This document shows, in pieces, positions 1-64,000 of a stretch of DNA of 64,000 nucleotides. The DNA lies in NCBI GenBank assembly GCA_025617375.2, contig JAMYGW020000010.1:248001-312000 (forward strand), in the 5' to 3' direction. The stretch is from Acarospora socialis. Its lineage: Eukaryota > Ascomycota > Lecanoromycetes > Acarosporales > Acarosporaceae. The translations under genes were made by a program, and so were the position numbers. Numbering within the stretch: the first letter of the stretch is position 1; each line of letters starts with the position of its first letter. A model generated the notes under the pieces. The model had not been told where the DNA came from, made no database searches, and was given only the letters and a program-made list of their open reading frames with translations.

Positions 1-739
1 ACTTTGCAATTTCACAAGAAACTGACAAGTAAAGCAAGATATGAAGTCTGAATCAGATCATGAAGTTATTCAGTTTGAATTGACTGCAAATGAGTCTGAA
101 TGAATTGAAAGTCCACTGAGTGCATCATACAACATAGACAAAGCAGACTGGGTTAAATTTGCAGAAACACTGCAAATAAACTCAACACAAGCTGGTACTC
201 AAATTCAAAGCTTAATGCAAACACCATCAAACCAAAATCTAAAAGAAATAGCTATTTCTCTTAGAAATTTGATAGCAAATGCAGCAGATCTGCATATACC
301 AAAGAGAAAACTCTGCTCAAAAGCTAAAGTATGATGATCTGAATCATTATCAGTACTTAGAACTGAAATGAGTGGTTTTAGAAGATACTGAAAACATCAC
401 AAATCACAAGAAAACTGAAATCAATTCAGAAATGCAAGAAATAGATACTTTCATGCAATTCAGAAAGCCAAACATACCTCATGAACTACTTTTCTGCAAG
501 GTGCAGCTGGAAAAGATGTTTTTACAGCATATCATTACACTAAATCACAAAAAATAGAGAAAACACCTTCTATAAAGCATGAAAACAAAGTGGAACTCAC
601 ATTTAAAGATAAATGTGACTTGTTTCTTGAAGCTATGTTTCCAAAATCACCTCAAACAAGTTCAGTTGAGCTAGAATGTGATAATAGTCTCACAAAATCA
701 TGATTTTCAGTCATTTCTAAGAAAATAAAACAAGCTATT

Positions 740-1846
740 ATGACTTCATCAACAAAGAAAGCACCTGGGCCAGATGAATTGTTCTTTTTGATAATTCAAC
801 ATGCATATCAAGCTATATCTGAGTTATTTCACACTGTTTATTCAGTTTTAATAAATCAAGACTATCATTCAATATGCTGGCGTCAAGAAACTGGTGCAAT
901 TCTAAGAAAAGAAGGCAAAGCAGACTATTCAATACCCAAAGCATATAGACCAATCACTCTACTAAATTGCTTGGGCAAAATATCTGAAAAGATAATGGCA
1001 ACAAGACTTTCCTATTGGGCTGAAACCACAGACTTGCTATATCATGAGCAAATGAGTGGTAGAAAGCAAAGATCAGCTGTGGATGCAGCTATGTGTTTAA
1101 CACATGACATTCAACAAGCAATCAACAACAACAAAGTCTTGACAGCTTTATTCTTGGATGTTAAGGGTGCATTTAACTATGTGTCTTTAAATCAACTGCT
1201 AAAAGTCATGAAAAGACTACATTTATCACAAACTGTACTAAAATGGGTGCAATGCTTTCTTACAAATAGAACAATTGCTCTAGCTTTTGATGGTGAAAAA
1301 AATCACCCACAAAGTGTCAATTCTGGAATTCCACAAGGATCACCTATATCACCAATGCTATTTTTGATCTATATGCGATTTCTATTCACAAAAATCAACA
1401 ATAAACACACTCAACTAAAGCTATCGAGCTATATTGATGATGTGGCTATTATTGTGGAAGGAAAATCAGCTGCAGACAACAGCAAAACACTAGAATCAGT
1501 CACAAAAACTGCATTTCAATGGGCTGAAGAAAATGCAGTTATATTTGATGACAGCAAGTCAGAACTCATCCATTTTCAGAAAGGAAATCAAGCTATATCA
1601 ACAGTAAAACTACCAAATAACACTGTTATACATCCTTCTAAAGTTGTACGCTGGCTAGGTGTTTGGTTTGACACTAAAATGTCTTTTAAGACACATGTGC
1701 AAAAGAAAATAGCTTCTGCAACTAGAACATTGCATTTACTGCATAGACTGATGAATTCTGAATGGGGTTTATCAACATCAGCTGGAAAACAGCTGTACAC
1801 AGCCTGCATCACATCTATAAGTGACTATAGAAGCCCAGTATGGTGA
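740..1846 (+). pseudogene. LINE ORF2 reverse transcriptase fragment (copy 1)
   Basis: An open stretch of 368 codons covering the reverse transcriptase core, which copies the element RNA at a nicked chromosomal target. Visible motifs in order are APGPDEL, motif A as FLDVKGAF with its catalytic Asp kept, GIPQGSPISP, and SYIDDV with both catalytic Asp residues. It opens inside the domain after a run of TGA codons and closes at TGG-to-TGA in the SPVW motif. Copy 2 reads the same domain in the same frame with few changes. This is a remnant of the roughly 1300-codon ORF2, not a gene with its own start. Confidence 0.9.
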
Positions 1847-2317
1847 AAACAACAAAAGAATTTTGAAAAGCTGTTTCAAAAACTTCAAAATTCAGCAACT
1901 AGAAAAATTCTAGATGCATTTAGATCTTTATCATCAGCTGCTATGAAGCTAGAATCAGCTATATTATCACTCAGATATAGACTTGATCAAAAAACAGAGC
2001 TATATGCTTTAAGAATAGCTACTTTGTCAGAAAATCATTCAATTAGACAAAGAACTCCATACACCTACTCATCAGGACTTGAAACTGAATGTGATATTGA
2101 TGAAAATCATTATCTTGACTGAAATCAACATTCAAACTCTCTCATTAAGAAGAAACACCCAACTCAGTTGATTAAAGTGCTATATAACATTTGCAAATAT
2201 CTACCAGAAACACTAAATTTGGAGATTTCAACTCAAAATGAGTCACACTGTGCATCATGAAGTGTTTTACCCACAATAAACATTCAAATCAGCAAATCTG
2301 ACAAGAAACTGACTACT

Positions 2318-3292
2318 TTGGAACATCTAAAGAGACTAGAAACACTTTTCTCTAAGAAAATCAAGTTTAAAAATGCTGTTTTGTACACAGATGGGTCAAA
2401 ACTAGATGAGAATCTAGGTGCAGGTCTTTGCTACATGTATAAAGATATTATACATCAACAATCTTGGAATCTAGGAACCACCATGGAAGTCTATGATGCT
2501 GAATTGTTTGGAATTTCACAGTCTTTGAAGTTAAGTCTCAAAGAAATCATGAAATATCAAAGAATCAAAGACATATGGATCTTTTCAGACAATCAAGCAG
2601 CTATACAAAGAATTCAAACTACAAACCAAGGATCTGGACAGCAGCTAGCTATTAAATGTCAAGAAACTCTTCAAAAACTCATAGATTATGAAGTTACACC
2701 TCATATTCATTGGGTCCCTGGACATGAGAACATTAAAGGCAATGAAATAGCAGATGAAGCTGCAAAATCAGGTGCAAAGCAGTCAATTTCACCAGATATT
2801 GATAGATTTACATCTATTAGCTATATCAAACACAAAATCAAGGCCAAAGCACTGGAAAACTGGACCACTCACTGGAAAAAGACAACCCAAGGAAGATACT
2901 ATGCTCAGTTTGATCAAACACCTAGTTTTCACATCAAAGAAGATCTGAAAAGTGCAGACAGACTTTCATTTGCTACTTTTACACAAATGAAACTAGATCA
3001 TGGCTATTTCAAAGCATATCTGCATAGATTATCAGACTATAATAGCAAGAAATGCAATGGTGCATGCAACAAAGATCAAACCCCAGAGCATTTGTTGACA
3101 GCCTGTCAATATAACAAAAAGGAGCAAACTGAGCTGAAAAATCAGCTCAGAAACATCAATTTGCCATATACAGCAAAGGTGCTGTTTACTACCAAGGAAG
3201 GAATCAAAGCTACTTTGCTGTTTTTGAAGAAAACCAAAGTAGCTACTAGAAAATGGTTATTAGAAGAAGTTGAGGATGAAGATGAGATTTAG
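2318..3292 (+). pseudogene. LINE ORF2 RNase H and C-terminal zinc knuckle (copy 1)
   Basis: An open stretch of 324 codons with an RNase H type I fold. YTDGSK supplies the first acidic residue, DAELFG the Glu, FSDNQAA the second Asp, and HWVPGHENIKGNEIADE the final His/Asp region. Behind it lies a C-x3-C-x7-H-x4-C pattern (CNGACNKDQTPEHLLTAC), a knuckle usual in the ORF2 tail of these elements. The true stop TAG at 3290-3292 matches copy 2. RNase H would remove the RNA strand after first-strand synthesis. The frame upstream is broken, so this part could not be made from the ORF2 start. Confidence 0.9.
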
Positions 3293-3469
3293 AAAAGAAG
3301 AAAGATATTGGTTGACAATCAGCATCAGGTTGACTGAACAGAAGTGATCAAAAAGTATTCAGATTGATTATTCACATGTACAAGATTTTGAGTTTTGTTT
3401 TGTGTCTACATCTTTCACTATATGTCTATTAACTGCCATAGCTTTTATAGCTGCATGCATAGAATGAAG

Positions 3470-3493
3470 AATAAATAAATAAATAAATAAATA
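3470..3493 (+). repeat. (AATA)n tail of LINE copy 1
   Basis: About five to six AATA units following the conserved 3' end ATAGAATGAAG. The same end appears at 19804-19839 and 19946-19967. A tetranucleotide tail in place of poly(A) is likely the element's own priming end. Confidence 0.85.
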
Positions 3494-6059
3494 TTTAAAA
3501 TTGTTTTTTGACTTTGTGATTCATATTCTTTGAGATCTCATCATATCTCTGAATTGTAGTCATAGTTCACATAGAAAAATGTTTCTTTTGTGATCTTGTT
3601 TCTTGTGTTGTTGTATACAAATTGTGTTGTTGACAACAGTTGTACTCAATTGTCTTGATTTCTGTTGACATAGTGTCTCAAGTACATTTTTACTGTTTGA
3701 TTCATTCATTTGCTTTGTCTGTCTGTCTGTAAATAATATGTTGTTAATATTTTATGTTTTATTCTGAGTTCTGCTGTGAGCATTTCTCAAAATTTGTTTG
3801 TAAACAGTTTGTCTCTATTGATGATAAATTTTCTTAATAGTTCATGATTGCTAATCAATTCTCACAGTATAATGTACATCAATACTGATGCTGTCACAGT
3901 TTTCTGAAATGAAATGAACATCATGTACTTGATCAATCTGTTTACTATGATCAATATGCTATTGAATTTCACTTTTCATGCTGAGTTCTTTGCTACTGAT
4001 AACTTCATAATGAAGTTTATAGTAACTGACTTTCATGATGCATTCAGTGTGTCTAGTTGTGTTACTTTGTTGTATCATTTATCTTGATTAATCTTGTTTC
4101 TTCAGCATGAGTTGCACACAGTAATCATTTTAGTGACTCAATTTCTAAAATCACTAATGTTGTATCTTCTCTGCATTAAATCTTCTGTGTATTTAACTTT
4201 TAAATGTTCTTCAGTTCTGTTGTAGTAACATATTTTAATGAGTTTTTTATCTGTTAAGAGAACTTGCTTTATCTTGTACATTGCTGCTAAATTCTTCATG
4301 AGAATTTCATTGTTGTCTTTGTTTAAAATTTCAACATGTATCATCTGTACATCTTCATGATCAGATTATCTGCTCAAGATGTTTACTTTATTATTCTCAT
4401 TATTTCTTTTGTAATGAATCTGAAATTCATAATCTGTTAACTGCTCTGCTCAACAAATCTGTTGTTGATTGAGTTATTTTGTTATTGCAAAGTTTCTCAG
4501 ATTCTTGTGATCTGTGTAGATCTGAATTGACTTGCTCATCTTTATAAGATAAGATCTTCAATCTTGTAGTACTTTTATTATTGCAAGAAGTTTCTTGTCA
4601 TGAATCTCATATTTTTTCTTGAGTTCTGATAATTTTCTAAATTGATACACTATAGATTTTTGTTGTTTCTTTTTAATCTAATATAAACATGTGTTTACTG
4701 CAAAATCTGAAGCATCAATTTTCAGTATTTTCTCACATACTGAGTTGAGTATTTTCAGATGTACTGTTTCACTAAAACTTCTCTTTAATACATGAAATGC
4801 ATTCTTCTGTTCTTGATCTCAATGTTATTTTTTTGTTTTTGTGCATCAAATGTGTTAATGATTCTGCAATTCTTGCATAGTTTGATACAAATTTTTAATA
4901 GTAGTTTGTTAATTCTAGAAAGATCTGTACTTTCTTGATTCACTTTGATGTTAGTTAGTTTCTGACTGCTTTTATCTTTTTTGAATTTTTTTTTGATTTG
5001 TTCAGATTAAATCACATAGTCTAGAAACTTAACTTTCTTGATCTCAAATCTGCTTTTCAACTTCTTCATGTACAATGCTTTCTTGTTGAGCTTTGCTAAT
5101 ATCTTGTGTATATGTCTGCAATGCTTCTCAAGATCTTCTGAGTATATCAGAATATCATTAAGATATGTGATCACAAAATTGTTAAGATATTCTTTCAATA
5201 TATCATTGATTAATCTCTGAAAGATGACTGACACATTTTTTAATTCAAATGACATAATAGTGTGTTCATAGTGTTCATATTGCATTCAAAATGCTGTTTT
5301 TCATTCTTCATCTTCTTTCATTCTAACTCAGTAGTAGATGTTTTTAAGATTTAAGTTTGTAAATCACTTAGCTTTGTCTAGTTGATCTTACAACTCTTCT
5401 ATTAATGATAGAAAATAACTGTCTTAATAAGTTATCTCATTGAGTTGTCTGTAGTCAACACATAATTGTTTCTTGTCATTCTTTTTTGATATAAACAGAA
5501 TTGAGTATTCTGTCAGTGACTTCAATGATTTTATGAATTCTCTTTTAAAATTCTCATCAAAATAAGTTCTAACTTTCTTGAGCTGATCTTTGCTCATTGA
5601 GTATAATGATATTCACTTAGATTGTTTTTCTTTCAATAGTGATATTTCATGATTTCATAACCTATACTCTAATAAGCTCATTTCTGATTGTTCAGAAATT
5701 TTGTATGTGTCTTTAACTGTGCATATTTCTTTTGTAACTTAATCAATCTGTGAATTCTTTTTGCACAATTAAGACATTTCTAGTATTGCATCATATTCAA
5801 TTAATTTCATAACATCAAATGTTATTTTTTGTGAATTTTCAAGAATTGAAACTTTCACACAGATTTTCTTCTCAGTTCTTTTGATGACTTTATTTGTCAT
5901 GCATATGTTGAATGAACAGTGTGCTCATCATGTCACTAATTTTAACATGTTAACTATTCATTGACCCATAATGTTACTATTCACTTCAGAATCTATCAAT
6001 GCATTGATCTGATGTTCATTGATTATAATCTTGATTTATACTTGTTAATCATTGTCTTG
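3494..6059 (-). mobile_element. Ty3/gypsy chromovirus fragment, family A (fossil)
   Basis: Read on the minus strand, this holds a partial pol: protease region near 5.8-6.0 kb, RT (FELKN..IFQRLIND and YLNDILIYSEDLEKHC at 5285-5007), RNase H near 4.4-4.9 kb, and the start of integrase down to 3494. It aligns in order with the longer family A elements at 8.1-10.6 kb and 21.1-23.6 kb. No gag is seen. It is heavily mutated, with many breaks, and joins LINE copy 1 on the left and an A2-type LTR on the right. Confidence 0.85.
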
Positions 6060-6310
6060 TGTAACATTCTGATCTAAGATTTCTTGAGTATGTAGAGCTA
6101 AGAGTTTGTGCTTGTTAATATAACAGCTGGTTTGAAATGATTCTGAACTTTAACTCTTAGATGATTACTTAAGTTGAATACAATTATTTTCATAAAAAAA
6201 ACAATTCTACTATATAGAACATGCTTAACATCTCTGCATTGAGCATTCTTGATGTTTTGATGTCTCAATGTTGAGAAGTTAAGTTCTCAGCTCATCTACT
6301 CATCATTAAA
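6060..6310 (-). repeat. A2-type LTR, left piece (split by LINE copy 2)
   Basis: Begins TGTAACATTCTGATC and matches the A2 LTR at 25544-25894 along its first two thirds, including AACAATTCTACTATATAG. It stops at the LINE target site and resumes at 19981. The two pieces together make about 361 bp. Confidence 0.8.
6298..6310. repeat. Target site duplication of LINE copy 2, left
   Basis: ACTCATCATTAAA, repeated exactly at 19968-19980 beyond the AATA tail. This is a 13-bp duplication typical of target-primed reverse transcription. Confidence 0.85.
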
Positions 6311-6724
6311 AACAGCAAGAAAAAGAGAAGAAAGCTAGAACCAAAAAACCACAGAATCACAACTAAAGCAGCTATCAAAATTCTGAATAGTGCAAATTCT
6401 TTGTCTCATTCACTTCTATAAACTCTCAAAACAGCTTATCTTCATCATCAATACTGGTGATGAGGTACCTCAATTATCATTCAGTGAAAATTTTTTGTGT
6501 ACCTTCAGTCAAAACTCAAAACAACATCTCAGACATCAACATCATCACAATCAATGCATCTTTGAAAATTCTGAATCAACAGTTTTCTTCATCTTGATCT
6601 CTTCTAAAATTCATACTATTACTGCTTTTTGATATCTTTACTGCTCACAAAGTTGTTGAACTGTTTAGTTGTACCCCTTAGTATCTAGTTTTTGAAGTTT
6701 GCAAATTTTTGCTTAATTTTTCTA

Positions 6725-6729
6725 GCTTG
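6725..6729. repeat. Target site duplication GCTTG of chromovirus A1-a, left
   Basis: GCTTG directly left of the LTR and again at 12767-12771. LINE copy 3 shows the site with GCTTG once, in TCTAGCTTGCTTGACAG near 47164-47180. Confidence 0.9.
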
Positions 6730-7046
6730 TGTTATGTCTCAACTAAGATTCCTCAGTTATAGAACTAGAATTTTGTGCTTCTTGATATAAAGATTCAAAG
6801 ATTCTAGATAAACAGTAGCTTTGTATTGCATAACTAGATGAGTTGAACATGATCAATTTCATAGAGAAATCAATTCTACTATATAGAAATGAGCACACTG
6901 ACATGCTCAACATTTCAGTGTTCTGATGTGCTCTGAGCACATGCTCATAAGAAAATGTCTGACATTTCATCATTTCATGCTCTGAACTACACTTCTTCAG
7001 ATGTATTCTTCATCTCATTATTTCTTGCTGAGATATGATTGTAACA
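6730..7046 (-). repeat. A1-a 3' LTR
   Basis: 317 bp, TGTTAT to GTAACA. It contains a TATA-like TATATAG and a hairpin-forming GTGCTCTGAGCAC. It differs from its partner LTR mainly at former CC and GG sites. Confidence 0.92.
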
Positions 7047-7065
7047 TCATTCTTTTTCTCTCAGG
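7047..7065 (-). promoter_or_regulatory. Polypurine tract next to the A1-a 3' LTR
   Basis: On the minus strand a purine run (GAGAGAAAAAGAATGA) abuts the LTR start. It is the expected plus-strand primer of the retroelement. The same tract precedes the 3' LTR at about 41333-41348. Confidence 0.75.
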
Positions 7066-7127
7066 TACTAGTTCTCTAAAGTCTATTTAAACAAGAGTAT
7101 ATATCAGCATCTGCTCACCACATTCTG

Positions 7128-7583
7128 ATGATGCATCTGAAATTCAAAAATTGACTTTGTCTTGCTGATATCATATTCTGTAAAGAAAATTCTGCACTTG
7201 TTTCTTGTGATTGCTGTCTCAACATTGATCTCTTCTGTATCACAATGTCTTCTGATTCTTCAGCATTGTTTGACTTGCTTAAGTCTGCAAAGTGTGCTGA
7301 GTGTGTGTGTCAAGATCATCTCTGCATCAGTCTTTTTCTTGACTTTCTTGAGTCTGTTCACTTCAAAATCAAAAATGAGCTCTTTTGAGCTCTCAATGAG
7401 CAACTTTTCACACTTTTAACAAAAATTGCTAGATTGCAGAAAACCTTGAAACAGTCTGAAACTCAGATTGATACAAAAGCAAAATGTCTCACTGAAGAGC
7501 TTGCAGATGATAATGATGAAACAGAGAATGAAAATTCTCAATTATTGTCACAACTTGTTAATATGATGTCTTCATTCTTCTGA
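7128..7583 (+). pseudogene. Antisense ORF of chromovirus A1-a, Zn2Cys6-like cluster plus coiled-coil-like tail (fossil)
   Basis: This reading frame runs opposite to gag-pol, between integrase and the 3' LTR. It starts at a double ATG (7128) and ends at 7583. The cysteine codons at 7206-7325 have the spacing C-x2-C-x6-C-x18-C-x2-C-x6-C, the layout of a fungal Gal4-type Zn2Cys6 DNA-binding cluster with a long middle loop. A polar, Leu/Lys/Glu-rich stretch follows (LTKIARLQKTLKQSETQIDT) that would suit a coiled coil, and then an acidic end. The same ORF recurs at the same place in the elements at 20.2, 32.6 and 41.1 kb. The cluster match is by spacing only. The role is unknown; DNA binding or control of the element is inference. 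The frame is broken. Confidence 0.65.
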
Positions 7584-7639
7584 GCTAATCTTGACTTCTT
7601 TTCTCAAAATGTTGAAGTGTTCTCACACAGTTCTTGAGA

Positions 7640-10600
7640 TTTCTCTTAGATTTTCAGGTACTCTTCAATGTATCATAATCTTTTCATTTGATGAGATAGT
7701 AAGTTTTCTCACTAATCATTCTTCTCTCTAGAATGTTTTCAACTTTGTATTCTTTGTTGAGTTTGACAGACATTTCAGTGATTTGAAGTGGTATGAACTG
7801 GTCACAATGCTGTAACATGAATGCATAAAATACTGAGTGTATTCTCATTTTCTTGAGTAAGTCTAGCTTGTAGCTTAACCCTTTGATGTTTCATATGATC
7901 TTGAACAGTTCAATGCTCTTGTTCTCTAGCTTCTTGCTTCTTTCTTTAGTTCATATATTATCTGTTCTTAGATATACTTTCTCTTCTTTCTCAAACAGTT
8001 TTGCTTCTGTCACTCATTCTGTCTGCTGTCTGATCTGTTTTGTCAGATCTTGATGCAGTTTTTTCATCTATGCAACATTCAAAATTACTTTCTGACTCTG
8101 TGATCTGTGTTCTCTTGAATCTCATCATATCTTTGAGTTGTAATCATAGTTCACATAGAAAGACATTTCTCTCATGATCTTGTTTCTTGTGTTGTTGTAC
8201 ACAAACTGTACTGTTGACAACAGCTGTACTCAGTTGTTTTGATTTTCATCAATATAGTGTTTTAAGTACATCTTTACTGTCTGATTCATTCATTTGCTCT
8301 GTTTATCTGTCTGTGAATGATATGCTGTGAACATCTTATGCTTTATCTCAAGTTCTGCTGTGAGTGTTCTTCAAAACTTACTTGTAAACAGCTTGTCTCT
8401 GTTGATGATAAACTCTTTTGATAGCTTGTGATTGCTAATCAACTCTTGCAGTATGGTGTATGTCAATACTGATGCTGTTGCAGTTTCTTTGAATGAAATG
8501 AACATTGTGTACTTGATCAATCTGTTCACTATAGTCAATATACTATTGAATCTTACTCTTCATGTTGAATTCTTGAACAGTGATAGCTTTGTAATGAAGT
8601 TCATAATAACTGATTCTCATAGTGCATCTGATGCATTCAATTGTGTTACTCTGTCATATTGTTTATTTCTATTGATTCTGTTTCTTCAGCACAAATTGCA
8701 CACAGTGATCATTTTGATGATTCAGTTTCTGAGATTGCTGATATTGTGTCTTCTTTGCACTAAATCTTCTGTGCATTTAACTTTCAGATGTTCTTTGACT
8801 CTGCTGTGATGACACATCTTAATGAGTTCTTTGTCTGTCAAGAGAGCTTGCTTCATCTTGTACATTGCTGCTAAGTTCTTTGTGAGAATTTCTTTGTTAT
8901 CTTTGCTCAGAATTTCAATGTGTATCATCTGTATATCTTCATGATCAGATTGTCTACTCAAAGCATCTGCTTCACTGTTCTCATTATTCTTCTTGTAATG
9001 AATTTGAAATTCATAATCTGTCAACTGCTCTGCTCAATGAACTTGTTGCTGATTAAGTTGCTTTGTTGTTGTGAAGTTTCTCAGATTTCTGTGATCTGTG
9101 TAGATCTGAATTGACTTTTCTGTATCTGCAAAATAAGATCTTCAGTCTTGCAGTGCTTTCACTATTGCAAGAAGTTTTTTGTCATGAATCTCATATCTTT
9201 TCTTGAGTTCTGATAACTTTCTGAATTGATACACTATGAGTTTCTGTTGTTCTTTCTCAATCTGATATAAGCATGCTTTTACTGTGAAATCTGAAGCATC
9301 AGTTTTCAGTGTCTTCTTGCATGCTGAATTGAGTATTCTCAGGTGTGCTGTTTCACTAAGACTTCTCTTTAATGTGTGAAATGCATTCTCTTGCTTTTTA
9401 TTTCAATGTTATTCTTTGCTTTTGTGTGTCAAATGCATTAGCAGTTCTGCAATTCTTGCATAATTTGATACAAACTTTCAATAATAGTTCATCAATTCTA
9501 GAAAGACCTGTACTTCCTTGATTCTTTTTGGTGTTAATCAGTCTTTGACTGCTTTCATCTTCTTTGAATTCTTCTCAATTTGTTCAGATTGAATCACATA
9601 GTCTAGAAACTCAACTTTCTTGATCTTAAATCTGCTTTTTGACTTTTTCATGTACAGAGTTCTCTCATTGAGTCTTGCTAATATCTTGTGCACATGCTCT
9701 CAGTGCTCTTCAAGATCTTCTGAATATATCAGAATATTATTAAGGTATGTGATCACAAAATCATTGAGGTATTTTCTCAATATACCATTGATCAATCTCT
9801 GAAAGATGACTGATGCATTCTTCAACTCAAATGACATGACAGTATATTCATAGTATTCATATTGTGTTCAGAATGCTGTTTTTCATTCTTCATTCTTTTT
9901 CATTCTAACTTGATAATAGACATCTTTCAGATCTAAGCTCATGAATCACTTAGCTTTATCTAATTGGTCTTGCAACTCTTTTATCAACAATAGAGAATAA
10001 CTGTCTTGATGAGTTATCTTGTTGAGTTGTCTGTAGTTGACACATAGTTGTTTTCTGTCATCTTTCTTTGATATGAACAGGATTGAATATTCTGCTGGTG
10101 ACTTTGATGATTTAATAAATTCTCTCTTTAAATTCTCATCAAGGTAAGTTCTAACTTTCTTGAGTTGGTTCTTGCTCATTGAGTATAATGACATTTATTT
10201 AGGTTGCTTTCCTTTCAATAGCAGTATTTTGTGATTTCATGACTTATGCTCTGATAAGCTCATTTCTGGTTGGTCAGAGATCTTGTATGTGTCTTTGACT
10301 GCACATATTTTCTTTATAACTCAATCAATCTTTGAATTCTTTCTGCATAATCAGAACATCTCTAGTATCACATCATATCTGATCTGTTTCATAACATCAA
10401 ATGTTATCTCTTGTGGGTTTTCAAGAATTGAGACTTTCACACAGATTTCCTCATCAATTCTTTTGATGACTTCATTCATCATATATATGTTGAATGGACA
10501 GTGCACTCACTGTGTCACTAATTCTAACATATTGACTATTTGTTGATTTATAATATTACTGTTCACTTCAAAATCTATTAATGTGTTGATCTGATGTTCA

Positions 10601-11260
10601 TTAATCATGATCTTGATTCATATTCAATGATCATTATCTTTTTCTTGAGACATCACTAGCTTCTTGTTCTCTAGTCTTGTTGAGGAAGCTCTTCATTTTT
10701 TGACTTATTTGATCATTCAGCTCATCTTCAAAGTTTCTAAAATCATCTGAGTTTTCTTCTGATCATAAGATTTGCATACTTTAGACTGTACTGCTCAATG
10801 TGTCTTTCTGAGTGTAGTTGAGATTCATACTGATTGTACTTCATCTGCAACTGACTTTCAAAGACTCTTACTCTTTGCAGAAATTCAGATGATATATATT
10901 CTTCACTGAAGATTCATCTGTCTTCATTCTGCATGATATATTCTTTGAGTAAGTGTATCTCAATCTTGTGACTCTTTGTCTTTCATACAAGAAATTTTGA
11001 CATTGCTGCATCATTGCTGCTGAGACATTCATCCTTAACAGCTGTCATCAGCTCTTCTAGCTGGTCATATGCTCTTTGTTCTTTCACACTCTTGTGTTTT
11101 GCTTCCTGTTTTCAAGCTTGCATTTTTTGCTCAAGTTCTTGCTTCTCAAACTGAAGCTTTTCTTCTTTCAGCACTTGTCATTGATTCTCTGAGTGCTGAT
11201 ATGCTTTCTTCAGCTTCATGTTGACTTCTCATTGATTGATTTTCTCTTGATCTGCATTCA
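7640..11260 (-). pseudogene. A1-a pol region: protease, RT, RNase H, integrase, chromodomain (fossil)
   Basis: Minus-strand pol of a chromovirus. The RT start is seen at 10194-9946 (KVRTYLDENLKREFIKSS, SILFISKKDDRKQLCVNYRQLN). The RT active-site region lies near 9.7-9.8 kb. The end of the RNase H region shows TDYEFQIHYKKNNEN and ADALSRQ at 9024-8940, and integrase occupies about 8.9-7.9 kb. A chromodomain-like end precedes the antisense ORF. The hydrophobic plus-strand open frames at 8432-8809 and 9620-9802 are shadows of this region. Broken many times. Confidence 0.85.
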
Positions 11261-11273
11261 AATTCAAGACAAT

Positions 11274-12422
11274 TCAGATACTATCACTGTAGTCTTCTTC
11301 TATCTGAGTATCACAAGTATTGATCTCTTCAATCTTGATTTCTAGAACACACAGTTCTTTTCTCACAGTGTCATCTGATCTAGACTGTTCTGTGATGTCA
11401 TAAGCTTCTTGTCTCTGACATGACTTCTTTGAATAATATTTGACTTTGTTCTTGCTGCTCATGTGTGTCCAACACATGTCATCATAGCAAGCTGTTCAGC
11501 TAAGATTGTCATGCACTACTTTCTTAGTTGTGATCACAGCTTTCTTTCTTTCTTTTCTGGGTCTTCTGCAATTCTGTGCAAGATGTCTGATAATATTACA
11601 GTTGTAGCATTTCTGTGTCTCTCAGCAACTTGAAGGCTTTTCTTTTGAGAACTGTTGTTTTCTTTGTGGTGCTTCCTTTGGCCTTTGTGCTGAAGGTCAA
11701 TCTTGTTTCATTGTATTGAGATTCATGAGGTTTGAGTAATGTTGTCTTTGATTTTCTCTATTGACTTGACCCATTCACTCTTGATGTCAGTAGTCCTTTC
11801 TTTCCATCTGTTGCTCTCACTGACAATCATTTATTGTGATTGTCTTGTTAATAAGTTCTTGCAGGTCATCTGACCTGTTACTTTGTGCAATCTTGTTCTT
11901 GATAGATTCTTTCAAGCTTCAATAGTAAGTTGATGCTAACTGATCTGGGTTTCACTGCATAAGTGCTGCAATTCATTGAAACTCTGCCACATACTTGACT
12001 GCAAATTCTTCTTGCTGTAATGTGTGAATCCTTCATTCTGCTGCATGTTTCTCATCAACTACTTCAAAGATTCTTCTCAGCTCTTTCTTGAACTGCATTC
12101 AGTTCTCTATGCAAGATGTATTTCACTCTTGATCAGGAATGCTCTTGACCATGAACTTGTTGAGCTGTGATTCAATTCAATCAAATGCTGTGTTCTTCAT
12201 GTAGAATGTTGCAAATAAGACTCTGTCAACATCACTTTTAAACTTCTTCTGATTGAAGCTGACATACAGATTGATTTGGGCAAGAAATTGTCTCAGATTT
12301 CATCAATCTCCTGTAAAGTTCTCTGGAGTCTTGACTTTGGGTACTTTGTGATTGATGTTGACTATCTTTGTTGGTTCAGTGCTCTGTGACGCACCGTCTG
12401 AGGTTGATTCTTTGAATGACAT
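11274..12422 (-). pseudogene. A1-a gag with CCHC knuckle (fossil)
   Basis: The start ATG is at 12422 (MSFKES), just inside the 5' LTR. The chain resembles Ty3/gypsy capsid proteins: KVKTPENFTGD, an RQFLAQINLYV segment, then LLFATFYMKNTAFDW-type helices. A CCHC nucleic-acid knuckle (C-x2-C-x4-H-x4-C) lies at about 11562-11612. This part keeps many unmutated CC and GG sites. It would form the capsid and package the RNA. Broken several times. Confidence 0.8.
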
Positions 12423-12449
12423 TTCTTTATATTGTGAGGGTGTTCAAAG

Positions 12450-12766
12450 TGTTACATCCCAACTGAGATTCCTCAGTTATAGAGCTAGGGTTTTGTGCTT
12501 CTTGATATAAAGGTCCAAAGATTCTAGATAAACAGTAGCTTTGTATTGCATAACTAGATGAGTTGAACATGATCAATTTCATAGAAAAATCAATCCTACT
12601 ATATAGGAATGAACACACTGACACACTCAGCATTTCAGTGTTCTGATGTGCCCTGGGCACATGTTCATGAGGAAACACCTGGCATTCCATCATTCCATGC
12701 TCTGAACTACACTCCTTCAGACATATCCTTTGTTCTGCTATTTCTTCCTGAAGTATGGTTGTAACA
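12450..12766 (-). repeat. A1-a 5' LTR
   Basis: 317 bp, TGTTACATCCC to GTTGTAACA. It is the least mutated LTR in the window, with GTGCCCTGGGCAC palindrome arms intact and CCTATATAGG-like TATA region. Confidence 0.93.
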
Positions 12767-12771
12767 GCTTG
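12767..12771. repeat. Target site duplication GCTTG of chromovirus A1-a, right
   Basis: Matches 6725-6729; followed by CTTGACAGA, which continues the LINE leader as in LINE copy 3. Confidence 0.9.
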
Positions 12772-13696
12772 CTTGACAGAGTTTCTGCACACCAAGCATC
12801 ACCAGATACCTCAACTAAGCCTCACTCACACCAAAACACCAAAAACACCAAAACAACCAAGAAAACACCAAAAACACCACTTTTACGCCAACTACACAGC
12901 AATTCCAGCCTATACACACCAAGCCACATCAATTCACGCATTATACAACATACCTACATAGCTCCACCATCAAAACAAGCTATTTTATCAACAAAATCGA
13001 CTACTTTTCAGCTATTTTCGCCCAAAAACCAGCGTTTCAGGTCGAATTTCTAAGCGTTACAGGCTGAATTACACCAAATCGCTCAATTCCAGCAACTGCA
13101 CGCAGTTTCCGCAAAAACTAGCCGCAAAATAGCTATTTCTTGACGGATTTAGCTGGAATTTGAGCATTTCTTCTGTCAATTGATTAGCGTTTTGCATGCA
13201 GAAAGAACCTACCAGTGAAGACATACTCTACACTAGAAGCATCTCACAAAGACCTAGTGAAGGGTATAAGCAGGTAGCTATTTTCTAGCCCTACCTGCTG
13301 GTAAAAGCTCAGACTGGCAAACAATGTTGTCTGAGTAGTTGGGATATAAATATGAGGCTCCACGTGGAAATCTTGCCCTAGATGCATCTGCCCCAAGACC
13401 TAGTGATTGAGTGACTTATAGTATAGTCTTGCTTATAGTAGAGCTGGTAAAAGCCTATTGTAGAGTTTATCTACTCTAGGTGAATTGGAATATTAAGCAA
13501 CATCTGGATTAGGCAATTGGGTACAGCCTATTCTAGATGAAATAAGGACCCAAAGCTTCTATAATCTAGAACCTCAGGAAAATCTAGTTTTTACCTTCAA
13601 AAACTAGATAATTACTGCTAGACATAGACCTTCTGGACCTGGATTTGAATAGAATTTTGGATTTGGACAGGATGAACCCCAAAAACACCTCATATC
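12772..13696 (+). other. LINE copy 2 5' leader, second part
   Basis: A transcribed leader of about 0.9 kb before ORF1, matched along its length by 47176-48096 in copy 3. It is the most CG- and CC-containing stretch of the window. A tract of CACCAAAA-type units at 12827-12889 is unchanged between the copies although its surroundings are mutated. Promoter elements of these LINEs are usually internal to the leader; I could not pick out a specific site. Confidence 0.75.
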
Positions 13697-15286
13697 ATGA
13701 CTTTTGCACTGGATTCCAGCAACTTCATGCAAGATTTCAACCTAGAAAACCCAAAAACACCTACAAAACAACAAAAATCACCAAAAACAGCACTTCCACA
13801 ACTCTTTATGAGTTCACCAGACCTGTTGGGATCACAAATCACCATCAAACCTTCTCAAAAGACTATTCTAAAGTCTAAAAAGAGAAGAGCCATTGCCAGT
13901 CCAGTGCTAGAAGCTATTTCTTCTAATGAAGAACCAAATCAGCATGAAACTCATCATGCAAACTGCACAAACCTACACTCAAAAAGCCAAAATGATGACA
14001 AACTACTTCAACAAGCCAGAAACTACCTCAAGCAAGCTATTCAGCAATTCACAAACCCCATAGTTCAACAAGAACTAGAAACTAGCATCAAGACACTGGA
14101 TCAAGCAAGACAAAATGCAAATCTAGACTCACTCAAACAGTCAGATGAAGCATTCCATCAGAAACTAGATGTTCAACAACAACTAGACAGCTTCAAAGAT
14201 GAAGTCAACATCAAACTAGACAAAATTCTTCACACAATGTCTAAGACAAAGTCAGAAACCACAGAGAAACCAGCACTTGTCTTTCAGACAAACAAAACAA
14301 ACCCTATCAACTTTGTACAGACAAACAAAACCAGCTTTGGACAGCCAACATCAACAAAAACAGTGAAATCAGCAACATATGCATCAATTGCAAGCAGCAA
14401 AGATCAAAATGCTCAAAACTCATGGACAACTGTTCAAAAAAAAGCACCAAAGTCAAAAGTAGTGGATAAACCCATTACTTTCAGAGAAAGACGTCTAGTT
14501 ATAAAGTCAAAAACACCCACAACTACTATCAATGCCATAGACATGCGCAACAAAATCAACAACGCACTTAAAACAGCAAAAATAGACAATTTGCTGGTTT
14601 CCACAGTTGCTATTTCACAATTCAAAGCTAGTATAGTGCTCACAACCAGTGAAGGCACAGCAGAAGACTTGCTAAAACATCAACAAATCTGGAATTCATC
14701 ATCTGAATTCATAGAAATCAAAAAGGATGAAAAGTGGTACAAAATAGTAGCACATGGAATTCCCACAGCTATTTTCAACGGCAAAGAAGACATGCAACTA
14801 GTCAAAGATGAAGTAGAAATCTTCAACAAAGATATCAAACTAGCTATTTTACCATGCTGGCTTACTTCAGAAGAAGCCAGACAGGAAAAACAGCATGCAT
14901 CTATTGTTTTGACAGTCAAATCAGAACAAGAAGCTCAAAAAGCACTCAGAAACAGACTGATAATTGCTGAAACATCAGTTAGAACTGCAGTCTACAACAC
15001 TTGCAAACCAACAGATCAATGCAGAAAGTGTCAAAAGTTTGGACATACTCAAAAAGTATGTAAAAATCAAGACACATGTCAATTCTGTGCGGGAAACCAC
15101 AATACTAGAGAACATGGCTGTTTTCTTTGTCCCACACAGTCAAAAGGAACCACTTGCGCACATATAGTCTATAAATGCAGCAATTGTGGTGAGAAACATC
15201 AAGCAAATAGTGCAGAATGCAGTGTTTTCAAAGCACTACAGCCTATTTCTTCAACAGCAGATCCACTATCTATGAAAATGTCATGA
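13697..15286 (+). CDS. LINE ORF1 protein with coiled coil and zinc knuckles (copy 2)
   Basis: 529 codons, fully open. The protein should bind the element RNA as the gag-like partner of ORF2. A basic, Pro/Lys-rich N-terminus (1-65) leads to a Gln/Leu-rich helix likely to form a coiled coil (about 98-185). A middle domain (about 265-420, ERRLVIKSKTPTTTINAID onward) resembles the RNA-recognition-like part of Tad1/Jockey-type ORF1. Three zinc knuckles follow: CRKCQKFGHTQKVC (442-455), CQFCAGNHNTREHGC, and CSNCGEKHQANSAEC (494-508). The first ATG of the open frame is used as start. The stop TGA overlaps the ORF2 ATG. This is the only long intact frame of its kind here; copy 3 holds a decayed version with an in-frame 249-bp deletion. 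The family call is from domain order. Confidence 0.9.
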   Translation: MTFALDSSNFMQDFNLENPKTPTKQQKSPKTALPQLFMSSPDLLGSQITIKPSQKTILKSKKRRAIASPVLEAISSNEEPNQHETHHANCTNLHSKSQNDDKLLQQARNYLKQAIQQFTNPIVQQELETSIKTLDQARQNANLDSLKQSDEAFHQKLDVQQQLDSFKDEVNIKLDKILHTMSKTKSETTEKPALVFQTNKTNPINFVQTNKTSFGQPTSTKTVKSATYASIASSKDQNAQNSWTTVQKKAPKSKVVDKPITFRERRLVIKSKTPTTTINAIDMRNKINNALKTAKIDNLLVSTVAISQFKASIVLTTSEGTAEDLLKHQQIWNSSSEFIEIKKDEKWYKIVAHGIPTAIFNGKEDMQLVKDEVEIFNKDIKLAILPCWLTSEEARQEKQHASIVLTVKSEQEAQKALRNRLIIAETSVRTAVYNTCKPTDQCRKCQKFGHTQKVCKNQDTCQFCAGNHNTREHGCFLCPTQSKGTTCAHIVYKCSNCGEKHQANSAECSVFKALQPISSTADPLSMKMS

Positions 15287-18200
15287 ATAACACAACAAAT
15301 TCATCACAAATCACCATTCTACAACACAACTGCGCAAGATCTATGAATGTCATGTACTCATGTCTGAATTCAGCTACAAAAACTGCAGACATAGTTCTTC
15401 TTCAAGAACCATGGGTTGCAAGAGACAACAAAACCACTATTTCACATTCATCTTTTACTAGTTTGATACCCACATCTAATCTAGATATTAGACCTAGAAC
15501 TATGGCATTTGTGTCTAAAACTAAACAAGATTTAGTGTGTATACCAAGACCTGACTTGTCAAAAGACTCAGATTTGCAAATACTCAGTATTTCAGCAAAT
15601 GAAATTTCTAGTATACTGTTACTTAACATATACAATGAAAAGTCACAGCAAATCAACAATGATCAATGGACCATAGACAGATGTTTAACAGCAATTCAAC
15701 TACCACAAAGAGCTATTATCTGTGGGGATTTTAATGCACATCATGCATGGTGAAATTTATCAATAGAAAACTCTACAAGAGCTACTTCTTTGATAAACTG
15801 GCTGAAAATTCACAACTGTGAGCTATTAAATACACCAGACATAAACACCTATACACATCACTCAGAAAATGCCACATCAGTGATTGATTTGACTTTTGCA
15901 ACATCCTTACTTTGCAATTTCATCAGAAATTGACAAGTAAATCAAGACATGGAGTCTGAATCAGACCATGAAGTTATTCAGTTTCAAATAACTGCAAATG
16001 AGTCTGAATGAGTTGAAAGTCCACTGAGTGCATCATACAATATAGACAAAGCAGACTGGGTTAAATTTGCAGAAACTCTGCAAATAAACTCAGTACAAAC
16101 CAGTGTTCAAATTCAAAGCTTAATGCAACATCTATCAGATCAAAATCTAGAAGAAATGGCTATTTCTCTCAGAAATCTGATAGCAAATGCAGCAGATCAG
16201 CATATACCAAAGAGAAAACCTTGTTCAAAAGCCAAAGTATGGTGATCTGAATCATTATCAGTACTTAGAACTGAAATGAGTGGTTTTAGAAGATACTGGA
16301 AACATCACAAATCACAAGAAAACTGGAACCAATTCAGAAATGCAAGAAATAGATACTTTCACGCAATTCAGAAAGCCAAACATACCTCATGGACTACTTT
16401 TCTGCAAGGTGCAGCTGGAAAAGATGTTTTTACAGCATATCATTACACTAAACCACGAAAAATAGAGAAAACACCTCCTATAAAGCATGAAAACAAAGTA
16501 GAACTCACATTTAAAGACAAATGTGACTTGTTTCTTGAAGCTATGTTTCCAAAACCACCTCAAACAAGCTTAGTTGAGCTAGAATGTGATAATAGTCTCA
16601 CAAAACCATGGTTTTCAGTCATTTCTAAGGAAATAAAACAAGCTATTATGACTTCATCAACAAAGAAAGCACCTGGGCCAGATGAATTGTCCTTTTTGAT
16701 AATTCAACATGCATATCAAGCTATATCTGAGTTATTTCACACTGTTTATTCAGTTTTAATAAATCAAGGCTATCATTCAGTATGCTGGCGTCAAGGAACT
16801 GGTGCAATTCTAAGAAAAGAAGGCAAAGCAGACTATTCAATACCCAAAGCATATAGGCCAATCACTCTACTAAATTGCTTGAGCAAAATATCTGAAAAGA
16901 TAATGACAACAAGACTTTCCTATTGGGCTGAAACCACAGACTTGCTATATCATGAGCAAATGGGTGGTAGAAAGCAAAGATCAGCTGTGGATGCAGCTAT
17001 GTGTTTAACACATGACATTCAACAAGCAATCAACAACAACAAAGTCTTGACAGCTTTATTCTTGAATGTTAAGGGTGCATTTAACTATGTGTCTTTAAAT
17101 CAACTGCTAAAAGTCATGAAAAGACTACATTTACCACAAACTGTACTAAAATGGGTGCAATGCTTTCTTACAAATAGAACAATTGCTCTAGCTTTTGATG
17201 GTGAAAAAAATCACCCACAAAGTGTCAATTCTGAAATTCCACAAGGATCACCTATATCACCAATGCTATTTTTGATCTATATGCGATTTCTATTCACAAA
17301 AATCAACAATAAACACACTCAACTAAAGCTATCGAGCTATATTGATGATGTGACTATTATTGTGGAAGGAAAATCAGCTGCAGACAACAGCAAAACACTA
17401 GAATCAGTCACAAAAACTGCATTTCAATGGGCTGAAGAAAATGCAGTTATATTTGATGATAGCAAGTCAGAACTCATCCATTTTCAGAAAGAAAATCAAG
17501 CTATATCAACAGTAAAACTACCAAATAACACTGTTATACATCCTTCTAAAGTTGTACGCTGGCTAGGTGTTTGATTTGACACTAAAATGTCTTTTAAGAC
17601 ACATGTGCAAAAGAAAATAGCTTCTGCAACTAGAACATTGCATTTACTGCATAGACTGATGAATTCTGAATGGGGTTTATCAACATCAGCTGGAAAACAG
17701 CTGTACACAGTCTGCATCACATCTATAAGTGACTATGGAAGCCCAGTATGGTGGAAACAACAAAAGAATTTTGAAAAGCTGTTTCAAAAACTTCAAAATT
17801 CAGCAACTAGAAAAATTCTAGGTGCATTTAGGTCTTCACCATCAGCTGCTATGGAGCTAGAATCAGCTATATTACCACCCAGATTTAGACTTGATCAAAA
17901 AACAGAGCTATATGCTTTAAGAATAGCTACTTTGTCAGAAAATCATCCAATTAGACAAAGAACTCCATACACCTACCCACCAGGACTTGGAACTGGATGT
18001 GATATTGATGAAAATCATTATCTTGACTGGAATCAACATCCAAACTCTTTCATTAAGAAGAAACACCCAACTCAGTTGATTAAAGTGCTATATAGCATTT
18101 GCAAATATCTACCAGAAACACTGAATTTGGAGATTTCAACTCAAAATGAGTTATGCAGTGCACCTTGGAGTGTTTCACCAAACATAGACATTCAAATCAG

Positions 18201-19200
18201 CAAATCTGACAAGAAACTAGCTACTTTGAAACATCTAAAGAAATTAGAAACACTTGTTTCTAAAGAAACTAGAGCAAGAAATGCTATTCTATACACAGAT
18301 GGGTCAAAACTAGATGAAAATCTAGGTGCAGGTCTTTGCTACATGTATAAAGATATTATACATCAACAATCTTGGAATCTAGGAACCACCATGGAAGTCT
18401 ATGATGCTGAATTGTTTGGAATTTCACAGTCTTTGAAGTTAAGTCTCAAAGAAATCATGAAATATCAAAGAATCAAAGACATATGGATCTTTTCAGACAA
18501 TCAAGCAGCTATACAAAGAATTCAAACCACAAATCAAGGATCTGGACAGCATCTAGCTATTAAATGTCAAGAAACTCTTGAAAAACTCATAGAATATGAA
18601 GTTACACCTCATATTCATTGGGTTCCTGGACATGAGAACATTAAAGGCAATGAAATAGCAGATGAAGCTGCAAAATCAGGTGCAAAGCAGTCAATTTCAT
18701 CAGATATTGATAGATTTACATCTATTAGCTATATCAAACACAAAATCAAGGCCAAAGCACTGGAAAACTGGACCACCCACTGGAAAAAGACAACCCAAGA
18801 AAGATACTATGCTCAGTTTGATCAAACACCTAGTTTTCACATCAAAGAAGATCTGAAAAGTGCAGACAGACTTTCATTTGCTACTTTTACACAAATAAAA
18901 CTAGATCATGACTATTTCAAAGCATATCTGCATAGATTACCAGACTATAACAGCAAGAAATGCAGTGGTGCATGCAACAAAGATCAAACCCCAGAGCATT
19001 TGTTGATAGCCTGTCAATATAACAAAAAAGAGCAAACTGAGCTGAAAAATCAGCTCAGAAACATCAATTTGCCATATACAGCAAAGGTGCTGTTTACTAC
19101 CAAGGAAGGAATCAAAGCTACTTTGCTGTTTTTGAAGAAAACCAAAGTAGCTACTAGAAAATGGTTATTAGAAGAAGTTGAGGGTGAAGATGAGATTTAG
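15283..19200 (+). pseudogene. LINE ORF2: endonuclease, RT, RNase H, zinc knuckle (copy 2)
   Basis: One frame of 1305 codons with five in-frame TGA (15751, 15931, 16009, 16243, 17572). Most sit where family members or copy 1 have Trp, so TGG-to-TGA change is the likely cause. The AP-like endonuclease (1-210) shows N16, E42 in LLQEPW, D149 and N151 in GDFNAHHAW, and SVIDLTF (199-205). The RT shows APGPDEL, motif A as FLNVKGAF with Asn595 where copy 1 has the catalytic Asp, and SYIDDV (Asp688/689). RNase H has D1006, E1043, D1072 and HWVPGHENIKGNEIADE. A C-terminal knuckle runs C1227 to C1244. The start ATG overlaps the ORF1 stop as ATGA. It is close to coding but not functional because of the stops and the motif A change. 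Confidence 0.92.
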
Positions 19201-19283
19201 AAAAGAAAAAAGATATTGGTTGACAATCAGCATCAGCTTGACTGAACAGAAGTGATCAAAAAGCATTCAGATTGATTATTCAC

Positions 19284-19806
19284 AAAGTGCAGACAGACTT
19301 TCATTTGCTACTTTTACACAAATGAAACTAGGTCATGGCTATTTCAAAGCATATCTGCATAGATTACCAGACTATAACAGCAAGAAATGCAGTGGTGCAT
19401 GCAACAAAGATCAAACCCCAGAGCATTTGTTGACAGCCTGTCAATATAACAAAAAGGAGCAAACTGAGCTGAAAAATCAGCTCAGAAACATCAATTTGCC
19501 ATATACAGCAAAGGTGCTGTTTACTATCAAGGAAGGAATCAAAGCTACTTTGCTGTTTTTGAAGAAAACCAAAGTAGCTACTAGAAAATGGTTATTAGAA
19601 GAAGTTGAGGGTGAAGATGAGATTTAGAAAAGAAAAAAGATATTGGTTGACAATCAGCATCAGCTTGACTGAACAGAAGTGATCAAAAAGCATTCAGATT
19701 GATTATTCACATGTACAAGATTTTGAGTTTTGTTTTGTGTCTACATCTTTCACTATATGTCTATTAACTGCCATAGCTTTTATAGCTGCATGCATAGAAT
19801 GAAGAA

Positions 19807-19837
<31 letters not shown>

Positions 19838-19839
19838 AT
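19284..19839 (+). repeat. Second LINE 3' end in tandem, 5' truncated
   Basis: Starts at AAAGTGCAGACAG (matching 18857 onward), repeats the end of ORF2 (open frame 19322-19627, 101 codons) and the 3' UTR, and ends in a long AATA tail (19804-19839). It follows a first 3' UTR that stops at GATTATTCAC without its own tail. It differs from the first unit at a few sites, so it is not a simple recent copy. Confidence 0.85.
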
Positions 19840-19967
19840 GATTATTCACATGTACAAGATTTTGAGTTTTGTTTTGTGTCTACATCTTTCACTATATGTC
19901 TATTAACTGCCATAGCTTTTATAGCTGCATGCATAGAATGAAGAATAAATAAATAAATAAATAAATA
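19840..19967 (+). repeat. Third LINE 3' end in tandem
   Basis: GATTATTCACATGTACAAG onward repeats the last 100 bases of the 3' UTR and ends in another AATA tail, directly followed by the 13-bp target duplication. Confidence 0.85.
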
Positions 19968-19980
19968 ACTCATCATTAAA
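19968..19980. repeat. Target site duplication of LINE copy 2, right
   Basis: ACTCATCATTAAA, identical to 6298-6310. Confidence 0.85.
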
Positions 19981-20090
19981 TCATTGTGCTGTTACATAAC
20001 TACTGTCTAACAGTTCTTTTTGTATGCACTTCAGATGAACTCTTAATCACAGATTCACAAGTTTCTTTCTTTCTGAGTATAATCATAACA
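19981..20090 (-). repeat. A2-type LTR, right piece
   Basis: Continues the LTR interrupted at 6310 and ends ATAATCATAACA. A pyrimidine-rich run (polypurine tract on the minus strand) follows at 20091-20106, as at the A1-a 3' LTR. Confidence 0.8.
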
Positions 20091-23000
20091 TCATTTTTTC
20101 TCTTCAGATGTTAGTTCTCTAAAATTTATTTAAACAAGAGTATATAACAATCTTCATCATCAGCAATGATGCTTTCTAAAAATTTCAATTGTCTAAGAAT
20201 TGCAAAGAAAATTCAACTCAGTGATAGTCTCATCATGTTCTCTTGTGAATTCTGTACTGTTTGTGATCTTAATTATTTTGTTATGATTGATGAAAGATCA
20301 AAATGCAATAAGTGTACTTGCTGTAATCATTCATACATTACAGTTTCATGAAAGTCTCTCAACAAAACTCATCTTTTCTTTCTGAAAGAAAATAAGTGAT
20401 ATGAATGTGACTTTTGATACTTTTGCTGTCAAGATGATGCATTTTCAAAAGATTTTGAATCAAACAAATCATCATGTCACACAAAAGACTGACTGTCTTG
20501 CTGCTGAACTTGATAGTGATAATGATGAAACTGAGAATGAAGATTCTTAAACAATATTGTAACTTATTGACTCAATGTTGTCATTCTTCTGAATTAATAT
20601 CAACTTTTTTTCTTAAAATGTTGAAGTGTTTTCATACAGTTCTTGAGATTCTCTCTTGACTCTCAGATATTTTCTGAGATGTCATATTCTTTTTACTTGA
20701 TGAGATAATGAGCTTTCTCACTAATCATTCTTCTTCTCAGAATATTCTCAACTTTATATTCTTCATTGAGTTCAACAGATATTTCATTGATTTAAAGTAA
20801 TATGAACTGATCACAGTGCTGTAGCATGAATGCATGAAATATTGAGTGTATTCTCATTTTCTCAAGTAAGTCTAGTTTATAACTCAGTTCTTTGATGTTT
20901 CATATGATCTTAAATGATTCAATGCTCTTATTCTCTAGCTTTTTGCTTCTTTTCTTTATTCATATGTTGTTCATTCTTAGATATATCTTCTCTTCTTCTT
21001 TGAATGATTTTGCTTCTGTTGTTTGTTTTATCTGTTATTTAATTTATTCTGTTAGATCTTGATGCAGTTTTTTTATCTGTGCAATGTTTAAAATTACTTT
21101 TTGACTTTGTGATCTGTGTTCTTTGAAATCTCATCATATCTCTGAGTTATAATCATAGTTCACATAGAAAAATGTTTCTTCTGTGATCTTGTTTCTTGCA
21201 TTGTTGTATGCAAACTGTGTTGTTAACAACAGTCATACTCAGTCATCTTGACTCTTGTTGACATAATGTCTCAAGTATGTTTTTACTATCTGATTCATTC
21301 ATTTGCTTTGTTCATCTGTCTGTAAATAATATGCTATTAATATCTTATGTTTTATTCTGAGTTCTGCTGTAAGTGTTTCTCAGAACTTGCTTGTAAACAG
21401 TTTGTCTTTATTAATGATAAATTCTTTTGATAGTTTGTGACTGCTAATCAATTCTCTTAGTATTGTGTATGTCAATGTTGATGCTGTTGTGATTTCTTTG
21501 AATGAAATGAATATTGTATACTTAATCAATTTATTCACTATAATCAATATGCTGTCAAACTTTATTTCTCATGCTGAATCTTTGAACAGTAATAGCTTCA
21601 TAATGAAGTTCATGATAACTGACTTTCATGATGTGTTTAGTGCATTTAGTTGTGTTACTTCATTGTATCACTTGTCTCAATTGATTCTGTTTTTTCAGCA
21701 TAAATTGTACACAGCAATTATTCTGATAATTTAATTTCTAAAATTACTAACATTGTGTCTTCTTCACACTAGATCTTCAGTGCATTTAACTTTTAGATGT
21801 TTTTTAACTCAGTTGTAGTGACATATTCTTATGAGTTCTTTATCTGTCAAGAAAGCTTGCTCTATTTTATACATTGCTGCTAAGTTTTTCATAAGAACTT
21901 TGTTGTCATCTTCACTCAGAATTTCAGTGTGTATTGTTTGTATGTTTTCATGATTGAGTTGTCTGCTCAGAGCATCTACTTCATTATTCTCATTATTCTT
22001 TTTGTAATAAATCTGAAATTCATAATCTGTCAACTGCTCTGCTCAATGAATCTGTTGTTGATTGAGTTGTTTTGTTGTTGCAAAGTTCTTTAAATTCTTG
22101 TGATCTGTGTAGATCTGAACTGACTTGCTTGTTTTTGTGAGATAAGATCTTCAGTTTTGTAGTGCTTTCACTATCACAAGAAGTTTTTTATCATGAATCT
22201 CATATCTTTTCTTGAGTTCTGATAGTTTTCTAGATTGATATGTTATGAATTTTGACTGCTTTTTCTCAATCTGATATAAGCACACATCTATTGCAAAATT
22301 TGAAGCATCAGTTTTCAGTGTTTTCTCACATGCTGAATTGAGTATTCTCAGATGTGTCATTTCACTAAAACTTTTCTTTAATATGTGAAACACATTCTTC
22401 TGCTCTTTATCTCAATGTTATTTTTTGCTTTTGTGTGTTAAATGTGTTAGTGATTTCACAATTCTTGCATAGTTTAATACAAACTTTCAATAATAGTTTG
22501 TCAATTCTAGAAAGACCTGTACTTTCTTGATACTTTTTGATGTTAATCAGTTTCTGACTGCTTCTGTTTTCTTTAAATTCTTTTTGATTTGTTTAGATTG
22601 AATTACATAGTTTAAAAACTTAATTTTCTTGATTTTAAATCTGTTTTTTGACTTTTTCACATACAGAGCTCTCTCATTAAGTCTTGTCAGTATCTTGCAC
22701 ACATATTCACAATGCTCTTCAAGATCTTCTGAATATATCAGAATGTCATTAAGATATGTGATCATAAAATCATCAAGATATTCTCTCAACATGTCATTGA
22801 TCAATCTCTGAAAGATGACTGAAGCATTTTTTAGTTTAAATGACATAATAATATACTTATAATGTTCATATCTTGTTCAAAATGTCATTTTTCACTCTTC
22901 ATCTTCTTTCATTCTGACTCAGTAGTAAACATTTTTAAGATTTAAGTCTGTAAATTACTTAGTCTTTTTTAATCAATTTTGCAGCTCTTTTATCAGTGAT

Positions 23001-25543
23001 AGAGAATAACTGTCTTAATGAATTATCTCATTAAGCTGTCTGTAATTGACATATAATCATTTCTTATCATTCTTCTTTAATACAAACAGAATTAGATATT
23101 CTGCTGATGACTTTGATGATTTTATAAAATTTTTTTTCAGATTTTCATCAAGATAAGTTCTAACTTTCTTGAGCTGATTTTTGCTCATTGAGTATAATGA
23201 TATTCACTTAGGTTGCTTTTCATTCAATAGTGATATCTTGTGATCTCATGACTTATATTTGAATAAGTTCATCTCTGATTACTTGAGAATCTCATATGTG
23301 TTTTTGACTGCACATATTTCTTTTATAATTCAATTGATTTGTAAATTCTTTTCACATAATCAAGACATCTCTAGCATTGCATCATATTCAATTAAGTTCA
23401 TAATGTTGAACATTATCTTCTGCAGATTTTCAAGAATTGAGACTTTCACACAGATTTTCTCATTAATTCTTTCAATGACTCTGTTTATCATTTGTATATT
23501 AAATGAACAGTGTGCTTGCTGTGTCACTAATTCTAACATGTTGACTATTTATCAACTCATAATGTTACTATTTACTTCAGAATTCATTAATGTGTTGATC
23601 TGATGTTTATTGATCATAATTTTGATTCATATTTGATGATCATTGTTTTTTCTTTGAGATGTCACTAACTTTTTATTCTCTAGTCTTGTCAAGAAAGCTT
23701 TTTATTTTTTGACTCACTTAATCACTTAACTCATTTTCAAAGTTCTTAAAATCATCTGAGTTCTCTTCTGACCATAAGATTCACATATTTTAAACTATAC
23801 TGCTCAATATATCTTTCTGAATGTAGTCAGAACTTATATTAATTGTACTTTATTTGCAATTAACTCTTCATGACTCTTACTCTTTGCAGAAATTTGAGTG
23901 ATATATATTCTTCATTGAAGATTCATCTATCTCTGTTCTGCATAATATATTCTTTAAGCAGATATATTTCAATCTTGTGACTCTTTGTTCTTCAAATAAG
24001 AGATTTAGACAATGTTGCATCATTGCTGCTGAGATATTCATCTTTAACAGCTATCATCAACTTCTCTAGCTGATTGTATGTCTTTTGTGTCTCTGCATTT
24101 TTGCATTGTATCTTTTTTTCTTGAGCACTTAAATTTCTTTCAATCTTTGTTCAATACTCTCTTGAAAGTTCTGTCTCAGCATTGTCTGAACTTTCTTTTG
24201 TGAGTGTGTCACTATTAGAAAATATTCATAATTTGTCAATCTGAAATTCATGATTATCAGTCTCTTCAATGTCATCTTTAAGATCATCTCTTTCTTTCTC
24301 AGCATCAAGAATTTCTTTTTTGATAAGAGTAGCTAATTCTTTTTTGTGAGTTAATTAACTCATTGCATTGTATCTGTTTCTTGCATGTTTGCATAGTTTC
24401 TGAAAATATCATCTGACTCTGTCTTTTGCATTCATATGTGTTCAGTACATATTGTCATAACAAACTGTTCAACTCAGAGTGTCATGCACTATACTTGATT
24501 TCTTTATCTTTATTTTGATCATTATTGCTGCAATATTTTTTCTTTTTATTTAAGATCTGTTGCATTCTCAAGCAAGATGTTCAGATTTTTCACAATTGTA
24601 ATATATTCACATTTCATTTTGCAGTGTTATTTGAGACTTAGTGAATTACTCTGTCTGATGTTCAGACTTTACTTATTTAGTTTTTTATGACTTTTGATGA
24701 CACTTCTTAATTATATTGAGATTTATAGAATTCATTTTTCTATGTCTTATTGATGAAATGTATCACTTCACTCACAGTTAAGAGCTTTCTTCTTGATCTT
24801 TTATCATAGATGACATTCAATATTTTTTTTGTTTCATTTGTCATTTTCATTGACAACTGTCAATGTTAATACTTAGATTAATCATTTTCTGAAGATTGTC
24901 TGATCATTTTACTCAGACTATCTTGTCTTTGATGAACTTTCTCAATTTATAATAGTACTGATAAATAAGTGCTTCATTATTTCATCTGATAAGTGCTGCT
25001 AATCATTGAAACTCTATGATGTATATTGCTGCTGATTCACTTTGTTATAAGATATAAACTTGTTTCTTTGCTGCTTTCTCTTTATCAATCATTTTGAAGA
25101 CTTTCTTGAGTTTTTTCTTGAACTTGTCAAAGTCATTGAACATGAACTTCACATTAACATTATGTTCATTGTAATTCATCTCTAGAAATTTATGTAATCT
25201 GAGATTAACTCAGTCAAAGACTGCATTCACTAAATAGATTGTCACAAACAATATCTTCTCTTGATCAATCTAAAACTTTAATTGATTGAATTCAATATAC
25301 AGATCAAGTTTAGTCACAAAGACTTGCAGCTTTTCTCATTCTTCATTAAAGATGTTGAATATCTGAATCTTTGATGCATTCACAGATAGTTGTATTATTT
25401 AAACTAACATCACTAATTGTACTGTCATTCTATCTGAAGTAAGTGATAGAGATGAGTTTGCTTGAACTTGTTTCAAAAATAAGATTGAGATGTTCTTTTG
25501 TGTGTCAGACATTGTACTCATTATATTGTAAGAATATTCAAAG
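20091..25543 (-). mobile_element. Ty3/gypsy chromovirus A2, internal region (fossil)
   Basis: About 5.45 kb between A2 LTRs, the same internal length as A1. On the minus strand: a gag region (about 25.5-24 kb), protease region (about 23.6-23.3 kb), RT (22846-22547, SFKLKNASVIFQRLINDML and YLNDILIYSEDLEEHC), RNase H (22393-22151 and TDYEFQIYYKKNNEN at 22033), and integrase (about 21.9-20.9 kb). An opposite-strand ORF lies near the 3' LTR. More heavily mutated than A1-a and older, because LINE copy 2 sits in its LTR. Broken many times. Confidence 0.88.
20166..20550 (+). pseudogene. Antisense ORF of chromovirus A2, Zn2Cys6-like (fossil)
   Basis: Same position and direction relative to the element as in A1-a. 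It starts with a double ATG and its first cysteine lies at the same distance from the start (26 codons). The cluster region (20244-20336) follows the C-x2-C-x6-C-x9-C-x2-C-x6-C arrangement, with a loop length usual for Gal4-type clusters, and includes ERSKCNKC. The tail again ends in an acidic DNDETE-type segment near 20518-20545. Because the loop length differs between A1 and A2 while the cysteine spacing does not, selection on a zinc cluster before decay is plausible. Broken. Confidence 0.6.
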
Positions 25544-25894
25544 TGTAATGTTCTAATCTAAGATTTCTTAAGTATGTAGAACTAAGAATTTGTACTTATT
25601 GATATAACAGCTAGTCTGAAACAGTTCTGATCTTTAACTTTTAAATAGTTATTTAAGTTGAACATGATTGTTTTTATAAGAAAAACAATTCTACTATATA
25701 GTGAGTTCACTCACTGATTTTACTGTTGAGCTCATTAAGACAGCTCACTCATGCAATCTGTCAAGCTTGCTTGTCAAGTTCATCATCAAGCATGTTGAGA
25801 TGTCATGTAACTGCTGTCTAGATATTTTCTGAATATATATCTTTCACATACATGCATTAGTTCATTCTAAGCTCATTCTGACTTGACTGTAACA
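25544..25894 (-). repeat. A2 5' LTR
   Basis: 351 bp from TGTAATGTTCTAATC to GACTGTAACA. It shares the TATATAG core and ends with A1 LTRs but has a different, longer middle. No matching 5-bp duplication is seen with the 6060 end. Confidence 0.82.
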
Positions 25895-25961
25895 ACTGCT
25901 ATGAGCATTATGTGAAGTTATTATTTATTTATTTATTCTTTCTTTTATAGTCTATATCTTA
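25895..25961 (-). repeat. Short AATA-tailed element, 3' end only
   Basis: On the minus strand: ATAGACTATAAAAGAAAG followed by three to four AATA units. It matches the ends at 51740-51784 and 56650-56680. Only the last 40 bases are recognisable. Confidence 0.6.
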
Positions 25962-26230
25962 CAGGAAGAATATGGCAGCTTAAACACATGTTGACATTGA
26001 GTTGAGATAGAAAATCATGTTGACATAGTTTTTCTCAAAGAAACCAGTGTTCAATACTGTTTTCACATGCAATCTCAATTTTGTTAAATATTGAATTTAT
26101 CACAATGTGCAGTTAAAAGTAAGTGCATTGCTAACACTGTGTTCAATGAAACATATGTTGATGTTTTACTGTCTGTTGAAGTCAATATTGATGTTGCACT
26201 TGTGCAGAACATGATATTTGCAATTTATTT
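25962..26230. mobile_element. Possible diverged relative of the MITE at 52213
   Basis: GAAGAATATGGCAGCTTAA and CATGTTGACAT resemble the right terminal repeat of that MITE (CTATATGGCAGCTCAA, CATGTTGATAT). No matching far end or TA duplication could be fixed. Confidence 0.3.
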
Positions 26231-27178
26231 AATCAATAAGCACATATACTCTTAAGCTGAGCATTGCAAGCTTAAGAATCATTCTATTGAGTAATAGATA
26301 AAAATGTTCTATAGATAGCAAGAGTACAAATAAGTGTCATTGACTCTGAGTATCTTTGTATAAGCAAAAGTTAATTGTCACTATGAACATTGTTAAGTCA
26401 ATCATTCACTATGCAAAAGTAATGACATCATCTAGTCAAGAGCATAGAGAAAGCAACAAAAAGTATACTTGAAGCTAAACTGAAGCTTGATGCATTCAGA
26501 AGAAAGAAAAAGTTGAGTGATGACATTATTTTTTGTTTACATGTGTTATCTGTTTAACAAAAATATACAATGAATCATGATCAGAAAGAATGAACTTAAT
26601 GTTTTTGCATTTGCACTTTTGAGATTTTGATCACACTTAACAATGAATGTCATTCTGATTCAGAATCTTGTATTGCTTTGACATTGACATAGTATTAAAT
26701 CATGTCAATAAACTTGTGTTAAATCATGAATCATCTTGTAAAATCTCAGAATCTTTCTTTCAGACAATATTCTGATGAACTTGTGCAGTTAAATTTGTGT
26801 ATATATCTGAGAGTTTTTAGTAAACTTCTCTTCATAGAGATACATCAACTTACTTGTAACATAAAAGACAATACTTTTCTTGCTGCTCTCAATATCAATA
26901 TGCTCAGCAACAAAGTTTCACACAAAGTAAAAGTTTGTCAACAAAAACTTTGACACAAAGTAATGAACAAGAATCTTTAATTCAAATAATAGCTGAAGTA
27001 TATATATAGAATTGTCATGCTTCATCAGATTCTGCACATAAGTCTAGAAGATTTTAATCAGTATATTAGATTGAATAAAAACAGAATTAAATTATCTTTA
27101 TATTTTGTATGACTTTAGATTTTCAGTTTTGTGTATTCTGATCAATTTGTTTTTGAAACTCTTAATATTCAAAAGATG
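26231..27178. other. Unassigned AT-rich stretch
   Basis: No gene recognised. A plus-strand open frame at 26726-26953 (75 codons) has no motif I know. The minus strand also reads with few stops at 26700-27170, but no family could be named. Confidence 0.4.
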
Positions 27179-27183
27179 TAGTA
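27179..27183. repeat. Target site duplication TAGTA of chromovirus A1-b, left
   Basis: TAGTA before the LTR, repeated at 33161-33165. Confidence 0.85.
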
Positions 27184-27499
27184 TGTTACAATCATATCTC
27201 AATGAGAAATAATGAAACAAAGAGTACACCTGTGTGAGCATAATCTCAAGCATAAAATGACAAAACACCAAACATTCTCTTGTGAACATGTGTCAGAGAC
27301 ACATCAGAGCACTGAGACATCAAGTATGTCAGTGTGCTCATTTCTATATAGTAGAATTGATTTTCTTATAAAATCAATCATGTTCAACTCATCTAGTTAC
27401 ACAATACAAAGCTACTGTTTATCTAGAATCTTTGAATCTTTATATCAAAGAGCACAAACTCTAGTTCTATAACTGAGAAATCTCAGTTGAAATGTAATA
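27184..27499 (+). repeat. A1-b 5' LTR
   Basis: 316 bp, TGTTACAATC to AATGTAATA, with TATATAG at mid-length. About as mutated as its partner. Confidence 0.9.
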
Positions 27500-30400
27500 C
27501 TTTGAACACTCTTACAATATAAAGAATGTTATTCAAAGAATTAACCTCAGACAGTGTGTTGCAAAGCACTGAATCAATAAAGATAATCAACATCAACTAC
27601 AAAGTATCTAAAGTCAAGACTTCAAAGAACTTTATGAAAGATCAATAAAATCTGAGACAATTTCTTGCTCAAATTAATCTGTATGTTGACTTCAATCAGA
27701 AGAAGTTTGAAAGCAATGTTGACAGAGTCTTATTCATAACATTCTACATGAAGAACACAGCATTTAATTGAGTTAAATCACAGCTTAACAAGTTCATGAT
27801 CAAGAGCATTCTCAATTAAAAACAAAATACATCTTGCATAGAAAACTGAATGCAGTTCAAAGAGAAGCTAAGAAGAATCTTTGAAGTAGTTGATGAGAAA
27901 CATGCAGTGAAATGAAGAATTCACACATTACAGCAAGAAAAATCTGCAGTTAAGTATGCAGCAGAGTTTCAATAAATTGCAGCACTTATGCAATGAAACC
28001 TGAATCAGTTAACATCAACTTACTATTGAAACTTGAAAGAATTCATCAAAGACAAAATTGCACAAAGCAACAGATCAGACAATCTGCAAGAACTTATTAA
28101 CAAGACAATCACAATAATTAATCATCAATGAAAGCAACAGATGAAAAGAAAAAACTACTGATATCAGAAATGAACAAAATAAGTTAATAGAGAAAATCAG
28201 AGATGACACTACTCAAACTTCATGAATCTCAATACAATGAAGTAAGATCAACCTTCAGCACAGAGATCAAAGAAAGCATCATGAAAAAAAAAACAGTTCT
28301 TAAGAGAGAAGTCTTCAAGTTATTAAGAAATGCAAAAGTGCTATAACTGTAATATTACTGAACATCTTGCACAGAACTGCAAGAGATTCAAGAAAGAAAG
28401 AAAGAAAGCTGCAATCATAACTAAAAAAGTAGTGCACAACAATCTGAGTTGAACAGCTTGCTACAACAACATGTGTTGAACTCACATGAGCAGCAAGAAG
28501 AAAGTCAAATATTATTCAAAAAAGTCACATCAGAAACAAGAAACTTATGATATTACAGAATGATTTAGATCAGATGACACTGTAAAGAAAAAACTATGTG
28601 TTCTTGAGACTGAGATTGAAGAGATCAATACTCATGATACTCAGATAGAAAAAAACTACAGTGATAGCATCTGAACTGTCTTGAATTCAGATGCAGATCA
28701 AGAAGAAGTTAATTAATGAGAAGTTAATATGAGACTGAAGACAGCATGTCAGCACTCTGAGAATCAATGTCAAACATTGAAAGAAGAAAAGCTTCAATTC
28801 AAGAAGCAAGAACTTGAGCAAAAAATGCAAGCTGAAAAACAGAAAGCACAACACAGAGACAAATGTCTCAACAGTGATGATGCTGTATTGTCAAAATCTC
28901 TTGTATAAAAAACAAAGAGTCACAAGATTGAAATACACTTATCTGAAGAATATATCATGCAGAATGAAGACAGATGAATTTTTAGTGAAGAATACATATC
29001 ACTTAAATTTCTGCAAAGAGTAAAAGTCTTTGAGAGTCAGTTGCAGATGAAATATAATCAGTATGAACTTCAACTACATTCAGAAAAACACATTGAGCAG
29101 TATAATCTAAAGTATGTAAATCTTATGATCAGAAAGAAATCAAGATGATTTTAAGAGCTTTAAAGATGAGCTGAACAAACAGAGAAGACAAAAAACAAAA
29201 AGCTTTCTTGATGAGATTAGAGAACAAGAAGCTAGTGATATCTCAAGAATTAGACAATGATCATTGAATATGAATGAAGATTACAATTAATGAATACTGA
29301 ATTGACATATTGATAAATTCTGAAGCAAACAGTAACATTATAAGCTGATGAATAGTCAACATGTTAAAATTAGTGACACAGTGAGCACACTGTTCATTCA
29401 ACATACATATGATGAATGAAGTCATCAAAAGAATTGATAAGAAAATCTGTGTGAAGATCTCAATTCTTGAAAATTCACAAGAAATAATGTTCAACATTAT
29501 GAGATCAATCAGATATAACACAGTACTAGAAATGCTCTGATTGTGCAGAAAGAATCTGAGAATTGACTGAATTATAAAAAAGATATGTGCAGTCAAGAAC
29601 ACATACAAGATTTCTGAACAATCAGAAATGAGTTTATCAGAGTATAAGTCATGAGATCATGAGATACTGCTATTGAATGAAAAGCAATCTAAGTGAATGT
29701 CATTATACTCAATGAGTGAGAACCAGCTCAAGAAAGTTAAAACTTATCTTGATGAGAATCTGAAAAGAGAATTCATAAAATCATCAAAATCATCAGCAGA
29801 ATATTCAATTCTGTTTGTATCAAAGAAGAATGACAAAAAATGACTGTGTGTTGACTACAGACAACTCAACAAAATAACTTATCAAGATAATTATTTCTTA
29901 TCATTGATAGAAGAATTGCAGAATTAATTGAGCAAGATTAAGTAATTCATGAGCTTGAATCTTAAGAATATCTAATATCAAGTCAGAATGAAAGAAGAAA
30001 AAAAGTGAAAGACAGCATTCTAAACACAATATGAACACTATGAGTACACTGTTATGTCATTTGAGTTAAAAAATGCATCTGCTATCTTTCAGAGATTGAT
30101 TAATGATATATTAAGAGAATATTTCAATGATTTTGTGATCATGTATCTTGACAATATTCTGATATACTCAGAAGATCTTGAAGAATACTGTGAACATGTG
30201 CACAAGATATTAGCAAGACTCAAAGAGAAAGCTTTGTACATGAAAAAGTCAAAAAGCAGAATTAAAATCAAGAAAGTTGAGTTTCTAGACTATATGATTC
30301 AATCTAAACAAATCAAAAAGAATTCAAAGAAAACAGAAGCAGTCAGAAACTAATTAACATCAAAATGAATTAAGAAAGTACAGATCTTTCTAGAATTGAC

Positions 30401-32324
30401 AAATTATTATTGAAAGTTTGTATCAGACTATGCAAGAATTGTGAAATCACTGACACATTTGACACACAAAAGTGAAAAATAGCATTGAAATAAAGAGCAG
30501 AAGAATGCATTTCACATATTAAAGAAAAGTTTTAGTGAAATAACACATCTGAGAATACTCAATTCAGTATGTGAGAAAACACTAAAAACTGATGCTTCAG
30601 ATTTCACAGCAGATACATATTTATATTAGATCAAGAAAAAGCAGCAGAGACTTATAGTATATTGATTTAGAAAGTTGTCAGAACTCAAGAAAAGATATGA
30701 GATTTATGACAAAGAACTTCTTACAATAGTGAAGACATTGCAAAACTAAAAATCTTATCTTACAAAAACAAACAAATCAATACAGATCTACACAGATCAC
30801 AAGAATCTGAGAAACTTCACAATGACAAAACAACTCAATCAACAATAAGTTCATTGAACAAAGTAGTTGACAGACTATGAATTTCAGATACATTACAGAA
30901 AAAGTAATGAAAATAATGAAGTAAATGTCTTGAGCAGATGATCTGATCATGAAAATATACAAATGATATACATTAAAATTCTAAGCAAAGACAACAACAA
31001 AGTTCTCATGAAGAACTTAGCAGCAATATATAAGATGAAGCAAGCTTTCTTAACAGACAAAAAACTCATAGAAATATATCATTACAGCAGAACTGAAGAA
31101 CATCTAAAAGTTAAATGCATTAAAGATCTAGTGTGAAGAAGATGCAACATTAGCAATTTTAGAAATTGAATCATCAAAATGATTGTTGTGTGTGACTCAT
31201 GTTAAAGAAATAAGATCAATTAAAACAAACAATATGACAAAGTAACACAACTGAATGCATCAGGTGCACTGTGAAAGTCAATTATCATGAACTTCATCAT
31301 GAAGTTATCACTGTTTAAGAACTCAGCATGAGAAATAAGATTTAATAGTATATTGACTATAGTGAATAGATTGATCAAGTACACAATGTTCATTTCATTT
31401 AAAGAAATCACAACAGCATCAGTATTGACATATATCATACTGCAAGAATTAATTAGTAATTACAGACTATCAAAAGAATTTATCATCAACAGAGACAAGC
31501 TGTTCACAAGTAAGTTTTGAGAAATGCTTACAGCAGAGCTCAGAATAAAACACAAGATGTTAACAGCATATTATTCACAGACAGATAAGCAGAGTGAATG
31601 AATGAATCAAATGATAAAAATATACTTAAAACACTATGTCAACAAGAATCAGAACAACTGAGTATGACTGTTGTTAACAGCACAGTTTGTGTACAACAAC
31701 ACAAGAAATGAAATCATGAAAGAAACATCTTTCTATGTGAACTATAACTATAACTCAGAAATATGACAAGATTCTAAAGAACACAGATCATGAAGTTAAA
31801 AAGTGATTTTGAACATCACACAGATAAAAAAACTGCATCAAGATCTAACAAAATGAATCAAACAACAGACAGAACAAACAACAGAAGCAAAATCATTTAA
31901 AAAAAAAAAAAGAGTATATATGAGAACAGACAACATACAAATCAAAGAAAGAAGCAAGAAGCTGAAAAACAAGAGCATTGAATCATTCAAGATCATACAA
32001 AACATCAAGAAATTAAGCTATGAGTTAGACTTACTCAGAAAAATGAGAATACACTCAGTATTTTATGCATTCATGTTACAGCATTGCAATCAGTTCATAC
32101 CACTTCAAATCACTGAAACATCTGTCAAACTCAAAGAAGAATATAAAGTTGAGAACATTCTAAAGAGAAGAATGATTAGTGAGAAAGTTCACTATCTCAT
32201 AAAATAAAAAGATTACAATATCTCAGAAAACATCTGAAAACTCAAAGAGAATTTTAAGAACTGTGTAAGAACACTTTAACATTTTGAGAAAAAAGATTGA
32301 GATTAGCTCAGAAAGATGAAGATA

Positions 32325-32763
32325 TTGCAGCAATAAGTGATGATAATGATTGAGAATTTTCATTCTCTGTTTCATCATTATCATCTGCAAGCTCTTCAGC
32401 AAGACACTTTGCTTTGTTATTGATTTAAGCTTCAGACTGTTTTAAGGTTTTCTGTAATTTAGTAATTTTTGTTAAAAGTATAAAGAGTTGCTCATTAAGA
32501 GTCTGAGAGAGCTCATTTTTGATTTTCAAATGAACAGACTTTAAGAAATCAAGAGAGAGATCAATGCAGAAACAATCTCAACACATATACTCAGTACATT
32601 TAATGAATCAAAACAGATTAAACAGTACTAAGAGATCAGAAGACATCACAATACAAGAAAGACTGATGTTTAAACAATGATTATATGAAACAAGTGCAGA
32701 ATTTTCTTTGTAAAATATAGTATCAGTGAGACAAAGACAATTTTTAAATTTCAGATGCATCAT
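32325..32763 (-). pseudogene. Antisense ORF of chromovirus A1-b (fossil)
   Basis: Aligned in place and direction with the A1-a antisense ORF, with the same acidic end (reverse strand of 32340-32400) and the same start region near 32760. It is too decayed to judge the cysteine cluster alone. It is called from its three better relatives. Confidence 0.5.
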
Positions 32764-32844
32764 CAGAAGATGATGAGCAGACACTGATATATACTCTTGC
32801 TTAAATAGACTCTAGAGAACTAGTGTCTAGAAGAAGAAGAATGA

Positions 32845-33160
32845 TGTTATAATCATATCTCAATGAGAAATAATGAAACAAAAAGTACATCTGTGTGAGC
32901 ATAATCTCAAGCATGAAACAATAAAACATCAGACATTTTCTCATGAACATGTGTCAGAAGCACATCAAAGCACTGAGACACTGAGCATGTCAGTGTGTCT
33001 GTTTCTATATAGTAGAATTGATTTTCTTATGAAATTGATTGTGTTCAACTCATCTAGTTATGCAATACAAAGCTACTGTTTATCTAGAATCTTTGAATCT
33101 TTATATCAAAAAGCACAAACTCTAGTTCTATAATCAAGAAATCTCAGTTGAAACATAATA
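32845..33160 (+). repeat. A1-b 3' LTR
   Basis: 316 bp, TGTTATAATC to AACATAATA, followed by TAGTA. Confidence 0.9.
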
Positions 33161-33165
33161 TAGTA
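33161..33165. repeat. Target site duplication TAGTA of chromovirus A1-b, right
   Basis: Matches 27179-27183. Confidence 0.85.
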
Positions 33166-33719
33166 AAAATATTATCTCACACTTCTTTAATCAGATAATG
33201 TCACTCATCATTTAAGATGAAATGTCAGAGTAGAAATGAAACTCTGATCTGATATTGTAACTTGTTGTATTCTTCTTTGAACTTTTCATACAGCAGTGTA
33301 CTGAAGATGTCATTTTTCATTTGAGTTCATTGAAGATTACTTAAACTGATTCTTGACTATGAAAGAGATTAATTGTTGTCTTTCTTGAAGAGAGCATTGA
33401 GTTGATGGTGCTGCTTAAAATATGTTAGCTTTTACAAGAAATAATAAATCTTGTGTTATCTTACTTTTGAATGAGTAAACAATGACTTGATCTCATCTAC
33501 ATCATTGAAGTTTTCTTTTATCTGTAAAGTGACAAAACTCTTATCTTCAGACAAGTTCTCTTTCAGTAGTGTTCTTCTAGATTGTGAGATTTCTAGTTGT
33601 GATGTATCACATAATGATTGAGAGTTCTCAGTGTCTGATAAAGTTATTTACTGTATTTCACTATGTTTTGTCAGAGACTTAAAACTCAGTCTATTCAGTC
33701 TATGAAACATGATGTAGAC
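33166..33719 (-). pseudogene. Decayed coding-like stretch, unrecognised
   Basis: Read from 33719 down to 33166, one frame gives about 185 codons with protein-like composition (for example LLKENLSEDKSFVTLQIKEN and LLYEKFKEEYNKLQYQ). It is interrupted by about ten stops, most of which could come from Trp, Arg or Gln codons through C-to-T change. Long charged helices are suggested. I do not recognise a family. It lies directly beside the A1-b insertion, so that element may have landed in or beside this gene. Confidence 0.4.
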
Positions 33720-34819
33720 AAGTAACAGATACAAAGAAAAAAAATAAATATAAATATTTCTGATCTCTTTAACAGAAGCTTAAAAGTAAATGATTGTAGT
33801 GTGAAGTCATAAGAGACAGAGAGATGAGAAAGATGTTTTAAAAATTGACTGAAACTTGCTGTTCACTCTGTAAAGACTTCAATGTCATTTTAAACAATCA
33901 TGAGTTCAATAACTGCAACAGTAACTGAAGTGCTTCAATTACAAAGATATTAAGAAGATTAATGCATTCTAGATATCAATTCTACATACTGTTATTGTAT
34001 ACTTTTCATACAAGCTCTGTTCAACACAGCATTTTGAATAAAACAGTATGTTTTCTCTACACTTTGAGTTTTCTGAGAGTTAAAGCTAATCTGTCTTTGT
34101 TCTATAGCTTCTTTGACATTCTTTATCTGTGCTATCTTCATTAAGTAAATGACTTCAACATCAGCATTCTTCTATCTGTGATTGTACAAAGAAGTTAAAT
34201 CAACTTCAAGAGTGATTCATGACTTCAGAGTTCTAGATATGCTGCTGTGATTGCATTAAAAGAAATGATTAAATGCATTGCAGTGAGTCTCTGCATCTAA
34301 CTTTACAGAGAATAGTAGCTGACTGATGCTCTGAGATGTTGTTGAGATTTTATCTTTAAAGAAATTTTCTCTCTACAAACAGTCTGCAGCACAGAAGACT
34401 GCTACAGCATTTAAGTGATAACTTAATCAAGTGATATGTTTTTTGTTTAGCTTCTGTTTCATCTTGTTCAGAAGTTACTTTTAAAGTTGATTATTTAGAA
34501 CAGCAGAATCAGATATTGATGATTTTAGACAATGTTGCTTCACTACTTCTATAATACTAATCTTCAGACTTACACTTTTTCTGTACTGTCTTATTTCTTC
34601 AGTTCTTCTCTTTTATCTCAACACTCTCTCAGATTTCTTCAGAACTTTTCTTTGATTCTTAGAGCTTTGCAGCTTTACACTTCTCTCTGACTTTAACACT
34701 CTGTCTATAAAATAACTGCACTATTGTTCTGAATTTCATCAATTTAAATTTTGATCAAGATTTAATGATGATCATCACTATACTGAAGTGATACTGAATT
34801 CTGACTTTACAACAAAAAG
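33720..34819. other. Upstream flank of the DNA transposon, unassigned
   Basis: No recognisable gene or terminal inverted repeat. A plus-strand open frame at 33962-34144 is short and without motif. If the transposon has a 5' terminal repeat, it should lie here or further left. Confidence 0.4.
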
Positions 34820-35628
34820 ATGAGATGCTCATTATGTTTGTGAAATCACTACAGTAATCATGCATATCAGCAATATAAATTTCTATCTTCAGTACTATGT
34901 GTGAAGCAAAATTTCTCTCAGCATTCACAACATCAACAAAGCAACAAACAACTGTTCTTTTCTCACAACAATGATTATGTCACTATGAAAAAAGATTTTG
35001 AAAGTGAAACAGATATTCTTTCAGCAGCAAAGAAGCTCAAAATAATTTCTCTTTATCAAACATGTGTTCAAAACATCAGCAGTACTAATTATTAACATTA
35101 AAATGTGATTTTGATGTCAGACAGAATCTACAGCATGATAGATCATGATAGTGTTATTTTGCATGATTAAGTAAACATCTCTTCAATCAATGAGTTATCA
35201 ACATCAACAATGACTGATCTGAAAGTTCTCAAGAAAATTGAAGCTTCTGTAAAGAATTTCTGAGATGAGATTGAAGAGTTATTGAAGAATGATGAGAATA
35301 CAATTTTTATGTCATCATCATCAAAACACTCATTGACTACACTAGAGCAAGACTTGTTCAAAGAGATTTCTCATCATTGTGCAATCATGACAATCTTAAA
35401 TCTGAAGTTAACTTTTGAACTTTGAGCAAAAACAGACAATATCACAAAACAGTTGTGAAAGCAGCTGCTGAAAGTATTGCTTCTTGTTAAGAATATATTA
35501 CAGCTATGATTACTTTCTCATTCTTTATGAATTCTAAAAAAGAACATCAGAGAGTAACTTTCATTGTTGAAGCTTCATTACAAGAAGATTGAGCTGTCTG
35601 TGTTGCAGATGTCAATTAAATTGATGAT

Positions 35629-35945
35629 TGTTACAATTATATTTCAAGAAGAAATAACAAAACAAAGAGTACACCTGAAAAAGCATAGCTCAGAGCACAG
35701 AATGATGAAACATCAGGCATTTTCTTGTGAGCATGTGCTCAAAGCACATCAGAACACTGAAATGTCAAGTGTGTCAGTGTGCTCATTTCTATATAGTAAA
35801 ATTGATTTCTCTATGAAATTGATTGTGTTCAACTCATCTAGTTATGCAATACAAAGCTACTGTTTATCTAGAATCTTTGAATCTTTATATCAAGAAGCAC
35901 AAAACTCTAGCTTTATAATTGAGGAATCTCAGTTGAAATGTAACA
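35629..35945 (+). repeat. A1-c 5' LTR
   Basis: 317 bp, TGTTACAATT to GAAATGTAACA, with TATATAG and the GTGCTC/GAGCAC-type palindrome region. Confidence 0.92.
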
Positions 35946-35972
35946 CTTTGAACATTCTCACAATATAAAGAA

Positions 35973-37121
35973 ATGTCATTCAAAGAATCAATCTCAGATG
36001 ATGTGTTGCAGAGTACTGAATCAACAAAGATAGTCAACATCAATCACAGAGTACTCAAAGTCAAGACTTCAGAGAACTTTACAGAAGATTGATGAAGTTT
36101 GAGATAATTTCTTGCTCAAATCAACCTGTATGTCAACTTCAATCAGAAAAAGTTTGAAAGTGATGTTAACAGAGTCTTATTTGCAACATTCTACATGAAG
36201 AACACAGTGTTCAATTGAATCAAATCACAACTCAACAAGTTCATGATCAAGAGCATTTCTGATTAAGAGTGAGATACATCTTGCATAAAGAACTGAATGC
36301 AGTTCAAGAAAGAGCTGAGAAGAATCTTTGAAGTAGTTGATGAGAAATGTGCAGCAAAATGAAGAATTCACACATTATGACAAGAAGAATTTGCAGTCAA
36401 GTATGCAGCAGAGTTTCAACAGATTGCAGCACTTATGCAGTGGAACCTGAATCAGTTAGCATCAACTTACTATTGAAGCTTGAAAGAATCTATCAAGAAC
36501 AAAATTGCACAAAGTGACAGATCAGATGATCTGCAAGAACTTATTAACAAGACAATCATAATAAATGATTGTCAGTGAGAGCAACAGATGAAAAGAAAGA
36601 ACTACTGACATCAAGAGTGAACAGGTCAAGTCAATAGAGAAAATCAAAGACAACATTACTCAAACTTCATGAATCTCAATACAATGAAACAAGATCAATC
36701 TTCAGCACAAAGATCAAAGAAAGCATCACAAAAAAAACAACAGTTCTCAAGAAAGAAGTCTCTGAGTTGCTGAGAGACACAGAAATGTTACAACTGTGAT
36801 ATTATCAAACATCTTGCACAGAATTGCAGAAGACTCAGAAAAGAAAGAAAGAAAGCTGCAATTGCAACTAAGAAAGTAGTGCATGACAATCTTAGCTGAA
36901 CAGCTTGCTATGACAACATGTGTTGAACACACATGAGCAGCAAGAACAGAGTCAAATATTATTCAAAGAAGTCACATCAGAAACAAGAAGCTTACAACAT
37001 CACAGAACAGTCTAGATCAGACAACACTGTGAGAAAAGAACTGTGTGTTCTAAAAATCAAGATCAAAGAGACTGATACTTGTGATACTCAGATAGAAAAA
37101 GACTACAGTGATAGCATCTGA
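35973..37121 (+). pseudogene. A1-c gag with CCHC knuckle (fossil)
   Basis: ATG 35973 (MSFKES) 28 bases inside the LTR. Capsid-like helices come first, then a basic stretch and a CCHC knuckle at about 36780-36840 (KCYNCDIIKHLAQNC, C-x2-C-x4-H-x4-C). The next block, open at 36933-37121 (SKNRVKYYSKKSHQKQEAYNI), leads to a charged, coiled-coil-like region up to about 37.7 kb. No promoter other than the LTR is evident. Broken. Confidence 0.82.
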
Positions 37122-37779
37122 ATTGTCTTGAATTTGAATGCAGATCAAGAGAAAATCAATCAATAAAAAGTCAACATGAAACTGAAGAAAGCATACCAGC
37201 ACTCAGAGAATCAATGACAAGCACTGAAAGAAGAAAAGCTTCAGTTTGAGAAGCAAGAGCTTGAGCAAAAAATGCAAGCTTGAAAACAAAAAGCAAAACA
37301 CAAGAGTGCAGAAGAACAAAGAACATATGATCAGCTAGAAGAGCTGATGACAGCTGTTAAGAACAAATGTTTCAGCAGCAATGATGCAGCAATGTCAAAA
37401 TTTCTTGTATGAAAGACAAAGAGTCACAAGATTGAGATACACTTACTCAAAGAATATATCACACAGAATGAAGACAGATGAATCTTCAGTGAAGAATATA
37501 TATCACTTGAATTTCTGCAAAGAGTAAAAGTCTTTGAAAGTCAATTACAGATGAAGTACAATCAGTATGAACTCTAACTACACTCAGAAAGACACATTGA
37601 GCAGTACAGTCTAAAGTATGCAAATCTTATGATCAGAAGAAAACTCAGATGATTTCAGAAACTTTGAAGATGAGCTGAACAATCAAATGAGTTAAAAAAT
37701 GAAAAGCTCTCTCAACAAGACTAGAGAACAAGAAGCTAGTGACATCTTAAGAAAAAGATAATGATCATCAAATATGAAT

Positions 37780-40700
37780 CAAGATCACAATTAATGAACA
37801 TCAGATCAACACATTGGTAGATTTTGAAGTGAATGGTAATATTATAAACTGATGAATAGTCAATATGTTAGAATTAGTGACACAGTGAGTGTGCTGTTCA
37901 TTCAACATACACATAGTGAATGAAGTCATCAAAAGAATTGATGAGAAAACCTATGTGAAAGTCTCAATTCTTGAAAATTCACAAGAGATAACATTTGATG
38001 TTATAAAACAGATCAGATATGATGTGATACTAGAGATGTTCTGGTTACACAGAAAGAATTCAAAGATTGATTGAGTTACAAAGAAAATATGTGCAGTCAA
38101 AGACACATACAAGATTTCTGACCAATCAGAAATGAGCTTATCAGAGTATAAGTCATGAGATCATGAAATACTGCTATTGAAAGAGAAGCAATCTAAGTGA
38201 ATGTCATTATACTCAATGAGTGAGAACCAACTCAAGAAAGTTAGAACTTACCTTGACAAGAATCTAAAAAGAGAATTCATTAAATCATCAAAGTCATCAG
38301 CAGAATATTCAATCCTGTTCATATCAAAGAAAGATGACAGAAAACAACTATGTGTCAACTACAGACAACTCAACAAGATAACTCATCAAGACAGTTATTT
38401 TCTACCATTGATAGAAGAGTTGCAAGATCAGTTAAATAAAGCTAAGTAGTTCATGAGCTTAGATCTGAAAGATGTCTATTATCAAGTTAGAATGAAAAAG
38501 AGTGAAGAATGAAAAACAGCATTCTGAACACAATATGAACACTATGAATATACTGTCATGCTGTTTGAGTTGAAAAATGCATCAGTCATCTTTCAGAAAT
38601 TGATCAATGACATATTGAGAGAATATCTCAATGATTTTGTGATCACATACCTTGATGATATTCTGATATATTCAGAAGATCTTGAAGAGCACTGAGAGTA
38701 TGTGCACAAGATATTAGCAAGACTCAATGAGAGGGCTCTGTACATGAAAAAAGTCAAAAAGTAGATTTGAAATCAAGAAAGTTAAGTTTCTAGACTATGT
38801 GTTTGATCTGAACAAATCAAGAAGAATTCAAAGAAGACAGAAGCAGTCAGAAACTGATTAACACTGAAAAGAATCAAGAAAGTACAGATCTTTCTAGAAT
38901 TGATGAACTATTATTGAAAGTTTGTACCAAATTATGCAAGAATTGCAGAACCACTAATGCATTTGACATGCAAAAGCAAAGAATGACATTGAAATAAAGA
39001 GCAAGAGAATGCATTTCACACATTAAAGAGAAGTCTTAGTGAAACAGCACATCTGAGAATACTCAATTCAGTATGTGAGAAGACACTGAAAACTGATGCT
39101 TCAGATTTCACAGTAAAAGCATACTTATATCAGATCAAGAAAGAACAACAGAAATTCATAGCATACTGATTCAGAAAGTTATCAGAACTCAAGAAAAGAT
39201 ATGAGGTTCACAACAAGAAACTTCTTGCAATAGTGAAAGCACTGCAAGACTGAAGATCTTATCTTGCAGATACAGAAAAGTCAATTTAGATCTACATAGA
39301 TTACAGAAATCTGAGAAACTTCACAACAACAAAGCAACTTAATCAGCAACAAGTTCATTGAACAGAGCAGTTGACAGATTATGAATTTCAAATTCATTAC
39401 AAGAAGAGTAATGAGAACAGCAAAGCAAATATCTTGAGTAGACAATCTGATCATGAAGATGTACAGATGGTACACACTGAAATTCTGAGCAAAGACAACA
39501 AAGAAATTCTCACAAAGAACTTAGCAGCAATGTACAAAATGAAGCAAGCTTTCTTAACAGACAAAGAACTCATCAAGATATGTCATCACAGCAGAACTGA
39601 AGAACACCTGAAAGTTAAATGCACAGAAGATTTAGTGCAAAAAAGACACAATGTCAGCAATCTCAGAAACTGAATCATCAAAATGATCACTGTGTACAAT
39701 TTGTGCTGAAGAAACAGAATCAATAGAGATAAATGATATGACAGAGTAACACAATTGAATGCATCAGATGCATCATGAAAATCAGTTATTATGAACTTCA
39801 TTACAAAGCTATCACTGTTCAAGAACTCAGCATGAGAAATAAGATTCAATAGTATATTAACTATAGTGAACAGATTGATCAAGTACACAATGTTCATTTC
39901 ATTCAAAGAAACTGCAACAGCATCAGTATTGACATACACCATACTGCAAGAGTTGATTAGCAATCACAAGCTATCAAAAGAGTTTATCATCAACAGAGAC
40001 AAGCTGTTTACAAGCAAGTTTTGAAGAACACTCACAGCAGAACTTGAGATAAAGCACAAGATGTTCACAGCATACCACTCACAGACAGATGAACAGAGCA
40101 AATGAATGAATCAGACAGTAAAAATGTACTTAAGACACTATATTGATGAAAATCAGAACAACTGAGTACAGCTGTTGTCAATGACACAGTTTGTGTACAA
40201 CAACACAAGAAATGAGATCACAGAAGAAATGTCTTTCTATGTGAACTATGACTACAACTTGAAGATATGACAAGATTCAAGAGAACACAGATCACAGAGT
40301 CAGAAAGTGATTTTGAATGTTGCATAGATGAAAAAACTGCATCAAGATCTGACAAAACAAATTGAACAGCAGATGAGATGAGTGACAGAAGTGAAACTGT
40401 TTGAGAAAGAAAAGAAAGTATATCTAAGAACAGATAATATATGAACTAAAGAAAGAAGCAAGAAGCTAGAGAACAAGAGCATTGAACTGTTCAAGATCAT
40501 ATGAAACATCAAAGGGTTAAGCTACAAGCTAGACTTATTCAAGAAAATGAGAATACACTCAGTATTTCATGTGTTCATGTTACAGCATTGCAACCAATTC
40601 ATACCACTTCAAACCACTGAAACACCTGTCAAACTTAACAAAGAATACAAAGTTGAGAACATTCTAGAGAGAAGAATGATTAGTGAGAAAGCTCACTATC

Positions 40701-40810
40701 TTGTTAAATGAAAAGATTATGATACATTGAAGAGTACCTGAGAACCTAAGAGAAACCTCAAGAACTGTACAAGAACACTTCAACATTTTGAGAAAAGAAG
40801 TTAAGATTAG
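37780..40810 (+). pseudogene. A1-c pol: protease, RT, RNase H, integrase, chromodomain (fossil)
   Basis: The protease region ends with the family motif RYDVILEMFWL (37889-38074). RT starts at 38201-38449 (NQLKKVRTYLDKNLKREFI, LFISKKDDRKQLCVNYRQLN), with its active-site region near 38.65 kb. RNase H ends at 39371-39450 (TDYEFQIHYKKSNENS, LSRQSDHED). The integrase zinc-finger and core lie at about 39.5-40.4 kb. A chromodomain-like end (KVENILERRMISEKAHYLV) lies at about 40.65-40.71 kb and marks the family as chromovirus. The chromodomain would steer integration toward marked chromatin. Broken many times. Confidence 0.88.
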
Positions 40811-41268
40811 TTCAGAAGGATGAAGACATCATATTAATGAGTTGCAACAATGATTGAGAATTTTCATTCTCTGTTTCATCATTATCATCTGCAAGCTCTT
40901 CAGTGAGACATTTTGCTTTTGTATCAATTCAAGTTTCAGACTGTTTCAAGGTTTTCTGCAATCTAGCAATTTTTGTTAAAAGTGTGAGAAGTTGCTCATT
41001 GAGAGTTCAAAAGAGTTCATTTTTGATTTTGAAGTGAACAGACTCAAGAAAGTCAAGAAAGAGACTGATGCAGAAATGACCTTGATGCACACACTCAGCA
41101 CACTTTGCAGACTTAAACAAGTCAGACAATGCTGAAGAATCAGAAGACATTGTGATACAGAAGAGATCAATATTGAGACAGTGATCACAAGAGACAAGTG
41201 CAGGATTTTCTTTATGAAATATGATATCAACAAGACAAAGTCAATTTTTGAATTTCAGATGCATTGTC
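40810..41268 (-). pseudogene. Antisense ORF of chromovirus A1-c, Zn2Cys6-like (fossil)
   Basis: Opposite strand to gag-pol, between chromodomain and polypurine tract. The region at about 41060-41195 aligns with the cysteine-rich part of the A1-a antisense ORF with the same spacing, and the coiled-coil-like and acidic parts follow. The minus-strand open frame 40976-41233 is a different, out-of-phase shadow. Confidence 0.6.
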
Positions 41269-41332
41269 AGAATGTGATGAGCAGATGCTGATATATACTC
41301 TTGTTTAAATAGATTCTAGAGAACTAATGCCT

Positions 41333-41348
41333 GAGAGAGAAAGAATGA
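41333..41348 (+). promoter_or_regulatory. Polypurine tract next to the A1-c 3' LTR
   Basis: GAGAGAGAAAGAATGA immediately before TGTTATGATC of the LTR. Confidence 0.75.
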
Positions 41349-41665
41349 TGTTATGATCATATCTCAAGAAGAAATAATGAGACAAAGAATACATCTGAAA
41401 AAGTGTAGCTCAGAGCACAGAATGATGAAATGTCAGATGTTTTCTCATGAACATGTGCTCAGAGCACATCAGAACACTGAAATGCTGAGTGTGTCAGTGT
41501 GTTCATTTCTATATAGTAGAATTGATTTCTCTATGAAATTGATTGTGTTCAACTCATCTAGTTATGCAATACAAAGCTACTGTTTATCTAGAACCTTTGA
41601 ATCTTTATATCAAGAAGCACAAAATTCTAGCTCTATAATCAAGAAATCTCAGTTGAAATGTAACA
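41349..41665 (+). repeat. A1-c 3' LTR
   Basis: 317 bp, TGTTATGATC to GAAATGTAACA, followed by ATGAT. Confidence 0.92.
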
Positions 41666-44600
41666 ATGATGAAGAAGAAAAATATAGAGAATACTGTACA
41701 TAAAGACTGAGTATATTTCTTTAATTCAATTAATCTGATTATTATGATACTCAAATCATCTGAATTTACAGCTAAAATTCATTTTAGAATGATACACATC
41801 ATTGATGTACTATCAGAATTCTATTATTCATGATTCTAAGCAGCATCTATTTGTGCTATATCTGAAGAATTTGCAATCTATTTAAATAACTCTTCACTTT
41901 TATCTTCTGACATTGTACAATATTGTTGTAACAATAGTGAATGTGTCTGTCAAGATAAAAATAAAGTACATGTTGATCACATTGTTAATGTCAAAAAAAA
42001 CTATCAAAGTGATGCTTCAATTCTGAGGGTCATTTTACTTGTCATTCAAAGAATGTTGTTGAGAAATGACATATGACATTGAATGTCAAAGTCTAAAATT
42101 GTGCTGTCAATTCATTATTAAGAGTTATTTCTCATCAAAGATACATCAATTCATGTCTCTGAGACAAATGTTGTTCATTGAGAAACAAGTGTATACTTAA
42201 ACTACAACTTTGAAGAAAAAAAGCAATCAGCAAATGATATATCAGAAACATATCTTGTACAATATGTTGTCAATTTATTCTTGTGCACTCTACACTCAAT
42301 ACAACTCTTTTTTTCTCTGTATAATAAACTAAAACTTGCAGTTTACAGTAGAGATCATTTTATCAGCAAATTCAAGATTAAGAAGATGTTGTCTTTATTT
42401 TTCATCTTATTCATTGATGATTTTGATCTCTATTGAAATATGTATCAGTCTTTGATGAATGTTTATTTGTCTGTTGTGAAATTGAGTGTTTAAGAACAAT
42501 CATAAAGAGCAAATGTTTTTCTTTTAACACTGAGATTTCATGAAAGTCAGTTCAGCAATGTTATTGTGACTCTACAATCAGTGCTGACACAGTTGAATAG
42601 AAAGATAAAATTGATGATTAATGAAAAAAAAATCTTGATTTATGTCTTCACAACAGCATTCATTGAGAATATGTTGCAGCAGCAAGTCAACTCAGATTTT
42701 CTGTCACAAAATGCTAATCAATCTTGTTGATTGTGCACTATCATCAAAGATGAGTGACTAGATCTTGATTTTAATATCTCACAGTTTGAACAATATCATT
42801 ACTGAGTTCTCAAGAATTGAGCAAAAACAGACTGAATCTCTACTCTGTTGCAAAGAATGAAATTTTTGAAGAGACTCAGAATGAAGAAAACTCAGTTTTT
42901 ATTGACTGAGTTTACATTCTGTCTGAACATTATTCATATTTGTTCTGCAGATGCTGCACACTTAAAATATGCTGACATAGCAAAACAGTCAATTGAATTG
43001 TTGTTCACAGCAATATTGACTTTCAAAGATCAAAAACACTTCACATTGATGCTACAGCAGTTTTCATTTTCTTCAACATGAGATCAACTGCAATCTTCTT
43101 ATCATCATCTTCAAAACTATTGAATGCAAGAAGCAGAATATGCATTCATCATTGTTTCAGTACTGCTTTAATGTTAACTGAAAGAAAGATATATTCAGTT
43201 TGTCTATTTGAGAACAATAGAAAGAACAAAAACTACAGAGATATTACTTGACAGATTGAGTTCTGTTGATATGATCATCTATTATTATACAGTTATGATA
43301 AGAAGCAACAGTGTTCTATTAACACAATTAAGTTCTGAAATTGATTAAGATATTTTATCAGATCTTTTCTGAAAATTCTGATGAGCATTTCAAAAGCTTT
43401 ACAAGAGTGTGATGCTTGCAACACAAAGTTGATGTGATGAGAGTTCAACAAGTGTAAGTCAAGTGTCTGTGATAGACTCAGAAGTGAGTGATAAGAAAGA
43501 AATTAATGAGTTAAATAAAGAGTATGAGAAGCTGACAAGAACATTCATTCTTGACAGCACTGTCATCAAGAAAGAGTCAGTGTTTAAGAAGTTCTTGTTG
43601 CAATCAAATGTGCATATAGTCATACATTATTCTGATGTCATTGCAGAATATGAAATAATGTTTAACTGCTCAACTTTCAGTGAGAAGAATAAGCACAGAG
43701 ACTTCAAGAGAAAAGTTCTTGATATCAATCATTGTGAAATGATCAAGACTCTCTTACTGAAAGAAAGTGTTCAACAGTTTATTTGATTTGTTCTCAGTCA
43801 AGAATTTATGCAATTAATGTCAGAGATCACAGAGAGACTTCTTTGTATTCATACTTGATGTCTCACTCTTTTCAACAACATTTTATCTGTGTTCAAGCAC
43901 TTAAAGTTGATCTACAAATCACAGATTGATCTACTGAACAATAGTCAACACAAAAGTGTTACAGTGCTAGAATGTATCTCAAGAAGATATGTCATGAAGA
44001 CAATGAAGATGTCAGTATGACTTAGTTGACTTTCAGTGAATCATTCTTTTCTTTAAAAGCTTCAAGCAGCATATCATGATGACTATGATGAAGAATCTGT
44101 AATGTAATTTCTCAAGTCAGCATTACAATGATGTAAGAAGCTGAGCTTTGTAAATGAGTGCATTCTTGCTTCAAATTCTTTTCACATTAAATCACTAATG
44201 CTTTACTCAAATCAATAGTGTCTCTGAACATCATTTAATGTTCAAGCTTGAAGATTTTGTTTGAATACACAACTCAGTCATAGCAAAACTTGATTACATC
44301 TTTCTTCATGAACTCACATCAATCAGAAGAAGATTATTTGCATTGATTATAAAGATCAAGCAGCTCAGTTCAGACAAAGATTGAATGCTTTATTTATCAT
44401 TGCTGAAGCTCAAGAAAGAGCAGAAAATTATAGATTTTTCTGTCATTGCATCAAATAAATTGTATATACTACTGATGAAGTTGCAACAACAGAACAGTGA
44501 AGTTTTGCTTTTAGATGACAACTCTTTACTTCTTTTTTGTCACTGAAATATAGATTATATGTAACTTTAGATATCAATTGTTTAAATGCTTCTTTGTCAT

Positions 44601-44850
44601 AATTGCAACTTTGTAAATCTGCACAAAAGTTGCACTAAAGTTTTGTTGTAGAGCTGAATCATTGAACTTATTGCACAACTACTAGATCAACAATGTCAAA
44701 ATCATCATAACTGTTTATTCATGTTCAGTGTTAAAGAAAAATGTATTTCTTTCAGTGAAGAAAGAGTATGCACAAGAGTTGTTGACTCACAACATTCTTT
44801 TCAGCACTAAATTCTCACATCTGCTCTAAACAAATCTACATTTATTAATG

Positions 44851-45640
44851 ACTTCAGCATATTCAAAGTGCTCAACATAAAGACAGACAAGATTCTCAAT
44901 GCTTAAAACATCACAAGCTTTGAAGAATTACACAACAAAATATCTACATGTTCAAAAAAGACATGATGACAAGCAGAACTCTGAGACTTTCTATGTCTGA
45001 TGCTGTGATAATAATTGATCTTTGTACTTTCTGCAAATTCTGCTACACTTCTTCACTTACTTTATGTATTTATGTATCTTTACAATCTAGCTAACACTAT
45101 CAAAGATTAAAATTATGAGTCAAGAATTCTGCTATGTTGATTGCACAACTTAAGAGAGAGAAAACATTGCTGTATATAAGAAATAGAATCTTTCTGATTC
45201 TTAATGATAATATTGTGACTTGTTGTTAAGACTGAACAAGCAGAAAAGAATAGCTTGAGAATGCTTTACACTGTTTTCAGCTTGAAATGCTAACTGTTTA
45301 TAGCTATCTTGCTGTGTGCAAAGTCACAAATAATTTTGAAATTTATTCTATCAACACTTTTGTCAGATGTTTCACTGCTGTTCAGAACATATCAGATAGT
45401 GCTCAAGCATCTGATTAAGTGAATCAGAGTACTTTATCTACAATATGAATAATGCTGATATTCTCTACAGTTCTTCTTCTGCACTATGTTACTCACTTTT
45501 AGATGTCTTAATACTGATTCAATGCTTCTTCAGTTTCATTCTTCTGTATTTTTTCTTATCTTCAGATTTTTCTTAGCTACTTTTCAGCATTTTTAATTCT
45601 ACACAGCATACACTGTCATTCTGACTTTAACATCTCTGTG
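44851..45640. other. Unassigned stretch after the transposase frame
   Basis: No motif recognised. It could be the transposase C-terminus in another frame or the 3' part of the DNA transposon. 46201-46751 is likewise unassigned up to LINE copy 3. Confidence 0.4.
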
Positions 45641-46200
45641 ATGATGCAATATCACTGTGATAGTGAGTTCAAGCAATTTGTATAAGAAAATGACTTTGTC
45701 AAGAAAGTAACCTTAGATTTTTAAAGATTTTGAAATGACATTCTTGAAGACTGAATTCATCATACAAAATTGTATAAAAGACTCAGTAACTTCAGAACAA
45801 CACTTAAGAAGATGTTTTTCAATTTAAATTCAAGAAGATACTGCAACTCAGCTTTAGCTAAGAGAGAACTAATACATCAGAATAATAGATTTTCTTCTTA
45901 TCACTATCACAACAACACTTTATACAACTTGAAATCACAACAATAACATCAATCTTCATTTTAACAGTCTCTAGAACTATTAGATCTCTTGTTGCTGCAA
46001 ATCTTTGTTGTTATAAATCTCTTATTGCTGTAAGCTCTTGCTGCTGCAAACTCTCACTGTTATAAAGCTCTTGTTGCTGCAAGCTTCAGTGAACACTGTT
46101 GTGATAATAAAAAGTGCTAAAAGAATGACAACATCATGAAATGAAACAAGATACTCAAAGTTATCACAATATCATCAGTGCTCTTGCAGACTCAGTAAGT
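45641..46200 (+). pseudogene. Decayed coding-like stretch, unrecognised
   Basis: From ATG 45641 one frame reads protein-like with scattered stops (for example CDSEFKQFV, LYKRLSNFRTTLKKMFFNLN and RRYCNSALAKRELIHQNNRF). It passes through the short tandem repeat at 45986-46083 as Leu/Ala-rich codons. It may be a second gene of the DNA transposon that ends nearby, or the gag of some other element. I do not recognise it. Confidence 0.35.
45986..46083 (+). repeat. Minisatellite, about six units of 16-17 bp
   Basis: Degenerate head-to-tail units of the type CTCTTGTTGCTGCAAAT, with variants CTCTTATTGCTGTAAG, CTCTTGCTGCTGCAAA and CTCTCACTGTTATAAAG. Confidence 0.75.
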
Positions 46201-48096
46201 GTCTAAATTTCATCATGTGTATATTGTTAGATCATGATGCAGCTGAATATCAAAATAACAGATTAATTTAATTGTTATATCTTGTTTAACATGTTGAGAA
46301 GAATCTTCAGAAGATTCTACAACAGATTAAGAGAAAAAGTGAAATCTAAGATGCACAAAGAAAACAGAGTTTCTTGTCTGAATTCAACAATAGCTGAGTC
46401 TTTCTGTTTATTGAGCAACATCTACTGACTTTTGACTTCTTAAACTATCTAGAATGAGCAGCATATTCACTTCTGTTTTCTTTTATCTATTCTATAATGA
46501 TGTGACTGACTGACTTAAAAAAATTCATGAAGTTGAGAACAACAAGAACAGAATTGATTCAGAGATTTGCTTTGTAGAAAGCTGTGTAGAATAACTGTAC
46601 AATTAAACTCAATTTTACAGCATAGCACAAGTATCAGATGCATATTCTGTTGATTGTTGAAACATTTTGAGTTAGACATTGTGTTGACAGTATCTTGACT
46701 TTGAAAACAGAGTTCATATTAACATCATATTAGTGATATCATTAGATGCAATGAAGAAACAAAAAGAAAAAAGAAACTCTTTATGAAAATCACAGAATCA
46801 CAATCAAATCAGCTATCAAAATTCTGAATAGAGCAAATTCTTCATCTCATTCACTTTCATAAATTCTCAAAACAGCTTATCTTCATCATCAATACTGGTG
46901 GTGAGGGATCTCAATTATCATTCTTCCAAAATTTTTTGCATATCTTCTCTCAAAAAATCAAAACAACATTTTGGACATCAACATTGCCACAACCAATGTG
47001 TCTTTGAAAATTCTGAATTGACAGTTTTCTTCATCTTGATCTCTTCTAAAATTCATACTATTACTGCTTTTTGATATTTTTATTGCTCACAAAGTTGTTG
47101 AACTGTTTAGTTGTACCTCTTAGTATCTAGTCTTTAAAGTTCGCAAATTTTTGCTTAATTTTTCTAGCTTGCTTGACAGAATTTCTGTGCATCAAGCATC
47201 ATCAGATATCTCAACTAAGTCTCACTCACACCAAAACACCAAAAACACCAAAACAACCAAGAAAACACCAAAAACACCACTTTTATGCTAACTACACAGC
47301 AATTCCAGCCTATACACATCAAGCTACATCAATTCATGCATCATACAACATACCTACATAGCTTCACCATCAAAACAAGCTATTTTATCAACAAAATTGA
47401 CTACTTTTCAGCTATTTTCACCCAAAAATCAGCATTTCAGGTCGAATTTCTAAGCATTACAGGCTGAATTACATCAAATCACTCAATTTCAGCAACTGCA
47501 CACAGTTTCCGCAAAAACTAGCCACAAAATAGTCATTTCTTGACAAATTTAGCTGGAATTTGAGCATTTCTTCTATCAATTGATTAGCATTTTGCATGCA
47601 GAAAGAACCTATCAGTGAAGACATACTCTACACTAGAAGCATCTCACAAAGATCTAGTGAAGAATATAAGCAGGTAGCTATTTTCTAGCTCTATCTGCTG
47701 ATAAAAGCTCAGACTGACAAACAATGTTGTCTGAGTAGTTGAGATATAAATACAAGACTTCACATGAAAATCTTGTCCTAAATGCATCTGCCCCAAGATC
47801 TAGTGATTAAGTGACTTATAGTATAGTCTTGCTAATAGTAGAGCTGATAAAAGTCTATTGTAGAGTCTATCTACTCTAGATGAATTGAAATATTAAGCAA
47901 CATCTGAATTAGACAATTGAGTACAGTCTATTCTAGATGAAATAAGAATTCAAAGCTTCTATAATTTAGAATCTCAGAAAAATCTAGTTTTTATCTTCAA
48001 AAACTAGATAATTACTGCTAGACATAGATCTTCTGAACCTGAATTTGAATAGAATTTTGAATTTGAACAGGATGGACCCCAAAAACACCTTATATC

Positions 48097-49437
48097 ATGA
48101 CTTTTGCACTGGATTTCAGTGACTTCATGCAAGATTTCAATCTAGAAAACCCAAAAACACCTAAAAAACAACAAAAATCACCAAAAACAGCACTTTCACA
48201 ACTCTTTATGAGTTCATCAGACCTGTTGAGATCACAAATCATCATGAAATCTTCTCAAAAGACTATTCTAAAGTCTAAAAAGAGAAGAGTCATTGCCAGT
48301 CCAGTGCTAGAAGCTATTTCTTCTGATGAAGAACCAAATCAGCATGAAACTCATCATGCAAACTGCACAAACCTACACTCAAAAAGCCAAAATGATGACA
48401 AACTACTTCAACAAGCCAGAAACTACCTCAAGCAAGCTATTCAGCAATTCACAAACCTCATAGTTCAACAAGAACTAGAAACTAGCATCAAGACACTGAA
48501 TCAAGCAAGACAAAATGCAAATCTAGACTCACTCAAACAGTCAGATGAAGCATTTCAAAATGCTCAAAACTCATGAACAACTGTTCAAAAAAAAGCATCA
48601 AAGTCAAAAGTAGTGAATAAATTCATTTCTTTCAGAGAAAGATGTCTAGTTATAAAGTCAAAAACACTCACAACTACTATCAATGCCATAGACATGCGCA
48701 ACAAAATCAACAATGCACTTAAAACAGCAAAAATAGACAATTTGCTGGTTTTCACAGTTGCTATTTCACAATTCAAAGCTAGTATAGTGCTCACAATCAG
48801 TGAAGACACAGCAGAAGACTTGCTAAAACATCAACAAATCTGAAATTCATCATCTGAATTCATAGAAATCAAAAAGAATGAAAAGTGATACAAATTAGTA
48901 GCACATGAAATTCTCACAGCTATTTTCAACAACAAAGAAGACATGCAACTAGTCAAAGATGAAGTAGAAATCTTCAACAAAGATATCAAACTAACTATTT
49001 TATCATGCTGACTTACTTCAGAAGAAGTCAGACAGAAAAAACAGCATGCATCTATTGTCTTGACAGTCAAATCAGAACAAGAAGCTCAAAAAGCACTCAG
49101 AAACAGACTGATAATTGCTGAAACATCAGTTAGAACTGCAGTCTACAACACTTGCAAATCAACAGATCAATGCAGAAAGTGTCAAAAGTTTGAACATACT
49201 CAAAAAGTATGTAAAAATCAAGACACATGTCAATTCTATGCAGAAAACCACAATACTAGAGAACATGACTGTTTTCTTTGTTCCACACAGTCAAAAGGAA
49301 CTGCTTGCACACATATAGTCTATAAATGCAGCAATTGTGATGAGAAACATCAAGCAAATAGTGCAGAATGCAGTGTTTTCAAAGCACTACAGTCTATTTC
49401 TTCAACAGCAGATTCACTATCTATGAAAATATCATGA
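48097..49437 (+). pseudogene. LINE ORF1, decayed (copy 3)
   Basis: Same frame as ORF1 of copy 2 from MTFALDF to the ATGA stop. An in-frame deletion of 249 bp joins GAAGCATTT to CAAAATGCTC, removing what is 14156-14404 in copy 2. This takes away the end of the coiled coil and the linker. TGG-to-TGA stops and Cys/Gly changes damage the knuckle region (for example CQFYAENHN for CQFCAGNHN). Clearly inactive. Confidence 0.88.
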
Positions 49438-51676
49438 ATAACACAACAAATTCATCACAAATCATCATTCTACAACACAACTGTGCAAAATCTATGAATG
49501 TCATGTACTCATGTCTGAATTCAGCTACAAAAACTGCAGACATAGTTCTTCTTCAAGAATCATGAATTGTAAGAGACAACAAAATCACTATTTCACATTC
49601 ATCTTTTACTAGTTTGATACCCACATCTAATCTAGATATTAGACCTAGAACTATGACATTTGTGTCTAAAATTAAACAAGATTTAGTGTGTATATCAAGA
49701 CCTGACTTGTCAAAAGACTCAGATTTGCAAATACTCAGTATTTCAGCAAATGGAATTTCTAGTATACTGTTACTTAACATATACAATGAAAAGTCACAGC
49801 AAATCAACAATGATCAATGAATCATAGACAGATGTTTAACAGCAATTCAACTATCACAAAGAGCTATTATCTGTGGAGATTTTAATGCACATCATGCATG
49901 ATGAAATTCATCAATAGAAAACTCTATAAGAGCTACTTCTTTGATAAACTGACTGAAAATTCACAACTGTGAGCTATTAAATACATCAGACATAAATCTA
50001 TGCACATCACTCAGACAATGCAACATCAGTGATTGATTTGACATTTGCAACATCTTTACTTTGCAATTTCACAAGAAACTGACAAGTAAAGCAAGATATG
50101 AAGTCTGAATCAGATCATGAAGTTATTCAGTTTGAATTGACTGCAAATGAGTCTGAATGAATTGAAAGTCCACTGAGTGCATCATACAACATAGACAAAG
50201 CAGACTGGGTTAAATTTGCAGAAACACTGCAAATAAACTCAACACAAGCTGGTACTCAAATTCAAAGCTTAATGCAAACACCATCAAACCAAAATCTAAA
50301 AGAAATAGCTATTTCTCTTAGAAATTTGATAGCAAATGCAGCAGATCTGCATATACCAAAGAGAAAACTCTGCTCAAAAGCTAAAGTATGATGATCTGAA
50401 TCATTATCAGTACTTAGAACTGAAATGAGTGGTTTTAGAAGATACTGAAAACATCACAAATCACAAGAAAACTGAAATCAATTCAGAAATGCAAGAAATA
50501 GATACTTTCATGCAATTCAGAAAGCCAAACATACCTCATGAACTACTTTTCTGCAAGGTGCAGCTGGAAAAGATGTTTTTACAGCATATCATTACACTAA
50601 ATCACAAAAAATAGAGAAAACACCTTCTATAAAGCATGAAAACAAAGTGGAACTCACATTTAAAGATAAATGTGACTTGTTTCTTGAAGCTATGTTTCCA
50701 AAATCACCTCAAACAAGTTCAGTTGAGCTAGAATGTGATAATAGTCTCACAAAATCATGATTTTCAGTCATTTCTAAGAAAATAAAACAAGCTATTATGA
50801 CTTCATCAACAAAGAAAGCACCTGGGCCAGATGAATTGTTCTTTTTGATAATTCAACATGCATATCAAGCTATATCTGAGTTATTTCACACTGTTTATTC
50901 AGTTTTAATAAATCAAGACTATCATTCAGTATGCTGACATCAAGAAACTGGTGCAATTCTGAGAAAAGAAGACAAAGTAGACTATTCAATACTCAAAGCA
51001 TATAGATCAATCACTCTACTAAATTGCTTGAACAAAATATCTGAAAAGATAATAACAACAAGACTTTTCTATTGAACTGAAATCACAGACTTGCTATATC
51101 ATGAGTAAATGAGTGATAGAAAGCAAAGATCAGCTGTGAATGCAGCTATGTGTTTAACACATGACATTCAACAAGCAATCAACAACAACAAAATCTTGAT
51201 AGCTTTATTTCTGAATGTTAAAGATGCATTTAACTATGTGTCTTTAAATCAATTCCTAAAAGTCATGAAAAGACTATATTTATCACAAACTGTGCTAAAA
51301 TGAATGCAATGCTTTCTCACACATAGAACAATTGCTTTAATCTTTGATGATGAGAGAAATCATTCACAAAGTGTTAATTCTGAAATTTCACAAGAATCAT
51401 TTATATCATCAATGCTATTTTTGATCTATATGCAATTTCTATTCACAAAAATCAATGATAAACACACTCAACTAAAGCTATCAAGCTATATTGATGATGT
51501 AACTATTATTGTGAAAGAAAAAACAGCTGCAAACAACAGCAAAACACTAGAATCAGTCACAAAAACTGCATTTCAATGAACTGAAGAAAATGCAGTTATA
51601 TTTGATGACAGCAAATCAGAACTCATTCATTTTTGAAAAGAAAATCAAGCTATATCAACAGTAAAACTATCAAATA
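49434..51676 (+). pseudogene. LINE ORF2, decayed and truncated in RT (copy 3)
   Basis: ATG 49434 overlaps the ORF1 stop as in copy 2. The endonuclease is readable (LLQESW, GDFNAHHAW). The RT is readable to about 51.6 kb (FLNVKDAFNYVSLNQFL, SYIDDVTII). RNase H is absent. Many TGA codons replace Trp. Confidence 0.88.
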
Positions 51677-51784
51677 TGAATTTGTCAGAATAAATCTGCA
51701 TATTTCATCTAGTCTTATCACAAGTCTATCATAATGTATATTGTTGCATATAGACTATAAAATGAAGAATAAATAAATAAATAA
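51677..51784 (+). repeat. Short AATA-tailed element (SINE-like), copy 1
   Basis: About 108 bp: TGAATTTGTCAGAATAAATC through ATAGACTATAAAATGAAG and then AATA units (51768-51784). It aligns along its whole length with the reverse strand of 56650-56760. Its last 20 bases (ATGAAGAATAAATAAATA) are the same as the LINE 3' end. No tRNA-like promoter boxes were seen, so it could instead be the tail of another LINE. Confidence 0.6.
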
Positions 51785-52210
51785 CTTGTTGAATCAGATC
51801 TCTTTCATATTCTTCATGTTTTCAATAAAAAAAAGACACTGTCATCAAAGCTATAGAGCAATGAATGCTTTTCTGAAGACTAAAATCAAGATAGTTTTAT
51901 ATTCATATTAGTTGTGCAGATGTGTCAATCATATCAGTGTTCTTTGTGTGACATATAACATTGAGAACAAAGTTCAACAGTTTATGATTGTTTTGAACAT
52001 CTTAAATAGTATATTGCTTTGTTTTGAGTGTCTTCATCACATTTGATTGTGTGTATTTAAACTGTCAAAATAACATCTCTTCTCAACATTCAACTTCTTG
52101 CTCTTCTCATATATATTCACACTCAATAGCTGATGACTGATCAATATATCAGTTCTGAACTATGTCACAAAGATATTTGTTGAGATTTTGCTGTACAACA
52201 CTGTCTGTCT
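51785..52210 (-). mobile_element. Family B LTR element, gag fragment (fossil)
   Basis: Aligns in the same direction with 54779-55195, which is gag in the longer family B copy. Ends at the MITE. Broken. Confidence 0.65.
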
Positions 52211-52212
52211 TA

Positions 52213-53003
52213 CCTTATGGGGTCTATATGATAGCAGAACATGATGTTAATATATTTTTCAAGATAATTGCATTTCAACACAGTTTTGAAAATTTCAAAA
52301 TAGTGTTAACTAATAATTGAAAACAAAACTGTTCAAATTGTCAAAATATATTGTTTTCAACATGCAATTATGATTCAACATGATTTTATATATAAAACTA
52401 TATAATATATCAATTATATGTTATAATTAACACAGTTTTAATAGTAAAATCATTTTCAAAATTTCTTACTAAGTAAAAACTTCATGTGTCTAAAATCTCA
52501 CTAAAGATCTTACTTAATGAGTATCAACACCATACAAAAAATAATTTTAAAAATGAGATTTTTAGACAAAATTCATATAAAAATTATCATATAATACACA
52601 CATATGTGTCTTTAGACTTATAAATTTTTATTTTTTGAAAAAGTCACTCAATACACAATTCAAATCAACATAAAATTGTATTAAATATAAGTTTATATAC
52701 AACATAATGTCAACACTGTTTTGAGATTTTCAATTGTATGTTGACTATGTGTTAACATTATATTGTATACAATATGTCTTTATTTGAATTCAGTTTTTAT
52801 GTGAATTATATATCAATATATATGTTGACACTATTTTGAAATTATAATTTCAAATTGAGTTTTTAATTGTGTTTTCAGTTTAAAGCTGTTTTAAAAAGAA
52901 CTGTGTTTTAGAACTGTTTTGAGATAAACATAGTTAGATTTTTCAAACTAGTTTCAACACATATATCAACATGCAATTGAGCTGCCATATAGTTCTCATA
53001 AGG
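52213..53003. mobile_element. MITE, 791 bp, with TA target duplication
   Basis: Terminal inverted repeats start CCTTATG at both ends and agree at about 18 of 23 positions (left ..GGGGTCTATATGATAGC, right ..AGAACTATATGGCAGC). TA lies directly outside each end (52211-52212 and 53004-53005), as for Tc1/mariner-type elements. The interior is very AT-rich, with no ORF and partial self-complementarity (TTTCAAAATAGTGT in both arms). The ends keep GG and CC. Confidence 0.75.
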
Positions 53004-53005
53004 TA

Positions 53006-56000
53006 CATCTTCACAATAACTGTAAAAGTGACAACTTCATCAGTCTTATTGTCATAGATCATGATGTCATTAAATAATCACATTTTGAGTATATCTGACC
53101 ATTTAGATGATCAATATGCAGCAAATTCAAGATTCTCAATGTTGCTGGTGTAACAACTCTCTTTTTTATACTTCAATATTACATCTAGATATGTATGATG
53201 CAGTAAAATCATGATGATAGACAGATTATTTTGAACATAGATGAAAGACATATATGTATCAATGATGTGATTATAGATGTCTGAGTAAGTAGATGAGAAA
53301 ATAAGATCTTAATTTGATGATAAAAACTGTCATTCTAATTTGATAGAAATCTGCTGTACTGTGTGAGAAGATAACATGATCTTTTGAGTAGTTCAAATGT
53401 TGTGTTGAATTTGTTCATTTGATCTTGATATAATACTCAAATTCATCAACATGTTCTGACATTCATCTATTATGATCTTTTGAGACAGAATATCTGTACT
53501 TATGCACTCTGACTTTATAATATTCATGTTGATAAGAAGATTAGTTTGAAGATTGTTAATGAGATGAATATTCTGTGTAATATAAGTCATAGCAGTCTTT
53601 CTCTTCAAGATATCTGACAGATAAAAGCTCAGATGAATATACTTCTGATATTTATGTGTATGACTGTTAATGTTCTGTATTGTTATCTTACTAACTGTCT
53701 TTTGAATAATGACATTGAGCAGATGTTTATGAAGAAAAATTCAATCAATTAGTGACATAATACATTCACTATTAAGACAGATGAGTTTGATGAAGTCTTT
53801 GACAGATACACTGAATCAAAAAAGAATCATTATATAATGTCAATTGCAAAAACTGCATTCAGATTTATCAATAATGTTGACTGCATCTGACTTAACAATG
53901 TTGACTGCATAAATATAAGTGTCAGTCTGATTAGACATGATCTGTGTTGAGAAAATCTTAAACTTGAAATTGTTGCTTAAGATGATAATAATGATCTGTT
54001 TAGTCTTGAATTTGTTATGAGTAGATTGAATGTGTTGATGTAGCTTATTATTAAATTGAAAGATGATTTTGTACATTCAACAAGTGTATATAGTGATCTG
54101 AGTTTGTGTCTGAAAGATATCAATATAATAGATTTTCTCAGACAGTTCTGAAACTGATATCAGAGTTATTGTAAAGATATTGATCTTTTTGTAAAACATA
54201 TTTTCTTTTGTGTTCATCTGATAGATATTCTCTTCATAATTATAGTTGTACTTGTCAGTATATTCATTGTTATATTCTTCATCATTATATTCTTCTTCAG
54301 TGAAGTCTTTGTCTGATTGATTGAACTGAGTTAGTTCATTATGATATGCTGACTGTGATCAAGATGAATACTGATGAAACTGATATAAAGAATGTTGATT
54401 ATTCTGATCAGCTTGATTATGCTTAATGTATTTGTTTTAATTGTTGATGTTCACATTTCTCAATGTGATTTGCAGAGATTGTTAATAGAAAACTGACTGC
54501 TGTGAAGATACTGAGAAAATATTTATGTTGATATTGTAAGAACAAGAATATGACTGATATGTCTGATATAACTGATAAGAATAATTGTAAGTGTACTGAT
54601 TCTGATTAGAATAAGAAGAATTGTAAAAAAAATTAAGATTCTTAAGATTGATTATATGAACAGAAAGAGCAATTATTGAAATTATTATCTTAACAGTAAG
54701 ACTGATTCTGTTGCACAGAAGAGAGTAATTTGATGAAGACTTTATTAGTATGTTGACTGTACTTATTAAATTAAATTTTCTTCATATTCTTCATATTCTC
54801 TATGAAAGAAAAGATCATCATCAAGATGCTAAGTCAACAAATGCTTTTATGAAGACTAGAATTCAGACAATTTCACATTCATGTTAGCTGCATCAAAGTG
54901 TTAATCATACTGATGTCTTTAATATGACATATGATGTTCAAAACAAAGTTTAACAGTTTTTGATTGCTTTGCACATCTTGTATGATGTAACATTCTGTTT
55001 TGAGTGTCTTCATTGTATTTGATTGAGTATGTTTAAATTGATGAAATAATATCTTTTCTCAATATTTCACATCTAGCTCTTCATGAATATACTTTCTTTC
55101 TATGAAGAAGAGTTGATCAATGTATCAATTCTGAGCAATGTCACAAAGATATTTGTTGAGATTTCACTGTACAACACTATCTGTCTTGATGCAAGCAACA
55201 TTCTTGAAGAAATTGATAAAGAGATGCACATCATGAATGTAGATCTTTTCACTGATATTAATGATGTTGTCAGCACTGTAGTCTTTAGTATTGAGATGTA
55301 AATTAAAGAAATTTACTTCTTCAAATCAAAATCAAGTATCATTCTTGTGATGTCTGCAGAATGTGTCTAAAATATCTGAAACTGATTTGTTAACAGAATC
55401 ATTGAAATTATCTGAATTGTATCAATGTTATTAAGATAGATTTTATCTGTCTGAATACTGTTCAGACTTCAGAGCAATGAGATAAGTTTGCTTTGAAGTG
55501 ATGAGATAGATTTGCTGCACAATGAAAATCAGCTAAGTTAACTGTTTTAATGTGATTTTCAGCACAATTCTTGTTTCTAACTTAAGTCATCATACTTTTA
55601 AGCATTTGCATCTGAGCTTTCAAAAAGATGAGATTGATGACAGAAATTTTGCTATGATGACTGACATTATCATTATTAATCATGCTGCAAGATAGCAACA
55701 AGCTGTACAGTATACTTTTGTTGACAGAGATAAAGATTTGAGAACAAGTTTCTGAAGATATTAATTTGTGTAGTTGATCAGTTTCAGATAACAGTGATGC
55801 TGTGAATGAATTCAGTTTATTTGAGATAAAAACTATAAATCAATGAAGTTTTCATCTAATCTTGAAAGAATCAGGCTGTTCAATGTTGTCAGATGTAAAT
55901 TGAAATGAAACTCATATTAAAAAGACTGAATAATTCAATACAAATGTTGAATTGTTCTTGAAATGATGAATAGCTCTGATGAAACTGCTTTTAGTGAGTG

Positions 56001-56635
56001 ATTAACTAGTAAAATAACTCAAATCTAACTAACTGATGTTGATCTGAGTTTGATATGCTCTGAATAATTCAATGAGTTGATATTCTGATGAAGTAAAGTA
56101 TAGAGTGATGATGTTGTGAGTTAAATCAATGATGTTGTTTGAGATAAGAAAAATATAAACATGATTTGTTGATTCAAACTGCTTCAGCTGATAGACAGCT
56201 AGTATGTAACAGTTTGATAGATGAAGTAGATCTTGACTTGATGAAATAACTAAGATAAAATTTACTGACAAGTCTGTTGAAGACTTTGTCAGATTGATAA
56301 CTCATGAACAATAGTCATGAATGAGTCATATGAACTGCAACATTGAAAGAGAAAAACAAGATAGATATGAGTGAAAGCAAGATAGAGAATCAGTGAATAG
56401 AATGAGTGAGACACTGTGATATCATTCAATAAAATTATCATCATTATTGAGCAGACAACAAAAACTGAGTCTTAATTGAGTCAGCAAGCTCAAAGCATCA
56501 AAAAGTCTGATGATGATGACTAGATAGAAATCTGACTGTTGATGATGCTGTATGAAGATGACTGATTTTGAGACATGAGTCAATGATCATGAATTGATGA
56601 TTTAAAACAAGTTGATGCTATCAAATTATCAGAAT
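53006..56635 (-). mobile_element. Family B LTR element, gag to protease (fossil)
   Basis: Read on the minus strand: gag N-terminal segment (56271-56029), gag core about 55.3-54.7 kb, a C2H2-type finger segment (54076-53840, IIFQFNNKLHQH), and a retropepsin-like region (53608-53393, HLINNLQTNLLINMNII and ILSQKIIIDEC). It is collinear with 60690-64000. No LTR or RT lies within this piece. Heavily mutated with many breaks. Confidence 0.7.
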
Positions 56636-56647
56636 CAATAAGTCAAG

Positions 56648-56800
56648 TTTGTATGTATCTATTATTTATTTATTTATTCTTCATACATCACATGCAACTA
56701 TAGTAGTTATGATGACTTAGTAGAACATTTGTTGAATATGCAGATTTATTCTGACAATTCATATGTATAATATATGAATTACAGATTTATTCTGATAATT
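56648..56800 (-). repeat. Short AATA-tailed element (SINE-like), copy 2
   Basis: Minus-strand match to 51677-51784, ending ATGTATGAAGAATAAATAAA. The upstream part carries a second GAATTATCAGAATAAATCTG, so the 5' end looks tandemly repeated. It abuts the outer edge of the family B copy. Confidence 0.6.
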
Positions 56801-59800
56801 CTGATTGCTTATTGATCACTTTTGAACAGTCAACCTGATTGTGAGTCTCAGTGATCAGTAGTTAAGAAAATTTGAAGTTTGATGTTTAAATAATAGATAA
56901 ATGATTGTGTATATAGTGTCTTTTATAGACAACTAAGATCTGTAGAATTTTTCATCACTTGTTTTTCTTATACAACTGAATGACTCAGTGATTGATTTGA
57001 TGAGTGATGTGAAATTTAAACTCACAATCTATTGTATGTATTTAAATTGCTAAGAAACTAGAATCTATCTGAGCAAAAACTCTGCATATATGGTTTTTAT
57101 GAGTGTCTTTTATATCTAGCAATTAGTCTTCATAAATTCATGATGACAGCAAGATTGCTAAGTGATCTGATGAGTTACATTCAAAGATCAAAAAGTCAAA
57201 GCAACAAAGTTAATCTTCTATTCATAACATAAATTTAAATGAAAAACAGCACTTTTCAAGATGCATACAAAGAAATCTATAAGACTCTTCTTTGCAATTA
57301 AGAGAAGAGTAGCAAAAATGACTGATAAGACTTTTATTAATGTTATCACAACATATATACACTATTATAAGCATATTCTTTACAGAATCAAGTTAATCAA
57401 ATGATATAATGCATATTAAGTCTGACTCAGTTAAATTCAAAGATCAAACAAACTAATTTTTCTCTGACATACTTTACAATATTTATATAATCTACATAAT
57501 GAATCAGAAGCTTGCACAAGAAAATTGTTCAAATTAATATATAATAAATATTGCATTCAAGTTTAATCTGAAGCAAGAAGACATAATTTAAATCTTTTCT
57601 CAACAATAAACTTGAGATTCTTCAAATAATTACAACTGTAATTACAGACATTGATGTTACTCATTTTTCTCTGAGTAGTATTAAAGATGTTTTCAGCATC
57701 ATAAATGTGATAGTCAGCATTAATAATAAGTTTAATCACTGATCTGCAAGTATTTGTGTTTAAAAAAATGAAAAAATAAAAGAAAATAATATTAAAGCTG
57801 ACAGATATAGTGATCAAACATTTTTAATTGTTGTAAAAAAACAATCACATTCTGTCAGAACAGAATCTGATTTATAATGATGAAGTGTTAAAAGATCAGT
57901 ATAAGAAATATGATGATGTGTTCATTAAACATGATTAATTTATTGAATGTATTCATTAAACACATTCTTGCAAGCATCAGATTTAATTTCTGCTAATTTG
58001 ACAAAAATTTGCAAATTTACTGTCAATGTATTAAAATAACAACATTTATTCTCAAATCAACACTGTTCATACTTATGATATAATTGAAATTAATAACATT
58101 ACTATTTTAATAATGAAGATGTCTCAAGCTTATAGCAACACTAAGATACTTTAAAAGATGTACATCATTTAAATACTTGTAACATTCAAACTCATGTCAT
58201 ATTGACATATTCTTGCAGACAAAGCATATTCAGTATAAGCTCACTTCAGTTTGTGAAGAACTAGAACTTTCTTGTGAGATTTTACATAGTTAGTATGCTT
58301 AGTAAGTCAGTCTTCACAAAGAGATAAAAGTGCACACTTCTTCTTTTGCAAAGACTAGCAACAATTCTATTTATGCATTTCAACTCTTAAAGTTCATTAT
58401 CACATAACTGTCAAAATCAGTCTCACATTCAGATAGACAGTGCAACTTCAGTTAAAGTGTATAAGTATTTTAAATAATATCTGTCTGATGACTGTAATGA
58501 TAGATATGCATGAGATAAAATTATAAGTGATGATATTCTAGAAAACTCATTCAGTAACAGTTATATTAACATGAGAATATGAACTGTTGAGCATGAAATG
58601 CACAATGAAACTAAAGAACATAAAGACAAAGTTCACTATAGAAAATAAAGTAAAGCAGCAACAACATTTCTTAAGTTTTCAGATGTCTTTTAACTCAAGT
58701 TCTTCAGTCAAACATGAATGAGTTAGTTCTCAATCTTAAAGTTACAATAACATTGACTTCAACAACAATGAAAGTTCAATGACATTGAACTTCTATCTGT
58801 GAATTAAGACATTAAAAAGAAAATTATATAAATTAACATTGAAGCATGAGTCAGTTCTATTAATAATTTTCTTATTCATTAAAACATAAATTATCAGCAA
58901 TCATGCTAAACTAAAAAGCACATCATGATCAGATCACAATAAATAGTGATTTAATGATTAAATTGAGAAAGCATAAAGAACAATGATGAAGCATTTAGAT
59001 AATAAATTTAATTATAAATGACTAAAAGTGAACAATATTTTTACTTTGTCAAAAGTTCACAAAGTATATAACTACATCTATGAGTGTGTGTAAATTAATT
59101 AATATTTATTGTTCTATAATGCATTCAGTGCATTCTGTGAGCATTTAATGACAGTAGTGTGAATTTTTATCAAATATAGTTACAATTGACAGCTGCAGAG
59201 AACAAGAAAAGATGTGATGAAATATGCAGAGAAATTTCTTTGAGATAATAACTTTGCATGCAAAAACATAAGTAATATTCATTTATATATTCAACAGCTG
59301 ATCTCTGCACAGTCTTTAAAGACAAAATTCTGCATATTGATAATATTAAGAACATTGATATGTACAGTGTTTATTAGAATTAAGAATAAAATGATCTTTC
59401 ATACTTATACTAAAAACATGTTTAATTCACTGCTGATCAATTCAGTACTTCTTGTTGTAGTCATGATTGTGTATTGCATTTGAGAGTATAAGTTAAAAAA
59501 AATACATAATTGAGAAGTTTGATAATCTCAGAGTGCTAAATATGTATTTTACTGTTTACTTATTAGTCATAATAAACTGTTTTAACTCAGAATAATATAT
59601 CAGTCACATAGATTTGTGTCAAGAATACATGATATTATCAATTCAAAAAGTAACAAAGCACAATTTTGAAGATTCTGCTACATCATATTTGTGTATAATT
59701 TAATTATAATAAAGTTGAAGTAGCAATAGATATTGCAGTCATTGAAAATCAATATATTCACATTTTATCTGATCTGTTTACACATGAGATTGATGAGATT

Positions 59801-60640
59801 ATTTCATTAACAATTTCACTCTTAATCAAAAGAAGTTAATCATCAATCTTCATATTCATTCAAATATTAATTATTATCTCATCAACTATCAGCAAGAGCA
59901 CAGAAAAAATAAATATAAAAGATTATTTTTATAAATTGATCAATGCTGACAATAAAAGTTAAACAAAACAGATTTGAACAATGAAGATCTTAACAATATT
60001 GATTAGATGAATCTCAGCAATAACTTAATTTCTGTTTTCAACATCAAATCAAATTCAATTTATAATAATATGTTCAGCATTTATAGTGATTTATTAAATG
60101 TTCTGAAAACTCAATTAAAATGTATGTTAAAGCATAACTATTTACTGTTGATAAAGAAACACAGTGTTAAAAAGTTGTGTTGACTTTATGTCAATTTAAG
60201 TTAAACATGAAACAAATTCATCAAAGAAACTGATCTGAAGATGCATTCTGATGTATAATTATGATATGAGAATACTATTGTGAATAATGAGAATATTACA
60301 GAAAATTTATGAACAAACTCAAAGATCAGAGTTTCATAACTGTGCAGTATAAAAAGAGATCAATTGTGAAGAAGTAATGAGTAATTTGTTTATTAAAGAA
60401 TTTGCTCTGCAATTTAAATTATACAGTGATTTTTATTGAGTGCTACTGCTTGTATAAGCAACTATAATGTTAAAACAATCTGTGATGAATCACAAGTTTA
60501 ATGAACAAACTGTAACAGATATAATCAATAGATCTTTGTTATAGATAAAGTATAGTCTCACTGTTTTGATCTCAGTTGTTGAATATGACTCATCAGATCA
60601 CTTTGCAAGCTCATTATCATTATGAACTTATGACTAGTTG
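56801..60640. other. Unassigned, strongly CC/GG/CG-depleted stretch
   Basis: About 3.8 kb with no recognised gene, terminal repeat or RNA. The short open frames at 57563-57817 (minus) and 59170-59355 (minus) have no motif. The plus strand at about 60.1-60.5 kb reads protein-like between stops (KHSVKKLC, YENTIVNNENITENL) but I cannot name it. The base pattern implies the same mutation process acted here, so it is probably old repeat DNA. Confidence 0.45.
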
Positions 60641-60689
60641 CTAGATATGAAAGACATCTCTATAGATATTTTGACAGAATTTTTCATAG

Positions 60690-63600
60690 ATAGATTCTTA
60701 GCAATTACATCTTTCATTCACTTGTATAATGATTCTAATAATTTGATAGCATTAACTGTACAAATTATTGAGTTTACAATCATTGATTTGTGTCTCAAAA
60801 TCAATCATCTTCATATGACATCATCAGTCTGATTTTATCTCACTGAAATCATCAGATCTCTGATATATTGAGTTTGCTGATTTTATTAAGACTGTTTTTG
60901 CTGTTTATTATCTATCTGATCATTATGTCTTATCTGTTTAATATCAATAACAATGATCTTGTTGATCAACATCATCATGTCTCACTTTCTGTATTTATCA
61001 TTGACATTACTTCACTTTTGTTTGTATTCATCTGAGTTCTCTATCACAAACTCATCTTTTACATAATCTTCTCATAGTTATAACTTATCAATCTGATGAA
61101 GTCTTCAACAGATACTCAGATTGACTTTAACTCAGCTGCTTTAAGTTAAGATTTACTCTGTTTATCAAACTGTTGTGTGCTAGCTGTTTATTAGCTTAAA
61201 CAGTTTGAATTGATCAATCATGCTTATGCTTTGTTGATATTAAATGATATTGTTGAACTAATTCACAGTATCATCATTCTATTTTCTACATTTATTGAGT
61301 ATCAGTCTGTCAATACATCAGATTCTCAACAAACTCATGTAAATTCTGCTCAGTCAGATTTAAATTATCTTATTAATTAATCATTTATCAAAAGCAGTTT
61401 CATCAGAACTATCTGTCATTTCAAGAATGATTTGATACTGATATTGAATCATTTAGTCTTTTTTATATGAATCTCATTTCAATCTACATTCAACAACATT
61501 AAACAGTCTGATTTTTTCAAAACTGAGTGAAGACTTTACTGATTTTTACTCTTCTCACTGAATCAGTCTGATGAATCTGAATTGATAGTATCATTACTGC
61601 ATGAATTAACATCTTTAGAAACTCAATCTCATATATTCACTTCTGCTGACAAAAGCATACTGTGTGATCTGTTTTTATCATGAGAAATGACTGATAACAA
61701 TAATAATAAAAGTCATCATGACAGCAATCAGAACACATCACTAGTCAATTTAGTTTTTTCTGATGCTCAAATGCAGATACTTCATGAGTTAATAGCATAA
61801 GTAAAGACAGATGAACAAGTCAAGAGTTATGCTGAGACTGTTAACTCAAAGTTTCATTGTCTCAAAGCAGACTTATCTCATTGTTCTGAACAGTATTCAG
61901 ATAGAAGAAATCTATCTTAACAATGTTGATATAATTCAGATTTTGACAACTCAGATGATCTGAATAAATTAGTTTCAGATATATTGAATACATTCTGTAA
62001 ATACTGTCTGATGAATAAGAATACTCAATTTTGTTCTGAGAAGATAGAATTCTTTAATTCACATCTTGATACTAAGAACTACAGTGCTGACAACATTATT
62101 GATATTGATGAAAAGATCTACTTTTGAGACATACATCTCTTTATTGATTCATTTGAAGATGTAACTCATATCAAGATAGATAAAGTGATGCATTGAAATC
62201 TGAATAAATATCTTTGCAGTATAGTTCAGAATTGATATATCAGTCAGTTATTCATCATTAAGTATAAGTATATACAGAAAGATCAAGACATCAAATGATG
62301 CAAAGAGATGTTATTTTGTTGCTTTAAATGAATTCAGTCTAATGCAATGAAGACTCTTAAAACAGAACATTATATCATTCAGAATGTTTACAACAACTGT
62401 AAACTGTTGAAATTTGTTCTTAATGTTATTTGTCATGTAAAAGATGTCAGTATGATCAATATGTCTGTTCAGCTTACATGAGTATGAAATTATTTGAATG
62501 CTAGTTTTCACAAAAACATACATTGTTCTATTGATTTGATCACAGTATTGTTGTTCATTGAGAATATGAAGAATATGAAGAAAGTGTGATTCAATAAGTA
62601 TAATCACTGTAACTTCATGATCAGATCATTATCTGTGCAGTTAATTCAGCAGTAACAGTGTTGACAACAAGATAACAATTTCAACAATAATCATTCATTT
62701 CATTTGTACAGTCAATTTTAAGAACCTCAATTTTCTTATTAACTCTATCAGAATAATGCTTACAATTGTCTATATCAGTCATATCAGTTGTATCAACTCT
62801 ATCTAACATGTTCATACAACATCAACATAAATGTATCTTCATCTTCACAGTCACAGATCTTCTATCATCAGTCTCTGCAAATCATCTTCAACAATGTTAA
62901 CTATTCACAAAATAAGTATATTAAATGTAATCAAGATGATTAGAATAATCAATGTTCTTCATATCAATCATGTTCTTTTTATCAATCTAATTATTCATAT
63001 CAAATAACTTAATCTCAGTCAGTCTATCATGACAAATCAATTCTGTTCAATCAATCTAATGAAGACTTCAATAAAGAAGAACATACAATGAATATATCAA
63101 CAAATATGACTATAATTATGAAAAAGATGTTTATCAGAAAAATAATAAAAAGAAGAAGCAGATCAATCATAATGATACTGCTGCAACAATCTTGACATCA
63201 GTCTCAGATCTGTTCAAAGATATTTATTATATTGACATTTTTCATGCACAAACTCAGATCACAACATATACTTGTTGTATGTGCAAGATCATCTTTCAGT
63301 TCAATAATAAACTACATCAACATGTTTGTTCAACTCACAGAAAATTCAAGATGAAGATTAAAAAAATCAGTTCTATTATCTTAAGCACTGATTTTGAGTT
63401 AGCACTGATATCTATTTTAACAATAGTTCAAATCAATATTCATCACATAACAGCAGAAATCATTGAATCTGATGTAATCAATGTTATTGAGAAATCTGAT
63501 TGTGATTTTTGCAACTGACATTACATAATGATATTATTTTGATTCAAGCTTAATAAAGACTTCATCAAATCTGTCTGTCTTAATACTGACTGTATTATAT

Positions 63601-64000
63601 CACTGATTGATCAAATCTTTCTTTGAAAATATCTATTTAATTTTCTTATTCAAAAGACTAAAAGCAAGATAACTGTGCAAGAAATAAACAGTTAAACTCA
63701 TAAATATCAGAAGTATGTTTGTCTGAGTTTATATTTATTAGACATATTGAATGAAAAGATCACTATTGTTCATATAATGTGCAATGTTCATCTTGTTGAC
63801 AATCATCAAGTCAATCTTCTTATTGATATGAATATAATAAAGCTGAAACAAATAAGTACAGATATTCTGTCATGAAAGATCATTATAGAAGAATGTTACA
63901 ATATATTAATAGATCTGAACATAATATCAGAAAAGAATGACTCTGTTTAATGAGTTGTTTAAGTCTTGACAAAAATTGTGATGACATCTCAGTCAGTACA
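60690..64000 (+). mobile_element. Family B LTR element, gag to protease, cut by window end (fossil)
   Basis: Collinear with the minus-strand copy at 53.0-56.6 kb. Gag core at about 62.1-62.65 kb has segments typical of ascomycete Ty3-like gag (NVYNNCKLLKFVLNVICHVK, NYLNASFHKNIHC). A C2H2-type finger with spacing C-x2-C-x12-H-x4-H lies in the open frame 63192-63518 (CCMCKIIFQFNNKLHQHV). A retropepsin-like region runs from about 63.56 to 63.96 kb (HLVDNHQVNLLIDMNIIKL, STDILS). RT and the 3' LTR would lie beyond the window. Broken many times. Confidence 0.7.

Follow-up and report, generated by a model that had tools for sequence, protein, structure and literature searches.

Repeats in Acarospora socialis have lost C before C or G, probably through RIP-type hypermutation

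RIP requires a methyltransferase of the RID type and takes place between fertilisation and meiosis; the RID of Neurospora acts in the sexual phase. Neurospora RIP has a threshold of duplicate length and identity (∼400 bp) and spares the rDNA array. According to the literature passages on which the following comparison draws, the target order in N. crassa is CpA>CpT>CpG>CpC (PMC5496416), and the preference varies by species (CpA∼CpG, CpT, CpG plus CpA) among Trichoderma reesei, Aspergillus, Magnaporthe, Botrytis, Tuber and Stagonospora; S. nodorum repeats are short of CpC and GpG as well as of CpA. The same passages report RIP signatures in the repeats of two lichen-forming ascomycetes, Cladonia rangiformis and Endocarpon pusillum (PMC12542154, PMC3897900). 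The former has RID and DIM-2 homologues, large centromere-like RIP islands and relics that peak at ∼16% GC, and the repeats of the latter have raised TA/AT and low CA+TG, that is, the CpA type. For Rhizoctonia solani AG8 they give heterozygous SNPs in which CpC is the closest-spaced CpN class (every 214 bp, against 370 bp at CpG, without normalisation) and stops are most often TGA, read by the authors as a CpG bias across genes and repeats alike; the Microbotryum, Melampsora and Puccinia genomes with a CpG-only bias yielded no RID. These passages, in which the main comparative RIP survey (Clutterbuck, 2011) appears through citations and may hold an earlier CpC report, contain no RIP that is led by CpC or that spares CpA while removing CpC.

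The DNA analysed here (the window) is a stretch of 64,000 nt from Acarospora socialis (GCA_025617375.2, contig JAMYGW020000010.1, 248,001–312,000), within an ascomycete-type genome of 31.1 Mb from a fungus that is probably lichen-forming. It shares with RIP in N. crassa and other Pezizomycotina the dominance of C:G-to-T:A transitions, on both strands and in repeated DNA, and with Pezizomycotina RIP the AT-rich islands with sharp borders and the RID and DIM-2 homologues. However, the N. crassa target order is inverted (CpC=CpG>>CpA=CpT), and new stops in LINEs are mostly TGA. CpG is lost, as in the CpG- or TpCpG-biased hypermutation described in the passages on Microbotryum and AG8, but in contrast to AG8 the loss is confined to repeats, with CpC equal to CpG per site, and unlike Microbotryum, Melampsora and Puccinia the genome has RID and DIM-2 homologues. 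The saturated stretches have a GC content of 26–31% and TA/AT of 0.64–0.79, which sets them apart from C. rangiformis and E. pusillum.

The repeats of the window are listed in Table 1. An earlier note on this DNA had described CC, GG and CG as scarce and CA and TG as plentiful, and the observed/expected ratios over the whole window confirm this (CC 0.24, GG 0.24, CG 0.02, CA 1.53, TG 1.57, with TC 1.35 and GA 1.31). The depletion is patchy. In 4 kb steps, CC and GG do not exceed 0.07 and CG is 0.00 in the oldest parts (20–36 and 52–64 kb), the step at 4–8 kb, which overlaps the first LTR family fragment, has CC 0.14 and CG 0.00, and the younger LINE stretch at 12–20 kb retains CC 0.63–0.67 and GG 0.80–0.83. 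Old repeats lie at 0.00–0.07 for CC, GG and CG, and the AT-rich stretch that closes the window is the end state of the mutator.

Table 1. Features of the window (positions within the 64,000 nt).
Feature	Position	Strand	Remarks
LINE copy 1 (3' part)	1..3376	+	RT and RNase H frames; moderate mutation
LTR retrotransposon family fragment	3490..6058	-	Same orientation as element 1, opposite to elements 2 and 3
LTR retrotransposon element 1	6729..12774	-	LTRs 6729-7046 and 12449-12774; broken frames
RT-type RNase H piece of element 1	9145-9402	-	
LINE copy 2, 6.5 kb	12772..19284	+	Endonuclease, RT and RNase H pieces; light mutation
LTR retrotransposon family fragment, saturated	20494..24126	-	CC 0.02 in 20-24 kb
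LTR retrotransposon element 2, saturated	27173..33133	+	LTRs 27173-27472 and 32834-33133; CC 0.02-0.05, CG 0.00
LTR retrotransposon element 3	35618..41665	+	LTRs 35618-35946 and 41338-41665
LINE copy 3	47172..51676	+	Heavy mutation; CC 59/110 and 105/148, CA 6/208 and 26/551
AT-rich stretch with diverged internal repeats	52001..64000		GC 27%, CC and GG 0.03, CG 0.00

The mutation spectrum was determined from singleton (private) changes in 11 distinct near-identical LINE copies; the one copy that lies in both of the overlapping stretches L018 and L022 was counted once. C-to-T accounts for 75 of the 79 singletons, leaving four other substitutions, and is distributed as CpC 54/357, CpG 9/60, CpA 6/1086 and CpT 6/857. 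The rate at CpC and CpG (together CpS) is 24.2 times that at CpA and CpT (CpW; 95% interval 13.7–46.2). The rates at CC and CG are alike (15.1% versus 15.0%, P = 1.0), so that any C with C or G as its 3' neighbour is a target; the mutator had been called CpC-preferring, of which the targeting of CpC holds and the preference over CpG does not. Canonical CpA-directed RIP is expected to raise TA/AT and to lower (CA+TG)/(AC+GT); the window has TA/AT 0.65 and a substrate index of 1.64, and the low count at CA beside that at CC is not the pattern of a mutator with CpA as its main target, the outcome that the earlier note had set against its own claim. Singletons at CC fall on both strands (25/188 versus 29/169, P = 0.37).

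More mutated copies give the same picture. Over 14 alignments the C-to-T rates are CC 0.282, CG 0.25, CA 0.026 and CT 0.031, with T-to-C at only 0.008–0.021; the 3' neighbour shifts the rate about tenfold, and the overall effect of the 5' neighbour is below a factor of two. LINE copy 1, compared with the highest-GC copy, has C-to-T at CC 48/176, CG 2/10, CA 13/561 and CT 9/450. In the LINE leader, a tally by eye between copies 2 and 3 (about nine CC, ten CG and two or three CA changes) was close to the counted CC 10/29, CG 10/24 and CA 3/64, with CT 2/43 (CpS 20/53 versus CpW 5/107, Fisher P = 2e-7); the opposite direction shows three changes, all at CA. The observation that Trp TGG becomes TGA and not TAG also held: when 32 alignments of related copies are taken together, Trp codons of copy 2 are altered in other copies to TGA 123 times (22 distinct codons) and to TAG twice (one distinct codon), and in copy 3 alone the numbers are 12 and 0.

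All 24 tabulated alignments are mutated on both strands. None of the 24 shows an excess of same-strand neighbours in the strand-run test, and hits are clumped at P < 0.05 in only four, unlike a processive single burst. This lack of processivity counts against a RIP-type reading, which has to assume repeated weak rounds. The strands are unequal in the 19 full-length copies, with a mild excess on the minus strand (CpS hits 330/4119 on the plus strand versus 432/3851 on the minus strand, which carries more of them in 17 of the 19 copies, shared hits being counted repeatedly), an observation that also counts against a RIP-type reading.

LTR elements carry the same signature. The two LTRs of element 1, said to differ in the same manner as the LINEs, indeed have 17 differing CC sites and one in common. 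Between elements 1 and 3 there are 385 transitions and no transversions over 5303 bp, and 72 of their 111 adjacent double differences are aligned TG/CA swaps, where 28 doubles of any kind are expected; these swaps are the footprint of ancestral CpG. The six pairs among four copies of a saturated dispersed repeat differ by 138–152 transitions and 0–2 transversions, with 0–1 CpS left per 1.2 kb, and L041 and L047 differ by 149 transitions and no transversions. So many transitions with so few transversions point to an active mutator rather than to slow decay.

The sparing of CpA, strong in the singletons, is not complete: approximately 5–16% of CpW sites look mutated in saturated copies. A path model that allows CpS changes only explains, with one flanking base, 25–56% of the differences (four of the six pairs of the dispersed repeat plus two further pairs; a raw share with no null) and, with two flanking bases, 41–90% of the old-element differences against a null of 41–54%; in the two comparisons with element 2 the latter does no better than random transitions. 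Strict CpS exclusivity was therefore dropped, as the CpW transitions in old copies are real; they count against exclusivity in the RIP-type reading.

In the stretches sampled, mutation is restricted to repeated DNA and unique DNA is spared. Sampled host DNA is normal (observed/expected CC 0.95, GG 0.93, CG 0.92), so the CC/GG shortage in host genes that would have spoken for a general bias was not seen. Copy number was searched for three stretches: two saturated islands had 17 and 53 matches and one host control had one. Island borders are sharp, near 1250 in both L041 and L036. Two rDNA loci show no change at CC (0/324) or CG (0/259) over 2190 aligned bp.

A six-frame search of the genome found three C5-methyltransferase loci: RID-like, DIM-2-like and DNMT5-like. 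The RID-like gene (C2:1420221) has two open exons with the motifs PPCQ and ENT; no BAH domain was found in it, and its putative membership of the RID family is assigned here. By whole methyltransferases the nearest named relative is the lichen fungus Pleopsidium flavum. The tip of the catalytic loop is aromatic in the RID-like query and in nine of its 11 closest RID relatives (phenylalanine in P0008–P0011), and in none of the other readable rows of the alignment. Two close relatives, P0003 and P0004, have proline at the tip, and the tip may thus be irrelevant.

The reading that we consider likely is that repeats are inactivated by a RIP-type, repeat-induced enzymatic C-to-T hypermutation with an inverted 3' preference, CpS instead of CpA; the polarised counts, host controls and copy number all support the earlier proposal that a RIP-like mutator targets CpC and CpG. 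CpS on either strand would be mutated until nearly none is left, and CpW ∼24-fold less. The mutator is probably made by the RID-type enzyme of this genome, which would act in the sexual phase, possibly together with the enzymes of the DIM-2 and DNMT5 types.

Slow decay, in which CpG and CpC methylation of repeats is followed by spontaneous deamination of 5-methylcytosine over long times, would account for the contexts on both strands, the scattered and mostly non-clustered hits and the methyltransferase genes, but is quite unlikely: the dispersed repeats were emptied of CpS with at most two transversions per 1.2 kb between copies, and the young LINE copies have 63 CpS hits against four substitutions other than C-to-T. 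Decay from CpG methylation only was rejected because CC is lost equally (CC and GG 0.00–0.03 in L033, L044 and 52–64 kb of the window). Two processes could instead be at work, RID mutating CpC while CpG is changed through methylation by an enzyme of the DNMT5 or DIM-2 type. Three enzymes exist, and CG is already scarce in the youngest LINE copies (60 CG versus ∼360 CC sites); the equal private rates and the agreement in heavy copies (CC 28%, CG 25%) nevertheless make this division improbable.

Some APOBECs target CC, and editing of retroelement cDNA by an APOBEC-like single-strand DNA deaminase could favour one strand, as the full-length copies do somewhat. It was rejected as very improbable, given the hits on both strands in each of the 24 tabulated alignments, the absence of one-strand runs, a choice of site by the 3' rather than the 5' neighbour and a CG rate as high as that of CC; a search of the genome for APOBEC_N gave no match, but its controls gave none either. 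Lichens are sun-exposed and CC-to-TC resembles a dipyrimidine change, yet UV damage is scarcely credible when TCA (0.026) and TCT (0.035) are spared beside TCC (0.39), ACG is hit strongly (0.356) and the host control is normal. A general base bias was rejected with it on the host ratios.

In the RIP-type reading, specificity would come from the catalytic loop, whose tip is aromatic in this lineage and which would read the 3' base pair, perhaps through the minor groove. More generally, and doubtfully, the 3' preference of RIP could be a minor-groove readout of the next pair (G:C versus A:T) set by the RID loop tip. Most RIDs seen, with proline or aspartate at the tip, would then prefer A:T beside the target, and tryptophan or phenylalanine would have flipped the enzyme of this lineage to G:C, so that CpC and CpG would be hit equally and CpA and CpT equally spared.

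As mutation falls almost only at C before C or G, the usual RIP indices miss it: none of 127 one-kilobase windows passes them. On the index (CC+GG+CG)/(TC+GA+TG+CA), saturated stretches score 0.001–0.004 and host samples 0.65. The finding suggests that fungi scored as RIP-negative be scanned again; if the loop-tip account is true, lineages with the flip would score as RIP-negative on CpA-based indices. The genome would offer a RID-type enzyme whose specificity has switched in nature, and since relatives differ at the loop residue, the choice of site in RIP would become testable.

The window is depleted in CC and GG (observed/expected 0.24 each) and CG (0.02) and enriched in CA (1.53) and TG (1.57), as the earlier note had described from reading the sequence, and between 52 and 64 kb the values fall to 0.03 for CC and GG and 0.00 for CG. 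The host control comprised twelve 4-kb stretches at round coordinates on 10 contigs, with genes unannotated. Two of these (L033 and L044) are islands of 26–28% GC with CC, GG and CG values of 0.00–0.01. The remaining ten, which include two that start in an island (L036 and L041), gave pooled values of 0.95, 0.93 and 0.92, respectively, at 51% GC, in agreement with the claim that the loss falls on repeats. Island-like sequence made up 42 of the 192 250-bp windows (22%) of the control stretches, and the island border in L041 is sharp: five successive windows without any CpS (C followed by C or G) give way to windows with 19 and 34. Island pieces from L033 and L041 matched 17 and 53 places, respectively, across many contigs, and the one host piece used as a control matched only itself. 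Between two rDNA loci, 0/324 CC and 0/259 CG sites were changed. The 3' part of the SSU rRNA spans ~1.1 kb for ~630 model positions in both rDNA stretches (L045 and L046), a length that points to an insertion, for example an intron.

The window holds three copies of a 6.5-kb LINE with endonuclease, reverse transcriptase and RNase H pieces, together with one LTR retrotransposon family represented by three LTR-paired elements and two fragments. The LINE leader has at least 40 scored matches in the 31.1-Mb genome (38 contigs), in which the window occupies positions 248001-312000 of C10. The 40 listed matches lie in one region per contig, each at most ~155 kb, on 14 contigs (C1–C14), with a single match each on C9, C12 and C13 among those listed; this clustering suggests LINE-bearing centromeres or pericentromeres. 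LINEs often adjoin each other, as is seen from a second, partial copy following several of them (in L015, L018, L019, L020 and L030) and from a head-to-tail repeat of a 428-bp tail segment in the window.

Coordinates of features in the window and in other stretches of the genome
Feature	Sequence	Positions	Strand
LINE leader region (example)	C10	191384-295560	
LINE leader region (example)	C1	2650788-2803501	
LINE tail repeat	window	18857-19711	
SSU rRNA 3' part	L045	2043-3154	-
SSU rRNA 3' part	L046	2038-3151	-
Reads N	L046	1-950	
RID second exon	L010	1979-2440	

The mutation spectrum was taken from LINE alignments in 20 fetched stretches and the window, searched together, with the copy of highest GC as the reference for direction. 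In the 14 more-mutated alignments (the heavy set) the C-to-T rates were 0.282 for CC, 0.25 for CG, 0.026 for CA and 0.031 for CT; in the 18 lighter alignments they were 0.053, 0.076, 0.004 and 0.005. In the reverse direction the heavy set gave 0.045 for CC, 0.095 for CG and 0.021–0.026 for CA and CT, and its T-to-C rates were 0.008–0.021. Changes private to one of 11 distinct LINE copies (identity above 99.4%) showed the same dependence on the 3' neighbour (CC 54/357, CG 9/60, CA 6/1086 and CT 6/857), with only four private changes of any other kind. The CpS:CpW rate ratio (CpW being C followed by A or T) is 24 (14–46); the CC and CG rates are equal (P = 1.0), as are those of CA and CT (P = 0.77). 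Private CC changes were similar by strand (25/188 versus 29/169), and across 19 full-length copies CpS hits were somewhat more frequent on the minus strand (432/3851 versus 330/4119 on the plus strand). It is the 3' neighbour that determines the rate; the 5' neighbour has a less than twofold effect overall, with ACC (0.187) below TCC (0.39). The earlier by-eye comparison of two LINE leaders proved correct to one or two counts (CC 10/29, CG 10/24, CA 3/64 and CT 2/43), and the remark that Trp TGG becomes TGA rather than TAG also held: in the LINE frames Trp codons changed to TGA 123 times and to TAG twice, which in these related copies amounts to 22 and 1 distinct codons. The young copy in L015, the one of highest GC, already has few CG (60 CG versus ~360 CC sites, both strands), which looks as though most CpG targets had earlier disappeared from the active lineage.

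Slow decay would be an alternative source of such a spectrum, but a slow clock would hardly empty CpS before transversions arise. In one dispersed repeat that has reached saturation, four copies retain 0–1 CpS per 1.2 kb, and any two of them are separated by 138–152 transitions and 0–2 transversions; one pair from a second family differs by 140 and 6. LTR elements 1 and 3 of the window differ by 385 transitions and zero transversions over 5303 bp. Of their 111 adjacent doubles (against 28 expected, whatever the kind), 72 are TG/CA swaps, the trace of an ancestral CpG that mutated on opposite strands. An active process is therefore favoured. A model restricted to CpS fails to explain 170 of the 385 differences between elements 1 and 3 and 84–108 of ~150 in four dispersed-family pairs, corresponding to ~5–16% of CpW sites per copy. 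With ~99% of CpS gone from old copies, we infer a CpS:CpW ratio that would again be roughly 25 or more. As old copies also bear CpW transitions, CpA is spared strongly but not absolutely. The indices likewise indicate that CpA is not the main target (window TA/AT 0.65, (CA+TG)/(AC+GT) 1.64), and none of 127 one-kb windows was classed as RIP by either usual threshold set, including the stricter of the two. No same-strand runs of mutations were found in 24 alignments and only four were clumped at P < 0.05, a pattern that a series of many weak rounds explains better than a single processive burst does.

The earlier note had proposed seeking RID- and DIM-2-type methyltransferases; a six-frame search of the genome found three C5-methyltransferase loci. 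One is DIM-2-like (its homologues carry that name; solved relative 9bap) and another matches structure 7r76, `DNA repair protein Rad8', which we take to be Cryptococcus DNMT5. The third carries a C5-methylase domain, and BAH was not found in its main exon; we therefore read it as RID-like, the RID/Masc1 group being described in a review as lacking BAH (PMC7862722). Among named homologues, those of the lichen fungus Pleopsidium flavum score best (RID 51% and DIM-2 62% identity), and a Blastenia crenularia homologue has 62% identity over 25% of the RID query; the host is therefore likely a lichen-forming member of the Ascomycota close to Acarosporaceae.

Among 129 RID-type rows (the query and 128 homologues taken from best-hit lists), PCQxFS is followed by P in 80, D in 25, W in six, F in four and other residues in five, with nine unread. 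All ten rows with W or F belong to the query and to nine of the eleven relatives nearest to it among the best hits listed; P0003 and P0004, also among the eleven, have P. This loop-tip residue aligns opposite the isoleucine in PCQAFSIS of HhaI, presumably Ile86. In HhaI structures the catalytic loop enters the DNA via the minor groove. Both C:G and G:C pairs present the guanine 2-amino group on this side, so an enzyme reading the 3' base pair from the minor groove would not distinguish CpC from CpG; such a readout is our hypothesis. The target-recognition region of the RID-like protein reads ITCSGG; the motif could be located in 53 of 118 homologues, of which 43 have ITT and eight ITC, and this region could bear on specificity too.

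The leading RIP signatures in the consulted parts of published accounts are CpA, CpT and CpG (PMC2621366, PMC5496416, PMC4352252, PMC12543289); Amselem et al. (PMC4352252) link CpA and CpT to RID, and CpC has no occurrence in their main text. Partial precedents for CpC change appear in reports on S. nodorum repeats, depleted in CpC and GpG in addition to CpA (PMC2621366), on Monilinia, with CpC-to-TpT double changes beside CpA, and on Rhizoctonia solani AG8, where unnormalised heterozygous SNPs are most dense at CpC, both in genes and in repeats. RIP led by CpC was not found in the parts of the literature searched. Taken together, the mutator in this genome is real, strong, enzyme-like and repeat-directed, of the RIP kind with an inverted 3' preference, and the RID-like protein is a candidate for the enzyme.
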